From a virus: a DNA stretch of 64,000 nucleotides. A model generated the notes under the pieces. The model made no database searches and was not told the DNA's origin. It saw nothing but the letters and a program-made list of their open reading frames with translations. This document shows, in pieces, positions 1-64,000 of the stretch. Location of the stretch: positions 1 to 64,000 of IMG/VR virus record IMGVR_UViG_3300042868_005676; one strand, given 5' to 3'. The translations under genes were made by a program, and so were the position numbers. Numbering within the stretch: position 1 is the stretch's first letter; every line of letters starts with the position of its first letter.

Positions 1-1485
1 GCCTTGCACCCTCGCAGTACCATTTACATCTAGTTTGTATCCTGCGTCTGTGGTTGTATTAATTAATACGTTACCTGTAGTTACTGCTACCCTCATACCT
101 TCAGCATATGTTCCGTACGATACAGCATATCCTAAGATTGTAGTATTTCCTTTTAAGGTTACTGTTTGAATAGTAGTTCCAAGAACAGTACCTATGTTAT
201 TTGCGTGCTGAAGAAATGGATTGTTTATACCATCATTCCAAGAAAATTTAACTCCAAAACTATCACTATGGGTTGTATTTATTGTAAGCTGATAAGTTCC
301 TACTCCATTAGAAATTACCAATCCATTATACCCACTAGTGTTAACAATTGTTAATTTTCCCCCAGTTGAATTTGTATTACCGTATGTAAATGCTCCTGTA
401 CCTAATAATGTATTGCCTTGTATTCTAGCGGCATAATTACTCACTCCTGTAAATGCTCCATTGGTAAAGGTCGGGTTGATATCCAAGCCAACCAAAACAT
501 CGTTATTGGCGGCTGCAACAAGTGTGTTATTAAAGTATACTCCTTGTGCAAGTGCTGAGGCTGCTGTGATTGAGCCTGATGTTACAAATTTTTGATAGGC
601 TGTTACTTGAGTATTTGTTAGCCTTAATGATTCCGAAGAAGAACCATAAGCTCCAAATCTAAAAGTATAAGGATTGCTATCAGTAGACATAAAAGCATTT
701 ACTGTTGCTCCATATTCATTTATATAAGCTCTTGCTAAACTAAAATTATTTCCAGTATATCCACTTGTGCCTGTACCTAAACCTAAATATACTCCTCCAC
801 TTGACCCAGATACTGTAAAATTTACACTTGTACTAAACCTATATCTTAATGTTGTATCACTAGCTGTTGTTCCTGCTAATAAAGACCCATCAATTACTGT
901 ATTTCCACTCACCCTCGCAGTCCCATTAACATCTAACTTATATCCTGCATCGGTAGTAGTGTTAATTCCTACGTTTCCATTATTAAAAATTCTAACTCTT
1001 GATGTAGCTGATGATGTGGTTTGAAAATCTATATAACCCGTTGTTGAGTTTTTAAATACAAATTCTTTGTTTGTTTCTCCTGCATAAAATACGCCTAATT
1101 CTGATCCATTTGCAAAAAATCTGTGAGCAACATATCCTCCAGTATCAGTTTTTAATGTTACTCCGACATTTCCTGTTCCATTTATTACAAAGTAATCTGT
1201 ACCAATACCTGAAACAGATGGATTTGTGCCTGAAATAATTAATGGAGAAACTGTTGTTGATGTATTTACAATACTTAATTTACCAACAGTAATCGCATTA
1301 GTAGTAGTGTTCCCTGCTGTGGTTACTTGTGCTAGGGTCGGAGTTGTTGTCAAATAAGCCGTAGAGTCTACTGATCCATCAGCCTTAAGGAATTCAGAAG
1401 ATGTTCCTCCAGTCTTTTTTATAAGATTGGCCTCAAAATTACCTACTACAAATAAGTCTCCGTATAGTGTATCCTTCTGTGGCAT
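1..1485 (-). CDS. Tail fibre / receptor-binding protein, C-terminus cut by window edge
   Basis: The minus strand is open from an ATG at 1485 to the left edge, giving about 495 residues without a stop; the rest lies outside the window. The protein is rich in Thr, Ser, Asn and Gly. A repeated segment TTDAGYKLDVNGTARV occurs near residues 170-190 and again at the window edge. This type of repeat is common in fibre proteins of Bacteroidota phages. It starts 1 nt after the stop of the 101-residue gene and continues the fibre operon. The virion role is inferred from composition and position; the receptor is unknown. Confidence 0.75.
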   Translation of the reverse strand, partial: MPQKDTLYGDLFVVGNFEANLIKKTGGTSSEFLKADGSVDSTAYLTTTPTLAQVTTAGNTTTNAITVGKLSIVNTSTTVSPLIISGTNPSVSGIGTDYFVINGTGNVGVTLKTDTGGYVAHRFFANGSELGVFYAGETNKEFVFKNSTTGYIDFQTTSSATSRVRIFNNGNVGINTTTDAGYKLDVNGTARVSGNTVIDGSLLAGTTASDTTLRYRFSTSVNFTVSGSSGGVYLGLGTGTSGYTGNNFSLARAYINEYGATVNAFMSTDSNPYTFRFGAYGSSSESLRLTNTQVTAYQKFVTSGSITAASALAQGVYFNNTLVAAANNDVLVGLDINPTFTNGAFTGVSNYAARIQGNTLLGTGAFTYGNTNSTGGKLTIVNTSGYNGLVISNGVGTYQLTINTTHSDSFGVKFSWNDGINNPFLQHANNIGTVLGTTIQTVTLKGNTTILGYAVSYGTYAEGMRVAVTTGNVLINTTTDAGYKLDVNGTARVQG

Positions 1486-1486
1486 A

Positions 1487-1792
1487 TTATTTTAAAATAG
1501 TTACAGTATTTTCGCCCGTGGTTTCTTGGATTTTAGCCTTGCATTTTTCGTGAATAATCATCGTAACACTTCCCCAAAATTCCTGAGTTGTTAACTCGGT
1601 TTGCACTTGGTTAGGTAACGCTGACACATTCAAAGGTGCTTTGCCGTCAATCCAGTCCTGTTCAGATTTATAATAGTTTAGATTCACCCAATTTGATTGA
1701 GGTGCTAAAATATAAATATTAAGATATCCAAAAGCGTTTGAAACTTCAAAGCCTTCATCGGTTGTAATTGTTGTATTTATTTGTAGTGCCAT
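1487..1792 (-). CDS. Small fibre-associated protein (paralogue of 60444-60749)
   Basis: This 101-residue protein begins MALQIN and is about 70 percent identical by eye to the 101-residue product of 60444-60749. The shared stretches include TDEGFEVSNAF, LNVS-LPNQVQTEL and QEFWG. Both copies lie a few bases downstream of a fibre gene whose protein ends LVEVAY, with near-identical intergenic leaders. That conserved pairing suggests a fibre assembly chaperone or a small distal tail component. There is no signal peptide, membrane segment or catalytic motif. The function is inferred from context only. Confidence 0.7.
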   Translation of the reverse strand: MALQINTTITTDEGFEVSNAFGYLNIYILAPQSNWVNLNYYKSEQDWIDGKAPLNVSALPNQVQTELTTQEFWGSVTMIIHEKCKAKIQETTGENTVTILK

Positions 1793-1803
1793 AATTTTGT
1801 ATA

Positions 1804-3987
1804 TTAATAAGCAACTTCTACAAGACTTACTTTACTTACTACTCTGCAAGTAATAGATCCTCCTCCTGCAAACGCTGGTGCTTGAAATTGTATTTGTAAT
1901 TGTTGTGAGGCCCCAGCACTGAAATTCATAATTGCTGTTGCCATAGATGTATCATATATCTGCTCTCTAGATCCTAGGGCAACCAAACTACTTGTTCCAC
2001 CTACTCTTTTAAAACTCATCGTTGCCTTTTCCTCGTATGTATCACCTACACTTACACCCGTTGCAGTTCCAGTTATTGCCGTAACTACTGCGATAGTGTC
2101 AATGGTGACGTTCCATGCTCGGTTGTTTCCGTTTGGAATGATTAAGTTGGTTGTTCCTGTTCCATCGAGTGAAAGAACGGTGATCGCTGAAGTGAGAAGA
2201 GATGCTGATTTGAATGGAACTAATACAGAACTTTGTTTTTCGCCTTGATCTGCTCCATTTGTTTCTCCTGATTGAGAAAATTGACCTTGTAAATATGTAA
2301 ATGCTCCATTCCCAATCCCAATGCTTGCATATGATTGAACTTTATTATACCTTCCAATTGCTCCAGACATATCATTGCTAATATTGTTTTGATAACCAAA
2401 AGCACTCGAACGCTGACCTGATACAGTGTTTTGTTGTCCAAAAGCAGTAGAAGCATTATTGCCACTTACAGTATTACCTTGACCACCAATTACACTCCAT
2501 TGCCCGCTTGCCGTATTACTCTGACCCCCCACAACAGTAGCATGAGTGTTTGTTGATGCTGTGTTGGATTGACCGCCTGAGATGGTGCTAAAAGCAGATG
2601 AAGCTGTATTTGTTAAACCCAAAGCAACTGATGCTCTTGCTGATGCGCTATTTTGATACCCAGCAGAAAAACCATCCTCAGCGGAAGTGTTATTAGTACC
2701 TAAACAAATTCCACCGTTTGCAGTTGTTGAGTTATTTTCTCCAGCAGCAAAAGAACGTGAACCTGCTATTGTATTCAAATATCCTATAGCCCCAGCATTA
2801 TTACCAGTTACTTTGTTACTTTGTCCAACACCAAATGAATTTGTACCACTAACAACTTTATCTGCAAGACTTCTTTGTTGTTGCAAATCAACACTATAAG
2901 CCCCTCTCGCATTTCCCCCCGTTGCCGTTCCATCAGGCACGCTTGCAATGATTCCCCCCGTTCCGTTTGGTTTTAATACTATCGAAGTGTTGGTATCTTG
3001 AACCTCTACAACTGCAACGCTTTGAGTTGTAACGCTTGTATCTTTTCCGATTCCTATTCTACGACTATTTAAGAATAATACACTCGCATTCCCTAAATAA
3101 TCTGTAACCGATTGAAATGTAGTTGAGATTGCAGCTGCCACCTTGAGCATTCCATTAGACAGAACACTAGATATCTGTTTATTTTTCCAAAGAGAAGTTG
3201 AACTTTCATAAACCAATAAATCATTGTTAGTCTCAGAAGTTACAAGAACTCCGTGTAATTCGTTTAACTCATAGCCGTTTTGAATAACGATAACCAAACG
3301 ACCTTGTGTTGGGTGAGCCCTAGCAATATACCCGATAAAAACTGCATGATTGGGTTCAGCAGGAATTGTGCTTGTCATTCCTCCAGCTGTAGCGGCAGAT
3401 AACCAAACAGCATCTCCAGCCGTAAAAGCCGAAGTGTTTAAGTCATGAAGAGTTCCATTTACTGCAATATAACCATCTGAATTATTATTAATATTCGCTA
3501 CAACTATACCTATGGTTTTAGAGGAAGTAGCCTCGGTATGTGCTTGAGACAAGAGAGCATTAGGTCTATTACCTGTTGCTCCACTTAAATAGACTACTTG
3601 TCCTTTGGTCAAGGTAGCGCCAGTAGAGTTTCTTACTATAATTTGAGTGGTCTCAGCACTATCTACTACTCCGTCATTATCAACATCATACGTGCTTTTG
3701 AGCATATCCCCACCGCCACCAGCAGCAGGGGTTTGATTCTCCCATTGTAAAGTGGTAGAGTTGTAAGCTAAAACTTGAGCATTAGCAGGTGCACTTATTG
3801 TTACGTCAGATAAACTATCTAGATTTGTTACGTTACTCGTACCAATAACTAAAGATTCTAATTCAACTACAATTCTGCGAATTCTGGTCTCTTGGTCCTT
3901 ATAGTCTTGAACACGAGTTGTCTCATATAGCTTTTTAAGATATATCGCTTGTTTAAGTAACTCTTGTTTTGTGACTTCTAAGGACAT
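1804..3987 (-). CDS. Tail fibre with YadA-head-like repeats and shared C-terminal domain
   Basis: This 727-residue virion protein has an N-terminal region with a short helical start, then a beta-rich segment (about residues 90-240). Residues about 375-560 carry many short imperfect repeats of the type GGQSNTASG and GYQNSAS, resembling the left-handed beta-roll of trimeric YadA-type heads. The last ~140 residues, from LSLDGTGTTNLIIP to LVEVAY, form a domain also present in the proteins at 60761-61975 and 61981-63441. The protein is probably a trimeric adhesin-like fibre. It overlaps the stop of the upstream gene by 1 nt, in one operon. The copy at 60761 shares a 47-bp identical DNA stretch with this gene. 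Confidence 0.8.
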   Translation of the reverse strand: MSLEVTKQELLKQAIYLKKLYETTRVQDYKDQETRIRRIVVELESLVIGTSNVTNLDSLSDVTISAPANAQVLAYNSTTLQWENQTPAAGGGGDMLKSTYDVDNDGVVDSAETTQIIVRNSTGATLTKGQVVYLSGATGNRPNALLSQAHTEATSSKTIGIVVANINNNSDGYIAVNGTLHDLNTSAFTAGDAVWLSAATAGGMTSTIPAEPNHAVFIGYIARAHPTQGRLVIVIQNGYELNELHGVLVTSETNNDLLVYESSTSLWKNKQISSVLSNGMLKVAAAISTTFQSVTDYLGNASVLFLNSRRIGIGKDTSVTTQSVAVVEVQDTNTSIVLKPNGTGGIIASVPDGTATGGNARGAYSVDLQQQRSLADKVVSGTNSFGVGQSNKVTGNNAGAIGYLNTIAGSRSFAAGENNSTTANGGICLGTNNTSAEDGFSAGYQNSASARASVALGLTNTASSAFSTISGGQSNTASTNTHATVVGGQSNTASGQWSVIGGQGNTVSGNNASTAFGQQNTVSGQRSSAFGYQNNISNDMSGAIGRYNKVQSYASIGIGNGAFTYLQGQFSQSGETNGADQGEKQSSVLVPFKSASLLTSAITVLSLDGTGTTNLIIPNGNNRAWNVTIDTIAVVTAITGTATGVSVGDTYEEKATMSFKRVGGTSSLVALGSREQIYDTSMATAIMNFSAGASQQLQIQFQAPAFAGGGSITCRVVSKVSLVEVAY

Positions 3988-4331
3988 TACTTTGCTAAAA
4001 TTTGCGTTTGGGTTTGATTAATTTTGAACAATACTCCACCATCAATTCTCTTTACTTCTTTTCCGTTTTCGTAAATAATAATTGTAGGTAAACTTTTTAT
4101 GTTCATTTTATTTTTCAACTCTGGATATTTATCCATCCCCAAATAAAAATATTTAGCTTGTGGATTTAATACCCACTTGAATTCGTTTAGTTTATTCCAA
4201 TCGGCATTTATTTGTAATACACACTTACCGTGAGATACAAGTTGCTGTAGATTATTAGGTGTTATAATCTGAGGGGCTGGTTGGGTAAAACTGAGACCCA
4301 AAGCCAAAAATAAAATAGTTAAGTGCTTCAT
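3987..4331 (-). CDS. Exported thioredoxin-fold protein without the CxxC active site
   Basis: The 114-residue protein begins with a hydrophobic signal-like segment (residues 4-16). The rest resembles a thioredoxin fold: QINADWNKL sits where the WCxxC motif should be, followed by FYLGMDKYPEL and the cis-proline loop SLPTIIIYENGKEV, ending in RIDGG. The two redox cysteines are missing, so it cannot work as a disulfide reductase. It may be a structural or binding domain, exported or carried in the virion. It lies between a fibre gene and a small membrane protein gene and overlaps both by 1-4 nt. The fold call is from motif pattern only. Confidence 0.6.
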   Translation of the reverse strand: MKHLTILFLALGLSFTQPAPQIITPNNLQQLVSHGKCVLQINADWNKLNEFKWVLNPQAKYFYLGMDKYPELKNKMNIKSLPTIIIYENGKEVKRIDGGVLFKINQTQTQILAK

Positions 4332-4630
4332 TTTTGTTCTATACGCTCTACACGCCTTTTTAAATCTTCAATGTATTCACCATAGAGTTGTAATTTCATA
4401 TCGCTCTCTGGTCTTGACGCAGGCCAAGTTTCTTTTGCGGCAGGGTCTCCAGGATCAACTTGATAAAAGCCTTTTCCCACTTTCATGCTCTGTAGTTTCT
4501 CGTCTATTTTAGAGTCGATACTCGCATCGTAAGCATAAAAAGCACCAATCGCAGCCGCTATTATACCAATAATTATCCCTAGTGTTTTAGGAGTAATTAT
4601 CAGTTTACTTTCTTCATTTATTTCTTTCAT
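4328..4630 (-). CDS. Small single-pass membrane protein
   Basis: The 100-residue protein has a charged N-terminus, one membrane segment at about residues 17-37 (GIIIGIIAAAIGAFYAYD) and a charged soluble C-terminus ending in a short helix. It is not recognised. A small membrane protein between fibre genes could serve lysis (a holin-like role) or anchor a tail component. The single segment with a long hydrophilic tail does not decide this. It overlaps the neighbouring genes by 1-4 nt. Confidence 0.6.
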   Translation of the reverse strand: MKEINEESKLIITPKTLGIIIGIIAAAIGAFYAYDASIDSKIDEKLQSMKVGKGFYQVDPGDPAAKETWPASRPESDMKLQLYGEYIEDLKRRVERIEQK

Positions 4631-5835
4631 TATGAGATGTCACCAGTAGCCACATAAGTATTAGCAACGCTAGTTGCTACAGATGTAACAAATACTTGTA
4701 ATCCCTTCTGATTAACCAATGCTTTAGGGGCAATTGAAGTAATTGTTCCTCCCTTGAATACAGCAGTATGTGAACCAGGCGTACCCAATTCAACGTAGTC
4801 TGTTCCCATCGTAACAATTCTCACCCAGAATCCCTCTGGAAGTCCGTCTGCAAAATTAATTCTAACTGGAATTGTGTTTGTACAAACTAAGGTTAGTGCT
4901 CCCATTGTATTATCGACATTGAACGTTGTGTTAGATACAACCATTGTCAGATGACGATAATTTACAAAGGTCTGACCACCGCCATTTAAAGCAGTGTTAT
5001 TTCTGAGAACGTTTGAAGATAAACGAGCATCTGCAATAGTACCAGTTGTAATATTATTAGCGGCTAAGTTTGTCAAGTTACTTCCGTTTAACGTAGGTAA
5101 ATGACCACTGCTGTTTAATTGAACTAAATCATCTGCTCCGTTAAAAGTATTACCCATTAAAGTAACAGCAGAAGTTAAACGAGCATCTGCAACAGTACCA
5201 GTAGTGATTGCTGTACCATTCAGATTAGTTATTAAAGAACCATCCAATGCAGGAATCTTACCGGCAGCAGTTGTCTCCATTAACTGAGAAACACCATTGA
5301 ATACGTTTGCCTTTAATGTTACGTTTGATGATAGTCTAGCATCTGCAACAGTACCACTAGTAACTGCTGTTCCATTTAAGTTAGTTATTAGTGTGCCGCT
5401 TAAGGCAGGAATTCTAGAACTAGAATCTGTCTGAATTAATTGGGTTGCTCCGTTAAAAGTATTTCCTTGTACAGTAACGTTTCCGCTCAAACGAGCATCT
5501 GCAACAGTACCACTCGAAATACTCGAAGCGTTCAAGGTAGTTAACAAAGAAGCATCTACAGCAGGTAATTTAGTACTTGCGTCTAACTTCACCAACTTAC
5601 TGGCAGAGTTAAAAGTATTTCCTTCTAAAGTAACACTACTAGTCAAACGTGCATTGTCTAATGTACCCGTATCAATCAAATCTGCATTGATACTAGTTAA
5701 ACTAGAACCAATCTGATCTATAGTAATTTTTTTTGTTGTGCCAGCCGCCCCATCAGATACATCCACAATAGGAATATAATCCGAAGCACTAACAACTACT
5801 ATCGGATCTAATTGGCTTATTTTCTTGTCTTGCAT
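4630..5835 (-). CDS. Repeat-containing fibre or appendage protein
   Basis: The 401-residue protein starts MQDKKISQLDPI, a start typical of Bacteroidota phage fibre proteins and shared in style with 61981-63441 (NQKISQLNVL). Residues about 50-270 hold four tandem copies of a ~53-residue unit marked by NTFNGA, then LPALDGSLITNLN, then TGTVADARL. The C-terminal ~130 residues are a non-repetitive beta-rich domain. It is a virion fibre, possibly adhesive. A -7 box lies so close to the ATG that transcription would start at about the first codon. Confidence 0.75.
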   Translation of the reverse strand: MQDKKISQLDPIVVVSASDYIPIVDVSDGAAGTTKKITIDQIGSSLTSINADLIDTGTLDNARLTSSVTLEGNTFNSASKLVKLDASTKLPAVDASLLTTLNASSISSGTVADARLSGNVTVQGNTFNGATQLIQTDSSSRIPALSGTLITNLNGTAVTSGTVADARLSSNVTLKANVFNGVSQLMETTAAGKIPALDGSLITNLNGTAITTGTVADARLTSAVTLMGNTFNGADDLVQLNSSGHLPTLNGSNLTNLAANNITTGTIADARLSSNVLRNNTALNGGGQTFVNYRHLTMVVSNTTFNVDNTMGALTLVCTNTIPVRINFADGLPEGFWVRIVTMGTDYVELGTPGSHTAVFKGGTITSIAPKALVNQKGLQVFVTSVATSVANTYVATGDIS

Positions 5836-5839
5836 AATA

Positions 5840-5847
5840 CAAATATA
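5840..5847 (-). promoter_or_regulatory. TATATTTG promoter box directly before the 401-residue fibre gene
   Basis: The minus strand reads TATATTTG-TATT-ATG. The box matches the Bacteroidota -7 consensus TAnnTTTG. Only four bases separate it from the start codon, so the message would be essentially leaderless. I see no clear -33 element. Confidence 0.5.
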
Positions 5848-5853
5848 ATAAAA

Positions 5854-6237
5854 TTAGAGGAGAATTCTAAATCCATTCTGCTGTAAATAGAACGCATCTC
5901 CATCTGTTAATAAAAATCCTCCGTTGTTATAACGTAAAGCCAATTCTCTTCCTCTCGTTGTATATGAGAATGTGTATGCCTCATCATCTGAGACCGAACA
6001 GTTACCACAATTCTTAGCAAGTCTATTTGCCTTTTTAATAACCTTATCTAAATCATCAAAGCAGTTCATGTTTTCAAGAGAAAAAAGCAAAAACAAAGCC
6101 TCTTTTTCTTGAGATTCTATATTGCAACAAGGCTTATCATACTTCTGAGCAGAAATTCTTTCTGTCTCAAGAGAAATGATTACCTTTCTAAGAGCTAAAA
6201 AAGTCTTTAAAAATGAATATAGAGTATGGTACTGCAT
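5854..6237 (-). CDS. Hypothetical protein in the tail operon
   Basis: I choose the start at 6237 (MQYHTL), which overlaps the stop of the upstream gene as TAATG and gives 127 residues. The product is not recognised. It contains a cysteine pair (KPCCN) and a CGNC motif near residue 75 and is otherwise mixed helix and strand. Its position among virion genes suggests a small structural or assembly protein. Confidence 0.6.
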   Translation of the reverse strand: MQYHTLYSFLKTFLALRKVIISLETERISAQKYDKPCCNIESQEKEALFLLFSLENMNCFDDLDKVIKKANRLAKNCGNCSVSDDEAYTFSYTTRGRELALRYNNGGFLLTDGDAFYLQQNGFRILL

Positions 6238-7022
6238 TAACAACCACAAGGTTTAATTGATGGATAACACTCGGTTAAAGCATCTTGAATGTCATCATAG
6301 ATTTCTTGTGCTAAATCATATTCGCCACATTCAAAGGCATTTACCATTTTATCATACATCAATTTAATTTCTGCATAATCATTAGAAGTCATATTTCCTA
6401 ATGCCAGTTGACTTAATGTACAAGTCAAATCGTTGGTTCTCAGAGCATAAACAGTTTCTATTACTGGTGAACCATCATTTGTAAATGTAACAACAAATTT
6501 CCATATTCCATCTGTTAAAGTAACACTACTAGTTAAATTATAAGCGTAGTCTATACTTGTCCAGAAAGTAGTAGTATATAAATTAATTGCCGAAAGCGGT
6601 GTTGTTGTTCCGGGCTGTGTTATAGATAAAGAAATAGCACTAATTCTCGCTCTTACATCATTGTAAGGAGTAAATGTATTACTTACTAAAGTAGCGTTAT
6701 TAATATCCACAAAAGGTAAGAGTGTTGCGCTATAAGATAATTTAATCGTATTCGGATCTATTACAGTCACATAAACTTCGTCTCCGCTGCTTGCTGCAAA
6801 CGCCCCAGTACCACCAAAAGTATACGTTACTTGTTGGCCCGTATAGAATCCATGAGAAGGAACAGTCATGGTATCTGCTACTGTACTAGCACTGCTCACC
6901 GACTTAGCGGTAGCAGTTATCCAACCTGTAGGATTTGTAACAGCGTTGTATTCACCAGTAAGATCGTAAATAACCATCTTGGCCTTTTCGTTCTGAATCC
7001 CAATTTTAATATCAAGTGCCAT
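6237..7022 (-). CDS. Hypothetical virion or tail protein
   Basis: This 261-residue protein is not recognised. The first two-thirds are beta-rich, with a sequence like TVPSHGFYTGQQVTYTFGG that resembles domains in phage tail and fibre proteins. The C-terminal ~60 residues are helical and end in a cysteine-bearing tail (KPCGC). It lies directly downstream of the giant ejection-type gene and has its own TAnnTTTG box. A tail or fibre-attachment role is an inference from position. Confidence 0.6.
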   Translation of the reverse strand: MALDIKIGIQNEKAKMVIYDLTGEYNAVTNPTGWITATAKSVSSASTVADTMTVPSHGFYTGQQVTYTFGGTGAFAASSGDEVYVTVIDPNTIKLSYSATLLPFVDINNATLVSNTFTPYNDVRARISAISLSITQPGTTTPLSAINLYTTTFWTSIDYAYNLTSSVTLTDGIWKFVVTFTNDGSPVIETVYALRTNDLTCTLSQLALGNMTSNDYAEIKLMYDKMVNAFECGEYDLAQEIYDDIQDALTECYPSIKPCGC

Positions 7023-7026
7023 AATT

Positions 7027-7034
7027 CAAAGATA
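7027..7034 (-). promoter_or_regulatory. TATCTTTG promoter box before 6237-7022
   Basis: The minus strand reads TATCTTTG-AATT-ATG, fitting TAnnTTTG with the same four-base gap to the start codon seen at 5840 and 63858. This points to a leaderless or near-leaderless message. Confidence 0.45.
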
Positions 7035-7045
7035 CAAAATTTCCT

Positions 7046-10000
7046 TTAAAAATTACCATAAATTTGTCTGAGCTTATCGAACTGAGTTTCATCAAGCACA
7101 CCTCTTCTTTTCATTTCTAAAAGATTAGCCTTTTCTCTGCTTTGTTTATAATCAATCAACCAAGAGCCATCCGCTTGGTCTGATGTATTTTTATAATAAG
7201 CAAATAATTGTTCTATGTTACCCATAGCCTGTTTTTTATTTTGTTCTCCTTTATAGAATTTCTGTAAATAATTAATATTATCTATACTTTTTTGATATAC
7301 GTCTTGATGAAGATTATAAAGAATATCTCCTCGTTTTTTCAATTCATTTCTATACATATCATTAGGGAGATTATATTTCAAGAATATACCATTTGATTCT
7401 AACGTAAACTCGTTAGGTATTTCTTTAGTTAATACACTCACCAAATCTCCTTCTATAGTCATGTTAGGTTTTTGTGCTATTGTACCACCAGTTAATTCTC
7501 TATACGCTTGAGACAATTGATACATATTAGCACTTATCCCCACCGCAAATCTATATCTTTGTGTTTCACGTTTACTATCTTGCAAACCAATTCTTCTACT
7601 AGCAAAAGGATTAAATATTGTTTCTACATAAGCACCCAAAGTTCCTGGCTCAGCATTTGTAGTTCTAAACTGCAAGTCCTCTCCATAAGGTCCTATTTTT
7701 GCTTTATAGAATTGATTTTTGGCAATAAAACTAACGTTTCTGTTTAGCTTTTGAATCATTCTTACTCCGACTTCTCCGAATACATCACCTAAAATGTTTA
7801 AATCTTCTGTTCTTAAATTTACTTGATTTAAAGATTGTACAGTTTCTGCGTTTGCTTTACTGATAACCGAAAACAATCCTGGAGATGTAAAAGATAAAGC
7901 CGTTGCTGATGTAGATGCAAGAAATTGATTAACACTTGCTTCGTCTCCCTCAGAAAATAATTGTCCAACACGAGCTATGCCTTGCAACATTGGTAATTGT
8001 TGAACACCTGCGTATAAAAATTGTCCTGTTACCAAAGCAAATAAATTACTTTTTATTAAATCAGGAGTAAGTTTATTTCTGTTTTCAACCGTTATCTTTT
8101 CATATTTTCTTGCTCCACTCGCATAACTACCAAAACCATATCCGATCAAGCCCATATTTGAAAATTGTTCTACATTATCTCCGGGTATCCAAGTACCTCT
8201 TTTGATGAAAAACTCTTTTTCTTTACCGTTATACAAAGCCTTCATGTATTCCCAATGTATTGTTCTATTATAAGAACCAGATTTGAAACCTATACTAGCC
8301 AGTGCTATTTCTTCATCATCGCCAGGCAACAATGCTGGGATGAGCGCACCTGCTGCATATGCAGTTGCTGCCAAAGCAAAAACAAAAGCACTTTCTGAAA
8401 TACACGCTTGATCATAAGTCATTTGACGCTTTAGTCCGAAAAGTTGAATTCTATCCTTTTCATATTGCATCTTCTCATCCTTGTTTTTAAATTGAACTAC
8501 CTCTCCATATTTAGAATCAAACTTTTCTTTTGCCGTATTGTAATTTCTTGCGCTGTTATAATAAAAGTAACTAGCAGCTAAAGGATTTACTTTTTGGTTT
8601 GCAGCCATAACCACGTTCCAAGGAACTCTAGCAAACGGAGCAACTGTCCAAACTGTTGTATCTGCTAACTGTATTGCTTGCTTAGCCATTACTTTATTAA
8701 TCTGCGATCCTTCTCCTTCTCTTATTTCTCTAGCTTTTTGTTTTATTTTTTTTCTGAGATATCCTCTTGCAGAACCTAAACCTTGAGATGCAAGATTATC
8801 AGCTAAGAATACTCTTTTGAGACCTTCTTTTTCAAAAAAGTTTTCGTTTCCTAATGTACTTTCTATTAGAACAATTAGTTTTTGTAATGTTTTTTCATCT
8901 ACCTGAGACCCATCACTTACGAAATCACCAAAGTAACCTTTCGATAAATCTTGAGTTGTAAAATAATCTAGCATTGCACGATAAGTAGTAGCATTTGCTA
9001 ATAATTTATCACCTCCAAACGCCATTGCTCTACCGGTAAATTCTGGAATTGAACCGAAAATTCCCCAAAACATAGACCTTGCTGCTGTATATGTTTTACC
9101 ATCGACTAGTTTTAATTTACCGTCTTTTGTTTTATATAAAGCCTGATCAAAAGCATCTGCAAACTCTTCATCAGTCATCTCGGTGATTTTCTTTCCTCCT
9201 ATTTTACCCAAAAGATTAAATACAAAATCTTTAGATAATTTAACATCATCGAAGAAATTAATATTAGCCATTGAGTCCATATACTTTTCTATAAAATCGC
9301 TATTTGCTTGGTTTCCATATTTAAACATTTCCCATATTTCTTGTTTACTCTTATCCCAAGAAAATCTATAAGAATTTAAAAGTAATTGAGGATTTACGGT
9401 ATTTGTTTTGATACCTTTCATATCCCCTAAAGATTGCATACCCTTAAAGAAAACGTTATCACTAAGAATAGCTTGTTCAACGTTAGCGTATAAAGACAAG
9501 AATACAGTTTGAAATCCTAATAAAGCACGACTTCCGGCAGAAGTAACTCTGTCGTTCCAAAACTTAGGTTTCAATGCGTCTAAAAATTTAATTAACTCCT
9601 TGGAAGCATTTTCAAAATTCTTCTTATCTTTTTCATACTGATTAAAATCAACATCAGTAAAAGTTTCCTCAAAGGTCTGTAAAGACTTTTCGGTATTTTG
9701 TTTAGCTGTGTTAAAATTATCAATTAAAACTTTAACTTTTTCTTTTTGAAAAGGACTTAGTGCAACACCTCCTTTGATAATACTTTCAGAAAGCATATTG
9801 CTAAGTTTATCTGGACTTGTGAATAAGCCTCTGTTAATATATAACAATCTACCTGCAATACTTTGAATTTTAGCCAATGTTTTAATTGCACTACTTACGT
9901 CCTCATTGACCTCTTTGTTTGCAATTTTATCTCTAAGCATTTGAGCAGTTGCTAATAAACCTCCAGCCTCTAATTCGTTTGCAACGTTTTCAACATAAAC

Positions 10001-13000
10001 AATACCATCAAGTAAATTAATACCAGACATTTCTGCTTCTGTACGCAAATCAGATTCTCTTTTTACGGCCTTAGCACTTCTTTCGTCACTAGTTAAAGAG
10101 GTGAAATATTCGGAATACTCTTCTGTATTTAAAGCATTCTTAATTGTTTCTCTGTAATCCTTACCGAATAATTCATCTATTTCGCCTTGTTCTGCTATAT
10201 CTAAGTCTTCAAATGCTTTTAGAATTTGAGGATTAGAGTAGCCCTCCCCTAATAATTTTTCTCTTAGGATTTCTAAAGGAAGAATTGCGTTATTGGGTTC
10301 GGTGATAAAATTTCTTATATTTTCTTGAGATTGTATTTTTGCATCAGAAATCTTCTTTGCTACCTCTTTTGCATCTTCAGAAACCATATTGTTCCAGTCT
10401 TGCTGAGAAAATGTAACCTCTCCTAGTTTTCTAGCGATATCATCATATGTATAACCTGCTTTGAATAGATTGCTTAAAGCCTCGTTCTTTGTCTTATTAG
10501 CGGCAATATCTGCTTGGTATTGTGTTCCGATATTGTCAGGATTAAGTTGTGACTTACTTTGGAACTGAGGCCCATTTGCTGGCTCAATGCCCAAGGCAGA
10601 TTCTACACTATTAACAAGTTCGGGATTAGTATTTGTTTCTTTCGCATTAACATATGCTCTAGCAACTTGATTAGAAACAACTTGCTTTGGATTTTTAACA
10701 GAACCATCTTGATTAAAACCATAGGTTTCATATTCAAAAGGCTTAGTCCTAGGTAAATCTTTAGCGTTTCCTTCTTTGTTAATCTGTGCTACTTCTTGTT
10801 CAGTTAAAACTCTATTGACTTTTATTTCGCCAGATATAACCCAACTTCCAGTCATGTTAGAATTTGTCTTATAACTATAAGAACCACCAAAAGGTATTTG
10901 ATCTGTTATGTGTGCAGTTTTAGCAATTGGTTTGCCGTTTTTACCTATGTCTGCTCTTTCATTTGCAATTGTTTGCCAATTAACATCGTCAGCAACTTCT
11001 ACCTCTGCCCATACTTGGTCAGCTGCTCTTAGTGCAGGTGCTTTATCATTTGGATTTATTTTTGCTCCAATATGAGTAGCAACAGCCAATTCGCCTGAAT
11101 GCCAACCCGGTCTATAAGCCAAAGGACCAATCTTAGACTTAACCATAGTTTTTCCTTCTTTGGTTTGTGTCAATTCTCCTGCTTTAGCTTCACTCCATTG
11201 TCCAGTACTTACTGATTCATTTGCATTTACAAATAAAGGAAATAACTCCCCTGGGAATTCTTTTTTAACTTTAAATAACTTATATGCCTTTTTTGTTTTT
11301 GTAGGGGCTTTTATTTCGCCATTTATTAGTTTTTTAAGATTTTCTAATTCGTTATCTGAAAGTGATTTGTTTAAGTTGTCAGATACACTAGCAATTTCTT
11401 TTGCTGATGCTTGAGATTTGCTCTTGAAAGCAACTGCTCCATCTTCAATACCAAACTGCTCATTTGCTTTTTGAAAATCCTCAAAAGTTTTTATTTCTTT
11501 AGATGCGACTTTTTGTGATTTACTTTGAAATTCCTTTTGTCTTTCTGCAATCTTTTTAGCATCAAAATCAGTAATAGGCATTGCGCCCATAATTGCTCTT
11601 GCTGCTTGGTCTTTTTCTCTGAGACCGAAAGGTGTTTGATTTGCTGTAGCAGATACTGGTTTAACATCATAGAAAATTGATCTACCATCCAAGAAATTAT
11701 TGAAGAACTTCATTCCCACTTTCTCTGCTGTTATAACAAAAGGATAAGAAGGATTATAAAATTCGCTATCTTCACTGACCTTTTCTATTTTTATTGTTGA
11801 TGGGTCATAAGTCAAATAACCAACAAAATCTCCATAACCAGCATTTTCAAACAAAGAATCATTTGCATAATCCAAAACGGTCTTATCATAAGTATATCCT
11901 TTTCCTGTCGCTAAACTAGGTAAATTAAATTTTTCATGATTAGTTATATTAAAAATTTTACCGAAGTAATTCGCTCTAAATTCATAACTTACCTTATCTA
12001 CATTTTTATTTTTACCGAAACGATTCTTAAATTCTTCTGTAGAAACAAAAGGATTAAGATAAGCATTCATTTCTTCTAGTGATTCAAAATTCCCTTCGAG
12101 TTTTAAATAATCTCTAAGTGGAACTTTAGTCATAGAACTATCTAAAGGCCTATTTAAAATATCAATTATTTCTTTTTCCGAAACTCCACTCTTAATAGCA
12201 TTTGACAACTCATCGGTAAAATAATTTAACATTTTAACGTTACCCAAAACTCCTGTTTTTTGTTGAGCCCCAATTAACGAACCGTCCACTTTTCGCATCT
12301 TGTTCGCTAATTTTGTTGTAGAGTCTTCAAAAGTAGATGCCCAAAGAGCGGCTGTACCTTTATATAAACCCGTAGCAGGGTCAATTTCAATATTTCTATT
12401 TGCCCACTTTGTAAAACCAGGTCCGCCTCTTCCGTTCAACTCTACTCCAGTAGGAGATGTAACGGTACCAGCCAATTGTAAATCACCTAAGAATCCCATC
12501 ATTGTCTTTCCATCAATTTCTTCTGGATTAACAAAATCTGTATCTTCTAATTTGAAGTCTCTTTTGATTTGAGATTTGCTAGAAAGATTAGGTCCTCTGT
12601 TTGTTTTACTACTCTGAACATCTATTGTCTTCTCTTCATTAAATACCTCATAACCAGGTTCTATTTGTCTACCCTCAACATTTTCAGTTCTTATTGGGTT
12701 GTCTAACGATTGAGCAATTACTTCTTCGCTTTGGTTTTCTTCGGTAACGACTTGAGGTTCTACAAATGGTTCATAATTATCACCTCGTTTGCCTTCCGGT
12801 AGAATCATCCTTATACTTTCCCAACTATTATCTGCTCTTTGTTTTTTCGTTTCTTCTAAAGATAATTCTTTCCCATCTTCAACGGCCCTCATACCCAACT
12901 TGTAATTCAAAGCAACTGCTACATCATTACTCGCCATGCCCGACAACTCACCTTTAGTTTCGTTCAATGCTCTCTTTAAAAGTGCAGTTGCTATTCCTTT

Positions 13001-16000
13001 GCTTCTTTGCTCCTCATCTACCATTAAAGTTATTATGCCATATCGTGTCGATCCTTTTACTTGACCTATTTCAAGATACCCACCTTCTACATTGAAATCA
13101 ATCATATCTGAAAAAGAAGGGTTTGGATATTTACCTTTAGTAACTTTAACGTCTTCTAAAGTTATTCTGGCTTTACTTTTTACTTCTTTTTCTTTTTGGG
13201 TAGTGACTTGAGGTTCTGTTTGGGGTTTTCCTTCCTCCATTTCTTGGCTACCTGTGGCTTCTGGCTGTACAGGTACTTGACTTGTTGTTTGCTCTTGAAT
13301 GGCATTTTGTTGTCTATTAGAGTTATAAGAATCAGCCAAATTATTAAAATAGTTAATAACTTGCTGCGTATCGTTTATATCTTTGAACGGAACAATTCTT
13401 CCGTTTGTTAATTTACCTACTATATCATTAATTAATTGCGCAATTTTAGAGAGAGTAGTAGGATTTAATCTAGTACCTTCAGTTCTCATTATACCTGATA
13501 ATTGTGCTAAGTATTCTTCTGCTTTCTCTGAATTTTTATATTCTTGTACGAAATCGTTTAGTGTTTTGTTATCTGAGTCCGAAACTATATTAGCTAGTCT
13601 GTTTTTCATGTCTACAAACTTGGTAATATCTGTTCCGAAATCTGCAAGCATAACAGCATGAGATACCTCGTGAGCAACAGTAACCGCATCGGCAGTGGCA
13701 GCATTCAATTGTATTTCAACACCGTATGTTCCATCATCATTTTTAACAAAACTAAAGTTACCCTTACTGTTCTGTTTTCCGTTTACCTCAGACATTTTTT
13801 GATTGTAAGATGCTGGAGAATGTAAAACAATTTTAACGTTTCCATCTGCAAATCTACTATCTATTACACCTTGAGCAACTTCAATTTCATTTGTTAAATT
13901 ATTAAACTCGGTCTCGTTTCTTTGTGTTTCTTGTTTTACTTTTTCTACTTGTTGTTTATTGTCAATAGTAGCACCATTTAAATTTGTTGCTGACTGAGTT
14001 CCCGTAACGGTCTGAGGCCCTTTTGCTTGTTCTACTTTAGGAGTAGCCTCTATCTGTTTTACTTTTTCTGTTATCTTACTATCATTACTTTCAACTTTAA
14101 GGTCTCCAGAATTAATACTTTCAATAGTATTTTTGTCTGTTAAAATAGCATTTGCTCTTTGGTTATCAGTTACATACTTAAAACCATCTTTTGCTGTAAA
14201 TACTGTATAATCTTCTACATTTTTATTGTTAACTATATTATCCATGGTTTTACTTAATTCATCGATTCTTTTTTGATATAATTCTTTAACCGCTTCGTTT
14301 TTAGGATCAGCCATTGCGGTCTCCATATCTTTTTTCTGAAGCATTAAATCTAAGTAATAACGACTCTTATCTTCATTACCAATTATATTTCTTACCGATG
14401 GATAAGTTTTAATTAACTCGTCCATATTCTTTTTCATTGCAACAAATTCTTGCACATCAATATTACCAGTACGATATAAATATTCAGGAATAATACCTAC
14501 CGAATTTTCTCCTAATACATCAATAGCGTCTGCCATACTTTGACTTAATCCTCTTTGTCCCAATGAACTTTTTAATTTGTCTATCGCCTTGGCTGTTGAA
14601 ACCTCACCTAGACGCTCTGAGATAACCGCTGAGCCACTCATTGCCAAAACAGTTGGTAATACATCAAGAGAAATTTTTCCTCCGTTTAAAGCGGAATACT
14701 CACCTATTCCCATATTTTTACCAGTCTCTTTATTATAGAGTTTTCCTGCTAATTGGTCAGATTTGAAGTTTTGAATAATTTCCGTAGTTATCTCAGGAAG
14801 AAGTTCTGTAGCTCCTAATTCTGCAACATCGGTAGCAATTGCTTTTGTTGTAAAGCCTTTAGCGGTAGATAAGAAACCTTTCGAAAAAGGAGCAAATTGT
14901 ATCGCATATAAAGGAAACATTGCTGTTTGAACCTTTAATGTTTCTCCTGCTGCATCACGTGCCTCATCGACAGAACCTGTTTCTTTGAATTTTTGTTTGT
15001 ATGCTTCTCCTATTTGGTCAACAGTATCTTGACTCCAACCTACACTACCTGCCACCCAAGGATTTTTTGTTAGAATAGCAGTTGAAATACCCACAGAAAC
15101 ATTTGGAACCTGATCAATAATTCCTGTTATAACAGACTGTACAATGTCTAAAAAATTTCCTTTCTTTAAAGCGTCTGAAAAACTTATATCAACAGGTTTA
15201 CTTTTGGCTTCAACATAGTCTAAATATTTCAATGCTCCCGTTAAAGGATTATTTTCTGTTCCTATACTAGCATTTAATGCCTCAATAGCATTACTAAAAG
15301 TTCTTGCTGATTTAGCTTGAATTCTATCCAATAAAGTTCCGCCCATTTTTTGAAACGCACCTAAAGGATATCTTTTTAATGCCTTAGACCAAATTTGTTC
15401 TTCTTCTCTTTCATTTTCCCTTTCGCTTTGGAATTCGTTCATTGACTCCTCAAATATTTTATTGTAGTCTTTTAATTTGAGTTGTCCGTTTTCCATCTCT
15501 ATCCCATACTGCTTATTTATTTTTTCGAGATCGGCCTCTCTTTGTTTCTGAACATTTTCGACTAATTGTTGTCTCTTTTGTTTATATCCTTCAAATAGAT
15601 TAGCCTTTGCGGATTCTGTTTTTTTATTTGCTTCTGAAACAGCATTTACATATTGAGCATATTCTGCCTCATATTCTTCTTTGCTGCCGTATAATTTATT
15701 GTTTATTCTATTTTGTATATTTTTTAATAGGGGATCAATAACAGCATTGTTTTGTTCTTTTATTTTGTTGAGTTCTCCTTCAATATAATTAATATTTGTT
15801 TTGTCAAAATCAGAAACTGTTTTCTTTGAGTTATTAACAACGGATTCTACAGCAGAAATTGCCAATACCGGGGCTCTTTGAATATCTTCTAGCGTTCTAC
15901 CTTCTTTAGATAATTTTTCTTCTAGTTTTTTCTTTGCTCCTTCCATAAGGAACTTTTCTTCCAGTTTGCTTTCAACCAAACGAGTCAATCTTTGTGTAAC

Positions 16001-16876
16001 TACACCTTTTAGTTCTTTAGGGATATCTAATGCGCTATTAACATAACTTTCTATCTTCTTACCTGTATACAATGGATTTATTTCTACTATACCATTATCA
16101 TTTTTAAATAGGAAACCTTCATCGTTTGCTTCTGTAACATTTTTATCATTCCAATTACCAAATTTTAATACTTGATCTGCATCTTTTTGTAATTGTAAAT
16201 CAAGTTTTTGTTCGTCTGCTTGCACTTCCATAGCAGTTCTTTCTGGTAACTTACTATTATACGCAAACTCATCAAAAGCCTTTACTCTTTCTGACTTGCT
16301 TGGTTTAGGTCCTTCTATTACTTGCTTTTGAAAATTAAATTTCTGCTGCGCAGTTTGAGTAGGAGCTGCCTTAATAAACTTATTTGCAATCTTTAAATCC
16401 TCATTAAGTAATGGATCAGAAGCAATATTTGGATTGCTAGCACGCAATCGCTCAAGTTGTAATTGAGCATTACTTATCCCTGCTGAGTCATTCTTTTGTG
16501 CAGACTTCAGTAAAGAACGAGTCAATTCCTGGTGTGCTTGAAAGTCCCTAGACTCAATATTTTTATTGTAAGCGGATGGCTGACGTATTGGTTTTACAGG
16601 CGGTTGATTTACAACTCTAGCCTCTTTCTCCATTCCCATTGTGGGGTTTGCCACCACTTTTTGAGTCTCAACGCCAACCGATGGCGAACTCGATATAGAA
16701 ACGTCTTCTTTTTTTTTTAAGAGTGACGAAGCATTTTCGACACCAAACATTTCTGACATTGTTTTGTCGGCTTCTGGGTTTGTCTCAAGAAAATTTTTAA
16801 ATTCATCTTGGTTCTCAAAATCAAAAAGAAAATTACCTTTAAGATTATCGTAGAGTTGTTCTATATTTTCTGCCAT
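7046..16876 (-). CDS. Giant polyvalent virion protein (peptidase, GNAT and polyvalent domains)
   Basis: This 3276-residue protein is by far the largest in the window. Residues ~370-520 are charged and probably coiled coil. A zinc-metallopeptidase motif HEVSH lies near residue 1068. A GNAT acetyltransferase-like segment with RSKGIATALL lies near 1290. A region around 1900-2050 (YRPGWHSGELAVATHIG) resembles large polyvalent-protein domains of phages. Hydrophobic segments near 600 and 2830 could insert in membrane. Such proteins are thought to be packaged and ejected with the DNA to act in the host. The gene follows two other internal-protein genes and overlaps the upstream one at 16876. I see no DxDxD RNA-polymerase motif. 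The enzymatic calls rest on single motifs. Confidence 0.8.
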   Translation of the reverse strand: MAENIEQLYDNLKGNFLFDFENQDEFKNFLETNPEADKTMSEMFGVENASSLLKKKEDVSISSSPSVGVETQKVVANPTMGMEKEARVVNQPPVKPIRQPSAYNKNIESRDFQAHQELTRSLLKSAQKNDSAGISNAQLQLERLRASNPNIASDPLLNEDLKIANKFIKAAPTQTAQQKFNFQKQVIEGPKPSKSERVKAFDEFAYNSKLPERTAMEVQADEQKLDLQLQKDADQVLKFGNWNDKNVTEANDEGFLFKNDNGIVEINPLYTGKKIESYVNSALDIPKELKGVVTQRLTRLVESKLEEKFLMEGAKKKLEEKLSKEGRTLEDIQRAPVLAISAVESVVNNSKKTVSDFDKTNINYIEGELNKIKEQNNAVIDPLLKNIQNRINNKLYGSKEEYEAEYAQYVNAVSEANKKTESAKANLFEGYKQKRQQLVENVQKQREADLEKINKQYGIEMENGQLKLKDYNKIFEESMNEFQSERENEREEEQIWSKALKRYPLGAFQKMGGTLLDRIQAKSARTFSNAIEALNASIGTENNPLTGALKYLDYVEAKSKPVDISFSDALKKGNFLDIVQSVITGIIDQVPNVSVGISTAILTKNPWVAGSVGWSQDTVDQIGEAYKQKFKETGSVDEARDAAGETLKVQTAMFPLYAIQFAPFSKGFLSTAKGFTTKAIATDVAELGATELLPEITTEIIQNFKSDQLAGKLYNKETGKNMGIGEYSALNGGKISLDVLPTVLAMSGSAVISERLGEVSTAKAIDKLKSSLGQRGLSQSMADAIDVLGENSVGIIPEYLYRTGNIDVQEFVAMKKNMDELIKTYPSVRNIIGNEDKSRYYLDLMLQKKDMETAMADPKNEAVKELYQKRIDELSKTMDNIVNNKNVEDYTVFTAKDGFKYVTDNQRANAILTDKNTIESINSGDLKVESNDSKITEKVKQIEATPKVEQAKGPQTVTGTQSATNLNGATIDNKQQVEKVKQETQRNETEFNNLTNEIEVAQGVIDSRFADGNVKIVLHSPASYNQKMSEVNGKQNSKGNFSFVKNDDGTYGVEIQLNAATADAVTVAHEVSHAVMLADFGTDITKFVDMKNRLANIVSDSDNKTLNDFVQEYKNSEKAEEYLAQLSGIMRTEGTRLNPTTLSKIAQLINDIVGKLTNGRIVPFKDINDTQQVINYFNNLADSYNSNRQQNAIQEQTTSQVPVQPEATGSQEMEEGKPQTEPQVTTQKEKEVKSKARITLEDVKVTKGKYPNPSFSDMIDFNVEGGYLEIGQVKGSTRYGIITLMVDEEQRSKGIATALLKRALNETKGELSGMASNDVAVALNYKLGMRAVEDGKELSLEETKKQRADNSWESIRMILPEGKRGDNYEPFVEPQVVTEENQSEEVIAQSLDNPIRTENVEGRQIEPGYEVFNEEKTIDVQSSKTNRGPNLSSKSQIKRDFKLEDTDFVNPEEIDGKTMMGFLGDLQLAGTVTSPTGVELNGRGGPGFTKWANRNIEIDPATGLYKGTAALWASTFEDSTTKLANKMRKVDGSLIGAQQKTGVLGNVKMLNYFTDELSNAIKSGVSEKEIIDILNRPLDSSMTKVPLRDYLKLEGNFESLEEMNAYLNPFVSTEEFKNRFGKNKNVDKVSYEFRANYFGKIFNITNHEKFNLPSLATGKGYTYDKTVLDYANDSLFENAGYGDFVGYLTYDPSTIKIEKVSEDSEFYNPSYPFVITAEKVGMKFFNNFLDGRSIFYDVKPVSATANQTPFGLREKDQAARAIMGAMPITDFDAKKIAERQKEFQSKSQKVASKEIKTFEDFQKANEQFGIEDGAVAFKSKSQASAKEIASVSDNLNKSLSDNELENLKKLINGEIKAPTKTKKAYKLFKVKKEFPGELFPLFVNANESVSTGQWSEAKAGELTQTKEGKTMVKSKIGPLAYRPGWHSGELAVATHIGAKINPNDKAPALRAADQVWAEVEVADDVNWQTIANERADIGKNGKPIAKTAHITDQIPFGGSYSYKTNSNMTGSWVISGEIKVNRVLTEQEVAQINKEGNAKDLPRTKPFEYETYGFNQDGSVKNPKQVVSNQVARAYVNAKETNTNPELVNSVESALGIEPANGPQFQSKSQLNPDNIGTQYQADIAANKTKNEALSNLFKAGYTYDDIARKLGEVTFSQQDWNNMVSEDAKEVAKKISDAKIQSQENIRNFITEPNNAILPLEILREKLLGEGYSNPQILKAFEDLDIAEQGEIDELFGKDYRETIKNALNTEEYSEYFTSLTSDERSAKAVKRESDLRTEAEMSGINLLDGIVYVENVANELEAGGLLATAQMLRDKIANKEVNEDVSSAIKTLAKIQSIAGRLLYINRGLFTSPDKLSNMLSESIIKGGVALSPFQKEKVKVLIDNFNTAKQNTEKSLQTFEETFTDVDFNQYEKDKKNFENASKELIKFLDALKPKFWNDRVTSAGSRALLGFQTVFLSLYANVEQAILSDNVFFKGMQSLGDMKGIKTNTVNPQLLLNSYRFSWDKSKQEIWEMFKYGNQANSDFIEKYMDSMANINFFDDVKLSKDFVFNLLGKIGGKKITEMTDEEFADAFDQALYKTKDGKLKLVDGKTYTAARSMFWGIFGSIPEFTGRAMAFGGDKLLANATTYRAMLDYFTTQDLSKGYFGDFVSDGSQVDEKTLQKLIVLIESTLGNENFFEKEGLKRVFLADNLASQGLGSARGYLRKKIKQKAREIREGEGSQINKVMAKQAIQLADTTVWTVAPFARVPWNVVMAANQKVNPLAASYFYYNSARNYNTAKEKFDSKYGEVVQFKNKDEKMQYEKDRIQLFGLKRQMTYDQACISESAFVFALAATAYAAGALIPALLPGDDEEIALASIGFKSGSYNRTIHWEYMKALYNGKEKEFFIKRGTWIPGDNVEQFSNMGLIGYGFGSYASGARKYEKITVENRNKLTPDLIKSNLFALVTGQFLYAGVQQLPMLQGIARVGQLFSEGDEASVNQFLASTSATALSFTSPGLFSVISKANAETVQSLNQVNLRTEDLNILGDVFGEVGVRMIQKLNRNVSFIAKNQFYKAKIGPYGEDLQFRTTNAEPGTLGAYVETIFNPFASRRIGLQDSKRETQRYRFAVGISANMYQLSQAYRELTGGTIAQKPNMTIEGDLVSVLTKEIPNEFTLESNGIFLKYNLPNDMYRNELKKRGDILYNLHQDVYQKSIDNINYLQKFYKGEQNKKQAMGNIEQLFAYYKNTSDQADGSWLIDYKQSREKANLLEMKRRGVLDETQFDKLRQIYGNF

Positions 16877-18357
16877 TATTTTTTATATTCTTGTTCGAAA
16901 AGATTAGATATTTCATCTGCTGATTTACCACTTCCTATTACCGATTGAATTGCAGCATTTGCTTTATCTGTTCTTCTTTTCATTTCAGAAACGGTCTGTT
17001 TGATATTTTTAGTTTTTGTTTTGTCTTTTATAAAACCGTCATACGCAAAGTTCTCCAAAGGTAGGAAATATTGCTGACCCGGTTGTCCAAACATAACAAA
17101 AGGCATAAATCCATGTATGGTATTTTTTCCACTTGCTGTCTTCTTATTGTTTTCATTTACCATAATCAATTCACCATTAGCACTTTTACTATAAGGTAAT
17201 ACACGGATTTCAGCTACTTGATTGTCGTTTTTAACTCCCGTAGATACTTTTCTTCCTTCGGCATCAAATAAATTTTGTTGAGCAGGCACAGTAAAGTTTT
17301 CTACATTGAAACCCATATTATCCATTGAAGTATATTTAATATTAGGATTTGTAGCAGACGGAGCAATTACAGTCTTCTGTTTAGTAGACTCAAAAATATC
17401 TCTTTCGGTATCGCCTCCCATAGAAATATTAAATGTACTTGGGGCTCTTTCGATTTTACTACTTACAGTAGGATTTTTAAATTCAACAAGATAAGTCATC
17501 ATTGCATCTTTAATCTTCTTACCGCTTTCCTGATTCAACATTCCAGTAGCAGGATCTACAGTCATTGAAATATTGTTGCGCTCTGCAAACTGAAAAGTTC
17601 CTTCTGGATTATTTTTCATATAAGCCATGGTTAAATCTTCTAAAGATGCAGGTCTGCCTTCTGGATACAAACTAGGATTTTTTCCAAATGCTCTTTCAGA
17701 TGCTGCTATATCCCAAGGTCTTTGTTTTGCTGTAGTTGTTTTTACATTACCTAAAGCAGTAGGACTATTGAATTCCGCAGAAATCAATGTTGTTAATTTT
17801 TGTGCCTCAGACTCTAAGTCCTTCTCGACATCAATTTTCTTATTCCCAGTAAAGTCAAAAGTTCCGTCTCCGTGAAATTTAACATACGGATCGTCAGTTA
17901 AACCCAACTTACCTCTTCTCTGTTCTACTTCATCTAAATCTTTAGAAGAGTTCCATATTTCAAGACCTTTACGTAAATTATTAGTAAAGAATACGTTGTT
18001 CTTGTCTATCGATTGTGTCTGATTGTCTATAGCATTTGCAGTCAAATTCTTAGACTCTAAATCAATCATTTTTCTTTTAAAATCAGAAGCAATACCAGGG
18101 ATTTCATTTTGCCACGATGGCTGACTTCTATCTAAGCTAGACAATTTAGACTGAGCCTCATCGTATGCTTTTATCACCATAGGTGCAACTAAACGATTAT
18201 ATTTACCCGTAGGTAAAGTTATGTCTTTAGAAGCCTTTGCTGTTGCAGACGCTGCTGCTCTGTCCGCAGCAAGTCCTCTTTGATATTGTAATTTTCCTAC
18301 TTGTTCAGCGATTCCGCTTCGTCCTTGTAACGATATTGCTTCTCCTATTGATGGCAT
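16876..18357 (-). CDS. Probable internal virion protein
   Basis: The 493-residue protein is not recognised by a catalytic motif. The N-terminal ~130 residues are Ala/Lys/Gln-rich and helical; the remainder is mixed. It sits between a smaller internal-type protein and the giant polyvalent protein, overlapping the latter at 16876. This order resembles the ejected core proteins of short-tailed phages, so I infer packaging in the head or tail lumen. Confidence 0.65.
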   Translation of the reverse strand: MPSIGEAISLQGRSGIAEQVGKLQYQRGLAADRAAASATAKASKDITLPTGKYNRLVAPMVIKAYDEAQSKLSSLDRSQPSWQNEIPGIASDFKRKMIDLESKNLTANAIDNQTQSIDKNNVFFTNNLRKGLEIWNSSKDLDEVEQRRGKLGLTDDPYVKFHGDGTFDFTGNKKIDVEKDLESEAQKLTTLISAEFNSPTALGNVKTTTAKQRPWDIAASERAFGKNPSLYPEGRPASLEDLTMAYMKNNPEGTFQFAERNNISMTVDPATGMLNQESGKKIKDAMMTYLVEFKNPTVSSKIERAPSTFNISMGGDTERDIFESTKQKTVIAPSATNPNIKYTSMDNMGFNVENFTVPAQQNLFDAEGRKVSTGVKNDNQVAEIRVLPYSKSANGELIMVNENNKKTASGKNTIHGFMPFVMFGQPGQQYFLPLENFAYDGFIKDKTKTKNIKQTVSEMKRRTDKANAAIQSVIGSGKSADEISNLFEQEYKK

Positions 18358-18359
18358 AA

Positions 18360-20009
18360 TTATTTTCGTATATATTGAATTCCTTGATCAGTCATAACTG
18401 CTTGGTATTGTCCCATAAAACCTGGTGTTCTTGATCCTAAGAACGTATTGGCTCTATTGTAAGGAACAGTATTCATTGGTGTCATACCTCCTTGTGGATC
18501 GTAGCCTTGTGGCGCACTCATAAAACTCTGAGGCCCAACTGGTGAGAACATCGATTGTGGTGACGCAAACATATTAGGATATTGTCCATAAGGCATATTT
18601 AATGTTGGCTGTTGAGGAGCAAACATATTAGCTTGAACAGGTCCTTGTCCAGAAGGTCGGCTATTGAAAAATTGATAGCCAGGAGTTCCCATCATAGATG
18701 ATTCTTGCATAAGCATATTTCTGTAGTCTTCAGTAGATGAAGGCGGAGTTTGTACTTGTTGCTGATTAGGCTGCATAAAACCTCTTGATATTGCGCTTTT
18801 ACCGGCATTTTCTAAAACAGAAAATACACTAGTATAATTTTCTTGTTGTGGTTGTTGATATTCTTGAGGATTCATCTTTGCTATATCTGTTCCTTGTGCT
18901 ACCATATTAGATGGAGCAGCAAGATTTTGATATGGGTTCGGAGGCAATGCTGTTGCTGGTAAACCAAGACCTGCTTTTGCAGTATATTCACTTCCCATCA
19001 AATCACCGAGGTAATTTTGAGTTGGGGGGACTTGAGCAACTTGCTCTGGTGGATTAAACTGATTCATATCAACTTCTCCCATCACTTTAGCCACATCGGC
19101 ACTATCTGGACCCACTGCTCCTGGAGCAACTCTATTTTCTCTTGATACGGTAGGTATTGTAATTTTATCTGCTAAATTGGCAGGTGCTGTTATTTGTCCT
19201 ACGTCTGTAGTTGTCAATGGTTTTCTATAAGCATTTTGTGTAGCATTATCCAAAGTTGACATTGCTTCTGGAGACAAGGCAGTATTACCAAAAGAATAAG
19301 GACTAGTTGGAGTACTAATATTAGTACCAGGCGCAAAAGAAGCATTGTCAGTAGTAATTGTACCCAACGGTGCTCCGCCTAAATCAGCAGCCTTAGCAGC
19401 ACTTGTAGCAGCAGCTGCTCCTCCATTACCTCTAAACAGAGAAATATTTTTTCCTAAATTGCCCATAGCCCATCCTCCGATAGCACCTAAGACATCCATT
19501 TTACCTTGTTGGGAAGCCAAGCCATAACCTTTCTGTTGTGCTTGCAAATCAGAAATATCTTGAGATACATCTGCTCTTTGTAAACCACTCAGTTGCTGAT
19601 TAGCTCCCATTATAGTATTTAATCCTCGTTGAGATGCTTGTTCATTCATTCCTGCCATTCTTAATCCGAAATCGGCAGTTGATGCTCCAGCAACTCTTCC
19701 TATATTTTGTCTCATCTGAGCCCCAACTGGAGAAGATAAAAGACCTCTTTGCTGTGAAGCAAATTGATTTTCAGCTAAGGCCTTGCTGCCAGGTGTTAAA
19801 CCGAACTTGTAGCCTAATTGCCCGTATTGCTTATTTTCTTGTATAGGAGCAGCAGCATCCATAAAACGAGCTTGTCTTCTCTTTTCTAGGTCTGCAAGTG
19901 CAGAATCTGCTTTCAATCCTCTATATAATCCATAAGCACCTTGTGCTATAGCAGCAATCGCCAATGGAGCAATAGCGAACTGTTCTTTGAAATCTAATAA
20001 ATAGGTCAT
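18360..20009 (-). CDS. Probable internal virion / ejection protein
   Basis: The 549-residue protein has a hydrophobic N-terminal stretch (AIAPLAIAAIAQGAYGLYRG) followed by Ala/Gln-rich helices with GxxAxA patterns. Residues ~340-530 are low complexity, rich in Pro, Gln, Asn and Met. This is the composition of small ejected core proteins that line the DNA-delivery channel in podoviruses. It starts right after a TAnnTTTG box and leads the internal-protein operon. Confidence 0.65.
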   Translation of the reverse strand: MTYLLDFKEQFAIAPLAIAAIAQGAYGLYRGLKADSALADLEKRRQARFMDAAAPIQENKQYGQLGYKFGLTPGSKALAENQFASQQRGLLSSPVGAQMRQNIGRVAGASTADFGLRMAGMNEQASQRGLNTIMGANQQLSGLQRADVSQDISDLQAQQKGYGLASQQGKMDVLGAIGGWAMGNLGKNISLFRGNGGAAAATSAAKAADLGGAPLGTITTDNASFAPGTNISTPTSPYSFGNTALSPEAMSTLDNATQNAYRKPLTTTDVGQITAPANLADKITIPTVSRENRVAPGAVGPDSADVAKVMGEVDMNQFNPPEQVAQVPPTQNYLGDLMGSEYTAKAGLGLPATALPPNPYQNLAAPSNMVAQGTDIAKMNPQEYQQPQQENYTSVFSVLENAGKSAISRGFMQPNQQQVQTPPSSTEDYRNMLMQESSMMGTPGYQFFNSRPSGQGPVQANMFAPQQPTLNMPYGQYPNMFASPQSMFSPVGPQSFMSAPQGYDPQGGMTPMNTVPYNRANTFLGSRTPGFMGQYQAVMTDQGIQYIRK

Positions 20010-20014
20010 CTTTA

Positions 20015-20022
20015 CAAAGGTA
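20015..20022 (-). promoter_or_regulatory. TACCTTTG promoter box before 18360-20009
   Basis: The minus strand reads TACCTTTG-TAAAG-ATG. It matches TAnnTTTG and sits five bases before the start codon, in the 21-nt gap between the muzzle-like gene and the internal-protein gene. Confidence 0.45.
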
Positions 20023-20030
20023 AATGATTT

Positions 20031-23000
20031 TTATGTATTATACAATCTAGCCATCGGTCTAAATTTAACTATAAAATTAAATAGTTTTTGATAATTATTA
20101 GATTGAAAATTAATTTTTGCTTTTAAATATGGCCCCCAAAGTCTAGATGTGTTTCCTGTAGATACGCCAGTACCAGTAGAATCGTTCTTTACTTGCCCAT
20201 AAAAGAAATTTTCTCTGCCTACAAAATCACTAGTTGTGGACGTATGATTCTTGGTATAAAAATTAACAGAAGATGGTGCAATATGAGAATTAACTTGTAA
20301 TGCATCATAATTCTTAGAAACGTTAGGTTCATAATTCATAACTGCTGTTATATGACCATCATAAGAAACACCATAAAAACTTCCGTAGTTTCCTACATCA
20401 TGCAAATACAATTTGTTTTTCTGAAGAGGATTTACGCTATAAAATGTATTTTTATTTTGTACGTAAACACTAGGCCAAAAAGAAGCATATGTAATAAAAC
20501 CATTACTGAGTTCATCATAAACAATTGTATAAATTGTATAATATTCTGGATTGGATGTAGGAGTTAACTGATTCCAATATGTTGTCCAAGAAGAACCAAC
20601 TCCTGGCTCTTGGTCATCACTGCTAACAGTAAAATTACTTTTCGCTTGATAAATATAACTAAGCCCAGAAGTTAATAATGGACCAGTTGTATTTATAACC
20701 AAAGAGCCTGTTGTATATGTACCTCCGTTGGGATAATCAATAATATTAGGATCAATAGCTTTAAAAGTAAAAATTGCTTCTGAGTATTTGTCATTCCACA
20801 CACCATTAATTCCATAATTGCTTATCGGCTGCTCGTAACTACCCAAGAAATTAAAGTTGTTTTGCAAAACAGAAGATATTTTTCCTTCCGAAATAACTTT
20901 GATTCCGTCTTGTCCAAATCTCATAAACTTTTTAAGTTTATCGTTGTACCAATAAACAGAATCTTTTCCTCCCGGTGTTTTACCTTTTACAATAGACCAT
21001 TTTTTATTTGTTCCTATAGAAGATATTTCTGCTCCTCTAGGGCCAGCAAAAGAACCCGTACCTAAAACAATATCTGCTCCACTTTGAGGATTAACTAAAG
21101 TACCTTCGTTAAAATATTGTCTTTGGAAACTTTTTTCTTGCCATGTATAAATAGCATTGTTTATAACTTCGTGATTTGCAATCTCTCCGTAGGTCATATC
21201 CAAGTCCAATATATCATTAGGCATAAATAGTCTATGGCCATCTACACTACTTCCGATAACTTTTATCTGAGACCAAGCCAAAGAAGATGATTTTCTTCCG
21301 TCATAGTCATTATTCGAATCAAAACCTGCTTCTGATATAACATCATTTTTGATATTGTATCCTTTATTGTAGCGATCTTGATTACTATTGAAAATAGAAT
21401 CGTTAAGATAACTTATTAGTCCGCTACCCCAAGTGTCTAAACCAGCAGCACTAAAAGTTCCGAGTACATTTTTCTTATATAAATACTGAGGAAATTTATA
21501 ACCAGGTCCTCCGTCTGCTAAAGTATGTTCTAGTACGGTAGCAAGTTGAGTATTGACTACGTTCTGAGAATAAAAACCAACCCCGTAACCAGGACCCCCT
21601 TCTGATTTATCGGGGATAAATAATTTAAGATGTGTTTTCTGTGTGAAAACATCTCCTCCGAAAACAGACTCATCAATAAAGTCAGCATCAAAAATACTTA
21701 TCTTTCTCAAATGACCAGTACCATAATAAAGACTTTGTTCTTTGTTTGTTGGATACTTTAAGTTAGCTCCCTTGTCTCTAAATACTTGACCCATAGCTAA
21801 TCCATTATCAAATTTCTTTCTGAAATTATTTGTACCAGTAGGACTAGCAATCTTAAAGGCGTGCGAAAAAGTAGATGTTCTTTGAGTATCGGTTGTTGTA
21901 CCCCCTACCTTTCTTAGTTTTTTATTTACAGGAATAGTTCCGTCAATAAGTATAGGAGTGTCTCCAATTAGCGTTATGCCATTACTAACGGCAATATCAA
22001 AATAATCTCTATCATTGACAAAACCAGTATAGTCTTGATACTGATGCGAAAAAGGAGAAGCTAAATTATGTTTAGCGTCTATCCTATCTATTCCTTTGTC
22101 TCCAGAAAGCATCAATGGAGTACCTAACATCTTTAATTTGTCACCGCTTTGATACTCATAGTTTGTTTGACCATAATAGTAATCAGGGGAAATAAAATAA
22201 GTTACATAATCTCCATCTGTTGTTGTGGCACTTGGGTATCCGCTTGAAAAAATTTCAGAATAACTGCCAATAGGTAAAAAAGGCTGTACATCATCCAATA
22301 CAAAACCAGGACTAAAGTTAGGTTCAGATAATACAAATAAACCAGCAGCAATTACTTCTGGTATTCTCTCTGATCTCACAAATCTAATTGCAGATACAGA
22401 CTCTTTTAATTTTCTTCCGTCAGATAAAGTATAAGATAAATTTATATCTTCAAAATTAATGTAATAAACAGTAGTTTCGGTTGTCCAATCTGGGTCCGTA
22501 GTTAAAGCATTCTCACCCTTTGTCAAATTTGTTAAAACGGTATTGCTAGTTCTTCTGTTTGTAGTATCATTTTTTATGTTATAAGACAGATTATCTATTC
22601 TGATATCATCTACCCAATATGGTTGACTCCATTTTCCACTGTCGTTCCATTTTACTTGTATACCAAAACGATAAGTATCGTTAAACATATAACCACTAAA
22701 ATAAAACACGTTAGAAGGATCTTGATATTCTCCAAATTTATATGCAGGATTAGCATTTAATGTTGATAATCCCATAAGCCCAACAGAATCTAAAAATGTC
22801 TGCTGAACAGAATGATTAATTGTTTTTGCCCAATCACTCAAATCCTCGTCTATTTTTTCTGTCAAATTAGAAATGAGTAATCTGTTAGAGAACAATTTTA
22901 AATTTTGAACTTTTGTATACTTAGAATAAAGAGTAACGATTTCTTCAAAGGATATTAATTCATTTAACTCACCGAATCCGTTATGTTCTAGTTCTAAAAC

Positions 23001-24602
23001 AGTATCGTTTTCACCTAGAGAATATCTTCTTAGTTTCTTAGCGACTACTCCTTCTCCGTTATATTCTATTACAACAAAATCAAAATACTTATAAACGCCT
23101 TTAGGTATATCGGTAAGCGACAAAAGAACTGACTTTTGAGCAATTTCATTTATATCACCGCCAGAAATTTCTATATGGTTTGATGATTTCTTAGGATAAA
23201 TAACAATTGGTCCGGTAGGATATAGATACTCACTAGGACTTAGTCCTTCCGTCAAGAAAAACCCAGTATATCTTTTAGTCCCACACAATAAATTACCAGC
23301 CCCGTCTTTTATCTGCTCAAAAGACATATAAGAACTAGGAATACTTTGAAACAAGTTTGTTTCCTCTAAAACACTATCTAAATTATAAAATCCTCCGTTT
23401 ATACTTAACGCCCCATCTTGGATATACGGACGTTTTAAATAAATAGCTCTAGGAGTTGTATTGTTGTCTGTAACATATAAATTAACTCCGCTTTTAGTTT
23501 TTTCTCCTTCTCCTTGTATTTGAAAGTTTTCATTAAAACCTAAGTCTTTACTTCTCAGCAATCTGATATATGTATGAGTATTAGAAAGTTCATCGTACTT
23601 TAAATATCCAACTTCTCCATATCTAACAAGACCTTCTCCGCTCAAGGCAGAAGCATACCCATATGGTATTAATTTAGTAGTCGAAAATAAAAAAGTTTCG
23701 TTTTCTACTTCTACACTGCCTATAATATTAAGAGGTTCGTTTATTGCCGTCAAACCAGCCACAGCCTCTTGAATCAATTCCCTTTGGAATATTTCAGGGT
23801 AATTTTCTACAGGACTAGTTTTTAAAATCCAAGACTCATCTAAATTACTACTAATATCAAAATAACCCTCAAGATCTTCGATTCTACCTAAAGTGTGTGT
23901 TCCACTTAAAGTTCCAGTTATATCAACAATGCTTGTGAGAGCCCTATCGGTATATAATTCTACAGATATACCAGTAATATATTTAACGTAATAAATTTGA
24001 TTTTTAGTAAGCCCACCTATTGCTGTACCTGACGTTTTATAAATTACTCTGTCTCCGTTTACATATGTAGGCTCTCCTATAAAACTTAAACCAAAATCTA
24101 ACCTATTTAAAGTTGTATTTATAGAAGTTAAAGTTCTTACGTTGTCGGCAGAATTTAAGTGTTCTCTGTATTTAGTTATAAATATACTACTAGAGGTAAC
24201 ATTGCTTATAGATGCTGGACTTACTGCGCTATTTAACGCACTAAACAATGTTGTATATAAACCTATAAGTTTTACATTTCTATCTGTAGAAACAGTATTT
24301 GTTATATTAACACCGCTTAAGTCTGTAAAGTTATATAATGTCTTTGCTGTTTCAGAACCGCTGGTACCAGTATATAAACCACTAACAGACAAATAAATTC
24401 TGTATAGTTTATTTTGATCTACCACATTAGGCAAAGTCAAACTCAAAGCGTTACCTTTAATAAAATTAACAGATGCATCTGTGTTATTAGATTCAATATC
24501 TCTGTGTCTAATGTTTAAGGCATCTACATAATTTCCTTGACCTATATATTGTATGTCGGTATCATGGTCTAGTACACCATTTGGAGTTACTCTTACTTGC
24601 AT
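20031..24602 (-). CDS. Tail stabilisation / muzzle-like protein
   Basis: The 1523-residue beta-rich protein begins MQVRVTPNGVLDHDTDIQYI and continues GQGNYVDALNIRHRD. I recognise this start from the 'stabilisation protein' of crAss-like phages, which forms the muzzle or nozzle of the short tail. No membrane segments or catalytic motifs are seen. It overlaps the downstream end of the ring-protein genes (24602), as in podoviral tail modules. The structural assignment is by remembered N-terminal similarity, size and gene order. Confidence 0.75.
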   Translation of the reverse strand: MQVRVTPNGVLDHDTDIQYIGQGNYVDALNIRHRDIESNNTDASVNFIKGNALSLTLPNVVDQNKLYRIYLSVSGLYTGTSGSETAKTLYNFTDLSGVNITNTVSTDRNVKLIGLYTTLFSALNSAVSPASISNVTSSSIFITKYREHLNSADNVRTLTSINTTLNRLDFGLSFIGEPTYVNGDRVIYKTSGTAIGGLTKNQIYYVKYITGISVELYTDRALTSIVDITGTLSGTHTLGRIEDLEGYFDISSNLDESWILKTSPVENYPEIFQRELIQEAVAGLTAINEPLNIIGSVEVENETFLFSTTKLIPYGYASALSGEGLVRYGEVGYLKYDELSNTHTYIRLLRSKDLGFNENFQIQGEGEKTKSGVNLYVTDNNTTPRAIYLKRPYIQDGALSINGGFYNLDSVLEETNLFQSIPSSYMSFEQIKDGAGNLLCGTKRYTGFFLTEGLSPSEYLYPTGPIVIYPKKSSNHIEISGGDINEIAQKSVLLSLTDIPKGVYKYFDFVVIEYNGEGVVAKKLRRYSLGENDTVLELEHNGFGELNELISFEEIVTLYSKYTKVQNLKLFSNRLLISNLTEKIDEDLSDWAKTINHSVQQTFLDSVGLMGLSTLNANPAYKFGEYQDPSNVFYFSGYMFNDTYRFGIQVKWNDSGKWSQPYWVDDIRIDNLSYNIKNDTTNRRTSNTVLTNLTKGENALTTDPDWTTETTVYYINFEDINLSYTLSDGRKLKESVSAIRFVRSERIPEVIAAGLFVLSEPNFSPGFVLDDVQPFLPIGSYSEIFSSGYPSATTTDGDYVTYFISPDYYYGQTNYEYQSGDKLKMLGTPLMLSGDKGIDRIDAKHNLASPFSHQYQDYTGFVNDRDYFDIAVSNGITLIGDTPILIDGTIPVNKKLRKVGGTTTDTQRTSTFSHAFKIASPTGTNNFRKKFDNGLAMGQVFRDKGANLKYPTNKEQSLYYGTGHLRKISIFDADFIDESVFGGDVFTQKTHLKLFIPDKSEGGPGYGVGFYSQNVVNTQLATVLEHTLADGGPGYKFPQYLYKKNVLGTFSAAGLDTWGSGLISYLNDSIFNSNQDRYNKGYNIKNDVISEAGFDSNNDYDGRKSSSLAWSQIKVIGSSVDGHRLFMPNDILDLDMTYGEIANHEVINNAIYTWQEKSFQRQYFNEGTLVNPQSGADIVLGTGSFAGPRGAEISSIGTNKKWSIVKGKTPGGKDSVYWYNDKLKKFMRFGQDGIKVISEGKISSVLQNNFNFLGSYEQPISNYGINGVWNDKYSEAIFTFKAIDPNIIDYPNGGTYTTGSLVINTTGPLLTSGLSYIYQAKSNFTVSSDDQEPGVGSSWTTYWNQLTPTSNPEYYTIYTIVYDELSNGFITYASFWPSVYVQNKNTFYSVNPLQKNKLYLHDVGNYGSFYGVSYDGHITAVMNYEPNVSKNYDALQVNSHIAPSSVNFYTKNHTSTTSDFVGRENFFYGQVKNDSTGTGVSTGNTSRLWGPYLKAKINFQSNNYQKLFNFIVKFRPMARLYNT

Positions 24603-25099
24603 TATATATTAGATAATTTTTGTGTTTGGTATTCTCTCTGAAAGTTTTGCATTACACTGAGACCGAAATCTTTCGCATATCTGCGAGAATATTTCCATCC
24701 GATATAAGCAACAAGCATTCGCTCCCAATCATCGGGAAGAATCAATTTGTTCTTTTTATCTACTGTTAATGTTTTATAATAGTACGTAACTTTTGTTCCG
24801 TCTTGTAATCCCAAAGAAGAATCAAAAATCACAACATTGTTTTGAAGACAATAATCTATATCTGGACAATACTTATGTCCTGTCTTATATAAATAAATAC
24901 CATCTAGTCTTGCCCATCCAGCAGGCATCTCAAACTTATTATCTTCAATGGTAGCATATGTATGCTTATCCATGAATTTCTTACTTGTTTTCTGAGACCG
25001 AACTGCTTGGTGAATAAGAACTTCAAACCATAAAGCATTTGATTCATAAGAACAATTTAATTCTTCGCAAGCAGCCGAAATTACATCATCAATCTTCAT
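24602..25099 (-). CDS. Head-tail connector ring / adaptor protein
   Basis: The 165-residue protein is a helix-rich N-terminal part followed by a beta segment with YYYKTLTVDKKNKLILPDDW. That pattern occurs in podoviral head-tail adaptor proteins (gp4- or gp11-like rings). It lies between the 211-residue ring protein and the muzzle-like gene, overlapping both by 1 nt. It carries two CTGAGACCGAA motif copies, at 24657 and 24992, in different frames. Confidence 0.65.
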   Translation of the reverse strand: MKIDDVISAACEELNCSYESNALWFEVLIHQAVRSQKTSKKFMDKHTYATIEDNKFEMPAGWARLDGIYLYKTGHKYCPDIDYCLQNNVVIFDSSLGLQDGTKVTYYYKTLTVDKKNKLILPDDWERMLVAYIGWKYSRRYAKDFGLSVMQNFQREYQTQKLSNI

Positions 25100-25734
25100 T
25101 ATGGTATAGTTGTTATTTTATCGCTACTAAGTTCAACTGGTCTAGTTGTTTTTCTAAACAAGTCAGCAGTAACTAATTGTACAATATCATGCTTTAAATT
25201 AGCATCAACCGGATAAGGATCAGTCGCTCTATTCCAGTTAGCAATAGTAGTAGGATTATTAAAAACTGCTCTAATCATCAAGTATTCTAATTTATTATTG
25301 TTATAAAACATTAATAGATTTCTTCCTTGGTCTAATTGTTTGTAGTCCCACATAATCTCATCGTTTTGCATAACTATACTGTGTCTAGTCAAGGTCGTGT
25401 ATCCTTTTCTTATTCTAGCCCAAGGCTTCATTCCATTAGCATGGCCAACATAAACAAAACCATCGTTTTGTCCATCAAACGTAATTACACTAGGACACTC
25501 GAATGTTATAGTATCACAATCTTTTTCTCTTTCTGTAAAACGATGGTCGATAGTCTGTACCCACGCATCATTTATGAATTTTCCTATTTTAATTAAATAA
25601 CTAGAAATTAAATGCGCTCTGGCAGAATGAATCTTTGTTTCAATATATTCATCGTCATAACGAGATTCGTTATATGACATACCGCCATTCAAGTCGCTTT
25701 TTATTTCGTCTACTATTTCTGATAAATATATCAT
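25099..25734 (-). CDS. Connector ring protein
   Basis: The 211-residue protein starts helical (IVDEIKSDLNGGMSYNESRYDDEYIETKI), is beta-rich in the middle and helical again at the end. This matches the general design of ring proteins between portal and muzzle in crAss-like virions. It is in a tight operon, overlapping both neighbours by 1 nt. Specific ring identity cannot be assigned. Confidence 0.6.
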   Translation of the reverse strand: MIYLSEIVDEIKSDLNGGMSYNESRYDDEYIETKIHSARAHLISSYLIKIGKFINDAWVQTIDHRFTEREKDCDTITFECPSVITFDGQNDGFVYVGHANGMKPWARIRKGYTTLTRHSIVMQNDEIMWDYKQLDQGRNLLMFYNNNKLEYLMIRAVFNNPTTIANWNRATDPYPVDANLKHDIVQLVTADLFRKTTRPVELSSDKITTIP

Positions 25735-26555
25735 TATGGATTTTGAATTATGTCTTGTTGTGCAGATTGCTTAGTTTGGTAATCTTTTGTCTGAGCACCA
25801 AAGTTAAGCACACATTCGTCTAATAAACTATACAAAAACTTCTGAGAGTAATAGTCAGTTAAAAGAACTGCATTGTTTGTAATATCAATATCGTAAGGAG
25901 GAACTCTAAAGTAATCCACCTTTGCAGCATAAGGAGTAGGTGATATTTTTACAGAACGGTTTTTACTAGTTCCGTCATTTAAAAACTCATATCTAGGAGT
26001 AACTATATTCGCCTTGTGGAAAGATCCTGCTTTTCTAGATGATGACATAGGTTTTAATTCAATGTCATAAGCAAAAAAATAAGTTCCTACAGCCGTTGCT
26101 AAGTTTCCACCAGAATCAACAGCCTTGAAATTATTTCCATCAACGAATATAACTGTATAAGTAGTTGCTCCATTAATTACAGTTGACCCTTTTCTTAACT
26201 TGTGATTTACGCTGCTTAAAAGCGTTCCGCTTCCAGTGACAACCAAAGTGTCTCTATAAGTCGCTAGAATACGCATCATGTGCATATAAAAAGGAATCTC
26301 AGAAACTACAGTTGGAGTAGTCTTACCCTTATTTAAAGTACACAATCCAGAAGCTGGCGTAACCGAATACTCGGTAACCATAAAGGCAACCATCTCATCG
26401 GCCTCTTTTTCAAAAGACAAACGATGGTACATTTGATCAACAATTTTATACATAGACTCTTTTATTAATGCCTGAGCCTTTGTATTATCCAAATAAGAAG
26501 AATAATCCTTATCGATTTTTTGTTGAAGATACTGCCAAAATTCTAAACCTGTCAT
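25734..26555 (-). CDS. Connector ring / tail tube-like protein
   Basis: I place the start at 26555 (MTGLEFW); an upstream TTG at 26564 is part of a TATATTTG promoter box. The 273-residue protein has an N-terminal helical domain (FWQYLQQKIDKDYSSYLD), a beta-rich centre and a helical end. The phrase KISPTPYAAKVDYFRVPP is typical of ring proteins in the crAss-like tail. It leads the ring, muzzle and internal-protein cluster. Confidence 0.65.
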   Translation of the reverse strand: MTGLEFWQYLQQKIDKDYSSYLDNTKAQALIKESMYKIVDQMYHRLSFEKEADEMVAFMVTEYSVTPASGLCTLNKGKTTPTVVSEIPFYMHMMRILATYRDTLVVTGSGTLLSSVNHKLRKGSTVINGATTYTVIFVDGNNFKAVDSGGNLATAVGTYFFAYDIELKPMSSSRKAGSFHKANIVTPRYEFLNDGTSKNRSVKISPTPYAAKVDYFRVPPYDIDITNNAVLLTDYYSQKFLYSLLDECVLNFGAQTKDYQTKQSAQQDIIQNP

Positions 26556-26561
26556 TATATA

Positions 26562-26569
26562 CAAATATA
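26562..26569 (-). promoter_or_regulatory. TATATTTG promoter box before the ring-protein operon
   Basis: The minus strand reads TATATTTG-TATATA-ATG. It lies just downstream of a terminator-like hairpin, which supports a transcription-unit border here. Confidence 0.5.
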
Positions 26570-26573
26570 ATAA

Positions 26574-26605
26574 AAAAAGGGCAATTATTTCTAACTACCC
26601 TTTTT
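26574..26605 (-). terminator. Bidirectional-looking terminator after 26622-27473
   Basis: An 8-bp perfect stem (AAAAAGGG with CCCTTTTT) encloses a 16-base loop and ends in a T run on the minus strand. It sits between the stop at 26622 and the next promoter box. Confidence 0.55.
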
Positions 26606-26621
26606 ATTATGAAACACAAAA

Positions 26622-27473
26622 TTACTGATTTCCTTCTCTCTTAGCTCTTTTCTTTTCAAATGCTCCAGACGCAGGTAAAAGATTTTTAATCTCTTCCGGT
26701 AATTCTAGGGGATTTAAAGTTTCAAACTTAAGAATAGAATTGGCATCCATCTTATCTACTTCGGGTTTAATATAATTCTCGAACATCTCGCTATCCGAAA
26801 GAATCAAAGAAATTACTGAGTCTTTAGTTGTGCCAGCATTTCTTCCTGCTATCTTATAAACAGAACCTTCTTTGGTTACAATATTATAAGCGATTGCTTT
26901 ATGAGCATAGTCAGTAGCCATTCTTTCAACAGTTCTAATTGTCAAATAATTAAATACTTCGTCTTTCTTAGCGATAGCCATACCGTTAAGAGTTAATCCA
27001 ATTAACTTCAAGTATACTTCTTTTTCGTTCATTCCTCTAGGATCAAGACCTAAAGCAAATGCTAAGTTCATCTGTTCTTCGTAAGACATAGAAGAAACTT
27101 TAGAAACAGCCGTTAACTTTTTCAACAACTCTTCATATTCAACCCTAACCTTTTCAGATTTAATTTCGAATTTGAACTGAGCAGTAACTAAGTTAGGATT
27201 TAAATATCCATCTGTTTCAACAAGCGGATGGTTTTTCCAAAAGTCAAGAACGGCTTTCTGAGAAAAATCATCATCTTCTAGTGTGATTGTCAAGGGCTGA
27301 CCTTCTTCAAAAGTATAATTGAATATACGATCAGTATCCTCTAATGAAGTAACTACTTTCTTTCCAGAAGACAAAAGAAACAATTCTTTGTCAGTTTCTC
27401 TGTTTCTGTAAGAACCCACAACAGATACGTTACCACGAGTTCTGTATGGAATTAATAAGGCTTTAATTTGCAT
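26622..27473 (-). CDS. Hypothetical virion-module protein
   Basis: The 283-residue protein is not recognised. The N-terminus is beta-rich (MQIKALLIPYRTRGNVSVVG). The remainder is helical and charged, ending with a basic tail (KKRAKREGNQ). It is flanked by its own promoter and terminator, so it is expressed separately from the capsid and ring genes. A role in head completion or assembly is an inference from position only. Confidence 0.6.
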   Translation of the reverse strand: MQIKALLIPYRTRGNVSVVGSYRNRETDKELFLLSSGKKVVTSLEDTDRIFNYTFEEGQPLTITLEDDDFSQKAVLDFWKNHPLVETDGYLNPNLVTAQFKFEIKSEKVRVEYEELLKKLTAVSKVSSMSYEEQMNLAFALGLDPRGMNEKEVYLKLIGLTLNGMAIAKKDEVFNYLTIRTVERMATDYAHKAIAYNIVTKEGSVYKIAGRNAGTTKDSVISLILSDSEMFENYIKPEVDKMDANSILKFETLNPLELPEEIKNLLPASGAFEKKRAKREGNQ

Positions 27474-27482
27474 AAATATTTA

Positions 27483-27514
27483 CAAATATAAATTATTTTA
27501 TTATAAAATACAAA
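27483..27514 (-). promoter_or_regulatory. Complete Bacteroidota-type promoter before 26622-27473
   Basis: The minus strand has TTTG (27514-27511), 20 bases, then TATATTTG (27490-27483), then a short A/T-rich leader to ATG at 27473. The -33 element is part of the T tail of the preceding terminator. Confidence 0.6.
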
Positions 27515-27539
27515 AAAAGAGGGAGAAAAATCCCCCTCT
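27512..27539 (-). terminator. Intrinsic terminator after the capsid operon
   Basis: On the minus strand AGAGGGGGA pairs with TCTCCCTCT (9 bp with one G-U pair) around a TTTT loop and is followed by six T. It lies just after the stop of the head auxiliary gene at 27558. Confidence 0.75.
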
Positions 27540-27557
27540 CTTAAAGATTAGTTAAAG

Positions 27558-28322
27558 TTATGACATTACATCAAGGTAGTTAGCAGTTGTGCTAGATCCG
27601 TTAAGGATTGTGCTCAACGCTGTACCATAAGCACCAGAAGTTGTTCCGGCAGTCTCGTCAATGAACAAAGTAATAAGATCAGAACGCTCAGAAACATCAT
27701 CTGCTGAAGTATACTTGAAGGTTTTGAAAGTTACGTTGTAAACATCATAAGATTGTCCAGAAACCGCCTCAGCGATACCTAAAGCAATTAAGTCTGCTCC
27801 TACACCGATACCTTTAACACCAGCGGTGGTATTGGTAATCGCAAGATTTGCACCTTGGTCAGAAACCTCAGCACCGATGATGCTAGGATTTGCAGCAGTA
27901 GCAGTAATGGTAACTGTTCCGCTTGAGTTAGCAGCAGTAGCCTCGAAAGGTAAGTTGTTAATCATCAATGCGATTGCATCACCAACAGTAGTTGCAGTAT
28001 CGCCACTCTTGATTGTATAAGAAATCAAAGAACTGTAAGTATCAGGTAAGTTGTTGTTTAAAGAACTGATGTCTTGAACCAATTGGAAAGAAAAAATATT
28101 TCCTGCGGTCAAAGTACCAGAAACAACAGCAGTTACTACACCTTGTGTAGCAGCAGCACCTTCACCAAATTTTACTTTTTTTACACCATTGTAATCTAAA
28201 GTAACGGTTTTGGTTGTACCGCTGTTTGCATCGTAAACACCAGGAAGACTGATTACACCATTTGCTAATGAAGCGTCTGATGCAGTCCAAGTGCTACGAA
28301 CTAAGTATGTTAAGTTTGCCAT
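27558..28322 (-). CDS. Probable head auxiliary / decoration protein
   Basis: The 254-residue protein is rich in Ala, Thr, Ser and Gly and predicted all-beta by eye. It follows the major capsid gene by 11 nt with an A/T-rich leader and precedes a strong terminator. This place and composition fit an abundant head decoration or auxiliary capsid protein. A fibre-like or tail role is possible. No family is recognised with certainty. Confidence 0.6.
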   Translation of the reverse strand: MANLTYLVRSTWTASDASLANGVISLPGVYDANSGTTKTVTLDYNGVKKVKFGEGAAATQGVVTAVVSGTLTAGNIFSFQLVQDISSLNNNLPDTYSSLISYTIKSGDTATTVGDAIALMINNLPFEATAANSSGTVTITATAANPSIIGAEVSDQGANLAITNTTAGVKGIGVGADLIALGIAEAVSGQSYDVYNVTFKTFKYTSADDVSERSDLITLFIDETAGTTSGAYGTALSTILNGSSTTANYLDVMS

Positions 28323-28333
28323 TTTTTTATTTA

Positions 28334-29668
28334 TTAATAAGCGAATTCAATCAGACCCATACGGTCAGCAACACAATACAAACCACAATCAGAAAGAATG
28401 TGGAAGTCTACTCCGTCTACATCACTAGTTCCTAAAGATGCAACTTGAGAACCTCCGATAGCAGCTTTAATAGTGCTAGGATCAGAAGAATCCAAACCAA
28501 TCATACCTGGTACATAGTTAGCAATCAATTCGTCATTGTTGAAGTGATACTTCTGCATAGGAGAGATTGAACCACTACCGTCAGCAGCAGCAACTGGAGT
28601 CATGTCAAGGAAATAGATTGAGTTACTCATTCTAGGTTTACCGTTGATTCCAGAAAGTTCGCTACGGAACATTTCGTCATCTAAGATATTCCAACGAACG
28701 AATTCAATTTCCAAACCAGCATAAGCATATTTCATTACGTTCAAACCAGTAACTGAAGTACCACCAAGGGTATTTGCAGTACCAGCAAATTTAATGTAAT
28801 CACCTAAGATAGTTTGTAAACGACCCATAGCAGCAGATCCCATCAAAGCTACAAGTTTACGTCCACCTTCAGCAGATACACGAACCATTTGCTCTAAGAA
28901 ATCATTGAAAGTGCTTTGAGTCAATTCGCCAGTCAAAGGAAGGTAAGTACCGCCATTGTTGATGATAGACCAACGAAGACCACCAGTAGTGTAATATTCA
29001 CCATAAGGGCCAGTTTTGATTTGTCTTTCAGAGAAAGCATATTTATACTCTAATTGCTTAGCGAACGCTTTCAAAGTAAGATCGTCATAACTTCTCCACC
29101 AGAAATCACCGCTCCATTTTACGAATGAACCAGTACGATCTCTACGTGCTTGATGTGAACTTTCACGAGTTACAGCAGTCAAAGCAAAATCAGTGTCAGG
29201 AGTGTAGTTCAAAGTGCTCTTACCGAAAGAAGAACGGTTAGGAGAAGCATCGAAGAATCTTTTCGCTGTGTGATTTAACGCAAAGTGTGATGAAGTGAAG
29301 CTACCAACACTGTGAGGAACTAAAGTAATACTACCAGCAGCAATATTAACATCAGTAACCAAACCTTGTACTAAGTTAGCATCAGCAACGATATCACCAA
29401 TACGGAATTTAGAAGCATCAGTTACACCAACTACACCAGTAGATGTGTTTATTGCAACGTTAACTTTAGAGAAAACACCCAAGTTACCCAAAGAAGAAAC
29501 CTCAATCTTCGCTTGTGCAGAAGTAATTGAAGGAGCTAATTTAGAAGTTAATTGAGTCAAAACGTTATACCCATAATCTTGAGCATACACCATTGCCATT
29601 TTGTTAGGCAAAGAAAGTCCTTTAAGTAAAAGTGATTGACTTAAAGGAAGATTAGTTGCGGTTGCCAT
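28334..29668 (-). CDS. Major capsid protein
   Basis: The 444-residue protein lies directly after the scaffold gene and before the auxiliary protein, the standard place for the shell protein. Features of an HK97-fold capsid protein of crAss-like or podoviral type include an N-terminal helical arm, a central segment with FWWRSYDDLTLKAFAKQLEY, and a beta-rich C-terminus ending MGLIEFAY. No N-terminal maturation signal is obvious. The leader is strongly A/T-rich without a Shine-Dalgarno site, as expected for a highly expressed Bacteroidota gene. No CTGAGNCC motif falls in this gene. Confidence 0.8.
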   Translation of the reverse strand: MATATNLPLSQSLLLKGLSLPNKMAMVYAQDYGYNVLTQLTSKLAPSITSAQAKIEVSSLGNLGVFSKVNVAINTSTGVVGVTDASKFRIGDIVADANLVQGLVTDVNIAAGSITLVPHSVGSFTSSHFALNHTAKRFFDASPNRSSFGKSTLNYTPDTDFALTAVTRESSHQARRDRTGSFVKWSGDFWWRSYDDLTLKAFAKQLEYKYAFSERQIKTGPYGEYYTTGGLRWSIINNGGTYLPLTGELTQSTFNDFLEQMVRVSAEGGRKLVALMGSAAMGRLQTILGDYIKFAGTANTLGGTSVTGLNVMKYAYAGLEIEFVRWNILDDEMFRSELSGINGKPRMSNSIYFLDMTPVAAADGSGSISPMQKYHFNNDELIANYVPGMIGLDSSDPSTIKAAIGGSQVASLGTSDVDGVDFHILSDCGLYCVADRMGLIEFAY

Positions 29669-29702
29669 TGTTTTTTTTTATTTTGTGTTTTTTTGTTTGT
29701 GT

Positions 29703-30623
29703 TTAGTTTCCAGAAAATCTGGAATCAAAGGCATCTTGTATAGCCTCAAGTCCTGAGCCAGCACTACGAGCATTAGAATTAGAATTTTTACTAGGATTGG
29801 TCACCTCCTTAATTACTTGTTCACGTCCTTCATTTTTTGCTTTCGTAATGTTAGCCTTTACTAAGTCTCCTCCGTGCTTTAACCATAAAGCAACAGAATA
29901 AACTTTTTCGATGTCGAAAGAACCATCTTCTCTTTGTAAGCTGAACTCTTCATTTATGAACTTCTTAAGATCCTTTGACATTTCGTCAGTCACTTTTAAT
30001 CCATAAACTTCCTTTCCAACAATACCTTGAGAGTACTGATCCATTTCTTGCTCGTATTTAGCAGTCATGGCCTTTCTTTGCCCTTCCATTTGTTCATTAG
30101 AACCTGTCAATTGTTTCAATTTCATTTGGTTCTCTTGTTCAAACTTTATCTTAAAGTTTTCGGCCCACTGTTTCTTTTGGAATATAGAAGCGTTATCGTA
30201 TTCATACACCGCTTGCTCGGTTTCTTCCGGAGTCAAGTTCATGTACTTCTTTAACCCTTCTTTTACAAACTGATCATCTGACCACTTAGTTAAGTCCTCG
30301 ATTTGATAATCCTTAACTAGATCAGAAAGACTTTTTCCGTTTTTCTTATACTCCATAAGGAGTTTAATTTCTTCGTCAATAGCCTCTTGCTCAGTTATTT
30401 TCTGCTCGGTTGTTTTTGTTTCTGTTTCTTGTTTTTGTTCCCACCAAGGAATTTCTTCTTTCGTTTCTGTTTGAGTCTCATTTGTGTTCTGAGTCTCTTG
30501 TGTTTCTACTTCTTGCTCTGTAGTTTCAACTACTTCTTGAGGAGTTTCAACTACTTCTTGAGTTTCAGTAGGTTGTTCTGCTTTTAATTGAGCAGCCATT
30601 TGTTCAAAAAATTCGTTTGACAT
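29703..30623 (-). CDS. Scaffolding protein
   Basis: The 306-residue protein has an N-terminal ~100 residues that are almost only Glu, Gln, Thr and Val (repeated QEVVET and ETQ). A highly charged helical middle follows, with a short conserved end LEAIQDAFDSRFSGN. This is the composition of phage capsid scaffolds: acidic, helical and soluble, with a C-terminal capsid-binding tip. It lies between portal and capsid genes, the usual order. Confidence 0.8.
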   Translation of the reverse strand: MSNEFFEQMAAQLKAEQPTETQEVVETPQEVVETTEQEVETQETQNTNETQTETKEEIPWWEQKQETETKTTEQKITEQEAIDEEIKLLMEYKKNGKSLSDLVKDYQIEDLTKWSDDQFVKEGLKKYMNLTPEETEQAVYEYDNASIFQKKQWAENFKIKFEQENQMKLKQLTGSNEQMEGQRKAMTAKYEQEMDQYSQGIVGKEVYGLKVTDEMSKDLKKFINEEFSLQREDGSFDIEKVYSVALWLKHGGDLVKANITKAKNEGREQVIKEVTNPSKNSNSNARSAGSGLEAIQDAFDSRFSGN

Positions 30624-30635
30624 ATATTGTTTTTT

Positions 30636-32831
30636 TTATTGTTGCGCTTGGTCTTCCGGAATTTGTTGTGAAGAAGATGCTTCTTCATCTAATGCTTTAC
30701 CCATTGCTAATTGAGACATTTGACTTTCTGCATCTAACTGCTTTCTGTAATTTGCTCCTTCTTCTTTCATTCCTGCAAGTTGTTGTTGCTGAGACATCTG
30801 CTGTTCCGCTTGAGCTTGCTGCATCATCTGCATCATTGCTTGCTGTTTCTCAGCATCTCGTTTTTTCTTATTCAAACTGTACTCCAACTCAGAAATTAAT
30901 TCGCTGTAAGTTTTAGCCTTTTCGATAGCTAGATAATCTAGCATATCAATCATTTGGTTTTGCATTGATGCCTGAGCCAAAGAAAGAATTCTCTCTCTTG
31001 CAGCATCATCAATAAAGTCTTTAACTTTAATGTAAACTCCTAATTCTTCGAACTGAAAATCTTTAACGATTTTTAAGTACTCTTTTCCTCTTGATCCAAC
31101 AACAGGAATATCATTTTCATCTTCCCCTGTTAAAGAGATTTTGTACTGATTTAGAGCGAATGCTAATTGTTTCTCGATGAACTGAATAAATCCTTGATAC
31201 AAGTATGTAGTTCCTAAATTTGATTGTGCGATAGTTCCCGCTTGAGTTTTTGCTCCAACATATCCAGACTGCTGACCTAATGCAACCTTTGGAATATTCA
31301 CAATCTCTTCCATTAGACGTTCTTCTTCTCTTCTCAAAGAGATTAGTTGTTGAACGTTAGGATCTAATGTCATGTCTACAACTTCTACAAGTTTTGCTTC
31401 CTGTCCTGCTACATAGTCTTCTCCTGTGGCACTACCATCGGTGATGTGCATACCCATTCTTTCGAAATCTGATATTACATCTTGAGCCGTTGAAGTTCCT
31501 AACTTTTGACGATTGATAAGATACACTTTGCCTTTCGCACGTGTCATCATCTTTGTAATCTCATTAGTTATGAAGTCGATTCTGTCTTGGTGCTGATGTA
31601 GTCTTGACACAACACTTTTGTTTTCTCCCATGACCATGTTGGGTAAAAACACTTTTAGTGGTAATTCTACATCTCCAGGATTATCATGCTTACGAACGAT
31701 GTTCGTTGCTTCTTTGTTATCAACAATATACTTGTTTCCAATTACTGTACTTTCGTATATTGTCTTTGTCCAAAATGAGCCTTTTTTATCTTTACGCATT
31801 TTAGCGTAGTGTGTATTTCCGAACTTGTCGTTTGTTTTTTCATAACGCAAGTCTTTCATACCTACCCAGTAACCAGTTACACACGCAAGAACAGGTAAGT
31901 TGTTCAGATTGAACGCCCATGTAGTTGCATAAGGATGCGTGGTTAAATCTAATAATTGATAAAGATTGTTAGAGTTTAATTTCTTTAATTCTGAAATCTC
32001 CTCTATTGTTAAACTGTCTTGGTATCTTTCAATAACATCTGAGACCGTTAACCAATCTATTTTTCCAACAAATCGGGCCTCGGAATTAAAATCGTCATCT
32101 TTAGATTTATCTACAATAAGATTCTGAGGAAGGATAATATCAAAATATTGTTTTGCATTCTCTACTCTATTCTCGATACCTACGTATCCTCCCAATAGAG
32201 TATATAAAAACGCTTGTTTGTATTTATTTAAAAAATCATTACGATTAAGAATATCCTCACACATACGCTCAGCAAGAATTTCTGCGTTCTCTCTGTAATC
32301 ATACTCCATGTATCTATGTACTGCTTCTGGAGTTTCAAGTTCGTCTGTTTTAGGTCCTAATGGTCTATACTTAATTCCAAACTCATTTAGAACATCCATT
32401 AGTTCCGGGGCTTGAAATTTAAGCAGGCTTTTTTCAAGTAGCTGAGTTTTTTTATTTACTGCTGCTTTACTTTGCGCCTTGACACTAGGTTCAATATTCT
32501 GAATCATCTTGATTGCATTACCAACCATGTAATCAACCAAAGAGGTGATTTTTTGGCCGTTTATCCAAACTGTCGGTAAGTCGCAATTATTTTGGTCTTG
32601 AGTTGTGTAATAATAATCTTTGTTGTATTGTCTCCCTAAGTAATAAGTAAACATTCTTACAACTTCATCGATGGGTTTTTCTAGAACTTGAGTCGATCTA
32701 ATTCTTGTTATTCTATCGTTGCGCTTATTAAAATGAGATAAGATAAAAGAAACATTTTCCTTATACCAGGATTTGTTTTTTTCTCCTTCACTGATAAATT
32801 GATTTGGTTGCGCCTTAAGAGTAAATGCCAT
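30636..32831 (-). CDS. Portal protein
   Basis: The 731-residue protein is the first gene of the head operon. It contains a conserved segment WINGQKITSLVDYMVGNA, a long helical wing/stem part, and a Gln/Met-rich C-terminal coiled coil (about residues 645-710) that would form the portal barrel. Size and architecture match crAss-like portal proteins. It would form the dodecameric DNA channel that binds the terminase encoded at 52257-54092. The operon promoter lies at 32840-32871. Confidence 0.8.
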   Translation of the reverse strand: MAFTLKAQPNQFISEGEKNKSWYKENVSFILSHFNKRNDRITRIRSTQVLEKPIDEVVRMFTYYLGRQYNKDYYYTTQDQNNCDLPTVWINGQKITSLVDYMVGNAIKMIQNIEPSVKAQSKAAVNKKTQLLEKSLLKFQAPELMDVLNEFGIKYRPLGPKTDELETPEAVHRYMEYDYRENAEILAERMCEDILNRNDFLNKYKQAFLYTLLGGYVGIENRVENAKQYFDIILPQNLIVDKSKDDDFNSEARFVGKIDWLTVSDVIERYQDSLTIEEISELKKLNSNNLYQLLDLTTHPYATTWAFNLNNLPVLACVTGYWVGMKDLRYEKTNDKFGNTHYAKMRKDKKGSFWTKTIYESTVIGNKYIVDNKEATNIVRKHDNPGDVELPLKVFLPNMVMGENKSVVSRLHQHQDRIDFITNEITKMMTRAKGKVYLINRQKLGTSTAQDVISDFERMGMHITDGSATGEDYVAGQEAKLVEVVDMTLDPNVQQLISLRREEERLMEEIVNIPKVALGQQSGYVGAKTQAGTIAQSNLGTTYLYQGFIQFIEKQLAFALNQYKISLTGEDENDIPVVGSRGKEYLKIVKDFQFEELGVYIKVKDFIDDAARERILSLAQASMQNQMIDMLDYLAIEKAKTYSELISELEYSLNKKKRDAEKQQAMMQMMQQAQAEQQMSQQQQLAGMKEEGANYRKQLDAESQMSQLAMGKALDEEASSSQQIPEDQAQQ

Positions 32832-32839
32832 TTATATTA

Positions 32840-32871
32840 CAAATGTATGAAATTTTATTGAAAAAACACAA
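32840..32871 (-). promoter_or_regulatory. Promoter of the head operon
   Basis: On the minus strand TTG (32871-32869), 21 bases, then TACATTTG (32847-32840), followed by nine bases to the portal ATG. It matches the Bacteroidota -33/-7 layout. Confidence 0.6.
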
Positions 32872-33157
32872 TTTTTCATTTAGAATAAAATTCTTCTAAG
32901 TAAAAGTTAATTTTAACTTCTTTACTTATCTCTAATACTCTGATATCCTTATACTCTGATATCGTAGTAGTAGTAATAATGCTTGCTTGATGAGACACTG
33001 ATAAACCATACCCCCCTTTCCCCCCTTTCCATAAAAACGCTTTAAAACGTTTTCTTGAAAATTGGTTCAGGTGGTAGTGGTTGCCTCATCAATTGCTTGC
33101 TCGACTTCGCCACACAGTCCGATAACATACCCCCATTACAAAATAAGGACTGCGGTG
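32872..33157 (-). ncRNA. Gene-free stretch with its own promoter; possible noncoding RNA
   Basis: No convincing gene is seen between the portal gene and RusA. A promoter at 33158-33189 would start a leftward transcript near 33152. The first part can fold through GCAGTCC (about 33147-33153) with GGACTG (33115-33120), and AAAACG/CGTTTT forms a weak hairpin near 33045. The tract CCCCCCTTTCCCCCCTTTCC lies at about 33008-33029 and a direct repeat TACTCTGATATC lies near 32935-32965. It could be a regulatory RNA or only a long untranslated leader. Confidence 0.3.
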
Positions 33158-33189
33158 CAAATATATTATTATTTTTTGAAGTAAAGCAA
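33158..33189 (-). promoter_or_regulatory. Bacteroidota-type promoter in a gene-free region
   Basis: The minus strand carries TTG (33189-33187), 21 bases, then TATATTTG (33165-33158). No start codon with a credible reading frame follows within 100 bases. Confidence 0.5.
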
Positions 33190-33208
33190 GCATTGTTGAT
33201 ATTTTTTT

Positions 33209-33595
33209 TTAAAACATCATGTGACGAGGAGTTAACTTTCTGATTCTGAATTCGATAAACTCAAAATTTTTCTGTACTAATTGTTTCTCAACGATTAATC
33301 TGAAGATATATTTGTCGTTGAAATTGAATTTTTTCTGTAGTACATCGATAAAGGGTTTGACTATATTATCAATATCTGAGGCCATATTACTTAGCCCTAC
33401 GGTTAAATCTAGTTCGATAGGTACTTTATCCCAATTTAACTCAATGGTTTCTAGTTTAAATAGCAATTCTAATTCGTATGCTGCATATTTTTTAGATTTA
33501 AATCTTTTGCCTTGCCAGGCTTCATTAACCGATAGCGGTTTAATATTGACTCTGTTTGAATAGAGCAGCGTAGTTACTTTTGAGTTGTTCTCCAT
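33209..33595 (-). CDS. rusA: RusA-family Holliday junction resolvase
   Basis: The 128-residue protein carries the RusA signature: SDIDNIVKPFIDVLQ followed by FNDKYI near residues 75-100. The aspartates and lysine match the DxDNxxKxxxD catalytic set of this metal-dependent endonuclease. It resolves four-way junctions made during phage recombination and replication. It belongs with the SSB and YqaJ nuclease encoded divergently at 34.3-36.1 kb. The start overlaps the previous gene by 56 nt; a start a few codons later is possible. Confidence 0.8.
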   Translation of the reverse strand: MENNSKVTTLLYSNRVNIKPLSVNEAWQGKRFKSKKYAAYELELLFKLETIELNWDKVPIELDLTVGLSNMASDIDNIVKPFIDVLQKKFNFNDKYIFRLIVEKQLVQKNFEFIEFRIRKLTPRHMMF

Positions 33596-33953
33596 AAGCT
33601 TCGAGGTCGTGAAATAATAATAGTTCGGCTGGGATGCCGTAAAACATAGACATGATTAGTACAAACTTCATGTTGTAAACATCTTGCTTATCAGAATAAA
33701 ACTTTAGGTATGCGTCATCTACATCGATACCCATAAACTCTTTGATATTTGATTTAACTGGCGAGGTTTTATATTTCGCCACTAGGAAGTGAATATTCTT
33801 AAAGAAACGATCCTTTATAACTTTTTGATTTTGTTTTATTTTTAAGCTATAGTATTCTTTTCTTACTTCGGATATCTTTGAGATTTCAAGTATTGGACTG
33901 AGACCTAATTTTTTTATTTCGATTGTTTTTTTATCTAATTCATCGAATGTCAT
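33540..33953 (-). CDS. Hypothetical, possible DNA-binding protein
   Basis: The 137-residue helical, Lys-rich protein is not recognised. It overlaps RusA by 56 nt and the preceding gene by 4 nt (ATGA type). A segment with FYGIPAELLLF near residues 108-118 has the style of a helix-turn-helix or helical-bundle domain. The weak case for DNA binding rests on charge and on location beside a divergent promoter. Confidence 0.55.
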   Translation of the reverse strand: MTFDELDKKTIEIKKLGLSPILEISKISEVRKEYYSLKIKQNQKVIKDRFFKNIHFLVAKYKTSPVKSNIKEFMGIDVDDAYLKFYSDKQDVYNMKFVLIMSMFYGIPAELLLFHDLEAYGEQLKSNYAALFKQSQY

Positions 33954-34189
33954 GCTGTAGCAACATTAAACTCGTTTAGAAACTTTTGATTTTCGTCAAT
34001 ACATTTTTTAGCTTCTGATAATACCAAGATCATTTTTTGATTGTCAATCAATGACTTGCCGTTGATAATGTTGTATACATCATACTGTCTGATGTTATAC
34101 TTTTCTACTTTTTCTACAATTCTAGCCAAATCGCCTCTGCGTAATTTGCTTTTCATTTCTAGAATTTTTTCTTTTAGTTCCTTGTTCAT
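33950..34189 (-). CDS. Small HTH-like regulator
   Basis: I choose the start at 34189 (MNKELKEKI), giving 79 residues; an upstream ATG at 34240 would run into the divergent promoter. The pattern LARIVEKVEKYNIRQYDVYN-IINGKS resembles small helix-turn-helix proteins of Bacteroidota phages and elements. Its gene is divergent from the SSB operon with a 90-bp gap, the classic site for an auto-regulated switch. Repressor function is an inference. Confidence 0.55.
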   Translation of the reverse strand: MNKELKEKILEMKSKLRRGDLARIVEKVEKYNIRQYDVYNIINGKSLIDNQKMILVLSEAKKCIDENQKFLNEFNVATA

Positions 34190-34227
34190 AATTTTGTCTG
34201 AAATATTATACAATTTTACAGAAAATA

Positions 34228-34259
34228 TTTGGATTTTCAAAATTTCGCCTTTACATTTG
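34228..34259 (+). promoter_or_regulatory. Promoter of the recombination operon
   Basis: The plus strand carries TTTG (34228-34231), 20 bases, then TACATTTG (34252-34259), then 20 bases to the SSB start. It lies in the divergent gap next to the small HTH-like gene. Confidence 0.6.
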
Positions 34260-34279
34260 CATCATATAACTATAAAAAA

Positions 34280-34888
34280 ATGGGATTAGTAACTGAAAAA
34301 ACCAAAAAAACGTATTTACAAATTCGTGATGGTAAGGTAGCAAAATGGAACGGTACTGAAAATGAATTGTTTCATTCTGTAATTGGTCAAATTGTCGGCA
34401 TCTCAACTAGAGACCACACTTATGGCACAGACTTGTGTATTGATTTGAAAGATGACAAAGAAACTTTTCAACTTCAAATTAGAATCAAAGGAGCTGATGC
34501 AGACTCTAAACAAACATCTTATTTTATTGCTTTTGCACACTGTGCTCCTGCAATTGATGTTTCAAAGCCTGTAGAATTTACTCCGTTTTTAAAAGTAGAA
34601 AACGACAAGAAAAAGAGTGCTCTATTTTTAAGACAGGGTTTGGAAAACTTAAAGTGGGCCTACAAGGTAGGAGACGAAGGCATTCCTAAGCCAGAAGAGG
34701 TATTCAACAAAAAGGGTGAGTTGGTAGCAACTGACTGGAGCGAGGTTGAGATTTTTCGTATGAACAAGGTCAATGAACTTGCTCAGAGAGCTAATGAATA
34801 TTCAAAAGCTATTAATTTTGACATTCCGTCAGAAAAGATTGTAGATGAAGTATTCGATGAACAATCCGCTGACGATTTACCATTCTAA
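34280..34888 (+). CDS. ssb: Single-stranded DNA-binding protein
   Basis: The start at 34280 (MGLVTEK) lies 20 bases after the -7 box; the longer frame from 34229 would overlap the promoter. The 202-residue protein is beta-rich in the first half. It ends in an acidic tip, VDEVFDEQSADDLPF, the typical C-terminal tail by which SSB proteins recruit partners. It leads the operon encoding YqaJ nuclease and HNH protein, so a role coating ssDNA in replication and recombination fits. I recognise the family from Bacteroidota phages. Confidence 0.75.
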   Translation: MGLVTEKTKKTYLQIRDGKVAKWNGTENELFHSVIGQIVGISTRDHTYGTDLCIDLKDDKETFQLQIRIKGADADSKQTSYFIAFAHCAPAIDVSKPVEFTPFLKVENDKKKSALFLRQGLENLKWAYKVGDEGIPKPEEVFNKKGELVATDWSEVEIFRMNKVNELAQRANEYSKAINFDIPSEKIVDEVFDEQSADDLPF

Positions 34889-34890
34889 TT

Positions 34891-35130
34891 ATGGCAAGAG
34901 GAGTAAGTAACAAAGAACTTACTGACAAGATTGCAACTAAGGTTGAACCTGCTCATATGAAACACTATGGGCAGGAACAACAGTCAATCATTCGTCAGTC
35001 AAGTTTAAAGGCAGCAGTTAATCATATTGATAATTTGCTACCAAAATTAAATGGTGAGTTTAACGTTACAGATATCAGAGGTCTTATTTTAGAAACTGCT
35101 GAGGCTTTTGAACAATGGGTTTGCAGATAG
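34891..35130 (+). CDS. Hypothetical protein between SSB and YqaJ nuclease
   Basis: The 79-residue, mostly helical protein is not recognised. It starts 2 nt after the SSB gene and overlaps the YqaJ gene by 16 nt, so it is translationally linked to both. A recombination accessory role, for instance a small annealing or nuclease partner, is only a guess from context. Confidence 0.6.
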   Translation: MARGVSNKELTDKIATKVEPAHMKHYGQEQQSIIRQSSLKAAVNHIDNLLPKLNGEFNVTDIRGLILETAEAFEQWVCR

Positions 35131-36098
35131 TCCAAATAGACAAGGAGAAATCTTACGAGGAATGGCTTGCGTTCAGAGAACGTGGTTTAGGTGCTTCTGA
35201 AATTGGCACTCTTATGGGTGTCAATTCTTGGAAGTCTCCGGCTGAGTTGTATTATCAAAAGATAGGAATAATTCCTCAGAAGCAAGTGCAGAATATGCCG
35301 ATGTTTATGGGAACTATTCTTGAGCAAACTGTTGCAGACATATTTGAACATTGGGAGAAGGACGAGGCTACAATGATTAAGAACTTCGGTGAAGGTAAGA
35401 AGGTTAGACAACTATATGAACCAGTAGGTTATATTGTCAATCCTTTATACCCACATCTATTCTTTTCTCCAGACAGACTAATTACAACAAAGGATATCAG
35501 AGTTCGCAACTCAAAAATTAATCTTGAGAACGTAGAAGCCATTGCTGAAATTAAAACCATAAACGGCTGGTCTGCTAAACAATGGGAAGGTGGAATTCCT
35601 CCGTCTTACTATTTACAATTGCAAACTTACTTATTGGGTCTCGGAGTTCAAAAAGGATATCTTGTTGTCTTAAAGGACGGAAGAGACTTTAGTGTACATG
35701 AGTTCGATGCCGATGAGGAAATGATTGACTCGATTATCAATATCACAACTGATTTTTGGAAAAGAGTTGAGTTAGGTAGAGAAGCATATAAAAACGGAGG
35801 AGACTATGATCAGTATGCTCCACCACCAGACGGTACAGAAGCATTTGCTGAGTACTTAACTGAAAGGTATGCTAATCCGGAAGATAAAAGTATTGCTTCG
35901 AGTGTAGAGATTGATAACTATATAGCTCAATACTTGGAACTTGGCGGAAAAATTGCCGAGTTGGAAGATGAGAAAAGAGAGGCTTCCAATATGATTAAGA
36001 ACCATATGGGTAACTATGCTTTGTTAAACTCTGACATAGCGAAAGTTACGTGGAGACCTAACAAGAATGGTTCACGTGTATTTAGGATAAATGGCTAA
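35115..36098 (+). CDS. YqaJ-like viral recombinase exonuclease
   Basis: The 327-residue protein has the YqaJ / lambda-exonuclease signature. Residues ~25-40 read GLGASEIGTLMGVNSW, and the PD-(D/E)XK core appears as FFSPDRLI followed by AIAEIKT near residues 120-155. A conserved YYLQLQTYLLGLG follows. It would resect double-strand ends to expose 3' tails for annealing with the phage SSB or annealase. The C-terminal ~90 residues are helical. It overlaps both neighbours. Confidence 0.85.
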   Translation: MGLQIVQIDKEKSYEEWLAFRERGLGASEIGTLMGVNSWKSPAELYYQKIGIIPQKQVQNMPMFMGTILEQTVADIFEHWEKDEATMIKNFGEGKKVRQLYEPVGYIVNPLYPHLFFSPDRLITTKDIRVRNSKINLENVEAIAEIKTINGWSAKQWEGGIPPSYYLQLQTYLLGLGVQKGYLVVLKDGRDFSVHEFDADEEMIDSIINITTDFWKRVELGREAYKNGGDYDQYAPPPDGTEAFAEYLTERYANPEDKSIASSVEIDNYIAQYLELGGKIAELEDEKREASNMIKNHMGNYALLNSDIAKVTWRPNKNGSRVFRING

Positions 36099-36378
36099 AG
36101 GAGACAAAGAATGGTACAAGAGTATGTGGTCAACACGACAGAATCATCAGTGCGAAGAGTGTGGGACTCATCTTCCACATTTCTCACCGATGTTCGTGTC
36201 GCATATAATTACGAAAGGAAGTTATCCGAGTTTGAGACAACATCCCGAAAATTGGATGTTATACTGTATGCAATGTCATCAGAAGTGGGAGTTTGGGAAG
36301 AGGACGGAGATGAAGACATATGCGAGGGCGATGGAGATTACTGATAAGTTAAAAAGAGAATATCATGAATCACGGTAG
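36091..36378 (+). CDS. HNH / NinG-like zinc-binding protein
   Basis: The 95-residue protein has CEECG, then SHIITKGSYPSLRQHPENWM, then CMQCHQ. This is an HNH-like treble-clef with four zinc-binding cysteines and histidine in the order typical of NinG/Rap-type recombination nucleases. It lies between YqaJ nuclease and the methyltransferase, overlapping both. It may cut branched DNA or target host DNA. Confidence 0.7.
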   Translation: MAKGDKEWYKSMWSTRQNHQCEECGTHLPHFSPMFVSHIITKGSYPSLRQHPENWMLYCMQCHQKWEFGKRTEMKTYARAMEITDKLKREYHESR

Positions 36379-37300
36379 TTTATTTAGTGGCATTGGAGGA
36401 TTTGACTTGGCAGCCGAGTGGATGGGTTGGGAAAACAAGTTCCATTGCGATATTAATCCGTTTAGTAGAAAATTATGTAGTTTTTATTGGCCTGAGGCCG
36501 AATCATATGACAACATCAAGACAACAGACTTTAGAAAATGGAGAGGAACAATTGATGTCCTCTCAGGGGGATTTCCATGCCAGCCCTTTAGTACCGCTGG
36601 AAAAAGATTGGGAAAAGAAGATGACCGCCATCTTTGGCCCTATATGCTCCAAGCAATCAAAGACATCAGACCAAGATATGTCGTGGGGGAGAATGTTCGT
36701 GGACTCCTTAGTTGGTCGGACGGATTGGTTCTCGAAGAGGTGTATGCTGACTTGGAAGGTGAGGGATACGAAATCCAAACGTTTGTACTTCCAGCTGTCG
36801 GCATCAACGCTCCACACAAAAGAGACAGGGTCTGGATTATTGCTAAAGACACCAGCAGCGATGGACGGGTACAGCGAGAATCTGAGCAAGAAGGAACAAG
36901 TATTCGGGAATTCGGGAACACTGGCTCAAGAAGTAGCAACGGGGTTCATATACAAGAGGGGTCTACTGCCGACACCGAACAGTTACGATTGGAACACGGC
37001 AGCAAAACCAGAGACGTATTTGGCTCGGTCTCAGAGACACAAGGACAAGAACGTAAATCTTCAAATGAGTCTAAGACAGATGACTATGTTTATACCGAAC
37101 AAGGTGGACCATCCGAAGCTTGGGACTGCTTCCCAATTAAATCCCCACTTTGTAGCGGAGATGATGGGCTTCCCCTTGAATTGGACGGACTTACCTTTCC
37201 TAAGTGGAGAAAAGAAAGTATAATGGGATATGGCAATGCCATTGTTCCTCAAATCGCATATCGTATATTTGAAACTATAAATGAACTCAAAAATAAATAA
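36365..37300 (+). CDS. C5 cytosine DNA methyltransferase
   Basis: The 311-residue protein has the ordered motifs of Dcm-type enzymes. Motif I is SLFSGIGGFDLA; motif IV is GGFPCQPFSTAG with the catalytic Cys. Motif VI is GENV, motif VIII is HKRDRVWIIA and motif X is GYGNAIVPQIAYRIF. The region between motifs VIII and X (about residues 162-245) is hydrophilic and low complexity, poor for a target-recognition domain. That same DNA encodes the best-looking part of a second frame (36387-37223). It probably protects phage DNA from host restriction. It overlaps the HNH gene and the next gene slightly. Confidence 0.85.
   Translation: MNHGSLFSGIGGFDLAAEWMGWENKFHCDINPFSRKLCSFYWPEAESYDNIKTTDFRKWRGTIDVLSGGFPCQPFSTAGKRLGKEDDRHLWPYMLQAIKDIRPRYVVGENVRGLLSWSDGLVLEEVYADLEGEGYEIQTFVLPAVGINAPHKRDRVWIIAKDTSSDGRVQRESEQEGTSIREFGNTGSRSSNGVHIQEGSTADTEQLRLEHGSKTRDVFGSVSETQGQERKSSNESKTDDYVYTEQGGPSEAWDCFPIKSPLCSGDDGLPLELDGLTFPKWRKESIMGYGNAIVPQIAYRIFETINELKNK
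36387..37223 (+). CDS. Overprinted frame inside the methyltransferase gene
   Basis: A second frame (+1 relative to the methyltransferase) stays open for 278 codons inside the methyltransferase gene. Its C-terminal two-thirds resemble a phage protein family I remember from other Bacteroidota phages. The pattern is LTWKVRDTKSKRLYFQLSAST, then LLPTP-type repeats (KTPAAMDG, LLPTPNSYDW), then SQLNPHFVAEMMGFPLNW. The N-terminal third looks like mere shadow, so the real start may be internal or the product may depend on frameshifting. Both frames appear constrained where they overlap. No start signal was identified and expression is not shown. Confidence 0.45.
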   Translation: MALEDLTWQPSGWVGKTSSIAILIRLVENYVVFIGLRPNHMTTSRQQTLENGEEQLMSSQGDFHASPLVPLEKDWEKKMTAIFGPICSKQSKTSDQDMSWGRMFVDSLVGRTDWFSKRCMLTWKVRDTKSKRLYFQLSASTLHTKETGSGLLLKTPAAMDGYSENLSKKEQVFGNSGTLAQEVATGFIYKRGLLPTPNSYDWNTAAKPETYLARSQRHKDKNVNLQMSLRQMTMFIPNKVDHPKLGTASQLNPHFVAEMMGFPLNWTDLPFLSGEKKV

Positions 37301-37574
37301 AAGACAATATCTCCGCTATATGAAAACATTTGTATGGGCGAGTAAGCAGAGCATAGATACTTTGCTACAGATCAACAAGAAGGGAGTTATGGAAAACTAC
37401 CCTGTAATTGCCAACACGGTTGAAGACTCTATTAATTATGTGGAGACTGGGGACGGCCTCAGAACAACCAATGTAAGCATGACTGACGTATACGCTATAA
37501 TGGAAGTACTAAAACACAGAGAACATGAATCATCTACAAACACTCCGCCAGAGACTGAAGAGAATAGAGATTGA
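37281..37574 (+). CDS. Hypothetical protein
   Basis: The 97-residue soluble protein overlaps the methyltransferase end by 20 nt. It is not recognised. It contains ENYPVIANTVEDSINYVETG and ends in a Glu/Pro-rich tail. It belongs to the recombination/modification operon by position. Confidence 0.55.
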   Translation: MNSKINKRQYLRYMKTFVWASKQSIDTLLQINKKGVMENYPVIANTVEDSINYVETGDGLRTTNVSMTDVYAIMEVLKHREHESSTNTPPETEENRD

Positions 37575-37746
37575 AATAGAACTACTAGGGAACATTCCTT
37601 GGATATATCTATACAGCGTAAATGGTAACCCTATTCTCAAGAAGGACTGGAACGATAACCATGGCTTCACAGTTGCCTATTACAATTGGGAAATAGAACT
37701 TACTGATACCAAACGTATCTTCGAAGTAATAAGAAAATACAAATAA
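37525..37746 (+). CDS. Hypothetical protein
   Basis: The 73-residue protein overlaps the previous gene by 50 nt in another frame. It starts with a short charged helix and continues beta-rich (WIYLYSVNGNPILKKDWN). It is not recognised. It is the last gene before the candidate small RNA and gene-free region. Confidence 0.5.
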   Translation: MNHLQTLRQRLKRIEIEIELLGNIPWIYLYSVNGNPILKKDWNDNHGFTVAYYNWEIELTDTKRIFEVIRKYK

Positions 37747-37748
37747 AC

Positions 37749-37778
37749 TTGCTTAGTAGGGAATAAAGACTATATTTG
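37749..37778 (+). promoter_or_regulatory. Promoter of the candidate small RNA
   Basis: The plus strand carries TTG (37749-37751), 19 bases, then TATATTTG (37771-37778). Transcription would begin near 37783, at the foot of a hairpin. Confidence 0.65.
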
Positions 37779-37782
37779 CAGC

Positions 37783-37846
37783 ATAGTGTTCCCCCGACAC
37801 TATAAACGTTCAGTTAAAGGCCATCTTCACAGGTGGCTTTTTTATG
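37783..37846 (+). ncRNA. Candidate ~64-nt small RNA with C-rich loop
   Basis: After the promoter at 37749-37778 the predicted transcript starts with a perfect 7-bp hairpin, ATAGTGT-TCCCCCG-ACACTAT (37783-37803). A short single-stranded linker follows, then an 11-bp intrinsic terminator. There is no start codon or room for a protein. The layout of promoter, C-rich apical loop and terminator is that of a bacterial regulatory RNA whose exposed C tract pairs with G-rich messages. Targets are unknown. It could instead be an attenuated leader, but no gene follows for 650 bases. Confidence 0.55.
37816..37846 (+). terminator. Intrinsic terminator of the candidate small RNA
   Basis: AAAGGCCATCT and AGGTGGCTTTT form an 11-bp stem (two G-U pairs) around the loop TCAC, followed by a T run. 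It is among the strongest hairpins in the window. Confidence 0.75.
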
Positions 37847-38143
37847 CTCTGTATTGTGGATAAAATGTTACTAGGCTCAAAAAATACGGGGGTAAGACAA
37901 AATAGCCCCCCCATAAAATCTAGAAATTAAAAATAGCCCCCCTGGGTTAAATTCTGAAATATAAAATTTGTGCGAGGGGTGGTGGTAATACGTACCAATC
38001 CAGGGGAGGGTGCGTCCAAAAAAAACACTCCCCTATGCCATCTTTAGCCTTGCAAATCACAAAAGCAAACTTAATTTGTGCCTCATTTTATTTGAATTTA
38101 AAATGCATAAAGAATCTAAACCAATGTACGCACGATAAAAATG

Positions 38144-38169
38144 TGTATACAATTGGTCAATCGTATACA
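38144..38169. repeat. Inverted repeat TGTATACAATTG / CAATCGTATACA
   Basis: The half sites TGTATACAATTG and CAATCGTATACA are separated by GT and are complementary except for one position. The size (26 bp) and symmetry suggest a binding site for a dimeric protein, or an origin element. Confidence 0.65.
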
Positions 38170-38194
38170 ACACAACAATAAAAAATAAATCTTA

Positions 38195-38222
38195 TTGCAT
38201 TGGTGACAATAACGCAATGCAA
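38195..38222. repeat. Inverted repeat TTGCATTG ... CAATGCAA
   Basis: Two perfect 8-base arms are separated by 12 bases. A third TTGCATT occurs about 12 bases further right. It lies in the A/T-rich half of the gene-free region. Confidence 0.55.
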
Positions 38223-38448
38223 AATAAAAAATCTTTGCATTCATTATCAGTAATTATCCATCCATTTTTACCCTTTCAAATTTCCTTCATTCAATCCCAA
38301 CAATTCGAATTTTTTTTGTCTCACTGCGAACCCAATATTCACCAAATGAAATTCATAATCATTCTAAACAACATATTCAAATCATTAAACTACAATACTT
38401 TAGCCCTATGAATTTTATTTATAATCATTCTAAATTACATACTGCCTA

Positions 38449-38480
38449 TTGACAAATTGAAATCTATAGCTTTATCTTCG
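38449..38480 (+). promoter_or_regulatory. Probable promoter of the early accessory region
   Basis: TTGACA (38449-38454) is followed by TATCTTCG (38473-38480), a near match to TAnnTTTG, 21 bases after the TTG. The first gene starts at 38502. Confidence 0.4.
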
Positions 38481-38501
38481 TGGCATCAAATCGAAATAAT
38501 T

Positions 38502-38801
38502 ATGAAGTTTACAATAGAAACCCAAAATGATTTGTTTAATCAAATCACAGAAATTTTATCAGACCACTTTGATAATGTAACAGATGTAACTTACCACAAT
38601 GATGCAAGGATGTCACTAAGTATAAATGAATATATTCTATTTATGCCCAACTCATTAATTACAGACTACGACAAAGAATGTGTGAATTACTATAGACTAA
38701 TGTTAGATGAAGATTACGGCATTTTTAATGAAGAAGCATATACATTTAGTTCAACTTCATTTGAAGATATCATTAGCGAATTAAACAATATAATCAAATA
38801 A
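38502..38801 (+). CDS. Hypothetical small acidic protein
   Basis: I choose ATG at 38502 (MKFTIETQND), giving 99 residues; an upstream ATG at 38457 falls within the promoter. The product is acidic and soluble, not recognised, with alternating helix and strand. It is the first gene of the rightward accessory region. Confidence 0.6.
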   Translation: MKFTIETQNDLFNQITEILSDHFDNVTDVTYHNDARMSLSINEYILFMPNSLITDYDKECVNYYRLMLDEDYGIFNEEAYTFSSTSFEDIISELNNIIK

Positions 38802-38802
38802 T

Positions 38803-38976
38803 ATGAACAACAAGAAACAGACCATCGTTATCAGTTTACTGACATTAGTAATTTCCTTATTGCTTATTGTCTTAACTGCATTATCATTTCGTGTACCTAT
38901 GTTCTTCTTCTATGTGGGATTCATAGGTTGTGTTATGTCCTCCCTTAGTATTGTAGTAACTAAATTCAATTTGTAA
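38803..38976 (+). CDS. 57-residue two-segment membrane protein
   Basis: A short frame reads MNNKKQTIVISLLTLVISLL and continues with a second hydrophobic stretch (MFFFYVGFIGCVM), ending TKFNL. It starts 1 nt after the previous stop. Two close membrane helices with a basic N-terminus suggest a small inner-membrane protein, perhaps for superinfection exclusion or lysis control. The function is unknown. A CTGAGACCCAA motif follows the stop codon by one base. Confidence 0.55.
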   Translation: MNNKKQTIVISLLTLVISLLLIVLTALSFRVPMFFFYVGFIGCVMSSLSIVVTKFNL

Positions 38977-38988
38977 TCTGAGACCCAA
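38977..38988 (+). repeat. Intergenic copy of the interspersed TCTGAGNCCSAA motif
   Basis: TCTGAGACCCAA begins directly after the stop codon of the 57-residue gene, in a 40-bp gap, so no protein sequence explains it here. It is one of 42 copies counted by eye. Confidence 0.7.
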
Positions 38989-39016
38989 AGCAAACTATCA
39001 TAAACCAACAAAAAAC

Positions 39017-39733
39017 ATGAAAAAGATAATTTTTAGAACAGCAAATGTGATTACTATAATCACGATTGGTAAAACAAGCAATAAGAAAATTGCAGACAGC
39101 ACAGAAACAATTGTTCAAACGTCACATTTCAGCAGAGAGCAATTTGAAATTGCACAAAGTAAAACAAGTATGCGAGAATTTTTTAATGCAGACGGCAAAG
39201 TATGTATGGACTGCCCATTTGCAGTAAGTAACGGAGCAAAATTGAGTGCTTGTTATACGCACAAAATGATGCAATATTCGGGCTTTCTTTCTACATTAAG
39301 AAGTACAGCAAAATTGTATCCTACATTTGAATCAATACCAAATTTGTCGATGGCTTTGTATAATACCATTGTATCAGTATGTGAAGGTAGATTTGTGAGA
39401 TTCGGAACATATGGAGAGCCAACATTATTACCTATTATGTTGGTTGCTGACATCTGTAATGTTGCTAAGAATTGGACGGGTTATACTCACCAATGGCGAA
39501 AAGATGATTCATTTGCTCCTTTCTTTATGGCATCTGTACATAGTGCAGAAGAAGAAAGAATTGCTTCTCTTGTGGGTTATAGATCCTTTGTTGTATCTGA
39601 GACCCGAATCCCTGGTTTTATACCTTGTCCGGCAAGTATTGAGCAAGGTTTTAGAAGTAATTGCAGTAAGTGTAATTTGTGCAGTGGTACAAATGGCAAA
39701 GGTAAAAAATCAGTTAACATATTAAACCATTAA
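39017..39733 (+). CDS. Gp88-like cysteine-rich phage protein
   Basis: The 238-residue protein resembles the 'gene product 88' family of phages. It has a cysteine cluster CMDCPFAV...ACYTHK, then VRFGTYGEPTLLP, then TGYTHQWR, and a C-terminal cluster CSKCNLCSG. The family role is unknown; the paired cysteines suggest zinc or iron-sulfur binding. It lies upstream of a methyltransferase-like gene. A CTGAGACCCGAA motif copy lies at 39597. Confidence 0.6.
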   Translation: MKKIIFRTANVITIITIGKTSNKKIADSTETIVQTSHFSREQFEIAQSKTSMREFFNADGKVCMDCPFAVSNGAKLSACYTHKMMQYSGFLSTLRSTAKLYPTFESIPNLSMALYNTIVSVCEGRFVRFGTYGEPTLLPIMLVADICNVAKNWTGYTHQWRKDDSFAPFFMASVHSAEEERIASLVGYRSFVVSETRIPGFIPCPASIEQGFRSNCSKCNLCSGTNGKGKKSVNILNH

Positions 39734-39746
39734 AAAAACTATCATC

Positions 39747-40403
39747 ATGACAAAAAAATTAAACATATTAATTGCTTGTGAGTATTCGGGAGCAGTAAGA
39801 CAAGCATTCAGAAAATTAGGTCATAACGCAATTTCTTGCGACCTATTAGAAGCCGAAGACAATTCACCTTATCATCACCAAGGTAATGTATTCGACATAA
39901 TCGACAAAAATCCTTTAAACGGAGAAAAATGGGATTTAATGATTGCCCATCCACCATGTACGGATCTTGCAGTAAGTGGTAGCAGATGGTTTCCCGAAAA
40001 GATTGCAGACGGCAGACAAGAAAGAGCACTTCAATTTGTTCGTGACCTCATGAACGCACCAATTGAACATATTCTGATTGAGAATCCAATTTCGGTTATC
40101 TCCAGTAAGATTAAAAAACCCGATCAGATTATACAGCCTTGGCAGTTTGGCGATCCATTTCAAAAATCAACTTGTTTGTGGCTTAAAAACCTTCCTTTGT
40201 TAACCCACACTAAAATTGTAGACAAAGGAGAATTTAAAGAATGGATCGATAAAAAGACCGGGAAAACTAAACGCCAAGCAACATGGTATTATGAAGCTTT
40301 TAAACGAGGCAAAGAAAACAGATGGAAAGATAGATCTCGCACCTTTCAAGGAATTGCAGATGCCATTGCAGACCAATACAGCAAGTACTTAACAGAAAAG
40401 TAA
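39747..40403 (+). CDS. DNA cytosine methyltransferase-like protein
   Basis: The 218-residue protein has NILIACEYSGAVRQAFRKLG as a SAM-binding start, then AHPPCTDLAVSGSRWF with the PPC-type motif, then ENPIS and IIQPWQFGDPFQKSTCLWL. This is a compact phage family often annotated as DNA cytosine methyltransferase. The canonical target-recognition domain is absent and activity is not certain. It is one of three such proteins here, each of a different subfamily. Confidence 0.7.
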   Translation: MTKKLNILIACEYSGAVRQAFRKLGHNAISCDLLEAEDNSPYHHQGNVFDIIDKNPLNGEKWDLMIAHPPCTDLAVSGSRWFPEKIADGRQERALQFVRDLMNAPIEHILIENPISVISSKIKKPDQIIQPWQFGDPFQKSTCLWLKNLPLLTHTKIVDKGEFKEWIDKKTGKTKRQATWYYEAFKRGKENRWKDRSRTFQGIADAIADQYSKYLTEK

Positions 40404-40444
40404 AAAAATTATTTAAAATTATTAGGAATTATAAAAAGATTAAC

Positions 40445-40452
40445 TATATTTG
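40445..40452 (+). promoter_or_regulatory. TATATTTG promoter box before 40494
   Basis: TATATTTGC lies 41 bases upstream of the ATG, in a 90-bp gap rich in A and T, with an A-rich leader. The -33 element is not clear. Confidence 0.5.
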
Positions 40453-40493
40453 CAAAACAATCCACAAACAATAAACAAAATAAACACATAGAT

Positions 40494-40760
40494 ATGAGCA
40501 CAATTTTAGTAAAAAACGCAATCGAGATTATCAAAAGTAAAAAGTTTTTCTCGGCATCCTTTGTAAAGAAGGACGGAACAATACGCCACATTCACGGTAA
40601 GTATGGTGTAAAAAAACATCTTAAAACTGGTGCAAAGGCACAAGCATATAACCCAACAGAAAGAGGTTATCTTACTATCTGGGATTTAAAAAAGAAAGAA
40701 TATCGTCTATTGAATACTCAAACTATCATCACCATCAATCACCAATTAATCAACAAATAA
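40494..40760 (+). CDS. SH3-like small phage protein
   Basis: The 88-residue protein has the pattern FSASFVKKDGTIRHIHGKYG, then KHLKTG, then LTIWDLKKKEYRLLNTQTI. I recognise this from many phages as a small 'SH3 beta-barrel fold' protein of unknown function. It is basic and may bind nucleic acid. It leads a run of small genes transcribed from the promoter at 40445. Confidence 0.6.
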   Translation: MSTILVKNAIEIIKSKKFFSASFVKKDGTIRHIHGKYGVKKHLKTGAKAQAYNPTERGYLTIWDLKKKEYRLLNTQTIITINHQLINK

Positions 40761-40761
40761 T

Positions 40762-41001
40762 ATGACTAAATTAGATTATTTTAAACAAGAATTACATTCG
40801 GCAATTCAAGAGAATGCAGAAATAAAAGAGCAAATCTTAGATATTTACAACTTATGTATGTCTGAGTCAGAAGATCCATCCACCTCTTTAGATCATGAAA
40901 TTGATTTAGGTTTAGAGTCTCTGAAACAATTGTTAGAAGACAACAAAGAAATTAACCAAGGTTTAACTGACTGGGAAACACAACACGAAAGGGAATTATA
41001 A
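40762..41001 (+). CDS. Hypothetical acidic helical protein
   Basis: The 79-residue protein is acidic and almost fully helical (SLDHEIDLGLESLKQLLED). It starts 1 nt after the previous stop. It is not recognised. Confidence 0.55.
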   Translation: MTKLDYFKQELHSAIQENAEIKEQILDIYNLCMSESEDPSTSLDHEIDLGLESLKQLLEDNKEINQGLTDWETQHEREL

Positions 41002-41002
41002 T

Positions 41003-41479
41003 ATGAGAAACACTATAGAAAACTTGTCGGTAGATTATGACCACTTTGCCGAAAATCCATTATTGTTAGATGAGAACATTACACCGGTTATGTTTCACAA
41101 GAGATATGACTTACCGAATCCATTAGGATTAAATCACGAAGACTTTAATTCTTGGGACGAATTAGAAAGCCACTTAAAAGAAAAATTCAAAAATGTACAA
41201 AAAGTATATATGTATGATCATTCTGGATTAGCGTTTAGAACAGAGCCTTTCCCTGATCAATGGGACTCAGGTGTGGTAGGTTTCCTATGTTCAGATGATA
41301 TCGAAGATATGTCTCAAGACTTGCAGATGTTTGAACATTACACGAATGGAAGTTGCTATCTCATACAAGTTAACGAAGATATGTACACCCTTTATGGATT
41401 TGGTGAGATGATCAAAGATTTAGAAATAGAACACGAATGTACTGACGAAGAAATAAAAGATTTAATAAAACAACTATAA
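41003..41479 (+). CDS. Hypothetical phage protein
   Basis: The 158-residue acidic protein is not recognised. It starts 1 nt after the previous stop. The sequence is mixed helix and strand with several aromatic residues (KVYMYDHSGLAFRTEPF). It sits in the block of small early genes. Confidence 0.6.
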   Translation: MRNTIENLSVDYDHFAENPLLLDENITPVMFHKRYDLPNPLGLNHEDFNSWDELESHLKEKFKNVQKVYMYDHSGLAFRTEPFPDQWDSGVVGFLCSDDIEDMSQDLQMFEHYTNGSCYLIQVNEDMYTLYGFGEMIKDLEIEHECTDEEIKDLIKQL

Positions 41480-41488
41480 AACAAAACT

Positions 41489-41668
41489 ATGAACTACACT
41501 ACAGAAGAAATTGATTTGATGCTGGATGCATTAAACGATGCAATTGACGAATTAGATTTGACCTTAGGAATTTTAGATGATAAAGAGCAGAGAGATGCTT
41601 ACATCGAACAACTAAAACAATTAGACAAAATAGTAAACTTATTAAACGATTTAAAAAACACATTATGA
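41489..41668 (+). CDS. 59-residue acidic coiled-coil-like protein
   Basis: A short frame from ATG at 41489 reads MNYTTEEIDLMLDALNDAID and ends LNDLKNTL. It is strongly acidic and leucine-spaced, probably a helical hairpin. Its stop overlaps the next start as ATGA, indicating translational coupling. Confidence 0.55.
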   Translation: MNYTTEEIDLMLDALNDAIDELDLTLGILDDKEQRDAYIEQLKQLDKIVNLLNDLKNTL

Positions 41669-42303
41669 CAACAAAAGAATTAATATACTCTATGCTTGTA
41701 GAGAACACCGGCTCACATATGTTAGATAGTGGTGGTGCTTACGGACGTGCTTGGGAACGTAACCAAGGAAAGACTATTGAAGACTTCGAACGTGAACCAG
41801 AGGAACGTATTGTTTGGACTGGGAATTATTTAGAACGTACCGTGTCTGTCTTTCATTATCTATCACATTTATATACCGATGCTATATGTAATCAGTTTAA
41901 TAGAATGCCATGCTTAGATTGGGATGCCGATGGAGATGTTTATGGGGTATCTGAGTCCCAATGGAATTGGCTTAATGATTTAGGAGATGTTGAACTTATA
42001 GAAGGTTTCAATACATATAACGGGGACTCAGACCTATCTCAAATCCTCCAAGGATCATGGCTTAAAATTAACGATGAGCAGTATTTACTTCTTCAAATTC
42101 ATGGAGGTTGTGATGCACGTGGTGGATACACTGATGCAAAACTATTCAAGCCAGAAGAAGAATATCGTATCCACGAATATCTACAAGAGTACATGGATAG
42201 CCGTGATCTTGAAGATAACATCAAACAAGATTATGCCGTTGTGCATGATCAAGAAGGTAATGTTATGGACAACAAAGAACTATTAGAACTATTAAATAAA
42301 TAA
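41665..42303 (+). CDS. Conserved phage protein of unknown function
   Basis: The 212-residue protein contains VENTGSHMLDSGGAYGRAWE near the N-terminus and GGCDARGGYTDAKLF near residue 150. I remember this signature from many unrelated phages as a conserved protein without known function. It is acidic, with no membrane segment. Motif copies at 41951 (plus) and 42024 (minus) lie only 73 bp apart in opposite orientation. Confidence 0.6.
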   Translation: MTTKELIYSMLVENTGSHMLDSGGAYGRAWERNQGKTIEDFEREPEERIVWTGNYLERTVSVFHYLSHLYTDAICNQFNRMPCLDWDADGDVYGVSESQWNWLNDLGDVELIEGFNTYNGDSDLSQILQGSWLKINDEQYLLLQIHGGCDARGGYTDAKLFKPEEEYRIHEYLQEYMDSRDLEDNIKQDYAVVHDQEGNVMDNKELLELLNK

Positions 42304-42327
42304 ACAATTTAAAAACAACATAAAAAC

Positions 42328-42687
42328 ATGGGACGTTATTATTCAGGGGACATCGAAGGCAAGTTTTGGTTCGCTGTCCAATCATCAGATTGTGCTGACC
42401 GTTTTGGTAGCATTGGCAATACACCTTTTTACATTGAATACTATTTCGATACCGACCATTTGTCGGGAGTAAAAGAAGAAATTCAAAACATAGAACAATT
42501 TTTAGGAGATAAAAAAGAAAAGTTAGATCACTTCTTTGCAGAAAGAAATGGTTATACCGATTCTGATCTTGAGGAAATAGGCATCAGCAAACAAGATTTA
42601 AAAGAGTATGCTGACTTACTAATGGGTTATGAAATTAGAGATTGTATTGAGGACACTGGGGCGTGTGGTTTTACTGCTGAGACATAA
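42328..42687 (+). CDS. Conserved phage protein of unknown function
   Basis: The 119-residue protein starts MGRYYSGDIEGKFWFAVQSS, a start I recognise from many phages. The C-terminal half is helical and acidic and ends in GACGFTAET. It often sits next to the family of the preceding gene. The function is unknown. Confidence 0.6.
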   Translation: MGRYYSGDIEGKFWFAVQSSDCADRFGSIGNTPFYIEYYFDTDHLSGVKEEIQNIEQFLGDKKEKLDHFFAERNGYTDSDLEEIGISKQDLKEYADLLMGYEIRDCIEDTGACGFTAET

Positions 42688-42709
42688 TAAACAATTTAAA
42701 AACAAATAT

Positions 42710-42955
42710 ATGAGACAAGTAATAATTAAAGTACAACGTACTTACACCAAAGAAGCAGAGGTAATTATTGAATTGCCCGACAATGTAGTAATCGACTACG
42801 TAGATGATTATCTACTTGCAAATCAAGGATTGTATGAGAATAGAATTCAATATGCAATGGATAAGCAAGAACATTCTTTTGATGATGAAACAATACGCTA
42901 TGATGTTACCGAAGAAGTAACTGAAGTTAGACATATCTGGGGAGGTACATTATGA
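42710..42955 (+). CDS. Hypothetical small protein
   Basis: I choose ATG at 42710 (MRQVIIKVQR), giving 81 residues after an A-rich leader; the longer frame from 42629 overlaps the preceding gene by 59 nt. The product is acidic and beta-rich, not recognised. Its stop overlaps the next start by 4 nt. Confidence 0.55.
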   Translation: MRQVIIKVQRTYTKEAEVIIELPDNVVIDYVDDYLLANQGLYENRIQYAMDKQEHSFDDETIRYDVTEEVTEVRHIWGGTL

Positions 42956-43236
42956 CAAAGAAAGAACTAATTAAATTGCTTTTGGGGAGGTATCCAAAAA
43001 TGCATATTATGGTAGATGGTAACGGATGGGTCTCAGAATCTGATGATAGTTTTGCCATCAGCACAGAACACGATGTTATGGCATCCAATGGTTATGATTT
43101 ATTCAACTATTGGACAGAAAACTACACAGACTTTGAGTTCGGTGTTCACAACGAACTAATAAGTTTATTGGAAGATAACGGATGGTATCCAGAATGGGTT
43201 AATCCAGGGGTATTAGGAATACATAAAAATATTTAA
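42952..43236 (+). CDS. Hypothetical small acidic protein
   Basis: The 94-residue acidic protein is Trp-rich (GNGWVSESDD, DLFNYWTENY, DNGWYPEW). It is not recognised. It overlaps the previous stop (ATGA) and holds a motif copy at 43029 on the minus strand. Confidence 0.55.
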   Translation: MTKKELIKLLLGRYPKMHIMVDGNGWVSESDDSFAISTEHDVMASNGYDLFNYWTENYTDFEFGVHNELISLLEDNGWYPEWVNPGVLGIHKNI

Positions 43237-43238
43237 TA

Positions 43239-43255
43239 TACGGAGGTAACAAATG
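43239..43255 (+). promoter_or_regulatory. Strong Shine-Dalgarno site, unusual for this genome
   Basis: ATACGGAGGTAACAAATG precedes the methyltransferase-like gene. The same 21 bases (ATACGGAGGTAAC-AAATGAAAA) recur at 47559-47579 before a small lipoprotein-like gene, and AAAGGTAACAAATGAAAAC precedes the gene at 47711. Most other genes here have only A-rich leaders. Confidence 0.65.
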
Positions 43256-43876
43256 AAAACATTAGAATTATTCGCTGGTAGCCGTTCAATCGGTAAGGTG
43301 TGTAATGAGTTAGGGCACAAGGTGTTCTCCTCAGATTGGGAGCAATTTGACGGCATAGACTATGCTGTAGACATTAACAAGTTTGATACTTCTCAAGTAC
43401 CATTCATTCCGGATGTTATATGGGCATCTCCTCCTTGTACTACATTCTCTGTTGCTTCTATAGGTAAGCATTGGGATATGAATCGGAGACCCAAAACTGA
43501 ATCTGCTCTTATGGGTTTGCAAATCCTTAAGAAAACTATTTCAATTATTGAATTCTACATGAAGTACAATCCAAATCTTATTTGGTACATCGAGAATCCT
43601 CGTGGTATGATGAGGAAGGTAAATGTATGGGACAGCATTCAGCATATACGTCAAACCGTGACCTATTGTCAGTACGGAGATACACGCATGAAACCTACAG
43701 ATATTTGGACAAATAACTTTGCTTGGAAACCTCGTATGGCTTGTAAGAATGGAGACCCTTGCCATATCTCTGCTCCTCGTGGTAGCAGTACTGGTACTCA
43801 AGGCTTGAAAGGATCTTATATTCGGTCTCAGATTCCTTATGAGTTATGTTTGGAAATAGTTAAGAGTTGTTTATGA
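43253..43876 (+). CDS. DNA cytosine methyltransferase-like protein
   Basis: The 207-residue protein begins KTLELFAGSRSIGKVCNELG (SAM-binding motif I). It has WASPPCTTFSVASIGKHW (motif IV with PPC) and WYIENPRGMMRK (motif VI, ENP). It lacks an obvious target-recognition domain and differs from the two other methyltransferase-like proteins. It is a compact phage subfamily often annotated as cytosine methyltransferase, and the specificity is unknown. It is preceded by a canonical Shine-Dalgarno site. Confidence 0.7.
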   Translation: MKTLELFAGSRSIGKVCNELGHKVFSSDWEQFDGIDYAVDINKFDTSQVPFIPDVIWASPPCTTFSVASIGKHWDMNRRPKTESALMGLQILKKTISIIEFYMKYNPNLIWYIENPRGMMRKVNVWDSIQHIRQTVTYCQYGDTRMKPTDIWTNNFAWKPRMACKNGDPCHISAPRGSSTGTQGLKGSYIRSQIPYELCLEIVKSCL

Positions 43877-44148
43877 TAGTTAGTTCGTATTATAACATCC
43901 CAAGTGATATTAAGCTACCAAATTCACTTGCCGAGTCAGACATGATTTTGCATGATTTAGCACTCAGAAAGATAGGAGAAGATTTGTATGCAATCGATAT
44001 GACATTGGTGGTTGATGACCAGTTTAATTTTATGACTGAAATCACCACAGATAAAGAATTGGTAAACAACTGGTTTGGTATGTTTACTATAGGAGAAAAC
44101 ACAATTAAAAAATGCTTAGAAATATTTTTAAAAAGATTTGAATCATGA
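43873..44148 (+). CDS. Hypothetical protein
   Basis: I choose ATG at 43873 (MIVSSYYNIP), which overlaps the preceding stop as ATGA, giving 91 residues. The product is soluble and not recognised. The C-terminal end is helical. Confidence 0.5.
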   Translation: MIVSSYYNIPSDIKLPNSLAESDMILHDLALRKIGEDLYAIDMTLVVDDQFNFMTEITTDKELVNNWFGMFTIGENTIKKCLEIFLKRFES

Positions 44149-44540
44149 AAAACTTAAGTGAAGAAATTGTAAACAAGGGAAGTGTGAACGTACACTTTAA
44201 GACAATGACCAAGGAACAAAAAACCTTCGTTATATTTTTACCTTCGATATTTGTTATGGACTCTGATTGGGTCTCAGATGTTGATTGGGAAGCACAATTA
44301 GAAAACGCAAAGGTAAAGTCCCAGAAGGTAGTAGATGATTTTGAAACAGACATCTCAGACCTGCTATATTTCAACCTGCAAGGAGATCAGACATTTGTAA
44401 GTTTAGAATTCGAATTAGGATTCGATACGTTAGAAGAGGCAATGGAAATTGCACAATTTTATGAATTTGAAGAGATTGTCGATTTAGAAAACGAAGAGGC
44501 ATATGATTCAGAAGGGAGACTAATAGATGAGCACTCGTAA
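44145..44540 (+). CDS. Hypothetical acidic protein
   Basis: The 131-residue protein is very acidic in its second half (FDTLEEAMEIAQFYEFEE). It is not recognised. Starts and stops overlap with both neighbours, indicating one coupled operon. Very acidic small phage proteins can be DNA mimics that inhibit host nucleases, but nothing specific supports this here. Confidence 0.5.
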   Translation: MKNLSEEIVNKGSVNVHFKTMTKEQKTFVIFLPSIFVMDSDWVSDVDWEAQLENAKVKSQKVVDDFETDISDLLYFNLQGDQTFVSLEFELGFDTLEEAMEIAQFYEFEEIVDLENEEAYDSEGRLIDEHS

Positions 44541-44823
44541 ATATCAAATCGAAGTACCCAGCGAATTTTATAAAAGATACGTCTCTAAGTTTGAGAACGA
44601 GAAAAATGCGACTGATTACTTAGAGTTGAGTTTTGATACCATCGCCCGATCTCATAGAACACTACTAAGAAAACATAAACACAAAGAATTAGAAACAAAG
44701 ATAGTAGACATTCACATACATGAATTTTTATGTGAGATTTTTGAACAATACTGCACATTAAAAAATATTACTCCGAGACATATTGCAGTTAAAATAATGA
44801 ACAAAACAATTATAAAGAAATGA
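44527..44823 (+). CDS. Hypothetical protein upstream of the serine recombinase
   Basis: The 98-residue basic, helical protein is His-rich in the middle (IVDIHIHEF). It overlaps the preceding gene by 14 nt and the recombinase by 4 nt. It is not recognised. Tight coupling with the recombinase suggests a partner or accessory factor, by position only. Confidence 0.5.
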   Translation: MSTRKYQIEVPSEFYKRYVSKFENEKNATDYLELSFDTIARSHRTLLRKHKHKELETKIVDIHIHEFLCEIFEQYCTLKNITPRHIAVKIMNKTIIKK

Positions 44824-45512
44824 AGGCTGTAGGTTATATAAGAGTATCGACAGATGCCCAAGCAGACAAGGGTGCATCTTTAGAGAATCAAGTAGCTCGT
44901 ATTGAAGAATACGCACTGAAGAAAGGTTTTATTCTGGAAAATATTTTCGAAGATGCCGGTTATAGTGGAAAAAATACGAAGAGACCTGGGTTTCAAGATA
45001 TGTTCAACAGAGTTAGAAAGGGTGGTATCACTGCTGTGATAGTTTGGCATAGCACTCGTTTCGCCCGTAATCTGAAGGATAATATTGTACACCTATACGA
45101 ATTAGAAAAACTAAAGGTTAAGTTCTATTCTGTGGAAGAACCAGAGATGAGTGGTACAAGTGGTAAAGCAATGCGTAATCTGATGGCAGTATTTGCTGAG
45201 TACCAATCCGATCTTACCGGAGACCAGGTAAGAAGTGTAAAAGGTAATTTAAAAAGAAATAAGAAGGTGTACTCTGGCTTTGCTCCCTTGGGATATAAAC
45301 ACGATAATGGGGACTTAGTTGAGACAGCAGAGATGGAGATTGTAAAAGAAATATTTGATCTGAGGCACAACGGATACTCTTATAACAAAATAGCAAAACA
45401 ATTAAATAATAAAAACTTAAAAGGAAACAAAGGAGGGAAATTTTATCCCATAACAATTTATAAAGTAATTAACAATAAAATATATGAAACGCAAGGATAT
45501 AGTATTAACTAA
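44820..45512 (+). CDS. Serine recombinase (resolvase/invertase type)
   Basis: The 230-residue protein begins MKAVGYIRVSTDAQ, with the catalytic serine at residue 10 of a resolvase-type N-terminal domain. It continues with DAGYSGKNTKRPGFQDM, WHSTRFARN and FAEYQSDL, all typical of the family. A short recombinase-type C-terminal domain follows (FAPLGYKHDNG, then IAKQLNNKN). It lacks the long zinc-ribbon and coiled-coil parts of large phage integrases. It may invert or resolve DNA segments, for instance fibre modules, or act in copy resolution. No crossover site was found. Confidence 0.8.
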   Translation: MKAVGYIRVSTDAQADKGASLENQVARIEEYALKKGFILENIFEDAGYSGKNTKRPGFQDMFNRVRKGGITAVIVWHSTRFARNLKDNIVHLYELEKLKVKFYSVEEPEMSGTSGKAMRNLMAVFAEYQSDLTGDQVRSVKGNLKRNKKVYSGFAPLGYKHDNGDLVETAEMEIVKEIFDLRHNGYSYNKIAKQLNNKNLKGNKGGKFYPITIYKVINNKIYETQGYSIN

Positions 45513-45837
45513 ACAAGACAGACGATTCGCTTTTGAAATATTCGAGACCGTCAGCAACGTAACAAATGTACCTCAAGAAGACTTCATCGAAAAGAGAAGC
45601 AGAAAAATGACCGTGGTTATTTTAAGACAGATATCAACTTATCTGCTCAAAACTTACACTAAATTATCACAAACAGAAATTGGTTTTGTGATTGGTGGTT
45701 ATGATCACTCTACCGTTATTCACTCCTTAGAGAAAGTTGAACACTGGTTGCAGACTCCTAGGCTATATAGGACTGAGACCGAAATTTTACAATCATGTTT
45801 CACTGCATTAAACGAAAAGTATGGACGTAACGAGTAA
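45484..45837 (+). CDS. Free-standing DnaA domain IV-like DNA-binding protein
   Basis: The 117-residue protein is similar to the C-terminal domain of the replication initiator DnaA. The signature GGYDHSTVIHSLEKVEHWL (residues ~76-94) corresponds to the DnaA GGRDHSTV motif that reads DnaA boxes. The preceding helix pair KLSQTEIGFVI fits its helix-turn-helix. The AAA+ ATPase domain is absent. It may bind a phage origin or compete with host DnaA for boxes. It is followed by a helicase-loader-like gene, overlapping it by 17 nt. Confidence 0.75.
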   Translation: MKRKDIVLTKQDRRFAFEIFETVSNVTNVPQEDFIEKRSRKMTVVILRQISTYLLKTYTKLSQTEIGFVIGGYDHSTVIHSLEKVEHWLQTPRLYRTETEILQSCFTALNEKYGRNE

Positions 45838-46111
45838 AATATTATTTAAACATCTTTTAGTTACTATACATGGAGAAATTCCACAAGAACTTCAGCAGTA
45901 TTTTAAGGATGATAGGGTATTTGTACCACCGACAATTGAAGAAGTAACACTGCATTTAAAAGAGTTAAGAATCAGAGAAGCTAAACAATGTGCTGAGAAA
46001 TTTGTAAATTTTTACGAGGCAAAGGGTTGGATGATTGGTAAGAACAAAATGAAAAATTGGAAATCTGCAATTAATACTTGGGGATTTGAAAGAAATAATT
46101 TAATATTGTAA
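45821..46111 (+). CDS. Helicase-loader / replication-protein-like domain
   Basis: The 96-residue protein ends with AEKFVNFYEAKGWMIGKNKM then KNWKSAINTW. This is the motif common at the end of phage and Bacteroidota replication proteins of the DnaD/DnaT-like loader type. It follows the DnaA-like gene, so the two may form an initiation pair for the primase-helicase at 48111. The AAA+ part of a full loader is missing. Confidence 0.6.
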   Translation: MDVTSKILFKHLLVTIHGEIPQELQQYFKDDRVFVPPTIEEVTLHLKELRIREAKQCAEKFVNFYEAKGWMIGKNKMKNWKSAINTWGFERNNLIL

Positions 46112-46122
46112 AGAATTTTAAT

Positions 46123-46623
46123 ATGAGATTTATGTTGAATAAAGATATGGAGGTAAAGATTTTGCCAAAATATAGTTGGAAAATAATTGTGATGTTGTTA
46201 TTGTGTTTAGGATCAGTAGGTGTTAGCATATATTCTATTTTGCGTCAGCCTGAGATTAAACATATATATCATAAAATAACTCAAACAGAAGAACACATTG
46301 ATGATGTGCCACTAAATGATACGGCTATCCTTAAAGAGTTGGTCAGTGATGGATGTGTGTTAGCAAATATTGGTGTAGCACAAGCTAAGATAGAATCTAA
46401 TTTAGGTCAGAGTTCTGTAGGCAAAAATGCTAAGAATTTATTTGGTATAACTCACCATCGTTGCAAGTATGTATCTGGCAAGTACGGAGTGTATGCTAAA
46501 TACAATACTTATCGTGATAATATTAAATGCTATATTCACATTCAAGATTATTACTTGCGTAATATCGATGGGAAATATGCTGAGGCTGGTATTTATATTG
46601 AAAAACTAAAAGAATTCAAATGA
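46123..46623 (+). CDS. Membrane-anchored glucosaminidase-type endolysin
   Basis: The 166-residue protein has an N-terminal membrane segment (about residues 19-37, WKIIVMLLLCLGSVGVSIYS). A domain follows with AQAKIESNLGQSS, then KNLFGI, then YNTYRDNIKCYIHIQDYYL. These features match the glucosaminidase (GH73-like) family, with catalytic Glu in KIESNLG. It would cut peptidoglycan during lysis and may be a signal-anchor endolysin. The next small membrane gene overlaps its stop by 4 nt. Confidence 0.75.
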   Translation: MRFMLNKDMEVKILPKYSWKIIVMLLLCLGSVGVSIYSILRQPEIKHIYHKITQTEEHIDDVPLNDTAILKELVSDGCVLANIGVAQAKIESNLGQSSVGKNAKNLFGITHHRCKYVSGKYGVYAKYNTYRDNIKCYIHIQDYYLRNIDGKYAEAGIYIEKLKEFK

Positions 46624-46724
46624 AAAATAAAATATACGCAACTTTGAATGTTTTATATTTTGTAATATGTGCAATCTTAACAATAAAAATATATATATGG
46701 TTTACAGATCAGTTAGTAAAGTAA
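46620..46724 (+). CDS. 34-residue single-pass membrane protein
   Basis: A short frame overlaps the endolysin stop (ATGA). It reads MKNKIYATLNVLYFVICAIL followed by TIKIYIWFTDQLVK. A single membrane helix directly coupled to an endolysin gene suggests a pinholin or lysis regulator. There is no further evidence. Confidence 0.45.
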   Translation: MKNKIYATLNVLYFVICAILTIKIYIWFTDQLVK

Positions 46725-46744
46725 AATGTTTCTTGTTACAGTTC

Positions 46745-46882
46745 ATGATTGAGTCTGCTTTTGAGCATAACCCAAGGGCGATGAGTACTGTAGAACCAGA
46801 AACAAAGGTGAGTTTTAACGAATTTCAAAAAAATATTAAAGAACAATTAAAAAAACAATATGACACTAAGAGAAGCAATTAG
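46745..46882 (+). CDS. Hypothetical small protein
   Basis: ATG at 46745 (MIESAFEHNP) gives 45 residues; longer starts at 46667 and 46697 would overlap the small membrane gene. The product is charged and helical and not recognised. Start and coding status are uncertain. Confidence 0.35.
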   Translation: MIESAFEHNPRAMSTVEPETKVSFNEFQKNIKEQLKKQYDTKRSN

Positions 46883-47108
46883 TTTTCGTTTTGATAAACT
46901 CACGATAACTACACAAATGAGTGGTGGTAATGAAGTATTTCATTATTTCCACAAGACAATTAATGGAGTTCCTTTGATGATTGACATAGACAAAGATGGT
47001 AACTGGTATGGTACAATCTTTGACATGGGGGTTAAGTTTTATACTGCCAGATTATTTCAGGACATTGTAAACGCTGTTGAGAAAGGGCAATGGGATGTTG
47101 AAATTTGA
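46860..47108 (+). CDS. Hypothetical protein
   Basis: The 82-residue protein is not recognised. It contains the beta-rich GVPLMIDIDKDGNWYGTIFD. It overlaps the gene before by 23 nt and the gene after by 14 nt. Confidence 0.5.
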   Translation: MTLREAISFRFDKLTITTQMSGGNEVFHYFHKTINGVPLMIDIDKDGNWYGTIFDMGVKFYTARLFQDIVNAVEKGQWDVEI

Positions 47109-47499
47109 TTTTGTAAATCGTTATGATGATACCATTTCTTTTGTTCAATCTGGAGATTTTACAATTAGGATGATAGGTGGTCAATATTATCGATATGGTT
47201 ATAGCGGTAAAGAACCATTGAATCAATACAATATGGTTGATCCGAGTGGTGGTCCTTACATTGGTTCGGGCTCAGACATGGGAAGATTCCTCAAAGAATG
47301 GAAAGGTTTAATTGTCAGCCATATCACCGTGGAGTCAGTTACCAATGAAAAAGTATTACATCTATTCGAGGGAAGAATAATGAAGGGTAAAACAAATGAC
47401 GAAGAAGAACTTAGATGGTATAAAGCTGGAGATTCTTCTGGACAATTTGAAAGATACAATGACATGGAACAATTTTTAGTAGCACAGAATGACCGGTAA
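47095..47499 (+). CDS. Conserved phage protein of unknown function
   Basis: I choose ATG at 47095 (MLKFDFVNRY), giving 134 residues. The segment MVDPSGGPYIGSGSDMGRFL followed by KEWKGLIVSHI is a pattern I recall from other phages without known function. The product is soluble and beta-rich at the N-terminus. A minus-strand GGGCTCAG motif copy lies at 47268. Confidence 0.55.
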   Translation: MLKFDFVNRYDDTISFVQSGDFTIRMIGGQYYRYGYSGKEPLNQYNMVDPSGGPYIGSGSDMGRFLKEWKGLIVSHITVESVTNEKVLHLFEGRIMKGKTNDEEELRWYKAGDSSGQFERYNDMEQFLVAQNDR

Positions 47500-47510
47500 A
47501 ACAAACAAAA
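47499..47510. other. Short A-rich leader
   Basis: A 12-base gap, AACAAACAAAAATG in style, lies before a tiny frame. No other element is seen. Confidence 0.3.
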
Positions 47511-47576
47511 ATGAACGATAAAAAGTTTTCTAATAGTAAACCAAATTTCAAAGAAACATACGGAGGTAACAAATGA
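47511..47576 (+). CDS. 21-residue leader-like frame
   Basis: The frame reads MNDKKFSNSKPNFKETYGGN plus Lys and stop, and overlaps the start of the lipoprotein-like gene as ATGA. The Shine-Dalgarno site of the next gene lies within its last codons. It may be a coupling leader peptide rather than a functional protein. Confidence 0.35.
   Translation: MNDKKFSNSKPNFKETYGGNK
47562..47566 (+). promoter_or_regulatory. GGAGG ribosome binding site (repeat of the 43242 site)
   Basis: This is part of ATACGGAGGTAACAAATG, identical to the site before 43253. It decides the ATG at 47573 as a start. Confidence 0.6.
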
Positions 47577-47698
47577 AAAAGCTATTTATAATATTTATAT
47601 TTTGGGGATGTTCTGAGAACCAATCTGAGCATAAACTAAATGTCACCGACAGTACAATATACTGGGATAGCATGGAACTTATAAATGAATCACCATAA
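47573..47698 (+). CDS. 41-residue lipoprotein-like peptide
   Basis: The frame reads MKKLFIIFIFWGCSENQSEH and ends MELINESP. A basic start, a hydrophobic core and Cys-13 in a lipobox-like FWGC setting suggest a small lipoprotein. It has one of the few canonical Shine-Dalgarno sites here, implying strong translation. It could act in superinfection exclusion, which is a guess. Confidence 0.5.
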   Translation: MKKLFIIFIFWGCSENQSEHKLNVTDSTIYWDSMELINESP

Positions 47699-47710
47699 AA
47701 AAGGTAACAA

Positions 47711-47905
47711 ATGAAAACATTCGTAATTAAAATAGAAATTGAACACACCGACAAGACTTATGATTCTGAGCCAGTCCAAGAGTTTATCAATTCGCTTGGG
47801 TCTCCGGATATAAACTGGACTAAACAGATGAAAAAAGCATTTAAAGAAACAACACTAGGCAAAGATGCCTTCAACATAAACATAACATACGCACTAAAAT
47901 TATGA
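47711..47905 (+). CDS. Hypothetical small protein
   Basis: The 64-residue protein begins MKTFVIKIEIEHTDKTYDSE. It is preceded by AAGGTAACAAATG, a weaker version of the repeated ribosome site. It is not recognised. The following start overlaps its stop by 4 nt. Confidence 0.5.
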   Translation: MKTFVIKIEIEHTDKTYDSEPVQEFINSLGSPDINWTKQMKKAFKETTLGKDAFNINITYALKL

Positions 47906-48087
47906 CACTATACGAAAAATTTTTAACTAGACCTCCAATGTTTTGGAATCCTAGCGATGCTAGAGAAATTAGCGGAAACCAACAACTTACAGACGAACAA
48001 TGTAAAGAAATCATTCAAAAGAGTTTGACGGATAAAAAAATATTTGATTTAATTGTAAAACTGATCAAAGAAAATACACCTAAATAA
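47902..48087 (+). CDS. Hypothetical small protein
   Basis: The 61-residue protein is helical in its second half (QCKEIIQKSLTDKKIFDLIV). It is coupled to the previous gene by ATGA. It is not recognised. The primase-helicase promoter follows at once. Confidence 0.5.
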   Translation: MTLYEKFLTRPPMFWNPSDAREISGNQQLTDEQCKEIIQKSLTDKKIFDLIVKLIKENTPK

Positions 48088-48089
48088 TA

Positions 48090-48097
48090 TATATTTG
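48090..48097 (+). promoter_or_regulatory. TATATTTG promoter box before primase-helicase
   Basis: TATATTTGC lies 13 bases before the ATG at 48111, so the leader is about 8-10 nt. It marks the start of the replication core operon. Confidence 0.55.
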
Positions 48098-48110
48098 CAA
48101 CCCTGAAAAT

Positions 48111-49850
48111 ATGAACTCGGATAAATTAATTAGATTAGGAATAGATTTGCGTGGTAAATATAGTGGTGAGGTAAAAACACTTTGTCCTAAATGTGCACAC
48201 AGCAGAAAGAAAAAGAACGATCCTTCTTTGGGTGTTAATATTGATAGTGGGGTTTGGAAGTGCCATCATTGTGGATGGAGTGGAAGTGTTAATCAATATG
48301 TGAGACCCGAACCAAGGTCGCTAGTTGCGACTGCTAAAATTCTCCAGTACTTTGAGAACAGAAAGATTAAAACCGAAACGGTTGAACACTTTAAGGTTTC
48401 TGAGAGTATTGAATGGATGCCTCAAGATCAGAAAGAACATAAGGTAGTTTGTTTTAACTATTTTATGGACGGAGAACTAATTAATATTAAGTTTAAGACA
48501 TCCGATAAAATGTTTAAAATGGTCAAGGATGCCCGTAAAATTCCATATAATATTGATTGTATCAAGGACTCTCCGTATGTAATTATATGTGAGGGTGAAG
48601 AAGAGACCATGGTTTGGCACCAGAGCGGATTAAATGCAATTTCTGTGCCTAATGGTGCCAGCAAAAATAACAATAATTTAGATTGGTTGGATTCTGTCTA
48701 CGATTTATTTGAAGAGAAAACAATTTACTTGGCCACAGATAATGATGAGCCAGGCAGAAAGTTAAAAGAAGATTTAGCACGTAGATTTGGTGGTCAAGAC
48801 ATCCGAATGATTGAGTTTCCAGAGAGTGAGAAGGATGCCAATGATTGCCTTAAGACATATGGACAAGGCTTACTGAGGCAGATATTTGAAAATGCCAAGC
48901 CATTACCAATCACTGAGATTTCCTCGGCAATTGATTATTTGAGCATAATTGATTCTTATAGAATAGACGGATATCCAAAAGGTTCTTTGGTAGAAATGCC
49001 AATTACCGATGAACATATGTCTTGGAACAGAGGAGAATTAGGAGTAGTTACGGGAATTCCAGGTATGGGAAAAACTACTTGGTTGGATTATATGTTTGTT
49101 CGTCTTGCTTATCTTAAGGGTTGGAAGTTTGGAATATTTTCACCAGAGAACATTGCTCCACTAAAAATAACAAGATTATCTGAGCAGCTGAGCGGTAAGG
49201 CTTTAAGCAAAATGAATTATGGCGAAGTAAATAGAGCAGTGAGTATTATTGATAAGCACTTTTGGTTTTACAACGTTGAGGTTATGTCAGACTATAGTTT
49301 GAATAACTTATTGCGTCTTGCAGAAACAATGGTTAAAAGAAACGGTATTGATTGTTTATGTTTAGATCCTTTCAATTATATTGAGCAAGACGGTAACGAA
49401 GAGAGTAGTAACGAAAGAATTGGCGGTTTACTTAGAAGACTTAAGCAGTTTGCTATTAAGATGAATGTGCTTGTTATTTTAGTGGCTCACCCAAGAAAAA
49501 TGGATAAGAGCGGAAATAGTTATAATGTACCTCGTCTTTATGATATTTCGGGCTCACACCATTTCTTTAACGTTCCTGACTGGGGTATTGCTGTACACAG
49601 AACATTTGAAAACGGACAGAGAGACCCTGTAGAAGTACACGTACAAAAAATGAAATACCACTTTAGAGGTAAGTTAGGCAGTATTGAGTATGAGTTCAAT
49701 AGAGAAACTGGAGAGTATACAGAAGATGGAAAATTTAAACCTTTAATAGATAAGATATATGATTTGGAAAACAATGATGATAATTTGTTCAGCTCACTAC
49801 AAGCGTGGGGAAATGGTCAAGGAATTCAACCTCAGTCCTTACTTTTATGA
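48111..49850 (+). CDS. Bifunctional primase-helicase (T7 gp4-like)
   Basis: The 579-residue protein has an N-terminal zinc-binding primase domain (CPKCAHSRKK and WKCHHCGWSG, residues ~22-60). A TOPRIM domain follows (VIICEGEEET, then YLATDNDEPGRKL, residues ~160-215). The C-terminal part is a DnaB/RecA-type helicase with Walker A GIPGMGKTT near residue 315, Walker B CLCLDPFN near 420, and VILVAHPRKM. It primes and unwinds at the replication fork with the polymerase encoded downstream. Its start is set by the nearby promoter. Confidence 0.9.
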   Translation: MNSDKLIRLGIDLRGKYSGEVKTLCPKCAHSRKKKNDPSLGVNIDSGVWKCHHCGWSGSVNQYVRPEPRSLVATAKILQYFENRKIKTETVEHFKVSESIEWMPQDQKEHKVVCFNYFMDGELINIKFKTSDKMFKMVKDARKIPYNIDCIKDSPYVIICEGEEETMVWHQSGLNAISVPNGASKNNNNLDWLDSVYDLFEEKTIYLATDNDEPGRKLKEDLARRFGGQDIRMIEFPESEKDANDCLKTYGQGLLRQIFENAKPLPITEISSAIDYLSIIDSYRIDGYPKGSLVEMPITDEHMSWNRGELGVVTGIPGMGKTTWLDYMFVRLAYLKGWKFGIFSPENIAPLKITRLSEQLSGKALSKMNYGEVNRAVSIIDKHFWFYNVEVMSDYSLNNLLRLAETMVKRNGIDCLCLDPFNYIEQDGNEESSNERIGGLLRRLKQFAIKMNVLVILVAHPRKMDKSGNSYNVPRLYDISGSHHFFNVPDWGIAVHRTFENGQRDPVEVHVQKMKYHFRGKLGSIEYEFNRETGEYTEDGKFKPLIDKIYDLENNDDNLFSSLQAWGNGQGIQPQSLLL

Positions 49851-50010
49851 TTTATTTAAGTCCGGTCAAAAAGATAAGAAGTTTATCTTCAGAGGCACAG
49901 AGATTGATGTTATTTCAAAAGGATGGAAACAATTGGGAAACCTCTTTTACATGGAGTTAATGACTTCAGAAGGAGACATGGTAGTTACTAATTATACGTA
50001 TAAAAAATGA
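49813..50010 (+). CDS. Hypothetical protein between helicase and polymerase
   Basis: I choose ATG at 49813 (MVKEFNLSPY), giving 65 residues and a 38-nt overlap with the helicase end. The product is basic and beta-rich and not recognised. It overlaps the polymerase start by 4 nt, so it is coupled to it. Confidence 0.5.
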   Translation: MVKEFNLSPYFYDLFKSGQKDKKFIFRGTEIDVISKGWKQLGNLFYMELMTSEGDMVVTNYTYKK

Positions 50011-51938
50011 GAAAAGTTTATGATATCGAGACGTTCCCTAATTTCTTTTCCTACACAGATGTAGATTGTGATAGTAATGAGGTGAATGTATTTGTGATTA
50101 GCACATTTAAAAATCAAACAGCAGAGTTCTTGTTGTATTTAGATTCCCTAGAACAAAATAAAGCAGGGATGATTGGCTTCAATAATATTCATTTTGATTG
50201 GCCGGTGGTTAACTATATCCGAGAGATAGGTAATAAAATTACTCCGGATAGAATTTATGATTTTGTAATGACCATCATTAAATCTGAAAAAAATATTTAT
50301 ACCAAACAAACAATTAAGCAACTTGATTTGTTCTTATTGAATCACTACGATAATAAGGCTCGCTCAGCTTCTTTGAAGTCCTTGGAGGTGTCATTGAATT
50401 GGGAGAACGTTATGGATATGCCTATTGCTGTAGGTAGTATGATTTCTGAGGCCCAAGAGACTATGGTTCTTGAGTATAACTTAAATGATGTTCTATTCAC
50501 TAGAAAGTTTTACGAAGAGTGCGCAGACAAAATAGAACTCCGTAAGAAAATTGGCAACAAGTACAAATTAGATCTGATTAATAAGAGTGATGTTGTCATA
50601 GGAGAAACAATCTTCTTAAAGTATTTAAGTCAAGCAATGAATATGCCAGTGAGCGAACTTAAAAAGATTCGTGGCAAGAGGGCTAAAGTTCCTTTGAAGG
50701 ACATCATATTTGACTATATTAAATTCACAGAGCCTAAATTTCAAAAGTTATTAGGAACTATGTGTGAAACAACGAGTTCTTCTGAGTACTTAGAAGAGTG
50801 GGTTAGCAATTTTAAAACTAATAAGCCCGTGAATGAGTTATATGAACAAGTTGTTAGTCACAATATCGAACTAAAAAAATTAGCACAGAAGAAAAAATCA
50901 TTTGGTTTCTTTGTTAATTATGCCGGGTTAAGAATTGATTATGGTGTTGGTGGTATTCATGGATGTATCAAACCAGGTGTTTATAAGTCTAGCGATAAGT
51001 ATAAAATACTTGACATTGACGTGAAGTCATATTACCCTAACTTATTTATTCAGAATAACTTACATCCTCGCCAAATGGATCAGAATACTTTTATCAGTGT
51101 GTATAAGTTCATTTTTGACGAGAGGGTTAAGGCTCAAAAAGAAAAGGATGATATCACAAGTGCGGCACTTAAATTGGCACTGAACGGTCTCTTTGGTAAA
51201 ACGGGCTCAGATGTAAGTTGCTTCTACGATCCGTTTGTATTCTTTGCCATAACAGTTAATGGACAATTGTTAATCACAATGCTATTGGAAAAATTAATTC
51301 AAGCAGGTGCAGAACTCCTTCAGGTAAATACAGATGGCGTGACCATTATGATTCCTTCTGATCAGGAGCACATATTTAAAAACATTTGTGCTGAGTGGGA
51401 GTCTGTTACTAAATTACAATTAGAATATGCAGATTATGCATCCATGGTCATCCGTGATGTAAATAATTATATTGCTGTTTCTACCAACGGAAAAGTAAAA
51501 GAAAAAGGAATCTTTGAAACTAAGAAGGACTGGCATAAAGACAATTCTTTCATGGTTGTACCAACTGCTGTACGAAATTATTTTGTAGATGGAATACCAA
51601 TTACACAAACATTAGATAATCACAAAAATATTTACGACTTTTGTGGTCGCTATAAAGCAACAAAAGGATGGCACGCAGAGTGGGTATATCTAGAAAACGA
51701 CCAAGAGAAAAGAAAAGGCTTTGGAAAAATATATCGATTCATTCCAGTGAAGAAGGGGGGAGTAAGCCTAAAAATAAATCAAGACGGAAGAGAACATCAA
51801 CTTCTAGACGGCTACCAAACAAAACCATTCAACCAGATCATCAATATAAAAAAGAAAGACTTGGATTTCTCGTACTACGTAGCGGAATGCGAGAAACTGA
51901 TATCGATGATTTCACCTTCGCAGATGACCCTATTATAG
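50007..51938 (+). CDS. Family B DNA polymerase
   Basis: The 643-residue protein starts with an exonuclease-type motif YDIETFPNFFSY. The polymerase core has motif A DIDVKSYYPNLF (~residue 335), motif B KLALNGLFGKTG (~387) and motif C LLQVNTDGVTI (~440), where the second catalytic Asp of YxDTD is replaced in the NTDG form usual in this phage group. It replicates the genome with the primase-helicase and SSB. It is shorter than cellular PolB enzymes but typical of Bacteroidota phages. The next gene overlaps its end by 52 nt. Confidence 0.85.
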   Translation: MRKVYDIETFPNFFSYTDVDCDSNEVNVFVISTFKNQTAEFLLYLDSLEQNKAGMIGFNNIHFDWPVVNYIREIGNKITPDRIYDFVMTIIKSEKNIYTKQTIKQLDLFLLNHYDNKARSASLKSLEVSLNWENVMDMPIAVGSMISEAQETMVLEYNLNDVLFTRKFYEECADKIELRKKIGNKYKLDLINKSDVVIGETIFLKYLSQAMNMPVSELKKIRGKRAKVPLKDIIFDYIKFTEPKFQKLLGTMCETTSSSEYLEEWVSNFKTNKPVNELYEQVVSHNIELKKLAQKKKSFGFFVNYAGLRIDYGVGGIHGCIKPGVYKSSDKYKILDIDVKSYYPNLFIQNNLHPRQMDQNTFISVYKFIFDERVKAQKEKDDITSAALKLALNGLFGKTGSDVSCFYDPFVFFAITVNGQLLITMLLEKLIQAGAELLQVNTDGVTIMIPSDQEHIFKNICAEWESVTKLQLEYADYASMVIRDVNNYIAVSTNGKVKEKGIFETKKDWHKDNSFMVVPTAVRNYFVDGIPITQTLDNHKNIYDFCGRYKATKGWHAEWVYLENDQEKRKGFGKIYRFIPVKKGGVSLKINQDGREHQLLDGYQTKPFNQIINIKKKDLDFSYYVAECEKLISMISPSQMTLL

Positions 51939-52303
51939 ACATTATTGCTCCTCCTAATAGTTTGAATCTAAAGCCTATTATGATGGCACTAAGATGGGAA
52001 ATTATAAATGGTGGCATTACTGTATGTGGAAGGCGTAATCCTCGTTATAAAAATAACGTGATTATTCCTTCCCTTAAGTATAGTTTTCATATAACTTATA
52101 TGGACGGATATATTTTACTAGGGACTAGAGTATCTAGGTGGTGTAAAATACCAGTATCTTTTATAGATGATACTATTCCAGAAGAAACAATTAATTTATT
52201 GGTTGCTTACATTGAATACAAGAAGGCAAACGGAATGAATAGTATTAACGAGTACGTTAACGCATACGAACTTTCTTCCATACTCGTTGATAACGACCAT
52301 TAA
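51887..52303 (+). CDS. Hypothetical protein after DNA polymerase
   Basis: I choose ATG at 51887 (MRETDIDDFT), giving 138 residues. A longer frame from 51668 would overlap the polymerase by 270 nt with a low-complexity basic N-terminus and is unlikely. The product is beta-rich and not recognised. Its end converges with, and overlaps by 47 nt, the end of the terminase gene on the other strand. Confidence 0.55.
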   Translation: MRETDIDDFTFADDPIIDIIAPPNSLNLKPIMMALRWEIINGGITVCGRRNPRYKNNVIIPSLKYSFHITYMDGYILLGTRVSRWCKIPVSFIDDTIPEETINLLVAYIEYKKANGMNSINEYVNAYELSSILVDNDH

Positions 52304-54092
52304 CATACTCTAGCATGGGAATTGTTTTTTCTATTGGTTTAAAATCGGTCTCAGTTTTCTTATGCTTCTCAACAATATTTTTATGTAACAATTCACAGGC
52401 GATAAGAGCATCTAAAATATCCGTATTCTCTTTTAAGTAACCCTTAGCCTCTTCTATAATCTCCATAAACCATACATCAGTGCTATTAGCCGATAGATAT
52501 TCGATTAGATAGGTGTTACCCCTCTCTGAGGTTGTATCGTTCTTATAGTAGCCATATGAGCCGTCTGCTTTTGTAAAACCTTTACCTAAGAAGATTGGTT
52601 TCTTAGCTAGTAGATTTATCTTATTAAATTGTTTATATTTATCAAGTACCACACCACCTCGGTTTACCTCAATCATTGCTACTGCATTGTTGTAGTACTC
52701 TTGTAATAAAATCATATTGCTGACAATTTGGTCTGGATCTGAGTCCCTTTCTGTATAGTGCGCAACATATCTATTCAAGTCTAAATCTTTAATGATTATG
52801 GCTTGATTAGAACCATCGCCCATGTTCTTACTGATAAATGGAATAGGGTCAATACCTGCAATATATGTGTGAGTAGGATTTGGTGGTTCTAATAACTGCA
52901 TAGAACTACGATTGTCTCCTCTCTTTTGGATTGTTCCGTCTAAATCTTTATAGAGAATAACCTTTTCGATAGGGGGTTGAGTCGCAAGAATAATTCTTTC
53001 TTGAGCGTTTAATTTATCAATGATATGTTTAGGAAGAGCACCCTCTGCTGTAGATGAAAATACTTCATGAATTTCTAGGGGATACTGCTTAACAAAAGAG
53101 TTTAAGAAAGACTTATCGTCAATCTTATCTAATTTATCTCTAGTCTTCATCAACCACTCCTTAGCAGCAACTTCATCGCTCCATCCGTTAGGGCAAAAGT
53201 TTAATACCTTTCCGGTCTCCTTACCATTTTCATCTAATTCTGGAGCCTCCATGATACCTTGATACCCAGGAAGAAATATTGTTAACAAGTTTAGATTGTC
53301 TGCGTTGTTCCACAAGTTATTAGCTAACTTCTGTCCAATGGATGTAGATTCACCAGCACTTCCTCCAATAACAATAGGTGCTACCTTTAAGAAACCCGAC
53401 TTAACGCTAGCTTGAGCAGATTTATATACTTGGTCTGCTTTAGGATGAAGAAATGCCTCATCCAAAAAACAATGCATAGCACGAAATGCCTCCAATGCTG
53501 TTGGTGTATCTACTGTTTCTTTTGTAATAATCTGAGAATCGATACCCGTAATCTCACCCGTAATATTATTTCTTTGGCCCATGTGTAGGTAACCTGCTTG
53601 TCTTGTTGAAACAACACCAGGTCTTACCCAAGGATCTAAGTTATCAAATACCACACGAGTCTTCTCTTTAAATAGAGTCTCAAGACGAGTTTTATCTGCG
53701 CTAGTAATTAAAGATGTTGATCCCGGATAAGTTAAGGCAACCCAAACAGGAACTATTCCTCCAAAGATTAAAGAAAGACCTACCTCACGTCTCTTACTTA
53801 CAAATAAATCGTGATTTGTTTCTCTTGCGTTCTTGTATCCTTCGTAGATTAATTCATCTATATCTCGCCAAATCGGTCTTTTTTTGAAACCTCTGGCGTC
53901 TTTTATCGTACCTTGAGTTAGCGCAAAGTAATGAGTACCAGTCAATCCGAAGCGACCTTCTTGCCAGTATTCTCTTTCTTTACCCCACCACAAATCTTTT
54001 TCTTTAGATGTTGCTTTGGGATCTAGTCCATACTTAGCGTTCCATTTATCATATTCAAAACGGGAAGGTTTTTTCTTATTGATTATCTCCAT
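52257..54092 (-). CDS. Terminase large subunit
   Basis: The 611-residue protein has the crAss-like/Bacteroidota TerL layout. A deviant Walker A SKRREVGLSL lies near residue 100, CFLDEAFLHP serves as Walker B near 213, and a C-terminal nuclease domain begins AGIDPIPF with DGSNQAIIIKDL near 410-440. It drives DNA into the head through the portal and cuts the concatemer. It is encoded 20 kb from the portal gene on the same strand, with the small genes of 54.1-55.6 kb upstream. Confidence 0.85.
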   Translation of the reverse strand: MEIINKKKPSRFEYDKWNAKYGLDPKATSKEKDLWWGKEREYWQEGRFGLTGTHYFALTQGTIKDARGFKKRPIWRDIDELIYEGYKNARETNHDLFVSKRREVGLSLIFGGIVPVWVALTYPGSTSLITSADKTRLETLFKEKTRVVFDNLDPWVRPGVVSTRQAGYLHMGQRNNITGEITGIDSQIITKETVDTPTALEAFRAMHCFLDEAFLHPKADQVYKSAQASVKSGFLKVAPIVIGGSAGESTSIGQKLANNLWNNADNLNLLTIFLPGYQGIMEAPELDENGKETGKVLNFCPNGWSDEVAAKEWLMKTRDKLDKIDDKSFLNSFVKQYPLEIHEVFSSTAEGALPKHIIDKLNAQERIILATQPPIEKVILYKDLDGTIQKRGDNRSSMQLLEPPNPTHTYIAGIDPIPFISKNMGDGSNQAIIIKDLDLNRYVAHYTERDSDPDQIVSNMILLQEYYNNAVAMIEVNRGGVVLDKYKQFNKINLLAKKPIFLGKGFTKADGSYGYYKNDTTSERGNTYLIEYLSANSTDVWFMEIIEEAKGYLKENTDILDALIACELLHKNIVEKHKKTETDFKPIEKTIPMLEYVNGRYQRVWKKVRMR

Positions 54093-54415
54093 TATTTTCT
54101 ACTTGCTTGACGATCCAAGAAAGATACATTCTCTTCCTCTTTGTCTTCTTGTGGATAAGCCTCTAACTTTGCGAGTTTTAAACTCTTGTTGATTTTGTCT
54201 CCTGCTTGTAATAATTGAAACAAGCCCTTCTGATAAGGCTCATCTAAATCTAAGGTTTCATCCTTTACAGCAGACATCAATTGTTTTGATGCTGAGACCA
54301 AAGTCGAATAGAAATCTTTAGCAGGATCAAAGTCTTGAAGCTGAAGCCTTTGTATGGCCTCGTCTTCTTTTATCTTATTATCCTTTAGGAATTTGGAGAG
54401 TTTTTCTAAGCTCAT
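54092..54415 (-). CDS. Candidate terminase small subunit
   Basis: The 107-residue helical, charged protein lies directly upstream of the large terminase with a 1-nt overlap, the usual place of a small terminase subunit. The sequence (LSKFLKDNKIKEDEAIQRLQ) could form a helical DNA-binding start and an oligomerising middle. No family signature was recognised, so the call is from position. Confidence 0.45.
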   Translation of the reverse strand: MSLEKLSKFLKDNKIKEDEAIQRLQLQDFDPAKDFYSTLVSASKQLMSAVKDETLDLDEPYQKGLFQLLQAGDKINKSLKLAKLEAYPQEDKEEENVSFLDRQASRK

Positions 54416-54563
54416 TTATTTTCTTTTTTTGTTCTTCAATTTCTTTTTGGGTTTTGTTTGCCTCAAAAGGATTATTGATTAGTGTGTAATACTCACACCA
54501 AGAAATTAATTTCTGAAGTTCTAAAACTTCTGTTTCGATTATTTGTTTATTGCTTTTAGCCAT
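54378..54563 (-). CDS. Hypothetical helical protein
   Basis: The 61-residue protein is Lys/Glu-rich and probably one or two coiled-coil helices. It overlaps both neighbours (38 and 25 nt). It is not recognised. Confidence 0.45.
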   Translation of the reverse strand: MAKSNKQIIETEVLELQKLISWCEYYTLINNPFEANKTQKEIEEQKKKINELRKTLQIPKG

Positions 54564-54910
54564 TGTTCTAAATTGAAATTTGAAAAGTCCCCCTCTTCAA
54601 CGTTCTCTCCTAAAGACAAATAAAATCTCACTATATTTCCTAGTGCCAATAACTGTGCTGTACTCGCAGTATTCTTAAATTCATATTCATTATTCAATCC
54701 TCCTATTAACGCTAGGTGAATCTCATTACCTGGACAATAATTTAGCGTATGTAAATAACCATCATGTGTAATACAATGTGTAATAATCGGTTCTCTTTCA
54801 AGACCGCCTATGTGGTATCTATCATTAGATAATTTAGATGCTGCCCTCTCGTGTTTTCTTATATCTGAGGCCAACAAATTTATCTTGCTGTATGTCCAGT
54901 AGATTTTCAT
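54539..54910 (-). CDS. Hypothetical protein
   Basis: The 123-residue soluble protein is not recognised. It has several His residues in HCITHDGYLHTLNYCPGNE. It overlaps the next gene's end by 4 nt. Confidence 0.5.
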   Translation of the reverse strand: MKIYWTYSKINLLASDIRKHERAASKLSNDRYHIGGLEREPIITHCITHDGYLHTLNYCPGNEIHLALIGGLNNEYEFKNTASTAQLLALGNIVRFYLSLGENVEEGDFSNFNLEQWLKAINK

Positions 54911-55200
54911 AGTTTACTAAAACTTGTAGTATCTTGCATTGAAATAACAGCTACGTGATTACTAGATACAAGGTCACTAGATTGTTTTTCTTCCTCTTTC
55001 TCAATCATGTGTATAAGATACCATAATCCTTTTTTCATGTCTTCTAAACCGTTCTTCTCTTCGCAACGCCATACATATTTAATTATGTTAGCAGTGCACA
55101 CTGCCATTATACCTGTCTTACCAATAGTTGCTGATTCAATTGCATCAATACACTCAACCTTTCCTTGCTTGTAGTGTGATGGATTAATATTGTCTTTCAT
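54907..55200 (-). CDS. DUF3310-family protein
   Basis: I choose ATG at 55200 (MKDNINPSHY), giving 97 residues. The pattern INPSHYKQGKVECIDAIES, then CTANIIKYVWR, then KNGLEDMKKGLWYL is that of DUF3310, a common phage protein family of nucleotide-metabolism type with unknown exact activity. The C-terminal 25 residues are Ser-rich and extra. It overlaps the nuclease-like gene by 4 nt. Confidence 0.75.
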   Translation of the reverse strand: MKDNINPSHYKQGKVECIDAIESATIGKTGIMAVCTANIIKYVWRCEEKNGLEDMKKGLWYLIHMIEKEEEKQSSDLVSSNHVAVISMQDTTSFSKL

Positions 55201-55640
55201 ATTGCGAAATCTTTTGAGGTCACAAATATACACAAATCTTTTGGAACACGAAAAAATTTATCCACACCTTTTCTTTCTTGAGTATAAATGCGTATAGTTT
55301 CTTTAAATCCTTCGTTAAAAATAACATCTGATTTGCAGAAAATAGCTGCTTGGGTCTCAGAACATATGATCACATACCAAAATGAATTATCTTTCCACTT
55401 GGCTTTTCTGCTGAGGAACGATACAGAATCAAAAGGAAAGTCTTCTTTACAAGTCCATGGCCTTTTAGATTTCATCTCCACCTCCCAAAAGTATTTCTTA
55501 TCGTCTTTTTCCGAAAAGAAATCTATACCATAAACGTCACAATTCTCCAAAATATTGTGACCATTTGAAACTAAAAAAGCCTTAAGTAATTCCTTACCTT
55601 TGGCATCATTACGATTAAAACTTTCTTGATTAAACTTCAT
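55197..55640 (-). CDS. PD-(D/E)XK nuclease-like protein
   Basis: The 147-residue protein has NCDVYGIDFFSEKDDKKYFW followed by EVEMKSKRPW. The Asp in GIDFF and the ExK in VEMK fit the catalytic core of PD-(D/E)XK nucleases such as Hjc or restriction-type enzymes. It may process recombination intermediates or degrade host DNA. A minus-strand motif copy at 55353 lies inside the gene. The call rests on the core motif only. Confidence 0.6.
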   Translation of the reverse strand: MKFNQESFNRNDAKGKELLKAFLVSNGHNILENCDVYGIDFFSEKDDKKYFWEVEMKSKRPWTCKEDFPFDSVSFLSRKAKWKDNSFWYVIICSETQAAIFCKSDVIFNEGFKETIRIYTQERKGVDKFFRVPKDLCIFVTSKDFAI

Positions 55641-56089
55641 TCTTTATGTGTCCGTTGTGCAATCCCAAAACCTAGAATAAAACCAAGTAAGCAAACAATT
55701 ATAAGTTGCTCCCAATCATTTGATTTTTTAACATATGATTTACCTGGTACTTTTACTTCGTAAGGGATTGTATCTCTAAAATTTATAGTATCTCTTTTGG
55801 CGGTAACTCTGAATTCATCTCCGTCCTTTTCAATAATAAACATTTCACTTTCGATAAAAGTGTCTGTGGTAATGATAAATGAATCTCTTCTTTCTGGTAC
55901 TGGAACCTTAGTAATTTTGATAATGGTATCTTTTACAATTACAGTGTCTATTGTACACAAGTCTCCATACTTCAAGGTGAGAATGTCATGTCTTTGTTGA
56001 GGCGTTCTACATCCAGCAAAAGCCCCAAAGATTATTGCTCCTACAAAAACAATAAGAAACAATACGATATAGGATTTTAGATTTTTCAT
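55637..56089 (-). CDS. Candidate unimolecular spanin (u-spanin)
   Basis: The 150-residue protein has an N-terminal signal with lipobox GAFAGC (Cys-27), so the start would be lipidated and outer-membrane bound. A beta-rich periplasmic middle contains repeated DTI/DTV phrases (IDTVIVKDTIIK, RDTINFRDTIPY). A C-terminal membrane helix (LIIVCLLGFILGFGIAQ, ~residues 128-144) would sit in the inner membrane. Lipobox plus C-terminal helix is the u-spanin design that fuses the two membranes at lysis. The endolysin lies far away at 46.1 kb, which is unusual. Confidence 0.6.
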   Translation of the reverse strand: MKNLKSYIVLFLIVFVGAIIFGAFAGCRTPQQRHDILTLKYGDLCTIDTVIVKDTIIKITKVPVPERRDSFIITTDTFIESEMFIIEKDGDEFRVTAKRDTINFRDTIPYEVKVPGKSYVKKSNDWEQLIIVCLLGFILGFGIAQRTHKE

Positions 56090-56198
56090 TTGTGCAAAGA
56101 TAATAAAAATGTCCAGTTTTTAACATAATAAACCAAACATTGGTAGCAAATAATGTTGAATATAATAATCCTTATCGGTAATAAACCGAGTTAATGTT

Positions 56199-56221
56199 GG
56201 GTATATTCCACATTTATACCC
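56199..56221. repeat. Inverted repeat GGGTATA-N9-TATACCC
   Basis: Two perfect 7-base arms lie between the u-spanin and GIY-YIG/HTH genes. The same TATACC half site forms a palindrome upstream of the HTH gene (56854-56871). The sequence TTATCGGTAATAAA/CTATCGGTAATAAA also occurs twice here. Confidence 0.6.
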
Positions 56222-56250
56222 TATCGGTAATAAAATTTATTCCGTAACGA

Positions 56251-56799
56251 TTATTCACTTTCTATTCTGACAACACCAAGCGTAGATCCGAATAAAGCCA
56301 AAACTTGATTTACTTTATCCATTTGAGCTGTCCTTTTTCCTTGTTCTAATTCACGAACAAAACGCAATCCCACACCCGCCTTTTCGGCCAATTCTGGCTG
56401 CGTTAGTTGGAATCGCTTCCTTTTTTCTTTAATAAACTTACCAATTCGTAAATATTCATCATTTGCCTTTCCATTAATTACATAGTCTAAATTATGAGAA
56501 ATTAATAATGGGGTAATCAAGGAGGCATTTAAAAGTAAAGCACCTTTGTTTATTTCTTTTTGAATCCAGTATCTTTCACGAGCATCTAAGTCTTCATCAA
56601 AAGCAACATATTCTAAAATTTTAACAGTCGGAGCATGATTAATTTTTTTTAAATCTTCAACCCATTCTACAACTTTTACTGAATGACTTTTACTTAGGTG
56701 CTGCATGGGTCTAATCATGCCTTGTGTTGATTTTCCAATATAATGTACAGCATTTGTAAAAGGACAACAAAGGGAATAGATTAATTTTTGCGATTTCAT
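56251..56799 (-). CDS. GIY-YIG nuclease fused to HipB-like HTH domain
   Basis: The 182-residue protein has an N-terminal GIY-YIG-type domain: IYSLCCP (Tyr-8), HYIGKST (residues 19-25), a following Arg/His region and ARERYWIQKE (~72-81). Its C-terminal ~70 residues form a helix-turn-helix of the XRE/HipB type (LTQPELAEKAGVGLRFVREL then EQGKR). The fusion could guide cleavage to an operator-like site or make a self-regulating homing nuclease. TATACC palindromes flank the gene. The domain calls are from motif pattern. Confidence 0.75.
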   Translation of the reverse strand: MKSQKLIYSLCCPFTNAVHYIGKSTQGMIRPMQHLSKSHSVKVVEWVEDLKKINHAPTVKILEYVAFDEDLDARERYWIQKEINKGALLLNASLITPLLISHNLDYVINGKANDEYLRIGKFIKEKRKRFQLTQPELAEKAGVGLRFVRELEQGKRTAQMDKVNQVLALFGSTLGVVRIESE

Positions 56800-56818
56800 A
56801 AATATACCTTTTCGAATA

Positions 56819-56826
56819 CAAATATA
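56819..56826 (-). promoter_or_regulatory. TATATTTG promoter box of the GIY-YIG/HTH gene
   Basis: The minus strand reads TATATTTG with 19 bases to the ATG. A TATACC half site lies in the leader, and the TATACC-N6-GGTATA palindrome lies about 30 bases upstream of the box. Confidence 0.55.
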
Positions 56827-56853
56827 CGAAAAATAATAAAATAATTTATATAA

Positions 56854-56871
56854 TATACCTAATTGGGTATA
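56854..56871. repeat. Operator-like palindrome TATACC-TAATTG-GGTATA
   Basis: A perfect 18-bp inverted repeat lies upstream of the GIY-YIG/HTH promoter. Its layout resembles HipB-type operators (TATCC-N8-GGATA), fitting autoregulation by the fused HTH domain. Confidence 0.6.
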
Positions 56872-56876
56872 ATAAA

Positions 56877-56894
56877 CTCAATAGGTTTATTGAG
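56877..56894. repeat. Inverted repeat CTCAATA-GGTT-TATTGAG
   Basis: Two perfect 7-base arms lie in the gap between the HTH gene and the gene at 57016-57240, followed by another CTCAATA at about 56932. It could be a terminator for the leftward transcript or a second binding site. Confidence 0.5.
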
Positions 56895-57015
56895 CACATA
56901 TTAGTTTACTGACATATAAATGCTCAATATAAGTTTGTGGTCTTAATGTGTCATAAAAGTTACTTAAGGATGTGGTATTGTACCTTATATGGCACTTTAT
57001 TGTGAAAAAATCACA

Positions 57016-57240
57016 CTAATCAAACTTAAGACCATGTTCGGTCATTATCTCATGGAGCTTATCTCTTGTGTCTATTAGTGCTTGATAAGTATCTCCTGAT
57101 ATTGTGTCTGGGGCGTACTTAGTCTGAGACCGAAGGTGTTGGTCTAACTCCCACATACAGAGTGACCACCTGCTACCATTTACAGCAAGATCAAATTCCA
57201 TTTGATCCTCTGGCAGATTAAATTCTAAGACAGCTTTCAT
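57016..57240 (-). CDS. Conserved phage protein of unknown function
   Basis: I choose ATG at 57240 (MKAVLEFNLP), giving 74 residues; the upstream ATG at 57249 would overlap the tRNA-like gene. MKAVLEFNLPEDQMEFDLAV, then SQTKYAPD is a pattern I remember from many phages. The function is unknown. A CTGAGACCGAA copy lies at 57124. Confidence 0.6.
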   Translation of the reverse strand: MKAVLEFNLPEDQMEFDLAVNGSRWSLCMWELDQHLRSQTKYAPDTISGDTYQALIDTRDKLHEIMTEHGLKFD

Positions 57241-57244
57241 TTGC

Positions 57245-57334
57245 CACATAGAAAGGATTCGAACCTTTATCTTTCACCTACAATGATGGAGCGTTACCAC
57301 GTCAGGGACATCCCTAACCTTACGCCACTATGTG
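57245..57334 (-). tRNA. tRNA-like gene, anticodon arm not resolved
   Basis: The minus strand has a perfect 7-bp acceptor stem (CACATAG with CTATGTG) and a canonical T arm, AAAGG-TTCGAAT-CCTTT, directly before the 3' acceptor strand. A D-arm-like GCGT-AAGGTTAGGG-ATGT follows the 5' strand. The central ~40 bases do not fold into a standard 5-bp anticodon stem with a 7-base loop. The total length (90 nt) would suit a tRNA with a long variable arm. No CCA is encoded. It could be a degenerate or unusual tRNA; I cannot give the amino acid. Confidence 0.4.
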
Positions 57335-57555
57335 ATATTTGCCTTTTTGAACGATGTCGGGAAGGCTAACCCTATCTCCTATACGATGAGAACAGATGTC
57401 TTGGGCATTGTTAAGAGGCCAATCTGTATTTTACGATCCCTTGGCCAACAGGGCTAATTTCTTTTAAAAGCCCACCAACGTAATTCTTTGTTTATTAATA
57501 ACAATAATAATAATAATAATATTTTTTCTTCTTTCCCGTTTTTACAGAGAATGGT
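57335..57555. other. Gene-free structured stretch with trinucleotide repeat
   Basis: No credible gene is seen. The minus strand can form ACAGAT...ATCTGT (about 57392-57427) enclosing GGC/GCC, and GGCCAA/TTGGCC. A run of (AAT)n lies at about 57500-57522. It may be part of a leftward noncoding transcript with the tRNA-like gene, possibly degenerate tRNA remains. Confidence 0.35.
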
Positions 57556-57583
57556 AAAAAACATTCATCCTTCCGAAGAAGGA
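57556..57583 (-). terminator. UUCG-tetraloop hairpin followed by T run
   Basis: TCCTTC and GAAGGA (6 bp) close a TTCG loop; eight bases later comes TTTTTT. The gap before the T run makes it a weaker terminator than 37816. Confidence 0.4.
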
Positions 57584-57670
57584 CACTATCCGATTTGAGC
57601 ATTACCTCCAGATAGCACAATCAATTGTTGTCGGTGGGTCTTTTTTCTAAAAGCAGATTTGACAGAACGT
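57556..57670 (-). ncRNA. Candidate structured noncoding RNA
   Basis: A strong promoter (57675-57705) would start a leftward transcript near 57670. It can form CTATC/GATAG (57611-57615 with 57586-57590) around GGAGGTAATGCTCAAATC, then a very stable TCCTTC-TTCG-GAAGGA hairpin with a UUCG tetraloop (57568-57583) and a T6 run at 57561-57556. The only frame inside is a short one with an ill-placed GGAGG. The unit of about 115 nt looks like a regulatory RNA or leader of the tRNA-like gene. Confidence 0.45.
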
Positions 57671-57674
57671 GATG

Positions 57675-57705
57675 CAAATATAGTATTAATATTTATAAAT
57701 GCAAA
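57675..57705 (-). promoter_or_regulatory. Promoter of the structured RNA / tRNA-like unit
   Basis: The minus strand has TTTG (57705-57702), 19 bases, then TATATTTG (57682-57675), just after the stop of the reductase gene. Confidence 0.65.
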
Positions 57706-57710
57706 TTATT

Positions 57711-59567
57711 TTAAATTATTTCACAAGCACCGCCAGCACAAGCTGATTCGCCCATAAGATTAGTATTGTCACTAATTTCGATAACTTTTGTGACATCAAT
57801 CTGATGAATGTTTTTAGACATCTCATCGTACTCTTCCTTCGTAATTGTTTCAAATGGAGTCTGTGGATAAGAACCTAAGTTTTCAGGCAAGAAGGATAAG
57901 CCATTGTAATGATTTTGATTTTCCCACAACCATTCTCCTACCATTGCCCACTCGTTCTTCTTAACAGTAACTGTTGCTGAAACGTTATGTGTATTGTCTC
58001 CATAGATATGACCAGGCTTAATCCATTTCTCGTGAATAAGTTTAACACGCTCAAGGAATTCAATAGCACTTTCCAAACTCCTAGTAATAGCCCCCTTGGG
58101 CGCAGCTACCGGAATACTTACTACCGAGTTGATAGTGGGTTGGTATACGCAATCCTCAAGAAGTTCTGGATGATGGATTGATAAGTAAGTATAAATGGCT
58201 TCGTTCTTACCAATTCGCATTCTGCGAACATAATACTCATCATGCCAAGCGTGTACACCAGACGAAGTACCTAGAACCAAAGATGAAGTTCCGCTAGGTT
58301 TAACAGTAGTGATACGAGCAGCAGTATTAATTCCAATAGTAGCAGCAGTAAATGAATTTACTCTAATTGTAGCCTCAGCAGCCTCGGCCATATCTAAATC
58401 AAAAATCTTACCACTTGCAATACCAGTCATACCAACACCTAATAGTGCCTCACGTTCTGTTACTTCTTTCCAGATAGGTCTCAGATAATGAAAGTCTGTA
58501 TAAGATGCCTGCAGTGTACCAATGAATGCAGCAGTCTCAGCCCTCGCTTCAAAATCAAATTGGTCTCTGATATCTGAAGCATTGATTTCCACTAAGTTAC
58601 AAAACTGGTGTGAATTCAAACTGATTTCTGCGCAAGGATTTGTTCCTAACTCTAAATCGTTTGTAAAGAAGAAACCTGGTTCTCCGGCATTACTATCTTC
58701 AACTTTTTTCCATAGATTCAAAAACAATTGCTTATCTACAGATCCACGCTTTAATTTTACACTGTTGTTAGCTCTTCCTCTTTGAGGATTAAGATCATAC
58801 CACTCTCCAGACTTACAAGTCAACATTTCCTCATCATCTTCATCAAAGAGAGCAATCATTGCTGATCTACGAATTCCTCCACTTAACACAGCGTTAGCAA
58901 TGTGACATAGGATATCGTGACACTCCAAAGAAGTCAATTGTTGTCCGTCTTGTTTGCGTTCAAGAACAGCCTCGATGTGTGCTAAGCAAATCTTTAATGG
59001 CTCTGGTCCTGGTGCTACTCCACCACTTGTAATTAGTCTTTCACCCTTCGCTCTAATAGCACGGTAATCAAAGTTTGGTTTCCATGTGCTGAGACCCAAA
59101 TAAGACTTCATTAATACTTTTATGGCATCAGCCCATCCCTCAATATTGTCTGGAATTAAATACCTTCTGTGTTTTTTAGAACGAGAAATAGCAGGTAGTT
59201 TGCTTATGTGGTTTTTGCTGACACTATAGCCGACACCCGTCCCAGACAATAACAAAAACATTGTTTCATTGAATGCCCTATAATCATCAATATGTAGATA
59301 GCTACAATTAAATAAACGAGCATTGTTAACCTCAATTGGCTTACCACCGAACTGAAGCGAACGCATAGAAGGCAATACTTTTTTTTCATAGACTAGTTCG
59401 TAGTTTGTTCTGATTAATTTTTCTAACTGAGGAAACTTACGAATATGCATTTCCATATTACGGGTCACAATTTCTTCCCAGGTCTCTCTTCTTTGTTTAC
59501 CATTAATGTATTTAGCGTATTTGCTCCATACAACAGTTGAGGATAAAATTTCGTGATTTAATTCCAT
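57711..59567 (-). CDS. nrdJ: Class II (adenosylcobalamin-dependent) ribonucleotide reductase
   Basis: The 618-residue protein is a monomeric vitamin-B12-dependent ribonucleotide reductase by its motifs. These are LSGTGVGYSV near residue 107, NPCAEISLNS near 309 with an active-site Cys, KPSGTSSLVLGTSSG near 425, and a C-terminal redox pair in SACAGGACEII. It makes deoxyribonucleotides for phage replication without oxygen or an R2 subunit. It depends on host cobalamin. The MazG-like gene upstream (2-nt gap) is a partner in nucleotide management. No B12 riboswitch was seen. Confidence 0.85.
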   Translation of the reverse strand: MELNHEILSSTVVWSKYAKYINGKQRRETWEEIVTRNMEMHIRKFPQLEKLIRTNYELVYEKKVLPSMRSLQFGGKPIEVNNARLFNCSYLHIDDYRAFNETMFLLLSGTGVGYSVSKNHISKLPAISRSKKHRRYLIPDNIEGWADAIKVLMKSYLGLSTWKPNFDYRAIRAKGERLITSGGVAPGPEPLKICLAHIEAVLERKQDGQQLTSLECHDILCHIANAVLSGGIRRSAMIALFDEDDEEMLTCKSGEWYDLNPQRGRANNSVKLKRGSVDKQLFLNLWKKVEDSNAGEPGFFFTNDLELGTNPCAEISLNSHQFCNLVEINASDIRDQFDFEARAETAAFIGTLQASYTDFHYLRPIWKEVTEREALLGVGMTGIASGKIFDLDMAEAAEATIRVNSFTAATIGINTAARITTVKPSGTSSLVLGTSSGVHAWHDEYYVRRMRIGKNEAIYTYLSIHHPELLEDCVYQPTINSVVSIPVAAPKGAITRSLESAIEFLERVKLIHEKWIKPGHIYGDNTHNVSATVTVKKNEWAMVGEWLWENQNHYNGLSFLPENLGSYPQTPFETITKEEYDEMSKNIHQIDVTKVIEISDNTNLMGESACAGGACEII

Positions 59568-59569
59568 AA

Positions 59570-59968
59570 TTAAAATGCTTTTCCGTGTTTATAACCTCTC
59601 ATTGAATTATACTTCATTTTCAATTCGATGTGCTGTTCAAGGTTAATATTTAAACCGCCACATAAATCAAACAGTCTGATTGCAACATCTGCAATCTCAT
59701 CTTCAAAAGAAGACTTGATATTCTTTTCGAATACCGTTTTCCAATCTTCTGCATCAAATTTGAATTCCTCATCATGCTGTAACAGAGCTAAGTCTTGTTG
59801 CAAATGAGTTGCAATTGTCTTATCTGCATAATGATTTTTACGGAGTGCCTCTTGGGCCTCAGCGAGTTCGCTCACAATTAACATTAACAATTCCGAAAGA
59901 TTTCTTTCGTTTTCCCAGAAGCCTTTTTCTTTGGCTGTGCTGTGTGCTTTTTCTATTAAATTTCTCAT
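59570..59968 (-). CDS. MazG-like nucleotide pyrophosphohydrolase
   Basis: I choose ATG at 59968 (MRNLIEKAHS), giving 132 residues, which places the promoter box and a motif copy in the upstream gap. SELAEAQEALRK and FEDEIADVAIRLFDLCG give the ExxE...ExxD metal-binding set of MazG-like all-alpha NTP hydrolases. It may clean nucleotide pools or lower (p)ppGpp signalling in the host. It lies next to the ribonucleotide reductase. Confidence 0.75.
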   Translation of the reverse strand: MRNLIEKAHSTAKEKGFWENERNLSELLMLIVSELAEAQEALRKNHYADKTIATHLQQDLALLQHDEEFKFDAEDWKTVFEKNIKSSFEDEIADVAIRLFDLCGGLNINLEQHIELKMKYNSMRGYKHGKAF

Positions 59969-59976
59969 AGGGGCTA

Positions 59977-59984
59977 CAAATATA
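59977..59984 (-). promoter_or_regulatory. TATATTTG promoter box before the MazG-like gene
   Basis: The minus strand reads GGGTCTCAGAT-TATATTTG-TAGCCCCT-ATG. The interspersed motif sits directly upstream of the box. Confidence 0.55.
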
Positions 59985-59985
59985 A

Positions 59986-59995
59986 TCTGAGACCC
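59986..59995 (+). repeat. Intergenic copy of the interspersed TCTGAGNCC motif
   Basis: TCTGAGACCC lies in the 49-bp gap between MazG-like and basic-protein genes, next to a promoter box. No coding constraint explains it with the chosen starts. Confidence 0.65.
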
Positions 59996-60017
59996 ATCGA
60001 AAAAACAAATAAAGTTT

Positions 60018-60293
60018 TTATTTTTTTGTTGTTTTACCATTATGACCATTTCTTGAGCGATTTTTAGATCTGTTCTCAAGTGTCATTTTACCAGACTTGG
60101 TATGGCTTAAATCTTTTCCAGCAGCATAACGCTTGCCGTATATGCCTCGCTTCTTTGCTTCTCCATTTAGTTCTGCTCTGTATTTTTTACGGGCAGGAGA
60201 AGACTGGTACGCTTTTTCTTTGGAATAGTCACGTCCTGTAGCCTTGTTAGACCCAGGACGTTTACTTTTCCCTATAATTTTGTTTTTAGGCAT
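60018..60293 (-). CDS. Very basic phage protein
   Basis: The 91-residue protein is rich in Lys, Arg and Gly (RKKYRAELNGEAKKRGIYGK, then DLSHTKSGKMTLENRSKNRS). I remember this ending from small basic proteins of many phages. It probably binds nucleic acid and may be packaged in the virion. It lies between the small basic gene at 60296 and the MazG-like gene. Confidence 0.6.
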   Translation of the reverse strand: MPKNKIIGKSKRPGSNKATGRDYSKEKAYQSSPARKKYRAELNGEAKKRGIYGKRYAAGKDLSHTKSGKMTLENRSKNRSRNGHNGKTTKK

Positions 60294-60295
60294 AA

Positions 60296-60442
60296 TTATT
60301 TTTTCTTAGCAGTTTTAGCAGATTGTTTAAATGCCTTCGCTGTCGGTGCACCCTTTGTGCCCGGCTTTCTCATTTTCTCACCGCTGCCTGCTGCAATACG
60401 CTTTTTCTTAGCGTTTATGTTTGCGTACAAACCTCGCTTCAT
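60296..60442 (-). CDS. 48-residue basic phage protein
   Basis: A short frame reads MKRGLYANINAKKKRIAAGS and ends AKTAKKK. MKRGLYANIN is a start I recognise from many phages. It sits between the 101-residue fibre partner (2 nt) and the 91-residue basic protein (2 nt), so it belongs to the same operon. Confidence 0.6.
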   Translation of the reverse strand: MKRGLYANINAKKKRIAAGSGEKMRKPGTKGAPTAKAFKQSAKTAKKK

Positions 60443-60443
60443 T

Positions 60444-60749
60444 TTACTGAATAATAGTTACAGAGTCCTCACCTAAAACTTGCTCGATTTGTGCTACACA
60501 CTTTTCGTGTACAACTAAAGCAACTTGTCCCCAAAATTCTTGAACAGTTAATTCTGTTTGAACTTGATTTGGAAGAGAACTTACATTTAGTGGTGACTTA
60601 CCGTCTACCCAATCTTGCTGACTTTTATAGTAACTCAAGTTAACCCAGTTCGAGTTAGGAGCTAATATAAAAATGTTTAGATAAGCAAAGGCATTCGATA
60701 CCTCGAACCCTTCGTCTGTTGTTAGTTTTTTATTTATTTGTAGTGCCAT
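60444..60749 (-). CDS. Small fibre-associated protein (paralogue of 1487-1792)
   Basis: The 101-residue protein has the same length and order as the left paralogue and begins MALQINKKLTTDEGFEVSNA. Differences are scattered conservative changes (for example Q/S, T/K), indicating an old duplication under constraint. It starts 11 nt after the fibre gene at 60761, as in the left copy. A fibre chaperone or small tail part is the best guess. Confidence 0.7.
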   Translation of the reverse strand: MALQINKKLTTDEGFEVSNAFAYLNIFILAPNSNWVNLSYYKSQQDWVDGKSPLNVSSLPNQVQTELTVQEFWGQVALVVHEKCVAQIEQVLGEDSVTIIQ

Positions 60750-60760
60750 AATTTTATTTA

Positions 60761-61975
60761 TTAATATGCTACTTCTACTAAAGCAACCTTTGAAACTATT
60801 CTGAATGTCACAGAACCACCACCGCTAAACAATGGAGCATTGAATACTATTTCTAGTTGTTGACTAGCACCGCTATTTATATCAATAGCACACGTTGCCA
60901 TAGATGTATCATTTTTAATACTAGTGGTATCTATAGATCCTACAATAGAAGATGTACCCCCTATGCGTTTAAACAATAAACAATCTTTCTGCATATAGCA
61001 GTCTCCCACAGTCACACCCGTTGCAGTTCCCGTAATTGCAGTTACTACTGCGATAGTGTCAATTTGAACATTCCATGCTCGGTTGTTGCCTGAAGGAATA
61101 ATTAAGTTTGTTACACCTGTTCCATCTAAAGATAAAACTGTTGTTCCTCCCGTTGTTAAAGATGCTGAACGCATAGGAACTAAATTCGATAATTGTGCCT
61201 CGCCATTACCTACAAAACCTCCATTTGTAGAAAAAGTTTGCATTCCTTGTAAATATGCTATAGCTCCTAATCCAGAAGCATTAGAATATTTAGCACTTGC
61301 AGTATTTTGATAACCAATAGAAACACCAGATTCTGCGTTTGCAGTACAAGACCTTCCTATTGCTACACTTCCAATTCCAGTTGCATTATTATTGCCACCT
61401 AAAGAAACTGTAGAAGTGTTTGATGCTACACTAGCAGCACCACCAGCAATTGAACGCTGCCCACTTGCCGTATTATTCTGCCCACCAACAACAGTTGCAT
61501 GAGTGTTTGTTGATGCTGTGTTGGATTGACCGCCTGAGATGGTTGAGCCAAAAGAACTTGCATTATTTCCATAACCACCACCTATACTAGAAGAATCTGC
61601 AGTAGCATTATTATCATAACCACCAGCAACAGTAGAATGATCTAATGTAGCATCATTTCTATATCCACCACCAACAGTACTATAATTACTAGATGATGTA
61701 TTAGAAAATCCTCCACCTATAGTACTATATACCCCGCTTGCAACTTGAGTATTGATTTGACGATTTCTTTGAAAATCTACACTATATGTTCCTCTCAAAT
61801 TTCCACCTGTAACAGTGCCATCGGGAATTTGAGCCACTAATGCACCAGTACCATTTGGAGCTATGACTAAACTTGAGTTAGTTGAATCCGCTTGTATAAC
61901 AGTTGCTGTCTGCGTTGTTACCGCAGGATCAGATGTTAATTTTAATCTTGAAAATAATTTTGTAAATGCTCCCAT
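60761..61975 (-). CDS. Tail fibre with YadA-head-like repeats
   Basis: The 404-residue protein has a short N-terminus, then residues ~75-245 of tandem GGG-Y-N-ATxDxST and GGQSNTASTNT type repeats, a YadA-head-like beta-roll. The last ~140 residues are the shared LSLDGTGVTNLIIP...LVEVAY domain. It is closely related to 1804-3987: bases 61497-61543 are identical to 2540-2586 (47 bp). It probably forms a receptor-binding trimer. The N-terminal virion-attachment region differs from the other two fibres. Confidence 0.8.
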   Translation of the reverse strand: MGAFTKLFSRLKLTSDPAVTTQTATVIQADSTNSSLVIAPNGTGALVAQIPDGTVTGGNLRGTYSVDFQRNRQINTQVASGVYSTIGGGFSNTSSSNYSTVGGGYRNDATLDHSTVAGGYDNNATADSSSIGGGYGNNASSFGSTISGGQSNTASTNTHATVVGGQNNTASGQRSIAGGAASVASNTSTVSLGGNNNATGIGSVAIGRSCTANAESGVSIGYQNTASAKYSNASGLGAIAYLQGMQTFSTNGGFVGNGEAQLSNLVPMRSASLTTGGTTVLSLDGTGVTNLIIPSGNNRAWNVQIDTIAVVTAITGTATGVTVGDCYMQKDCLLFKRIGGTSSIVGSIDTTSIKNDTSMATCAIDINSGASQQLEIVFNAPLFSGGGSVTFRIVSKVALVEVAY

Positions 61976-61980
61976 AATTT

Positions 61981-63441
61981 TTAGTATGCCACTTCGACTA
62001 ATGAAACTTTTGCAACTATTCGCATAGTTACACTACCTCCACCAGCAAATGTTGGGCCAGTGAATGTCATTGCTAATTGTTGAGATGCTCCTGCTGTGTA
62101 TGTCATAGAACAAGTGTCCATGATTAAACTATCTGAGGCCGATGCATCTCGTATAAAATTTCGTACAGAACTTGTACCACCAATTCTCTTGAATCCAAAT
62201 AGCGATTCTCCTGTGATTATATCTCCTACAGTTATACCTGTGGCAGTTCCCGTAATTCCAGTTACTACAGCTACCCAATCAACTGATACATTCCATGCTC
62301 TGTTTGTTGCAAGTGAATATGAAATATTGGGAATAATTAAATTTGTTACTCCAGTTCCGTCCAATGATAAAACTGTTGTTCCTCCAGTTGTTAACGTATC
62401 ATTTTTTGAAGATACCAATTGAGAAGCTTGAGAGCCACCGTTTATATTTACTCCGTTTGAAATTGCAAATTGATTGTGTAAAGTTGCCCTTGAATTTGTA
62501 TTAAAAGAAATTGATAAAGTTTCATCTGACTTACCTTCATTAAAAGCTATAGATTGAATTCCACTTGCATTGCCTTTATTAATTACCATTGAATTAGAAC
62601 CAGTTGCGCTAGAACCAGAAGTACTATTTAAAACCATAGATTGACTACCGCTTGCAGTGGCATACATACTATTTAAAACACAACTTATTCCAGCATTAGC
62701 CGTATTACCTTCTCCGCCAATAACTATAGAACGATTATTTGAGGCTATATTACCTCCCGATCCACCCATGCATAAAGAATTTGTACCTGAGGCTGTATTG
62801 CTATTTCCCCCAGCAATTGAACGCTGCCCACTTGCAGTATTGCTTGATCCGCCTATTACACTAGCGTGAGTATTAGTAGAAGTAGCATTACCTTCACCAC
62901 CTCCAATAAATCCCCTATCGCTATTGTTATTGTTATTTAATCCACCTGTTGTTACAGCATGATTCTGGAGAGCACGATTTTGTTGTCCGCCTCCTACATA
63001 ACTATAAACACCACTTGCCTTATTTGATACACCACCGCCAACTACAGAGTAGTTACCGCTAGCAACCTCGTCAGCATTATTTCTAGTCTTCTGTAAATCA
63101 ACAGAAAATAAACCCCTGCTATTACCCCCAAAGTTTGTATTGTCGGGAGCATTTCTCATCAGAGGGCCATTATTATTAGTACTTAAAATAAGTCCGTTAT
63201 CTACAACGCTAGACTGAATTAAAGCCGCAGCTTGAACCGTACTAGCAGAACTATTTTTAAGTGATAGTGTATTACCAACAAGAAGAGGGTTTGAATTTAC
63301 ATAACCATCAATCAACTCCTTGGGAGCAATCTTTTTGGTTTCTACGTCTGAAGTATCTACTACTGGTAACCAGTCTACTACAGAATCTAAGTTAGATCCC
63401 GTAAGTACATTGAGTTGTGATATTTTCTGATTGGTTGCCAT
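61981..63441 (-). CDS. Tail fibre with YadA-head-like repeats
   Basis: The 486-residue protein starts MATNQKISQLNVLTGSNLDS, related in style to the 401-residue fibre. Residues ~130-330 are Gly/Asn/Ser-rich beta-roll repeats (GGSSNTASGQRS and variants), followed by the shared C-terminal domain ending LVEVAY. It overlaps the small gene upstream by 1 nt and is followed by the next fibre after 5 nt. It is likely one of several alternative or co-assembled receptor-binding proteins. Confidence 0.8.
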   Translation of the reverse strand: MATNQKISQLNVLTGSNLDSVVDWLPVVDTSDVETKKIAPKELIDGYVNSNPLLVGNTLSLKNSSASTVQAAALIQSSVVDNGLILSTNNNGPLMRNAPDNTNFGGNSRGLFSVDLQKTRNNADEVASGNYSVVGGGVSNKASGVYSYVGGGQQNRALQNHAVTTGGLNNNNNSDRGFIGGGEGNATSTNTHASVIGGSSNTASGQRSIAGGNSNTASGTNSLCMGGSGGNIASNNRSIVIGGEGNTANAGISCVLNSMYATASGSQSMVLNSTSGSSATGSNSMVINKGNASGIQSIAFNEGKSDETLSISFNTNSRATLHNQFAISNGVNINGGSQASQLVSSKNDTLTTGGTTVLSLDGTGVTNLIIPNISYSLATNRAWNVSVDWVAVVTGITGTATGITVGDIITGESLFGFKRIGGTSSVRNFIRDASASDSLIMDTCSMTYTAGASQQLAMTFTGPTFAGGGSVTMRIVAKVSLVEVAY

Positions 63442-63569
63442 TAGTATTCTTTTAACATTTGTGCGCCAGTCTCTAATAATAAATTAAAGCCAGTCTCTAA
63501 CTGAATAGGAAAATCGAAGAATATTCTTCTAATCCTTCTGCGAGATATTGGTAATCCAAAACCAATCAT
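63441..63569 (-). CDS. 42-residue hypothetical protein
   Basis: A short frame reads MIGFGLPISRRRIRRIFFDF and ends LLETGAQMLKEY. Both its start and its stop overlap the neighbours as TAATG, so it is embedded in the operon by coupling. The repeat QLETGFN/LLETGAQ is visible. The function is unknown. Confidence 0.5.
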   Translation of the reverse strand: MIGFGLPISRRRIRRIFFDFPIQLETGFNLLLETGAQMLKEY

Positions 63570-63853
63570 TATGGATAATAAGCAATTATGCTACCAGAGT
63601 TTAATCTAATCGAAGTGAAGTATTTTTCCTTCGCAGAACTAATTAACATTCCTTGTCTAATTGTTAATCCACTGAGACCCATTGTACTAGTAATGTCAAC
63701 TCCTTTATCATCAATGATTTCTGCAACTTCACAATCAGCATTTACAACAAATGCTTGGAATGCTCCAGTTACAGCGATTGTACCAGCGATTGCTCTGCAA
63801 CCTGTTAGTCCACCTTGAAAGTCTATTGACCTAGATTCAATTATGTCTGCCAT
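63569..63853 (-). CDS. Hypothetical small virion protein
   Basis: The 94-residue protein is beta-rich with GLTGCRAIAGTIAVTGAFQA. It leads the right fibre operon, directly after a TATATTTG box. It could be a small head or tail component. No family is assigned with confidence. Confidence 0.55.
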   Translation of the reverse strand: MADIIESRSIDFQGGLTGCRAIAGTIAVTGAFQAFVVNADCEVAEIIDDKGVDITSTMGLSGLTIRQGMLISSAKEKYFTSIRLNSGSIIAYYP

Positions 63854-63857
63854 AATA

Positions 63858-63865
63858 CAAATATA
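63858..63865 (-). promoter_or_regulatory. TATATTTG promoter box of the right fibre operon
   Basis: The minus strand reads TATATTTG-TATT-ATG, the same arrangement as at 5840, four bases before the start codon. Confidence 0.5.
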
Positions 63866-63877
63866 ACGAAAAAAATG

Positions 63878-64000
63878 TTATTTTCCTTGACCTCTATATA
63901 GCTTCTTATAATTCTTACTAGACTTTGATTTGCTAGTCTTAGTTTTAGCACTTACACCAGGTCTTTTTATTGTGGGTTTTGGTTTCCACCTAACCGCTTC
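63878..64000 (-). CDS. Basic protein, N-terminus cut by window edge
   Basis: The last 40 residues of a minus-strand gene are visible, Lys/Ser-rich and ending NYKKLYRGQGK. The start lies beyond the right edge. It ends 13 bases before the promoter box of the fibre operon. Similar short basic phage proteins exist; the function is unknown. Confidence 0.5.
   Translation of the reverse strand, partial: EAVRWKPKPTIKRPGVSAKTKTSKSKSSKNYKKLYRGQGK

Follow-up and report, generated by a model that had tools for sequence, protein, structure and literature searches.

The window, that is, the whole 64-kb stretch of DNA analysed here (GC content 35.3%), belongs to a 67,200-base (67.2-kb) phage record which, judged from its proteins, is a distant, uncultured crAss relative. 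Its crAss muzzle-like protein (20031-24602, minus strand) matched crAss_MUZ with 98.8 bits (cut-off 27), which marks a crAss relationship by protein and not formal taxonomy, and a CrAss_Ring_2 match was also detected (40.9 bits, cut-off 27). The RecE-like exonuclease (35115-36098, plus strand), a putative single-strand DNA-binding protein (34229-34888, plus strand; C-terminus ...DDLPF recognized by eye, no family match), the probable large terminase (52257-54092, minus strand; motifs recognized by eye, no family match), and the polymerase are present in all 12 large genomes that were compared, and the primase-helicase (48111-49850, plus strand) and a serine recombinase in 11 of them. Next to the SSB-like gene lies a gene for a putative helix-turn-helix protein (33540-33953, minus strand; predicted fold, weak matches), diverged counterparts of which occur in other clades. 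The phage carries Bacteroidota-type expression signals, and its host would be placed, to the phylum only, in Bacteroidota.

Throughout the window an asymmetric 8-mer, CTGAGNCC, occurs on both strands, with 43 copies in the 64 kb and 45 in the complete record (31 vs 14 across the strands), where the reversed word occurs only twice. The initial annotation had counted 42 sites by hand; all of its 29 plus-strand and 13 minus-strand coordinates were confirmed, and the CTGAGTCC site at 41263-41270 (minus) had been overlooked. Full sites are TCTGAGACCGAA at 5988-5995, 11619-11626, 24992-24999, and 57124-57131 (plus) and 43824-43831 (minus), TCTGAGTCCGAA at 13573-13580 (plus), TCTGAGGCCCAA at 18528-18535 and, within the DNA polymerase gene, 50446-50453 (both plus), TCTGAGCCCCAA at 19716-19723 (plus), TCTGAGACCCAA at 38978-38985 (plus, intergenic), 44270-44277, and 55353-55360 (both minus), TCTGAGTCCCAA at 41951-41958 (plus), and TCTGAGCCCGAA at 47268-47275 (minus). 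The remaining plus-strand sites are CTGAGACC at 4291-4298, 8903-8910, 21267-21274, 24657-24664, 32039-32046 (within the portal gene), 33898-33905, 39597-39604, 45773-45780, 54292-54299, 59089-59096 (ribonucleotide reductase gene, nt 471), 59987-59994, and 63672-63679, CTGAGGCC at 10565-10572, 14012-14019, 33376-33383, 36492-36499, 54865-54872, and 62133-62140, and CTGAGTCC at 52739-52746 (within the terminase-like gene). Those on the minus strand are CTGAGACC at 3649-3656, 37027-37034, 43029-43036, 52347-52354 (terminase-like gene), and 58477-58484 (ribonucleotide reductase gene), CTGAGGCC at 37455-37462 and 59855-59862, CTGAGTCC at 42024-42031, and CTGAGCCC at 51203-51210 (DNA polymerase gene). 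Two copies had been described as intergenic, which holds for 38978; the copy at 59987 is contained in an ORF with a TTG start (59570-60079; in-frame ATGs at 60049, 60040, and 59968); where the MazG-like gene really starts decides whether this copy lies inside the gene or just 5' of it, and the copy is intergenic only if the start is the ATG at 59968.

A second-order Markov model predicts 2.5 copies of CTGAGNCC in the complete record (the initial annotation had expected roughly two), and CTGAGNCC/GGNCTCAG has the top score among one-gap 8-mers with at least eight copies. Synonymous-codon shuffling of the record gave a mean of 3.3 and a maximum of 9 copies in 300 shuffles against the 45 observed (genes in the shuffles and site counts were longest-ORF calls made by a script, without a gene finder). 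In related loci CTGAGNCC was counted 972 times and the reversed word 48 times, a count that takes in L002, L055, L053, the tail of the window itself, and loci from a single contig that overlap each other. L002 and L055 are the window phage itself and L053 is a distant piece without a site; these three were left out of the relative-based analyses of flanks, variants, codon shuffles, density, retention, permitted positions, strand, and capsid. The excess proposed in the initial annotation thus withstands the codon-shuffle null and extends to the rest of the genome and to relatives, and its view of a signal at the DNA level, beyond chance, is upheld.

The motif was refined to TCTGAG-N-CC-(C/G/a)-AA-N4-WW, with a footprint of about 18 bp. 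Among 982 sites of the relatives, which collapse to 752 distinct contexts, position -1 is T in 67%, position +8 is C or G in 83%, and positions +9 and +10 are A in 59% and 58%, in agreement with the flanks noted earlier (T before, then C/G and AA after). An A/T preference at +16, absent from the initial annotation, amounts to 83-98% in five of six site classes and 66% in the sixth. The variants with GTGAG do exist, at 48300 (plus) and at 49550 (minus; first given as 49549), and GTGAGNCCSAA is 17-fold enriched in the relatives.

At synonymously permitted positions in the relatives, the 8-mer is realised at 937 of 4067 (23%) vs 75 expected (12.5 times the codon expectation) and TCTGAGNCCS at 534 of 1127 (47%) vs 11.7 expected (45 times), whereas three control words reach 0.75-0.98 of expectation. 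Permitted positions are used nearly equally on the two genome strands (523/2310 vs 414/1757) and, when we summed them by orientation to the gene, in antisense (606/2556) and sense (331/1511). Raw genic counts are 605 antisense vs 329 sense, for which codon shuffling gives 35 vs 37, and the observed-to-expected ratios on the codon expectation in relatives are approximately 17 and 8, respectively. In the window phage, 34 of the 162 permitted antisense positions are used and 10 of the 77 permitted sense ones, and its raw preference (34 vs 10) is not reproduced by codon shuffling either. We interpret the raw antisense preference as arising mostly because more positions are permitted in antisense than in sense (2556 vs 1511), where the word makes a stop codon in one frame. 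A signal at the RNA level is disfavoured, since both orientations are strongly enriched. Called genes contain 934 of 986 sites, and coding density is about the same as intergenic density. The major capsid gene uses only 2 of 193 permitted positions (expectation from its own codon usage, 0.5); this scarcity might suggest that sites block transcription, but it is explained by the strong codon bias of that gene.

Six of the 12 large genomes are dense in the motif and six are sparse, one clade being sparse. Each dense genome holds 28-46 sites, or on average one per 1.2-2 kb, with an 8-mer excess of 11.5-28 fold. Gaps shorter than 300 bp number 23 in the six dense genomes vs 40.3 for uniform placing, and spacing within single genomes is regular beyond chance at the 5% level in two of the five tested. 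Some site positions are common to relatives. Retention was compared for sites of the window phage in relatives of less than 90% identity with amino acids conserved at the site, and 16 of 42 sites had any qualifying relative. The sites at 52739, 59089, and 58477 are retained in 45/45, 22/22, and 11/11 comparable relatives, respectively, and others are freely lost (retained, for example, in 1/19, 0/11, and 10/37) while density persists. The idea that the sparse clade has a dense word of another kind was set aside: the k-mer lists contained words of the CCGGGGT type, most of whose occurrences are at homologous positions held in common.

The motif-bearing lineage consists of uncultured, mostly freshwater bacterial viruses. 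In the virus collection, 78 loci that contain a strong site were examined (78 of 108 stretches, some from the same contig); all 20 loci with at least three TCTGAGNCCS carry proteins of this lineage, and the strong-site loci without these proteins have one or two good sites each. A comparison with candidate hosts, proposed in the initial annotation, covered 1,208 bacterial genomes, almost all of them from Bacteroidota, and none carries the motif at high density; homologues of the polymerase, examined as a host pointer, were absent from the bacterial genomes searched. The bacterial outlier with the greatest excess over control in one of these scans, G099, owes 7 of 10 contexts to one repeat (contexts were taken from the forward strand only, hence 10 of 30 loci). 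Two other candidates were also dismissed: G034 has 632 copies of CTGAGNCC vs 222 of controls, yet four extended sites in 4.0 Mb, and G030 has 431 vs 211 and no extended sites.

With regard to proteins that may read the motif, the RecE-like exonuclease is a candidate, and it and other core proteins are also found in the sparse clade, so that presence does not predict density. Ribonucleotide reductase, a MazG-like pyrophosphatase, and a lysin are the families present in all six dense and none of the six sparse genomes; none of them would be an obvious reader of DNA. A small basic protein of 88 residues was detected by tblastn in six of six dense and one of six sparse genomes. Homologues of the phage's two cytosine-5 methyltransferases were detected for neither in the dense genome G1226 (tblastn, E up to 1e-3). 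A site of these two enzymes is disfavoured because of this result, and the HNH protein (36091-36378) and a PD-(D/E)XK-like protein (labelled by eye) were set aside as readers on the same ground. A T7-type primase recognizes the trinucleotide GTC; such a site was judged unlikely, as the word contains GTC only when N = A.

The initial annotation had offered an unranked list of functions, of which host-borrowed Chi and the phage's two cytosine-5 methyltransferases are now disfavoured; the motif may have a primase, replication-protein, nucleoid, packaging, or phage-autonomous Chi-like role. With a probability of roughly 45%, we propose that TCTGAG-N-CC-S-AA-N4-WW serves one crAss-related phage lineage as a dispersed self-signal, read by a factor that the phage brings. 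Such a factor, most likely of the recombination, replication, or packaging apparatus, would recognize the site on the phage's DNA whichever way it points, the main requirement being a site within reach, and recognition would serve to discriminate own from other DNA or to control DNA-end processing, as Chi does for RecBCD/AddAB. We infer both the phage-encoded reader and the self/non-self or DNA-end role. The excess over codon nulls, the use of both strands, the scarcity of close pairs, the similar coding and intergenic densities, the loss of some sites while density persists, the restriction to one lineage among the virus loci examined, the lack of a dense bacterium among those searched, and the presence of the RecE-like exonuclease, SSB-like protein, polymerase, and terminase-like protein in all 12 large genomes support the self-signal. 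Counter to it, the full retention at some sites is not predicted by a pure density model, orientation is non-neutral in raw counts and in observed/expected ratios, the core proteins occur in the sparse clade too, the families confined to dense genomes include no obvious reader, and regular spacing reached the 5% level in two of five genomes. The likeliest single mechanism, in which a phage nuclease or recombination complex would respond to a Chi-like signal, is itself rather unlikely, and replication or packaging marks may share the remainder of the self-signal reading. It is possible, though less likely than not, that the lineage has evolved a self-recognition code owned by the virus, a Chi/USS-like word together with a reader for it, by which its recombination, nuclease, or packaging machinery would tell phage DNA from other DNA without base modification; the pressure would then be largely gone in one clade. 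If the self-signal exists, a virus would mark its own DNA by sequence alone, and the nearby sparse clade makes the question accessible to comparison.

Several other explanations were weighed against the self-signal. The sites could be bound by a nucleoid-like or packaging protein of the phage, which would coat or condense its genome at intervals. This would explain why they occur genome-wide on both strands, why close pairs are few, and why the footprint is about 18 bp, and both the helix-turn-helix-like protein beside the SSB-like gene and the 88-residue basic protein are possible binders; however, the fold of the former is predicted only and resembles solved folds weakly (E 0.37 or worse), and its identity to the window copy is 31-48% across relatives while the motif is constant, and we consider this explanation unlikely. 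It is improbable that the sites are akin to the stoperators by which cluster A mycobacteriophages keep a prophage transcriptionally silent along its genome: tens of dispersed asymmetric sites per genome, an antisense preference beyond codon shuffling, and a serine recombinase in most genomes would suit such repressor sites, but the motif lies mostly in genes at about intergenic density, and the minority orientation makes up one third of genic sites, with permitted positions used about equally.

Equally doubtful is that the motif is the host's Chi, which the phage would carry in order to survive host RecBCD/AddAB or to exploit it. According to an excerpt of PMC3784561, many E. coli phages are enriched in Chi, the T5-like and P1-like ones most strongly. 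The distribution of the motif is Chi-like, but the lack of any dense genome among those searched makes this explanation disfavoured; the contexts read from the outlier were mostly one repeat, and strong-site virus loci outside the lineage hold no more than two good sites each. Sites recognized by a nickase of the phage, comparable to the localized single-strand interruptions of T5, phiKMV-like phages, and tf, are very unlikely: phage-specific asymmetric consensus sites of this kind are known (14 in tf; excerpt of PMC3517423), but they are reported on one strand, whereas 14 of 45 copies here lie on the other with both strands used about equally per permitted position, and the HNH protein lacks a detectable homologue in G1226. 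A side effect of how codons or amino acids are used, or of common descent, which the positions shared by relatives and the collapse of 982 sites might suggest, can be virtually discounted, being refuted by the codon shuffles and control words, while the Markov score likewise excludes chance and sites are lost between relatives without loss of density. Overall, the evidence argues against a codon artefact and one-strand nick sites and, less firmly, against host Chi, uptake signals, and stoperators.

Among the titles and abstract openings listed by a literature search, none describes the motif; the listed word matches all came via CTGAGACC, so the motif is not shown to be unpublished. Compared with known systems, the motif resembles the interruption sites in being a lineage-specific asymmetric consensus, whose function is given as unknown in the excerpt of PMC3517423, and differs from them in its 31 vs 14 copies across strands. 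Stoperators likewise number tens of asymmetric sites per phage genome; as described in parts of PMC9283540 and PMC6550527, they are located in promoters and in short gaps between genes, for the most part pointing one way relative to transcription, and binding requires more than the core consensus (PMC9283540, in part), whereas the motif is mostly genic with both orientations common. The uptake words USS (Pasteurellaceae) and DUS (Neisseria) are also asymmetric and dense, 10-12 bp long with many genic copies, and, as with the present motif, the reverse complement is commoner than the word in reading frames (excerpt of PMC2346458); in contrast, they belong to bacterial genomes and natural transformation, and the present motif was seen only in a phage lineage. 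Chi is similar in being a short asymmetric word that is dispersed, mostly genic, position-flexible, and a plausible self mark, but it is a host motif, with a mean spacing of 5 kb in E. coli, and its median excess in lambdoids is 2-3 fold (excerpt of PMC3784561, the comparison being limited to the lambdoid figure) vs the 11.5-28 fold of the dense genomes. Strong selection on dispersed words is known from host Chi sites, bacterial uptake sequences, and repressor sites, and a word this dense, kept on both strands in one virus lineage and not dense in the candidate hosts or unrelated viruses examined, fits these kinds poorly.

Every one of the 42 sites counted by hand in the initial annotation was found as given, and an extra minus-strand copy at 41263 raises the total of CTGAGNCC in the window to 43. 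The whole 67,200-base record contains 45 copies (31 on one strand, 14 on the other) and two of the reversed word; 2.5 copies of CTGAGNCC are expected by a second-order Markov model, and the word has the top score among one-gap 8-mers with at least eight copies. The enrichment stands against a codon-preserving null, as 300 synonymous-codon shuffles of the phage averaged 3.3 copies and never exceeded 9. It extends to relatives, in which 109 loci gathered by polymerase and portal homology, together with the window's own tail, contain 972 copies versus 48 of the reversed word in a total of 1.37 Mb (a count that includes overlapping loci and loci of the same phage); 17 whole virus records sum to 413 versus 17, and locus L053 has none. 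Aligned sites from relatives give the consensus TCTGAG-N-CC-(C>G>A, hardly T)-AA with A/T at +15/+16, which confirms the conserved flanks reported from the window (T before, then C or G and AA after). For most single substitutions in the core the excess in relatives is gone, and a few forms (GTGAG, CCGAG, CGGAG, and others) retain 2 to 4-fold.

The proposal that the signal lies at the DNA level is borne out by the use of permitted positions in relatives (i.e., those able to carry the word by synonymous choice): 937 of 4,067 are filled by CTGAGNCC versus 75 expected by codon usage, and 534 of 1,127 by TCTGAGNCCS versus 11.7 expected, with three control words at 0.75, 0.94, and 0.98 of expectation. 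Raw counts relative to genes are 605 antisense and 329 sense in relatives (35 and 37 after codon shuffle). Considering that antisense permitted positions are also more numerous and that the shares used are nearly equal (606 of 2,556, or 24%, antisense and 331 of 1,511, or 22%, sense, summed over relatives), we take any genuine preference for one orientation, under strong selection, to be slight or absent, yet the ratio of observed sites to codon expectation is ~17 antisense versus 8 sense, i.e., an antisense excess about twice that of sense. The window phage alone uses 34 of 162 antisense and 10 of 77 sense permitted positions, and use by genome strand is 22.6% and 23.6%. Density is ~7.2 per 10 kb in coding DNA (934 sites in 1.30 Mb) and ~6 per 10 kb in intergenic DNA (52 sites in roughly 85-91 kb). 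Among gene families, permitted-position use ranges from 1% in the major capsid gene, because of the codon bias of this gene, up to 48% in the polymerase gene. Mean codon homozygosity of the major capsid gene (28334-29668, minus strand) is 0.57 versus 0.39-0.52 in other measured families, and such bias points to translational selection in this uncultured phage.

Density is upheld despite turnover at many sites, with firm retention at a few, as some sites are always kept and others are lost between relatives. Where amino acids are conserved in relatives, the word was retained in 151 of 264 cases (control windows, 47% identity), and in 73 of 186 when the terminase-like and reductase genes were excluded. 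Among 13 sites with at least five comparisons, four were always kept, namely 52739 (plus strand) in the terminase-like gene (45/45), 59089 (plus) and 58477 (minus) in the reductase gene (22/22 and 11/11), and 37027 (minus; 7/7); 37455 (minus) was nearly always kept (12/14), and eight were lost partly or wholly, including 51203 (minus; 21/47), 54292 (plus; 10/37), 59855 (minus; 1/19), and 43824 (minus; 0/11). In each of four contigs from unrelated phages whose reductase is homologous, the position of site 59089 lacks the word. Across six genomes rich in the word (dense genomes), 23 gaps were shorter than 300 bp versus 40.3 under uniform placing, and regular spacing at the 5% level was observed in two of five single genomes tested.

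When the virus collection was scanned with a 14-base form, 108 stretches matched, of which 78 were examined: 28 contained several proteins of the lineage, five had isolated matches, and 45 had none. All 20 loci with at least three TCTGAGNCCS in these stretches belong to the lineage, as do 28 of 29 with at least two, the exception being L304 (4.3 kb, GC 0.53). Terminase alignment provided additional loci, some almost free of the word. Six large sparse genomes have 6-21 copies of CTGAGNCC versus 4-8 of the reversed word, and the six dense genomes 28-46 versus 0-2. Sparse genomes keep a remnant or weaker use of the word, since their permitted positions contain 41 TCTGAGNCCS in sum versus 2.6 expected. 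Under midpoint rooting, the terminase tree places the main sparse clade among dense clades, one of which is its sister group; this arrangement would fit loss from a dense state, on a tree whose root is not fixed. L222 forms a long sparse branch elsewhere. With 4 per 10 kb as the boundary between sparse and dense, the tree has six changes, five or more of them forced; noisy densities of short contigs are part of the cause. Phage genomes G407, G408, and G1231 carry exact repeats at their termini (77, 87, and 69 bases, respectively), and the final bases of G000 recur close to its start; therefore, these genomes may be complete.

The record encodes a portal protein, a RecE-like exonuclease, a primase-helicase, a DNA polymerase, and a ribonucleotide reductase, as well as crAss muzzle-like and crAss ring-like proteins. 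A tblastn search of 50,697 phage records with the capsid gene gave no match, and the portal matched 28 records only, all Flavobacterium phages, at ~22% identity. In relatives, AGGAG lies upstream of 1.5% of 1,094 called starts and intergenic TATNTTTG is enriched 2.9-fold, a pattern fitting Bacteroidota expression. Based on the crAss-type proteins, the remote or absent phage-record matches, and these start and intergenic signals, the window phage is an uncultured, distant crAss relative, and its host is probably a member of Bacteroidota. A serine recombinase (44820-45512, plus strand, 230 aa) has a homologue in 11 of 12 compared genomes and is thus conserved within the crAss-related lineage. 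Two Gly/Ser/Asn-rich repetitive proteins (60761-61975 and 61981-63441, minus strand), whose C-termini are alike, have little match among relatives and, judged by eye, are perhaps tail fibre or adhesin variants. Upstream of the portal gene, in the space that separates it from 33209, lies a tandem C-rich element, CATACCCCCCTTTCCCCCCTTTCC (33007-33030); the element is G-rich when read on the portal strand, is also present in G407 and G408, and may be a promoter, G-quadruplex, or packaging element.

Pattern searches covered 12 genomes (one titled Bacillota), 395 phylum-wide, and 348, 296, and 241 in three orders (assigned by the titles of the centre genomes), with pattern length varying between searches. 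Among these 1,208 distinct genomes, nearly all Bacteroidota, none carried CTGAGNCC or its extended word densely. TCTGAGNCCS occurs 27 times in the 67.2 kb of the phage (~400 per Mb), and in the 395-genome search the highest bacterial count was 79 in 4.4 Mb and the top density ~26 per Mb (54 in 2.1 Mb). Bacterial genome G099 had the greatest excess over control (60 to 6), a single repeat accounting for 7 of 10 contexts read. The hairpin-like repeat TCTGAGACCCTGAAATWAATTCARGGTGAC was seen in this genome at loci L268, L274, L275, L277, L278, L279, and L294, with some copies near contig ends. CTGAGNCC exceeded its reversed word 2.8-fold in bacterial genome G034 and 2.0-fold in G030, but despite this excess they have four and zero extended sites, respectively.

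With regard to candidate readers, ribonucleotide reductase, a MazG-like pyrophosphatase, and lysin are present in all six dense and none of six sparse genomes, and a 123-residue protein (54539-54910) and a small basic protein (~60021-60287) are each present in all six dense and one of six sparse genomes. The RecE-like exonuclease, SSB-like protein, polymerase, terminase-like protein, portal, and capsid are found in all 12. The HNH protein, the PD-(D/E)XK-like protein, and both methyltransferases were rejected as readers, having no detectable homologue in the dense relative G1226. A putative helix-turn-helix-like protein adjoining the SSB-like gene has a predicted structure with a mean pLDDT of 88.8, and the closest matches among solved folds, all at E 0.37 or worse, are helix-turn-helix regulators; a fold search with its small neighbour gave nothing better than E 3.

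We infer, at a probability of roughly 0.45, that CTGAGNCC is a self-signal read by the phage; its pattern is what a signal needed within reach on phage DNA would show. The likeliest single mechanism would be a Chi-like role in end processing. Compared with stoperators, as described in the available text of PMC9283540 and PMC6550527, CTGAGNCC sites differ in location, and by orientation they split 605 antisense to 329 sense; unlike the localized nick sites in the available text of PMC3517423, they are not confined to one strand (31 and 14 on the two). Chi and uptake sequences have a similar distribution, but CTGAGNCC is not densely carried by any candidate host searched. An excess of Chi in phages is already known, and according to the available text of PMC3784561 it concerns the Chi of the host and, in lambdoids, is smaller than the excess of CTGAGNCC reported here.

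Follow-up and report, generated by a model that had tools for sequence, protein, structure and literature searches.

Multispecific C5-cytosine DNA methyltransferases (MTases) of Bacillus phages (SPbeta, phi3T, and their relatives) carry several recognition modules of ~38-40 aa between motifs VIII and IX. Other C5 MTases, such as M.EcoHK31I and its relative M.EaeI, are natural two-polypeptide enzymes. Lee, Kam and Shaw reportedly found, in 1995, that the gene for the small chain of M.EcoHK31I lies within that for the large chain, in a different frame. The large chain of this enzyme carries motifs I-VIII and X, the small chain has motif IX alone, and the recognition domain is predicted to be in the large subunit (PMC3404938). 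An out-of-frame protein within a phage methylase gene has also been described as the ShiLan-type hidden HNH endonuclease (PMC11855218). Beyond mentions of M.EcoHK31I and the unrelated ShiLan gene, no earlier description of the overlap family considered here was found in the open-licence literature; a description elsewhere is not excluded.

Overlapping genes that are both long and ancient are uncommon and difficult to prove. The overlap described here recurs in phages of Bacteroidota, Bacillota, Pseudomonadota, and Actinomycetota, and hundreds of sequences make dual coding testable; the constrained frame visibly switches along the gene. We conclude that the +1 frame inside the MTase gene is almost certainly a true overlapping gene.

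The methyltransferase locus

The window (the whole stretch of DNA analysed, 64,000 nucleotides) comes from a virus record of 67.2 kb. The MTase gene sits in a DNA-metabolism block, 3' of the genes for a YqaJ/RecE-like exonuclease and a small HNH protein. Two more methyltransferase-like genes (phrog_757) are at 43253-43876 (+) and 39747-40403 (+); the phrog_757 gene of 207 aa, although it weakly matches PF00145 and contains a PPC motif, falls short of the length of a normal C5 enzyme. A 211-aa ORF at 51668-52303 (+), which matches no family, shares ~270 bases, read in another frame, with the 3' end of the DNA polymerase gene (50007-51938), and a serine-recombinase/invertase-like gene (phrog_95 integrase, phrog_125 DNA invertase) is found in the early region at 44820-45512 (+). 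The two overlapping genes and the main features of frame 0 are as follows.

36365..37300, + strand: frame-0 gene for a C5-cytosine DNA methyltransferase, 311 aa, the putative catalytic subunit (PF00145, phrog_363)
36555..37223, + strand: +1 overlapping gene, 222 aa, from the preferred start ATG 36555 (ORF list, stop avoidance, substitution pattern, phrog_1008 with E 4.7e-21)
36507, + strand: alternative ATG start of the +1 gene, giving 238 aa; the frame is stop-free back to 36369
36578..36580, + strand: catalytic cysteine codon (PCQ, Cys72), just within the overlap at its 5' side (invariant alignment column C72)
36863..37159, + strand: frame-0 spacer, residues 167-265, predicted disordered (pLDDT <50; codon position 1 most variable)
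37232..37252, + strand: frame-0 motif X (GNAIVPQ), 3' of the +1 stop (invariant G290, N291, A292, and P295)

The PF00145 match of the MTase (E 4e-38) is confined to residues 2-208, and the frame-0 family profile aligns to residues 16-176 only of M.HhaI. The chain retains motifs I-VIII and X. The original prediction, made from the letters of the DNA without database searches, saw a low-complexity linker in the MTase frame, and AlphaFold bears this out with a pLDDT of ~26-31 for residues 171-250. Judging from such models, frame 0 would have no folded recognition domain. An ORF of 278 codons, 36387-37223 (+), had also been reported in the +1 register of the MTase ORF. It is present, with a GTG start, as are the strings LTWKVRDTKSKRLYFQLSAST, LLPTP, and SQLNPHFVAEMMGFPLNW by which it had been recognized, and these are kept in dozens to hundreds of relatives.

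Evidence for dual coding

The +1 run of the window is 284 codons long, and the longest run in the +2 frame of the same gene is merely 39. When synonymous codons were permuted 1000 times within the MTase gene, a procedure that keeps the protein and its codon usage although not the local composition, none of the 1000 shuffles reached that length in the +1 frame (the simulated runs averaged 113 codons and did not exceed 280). The best-scoring 80 IMG/VR loci were fetched using the frame-0 protein alone, so that the sampling did not select for the +1 frame, and the homologous +1 ORF is open in all 80 of them. Within-gene synonymous shuffles across the fetched genes almost never left a +1 run of natural length. 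In 77 genes, no +1 stops are observed at codons 0 to 70 after GGFPCQ, against ~170 expected; at the upstream codons -40 to -5 there are 64, against 56 expected, and the last +1 stop is always at codon -17 or earlier relative to GGFPCQ. The codon block -5 to -1 has none, where 51 were expected. Three further sets, called Bacillota-, Pseudomonadota-, and Bacteroidota-type after the query used (the hosts of the contigs are not known), comprise 75, 77, and 75 genes and have no +1 stops, against 295, 221, and 349 expected, respectively. Stop codons in this frame in close relatives would have refuted the proposal of a second gene; within the overlap there are none, either in the 77 genes or in the three clades.

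The pattern of substitutions indicates which frame is constrained where. In 13 close relatives, the third frame-0 codon position is the most variable upstream of the linker and downstream of the +1 stop, which is the ordinary pattern. In the linker (codons 162-245), the differences at frame-0 positions 1, 2, and 3 are 0.374, 0.154, and 0.114, and in codons 246-284 they are 0.124, 0.058, and 0.066. Frame-0 position 1 coincides with the wobble position of +1 codons; as it is the most variable one in the linker, the +1 frame is the constrained frame there. The same piling up of substitutions at frame-0 position 1 is found in other clades as well. In a larger set, the hand-over of constraint between the frames is visible along the gene, and the ordinary frame-0 pattern is back at motif X. 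In the motif-IX-like tail, codon differences read in the +1 frame are 550 synonymous versus 278 nonsynonymous, and read in frame 0 they are 124 synonymous versus 607 nonsynonymous; these counts over related pairs are descriptive and do not represent independent events.

In divergent pairs, the ratio of +1 identity to that expected from synonymous shuffling is 0.98 and 1.00 in two non-overlap controls, and 1.09, 1.20, and 1.58 along the N-domain, inside the overlap. The first ~30 +1 residues, where the ratio is 1.09, are barely above shuffled identity and are left disordered by AlphaFold; they are little constrained except for being stop-free. The general picture is that constraint comes mainly from frame 0 in the catalytic half of the gene and mainly from the +1 frame in the modules and the tail. 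True dual coding, as had been proposed, thus has strong support: stops are avoided in four gene sets, the codon positions bear its signature, starts are available inside the gene, and +1 identity is in excess while the controls are clean. The second frame is under selection of its own, over and above what the first imposes, which is what defines an overlapping gene.

Initiation of the +1 product

The +1 product probably does not begin at GTG 36387. The +1 frame is constrained from ~16 codons before GGFPCQ, which points to ATG 36507 or ATG 36555, and the latter is preceded by a possible ribosome-binding signal.

36540..36547, + strand: Shine-Dalgarno-like GGAGAGGA, 7 nt 5' of ATG 36555, within the W-R-G codons of the MTase (from the sequence)

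Across the family the position of the +1 start codon is not fixed, being -20/-19, -9/-8, -6, or -4 relative to GGFPCQ. The -4 ATG is present in 30 of the 77 genes, with a Shine-Dalgarno-like string upstream in 22 of these 30. All 77 genes have a start codon available 3' of the last +1 stop, and in 75 of them an ATG lies no more than 24 codons from GGFPCQ. Because the depletion of +1 stops starts just 5' of motif IV, the +1 product is taken to have its own start. Internal initiation is favoured, with neither ATG 36555 nor ATG 36507 proven.

The +1 protein and its modules

The +1 protein consists of an N-domain (helices and a hairpin), one to five shuffled LPTP modules of ~41 aa, and a motif-IX-like tail. 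In the window these parts are located as follows.

36747..36806, + strand: conserved beta-hairpin LTWKVRDTKSKRLYFQL of the +1 protein, residues 65-84 (best-predicted part of the model, mean pLDDT 88 at residues 71-80; +1 identity 1.58 times shuffled)
36843..36965, + strand: +1 recognition-like module 1 (LKTPAAMDGY...IYKRGL; cluster 0, the commonest shuffled module family)
36966..37130, + strand: +1 recognition-like module 2 (LPTPNSYDWN...KLGTA; matches module cluster 2)
37131..37199, + strand: +1 motif-IX-like tail SQLNPHFVAEMMGFPLNWTDLPF, a nearly invariant block

The family consensus of the hairpin is LTWKxKxTKSxRLYFQL and that of the tail L(N/S)PxFVxxMMGFPxxW. The modules open with (L/W)PTPxAxD and have a median length of 41 aa (IQR 36-44), with one to five per protein; these statistics come from 154 +1 proteins, mainly Bacteroidota-type, the cutting of modules being less clean in the Pseudomonadota-type set. 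Module cluster 0 has 35 copies, with 22 different module families as downstream neighbours; some modules are also common to more than one clade. Arranged in this way, the modules behave as cassettes. Of the Thr-Leu-type dipeptide that each module of a multispecific phage MTase carries, a loose pattern is present in 43-51% of them.

The tail, L(N/S)P...(M/L)MG(F/Y/L)Pxx(W), directly precedes motif X. Its likeness to motif IX is by eye, profile searches giving no significant match. Pfam and NCBIfam searches of the +1 protein gave no match, and PDB profile searches with the +1 family and with the tail gave nothing meaningful. The AlphaFold model of the +1 protein is poor (pLDDT 61, pTM 0.31), its confident parts being the hairpin and a few helices, and Foldseek with this low-confidence model gave nothing informative. 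Profile searches thus connect neither the +1 protein nor the tail with motif IX or any known recognition domain.

Occurrence and annotation

Scans with +1 profiles found at least 80 loci in GTDB genomes (mostly Bacteroidota) and at least 240 further loci in IMG/VR (three scans). The best-scoring 80 loci were taken from each scan, so distant relatives without the overlap are perhaps under-sampled. Essentially all of the 320 loci fetched in this way overlie an MTase gene in the +1 register. Two failed one automatic check: in one (L349), which failed the frame check, the MTase frame itself is split into two pieces, and in the other (L358) the overlap is +1 by profile but not by the motif check. 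Among the 320 loci (the best 80 per scan), there is no +1 homologue standing alone or fused in frame to an MTase.

The overlap arrangement is present in Bacteroides phages BS-TP4 and BKO1-TP3 and Porphyromonas phage018a; in Lactobacillus phage Lc-Nu, Lacticaseibacillus phage R23.9, and Paenibacillus phages Bloom and Lily; in coliphage K1H, Pseudomonas phage PMG1, Klebsiella phage Seifer, and Vibrio phage Fayden; and in Xanthomonas phage PhiXhv-28, Stenotrophomonas phage SOVA965, and Mycobacterium phage Rhynn. Prophages of E. coli have it with up to four modules. An in-frame fusion had been expected in actinophages; the single one tested, Rhynn, has the overlap instead, and a scan with Rhynn gave a single match, to its own kind only.

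Both frames are annotated in Bloom (56/57), Lily (62 and 63, 'g62 internal gene'), and K1H (ORF28/29). In the RefSeq E. coli prophages looked at, the MTase frame alone is annotated, as it is in several of the phage records checked; elsewhere the +1 product is called 'DNA methyltransferase' despite having no catalytic motif. There is, in both respects, a gap in annotation. Phage homologues of the +1 protein are also annotated 'Mte8-like', a label that presumably points to the UniProt entry name of M.EcoHK31I.

Some individual loci differ in their records or in their structure. An E. coli prophage (L458, 2863-4032) has two pseudogene fragments in RefSeq, although its frame 0 is open for 404 aa and its +1 frame, with four modules, for 343 aa. 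In Mycobacterium phage Ochi17 (L291, 1058-1817, genes 73 and 74), the MTase is annotated as two genes, with a frame change inside the gene, and a +1-type recognition-like ORF (HTPTTNDF...WIEWLMGFPPNW) overlaps the second MTase part. In a gut phage contig (MT835926, 1285-2850), the MTase has an apparent intein-like insert right before the catalytic cysteine (between ...ANGIVVHN and CQPFS), and the overlapping +1 frame is retained 3' of the insert.

A probable split enzyme and the alternatives

The two frames probably encode the catalytic and recognition subunits of one split C5 MTase, an inference made in the absence of expression, pairing, or methylation data. The order of the parts along the DNA (motifs I-VIII, modules, motif IX-like tail, motif X) is that of a one-chain C5 MTase with its middle part in the other frame, and the +1 gene fills the interval where frame 0 lacks a recognition domain. 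The original prediction had suggested that the second frame might supply the missing target-recognition part; this fits the anatomy and is itself an inference. That the +1 protein serves as the recognition subunit is likewise inferred, and is held to be no more than probable because the modules and the tail have no sequence or fold match to known recognition domains and there are no experiments.

Dual coding, conservation, an internal start region, modularity, and shuffling are the observed properties that a mechanism has to accommodate. Frame 0 would be translated into the catalytic subunit (SAM binding, the PCQ cysteine, motifs I-VIII and X), in which a disordered spacer would occupy the place that the target-recognition domain has in a one-chain enzyme. 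The +1 frame, read from its own internal start just 5' of motif IV, would yield a second subunit composed of the N-domain, two LPTP modules of ~41-55 aa, taken as target-recognition modules, and the motif-IX-like tail. The two chains are inferred to pair, which would create the equivalent of a one-chain MTase in which the modules determine the DNA targets. Module shuffling among phages could then change the specificity and leave the catalytic half unchanged. Recognition of DNA by the modules, multispecificity, and protection of phage DNA from host restriction are also inferences. A broader proposal is that of a widespread, largely unrecognised class of phage MTases in which exchangeable modules of ~41 aa overlap the catalytic gene, have one DNA target each, and are shuffled for multi-target anti-restriction methylation, with no more than a spacer left of the catalytic frame over the array; this we put forward only tentatively, as a possibility that could well fail. 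Should the modules prove to be recognition units, their shuffled arrays would offer a means of learning which DNA sequence each one reads.

The +1 product might alternatively be real but work apart from the MTase, perhaps in host takeover or against restriction. What is shown is dual coding and not function, and no sequence or fold tie to recognition domains exists, which leaves room for such a role. It is nevertheless unlikely: the +1 protein is never found apart from the MTase in the 320 loci (the best 80 per scan), its gene spans exactly the interval where frame 0 is without a recognition domain, its modules are shuffled as recognition domains are, and M.EcoHK31I provides a precedent for a split enzyme.

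Programmed frameshifting could instead fuse motifs I-VIII of frame 0 and the +1 recognition part into one chain, as the original prediction had allowed. The order of the parts on the DNA does match that of a one-chain enzyme, but +1 stop avoidance begins before motif IV, ~100 codons 5' of the linker. A canonical slippery heptamer is present in just 3 of the 77 genes, and none is shared among them. Moreover, motif X is in frame 0 only, beyond the +1 stop, so that a second shift would be required, and frame 0 is conserved through motif X to its end. A frameshift into the recognition part is therefore very improbable, and we retain the reading of two separately initiated chains.

A passive shadow, in which +1 conservation merely reflects the conserved MTase protein, can be dismissed almost entirely, since, even though every homologue lies within an MTase shadow and the first ~30 +1 residues have an identity ratio of 1.09, +1 conservation peaks where frame 0 is least conserved, zero stops are found against hundreds expected, and the non-overlap controls have no excess identity. 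A lack of homologues outside the shadows of MTase genes had been named in advance as grounds for refutation. Such a lack is literally what was found, but it does not refute the second gene: the +1 frame is conserved exactly where the MTase frame varies freely, which a passive shadow cannot produce.

Comparison with known systems

The +1 protein and its relatives match phrog_1008, which appears to be a collection of such overlapping-frame proteins; the label of this family is 'DNA methyltransferase', whereas the +1 protein has no catalytic motif. The hidden HNH gene of the ShiLan type is a mobile insertion, whereas the +1 protein of the window is a conserved part of the gene, with no insertion. 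The likeness to M.AquI is that the conserved motifs are divided between two polypeptides. In M.AquI, however, the split is in the variable region between two genes, and the recognition part is not overprinted on the catalytic gene.

The system is most likely an M.EcoHK31I-like split MTase, with the reservation that the EcoHK31I sequences were not compared and that the 'Mte8-like' annotation is second-hand. As in M.EcoHK31I, the large chain has motifs I-VIII and X, and the small chain is encoded within the gene of the large chain in another frame, as it reportedly is in that enzyme. Unlike M.EcoHK31I, the system of the window is phage-borne, and no restriction enzyme was noticed among the few neighbouring genes typed; its overlapping chain bears modules (one to five across the family, shuffled), and its large chain is predicted to have no folded recognition domain. 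The modules recall the multispecific MTases of Bacillus phages, where short tandem modules are at the same place, although no sequences were compared and a recognition role is not shown here. The Bacillus phage enzymes have these modules in one chain and one frame, whereas in the window the modules are in the +1 frame and belong to a separate protein.
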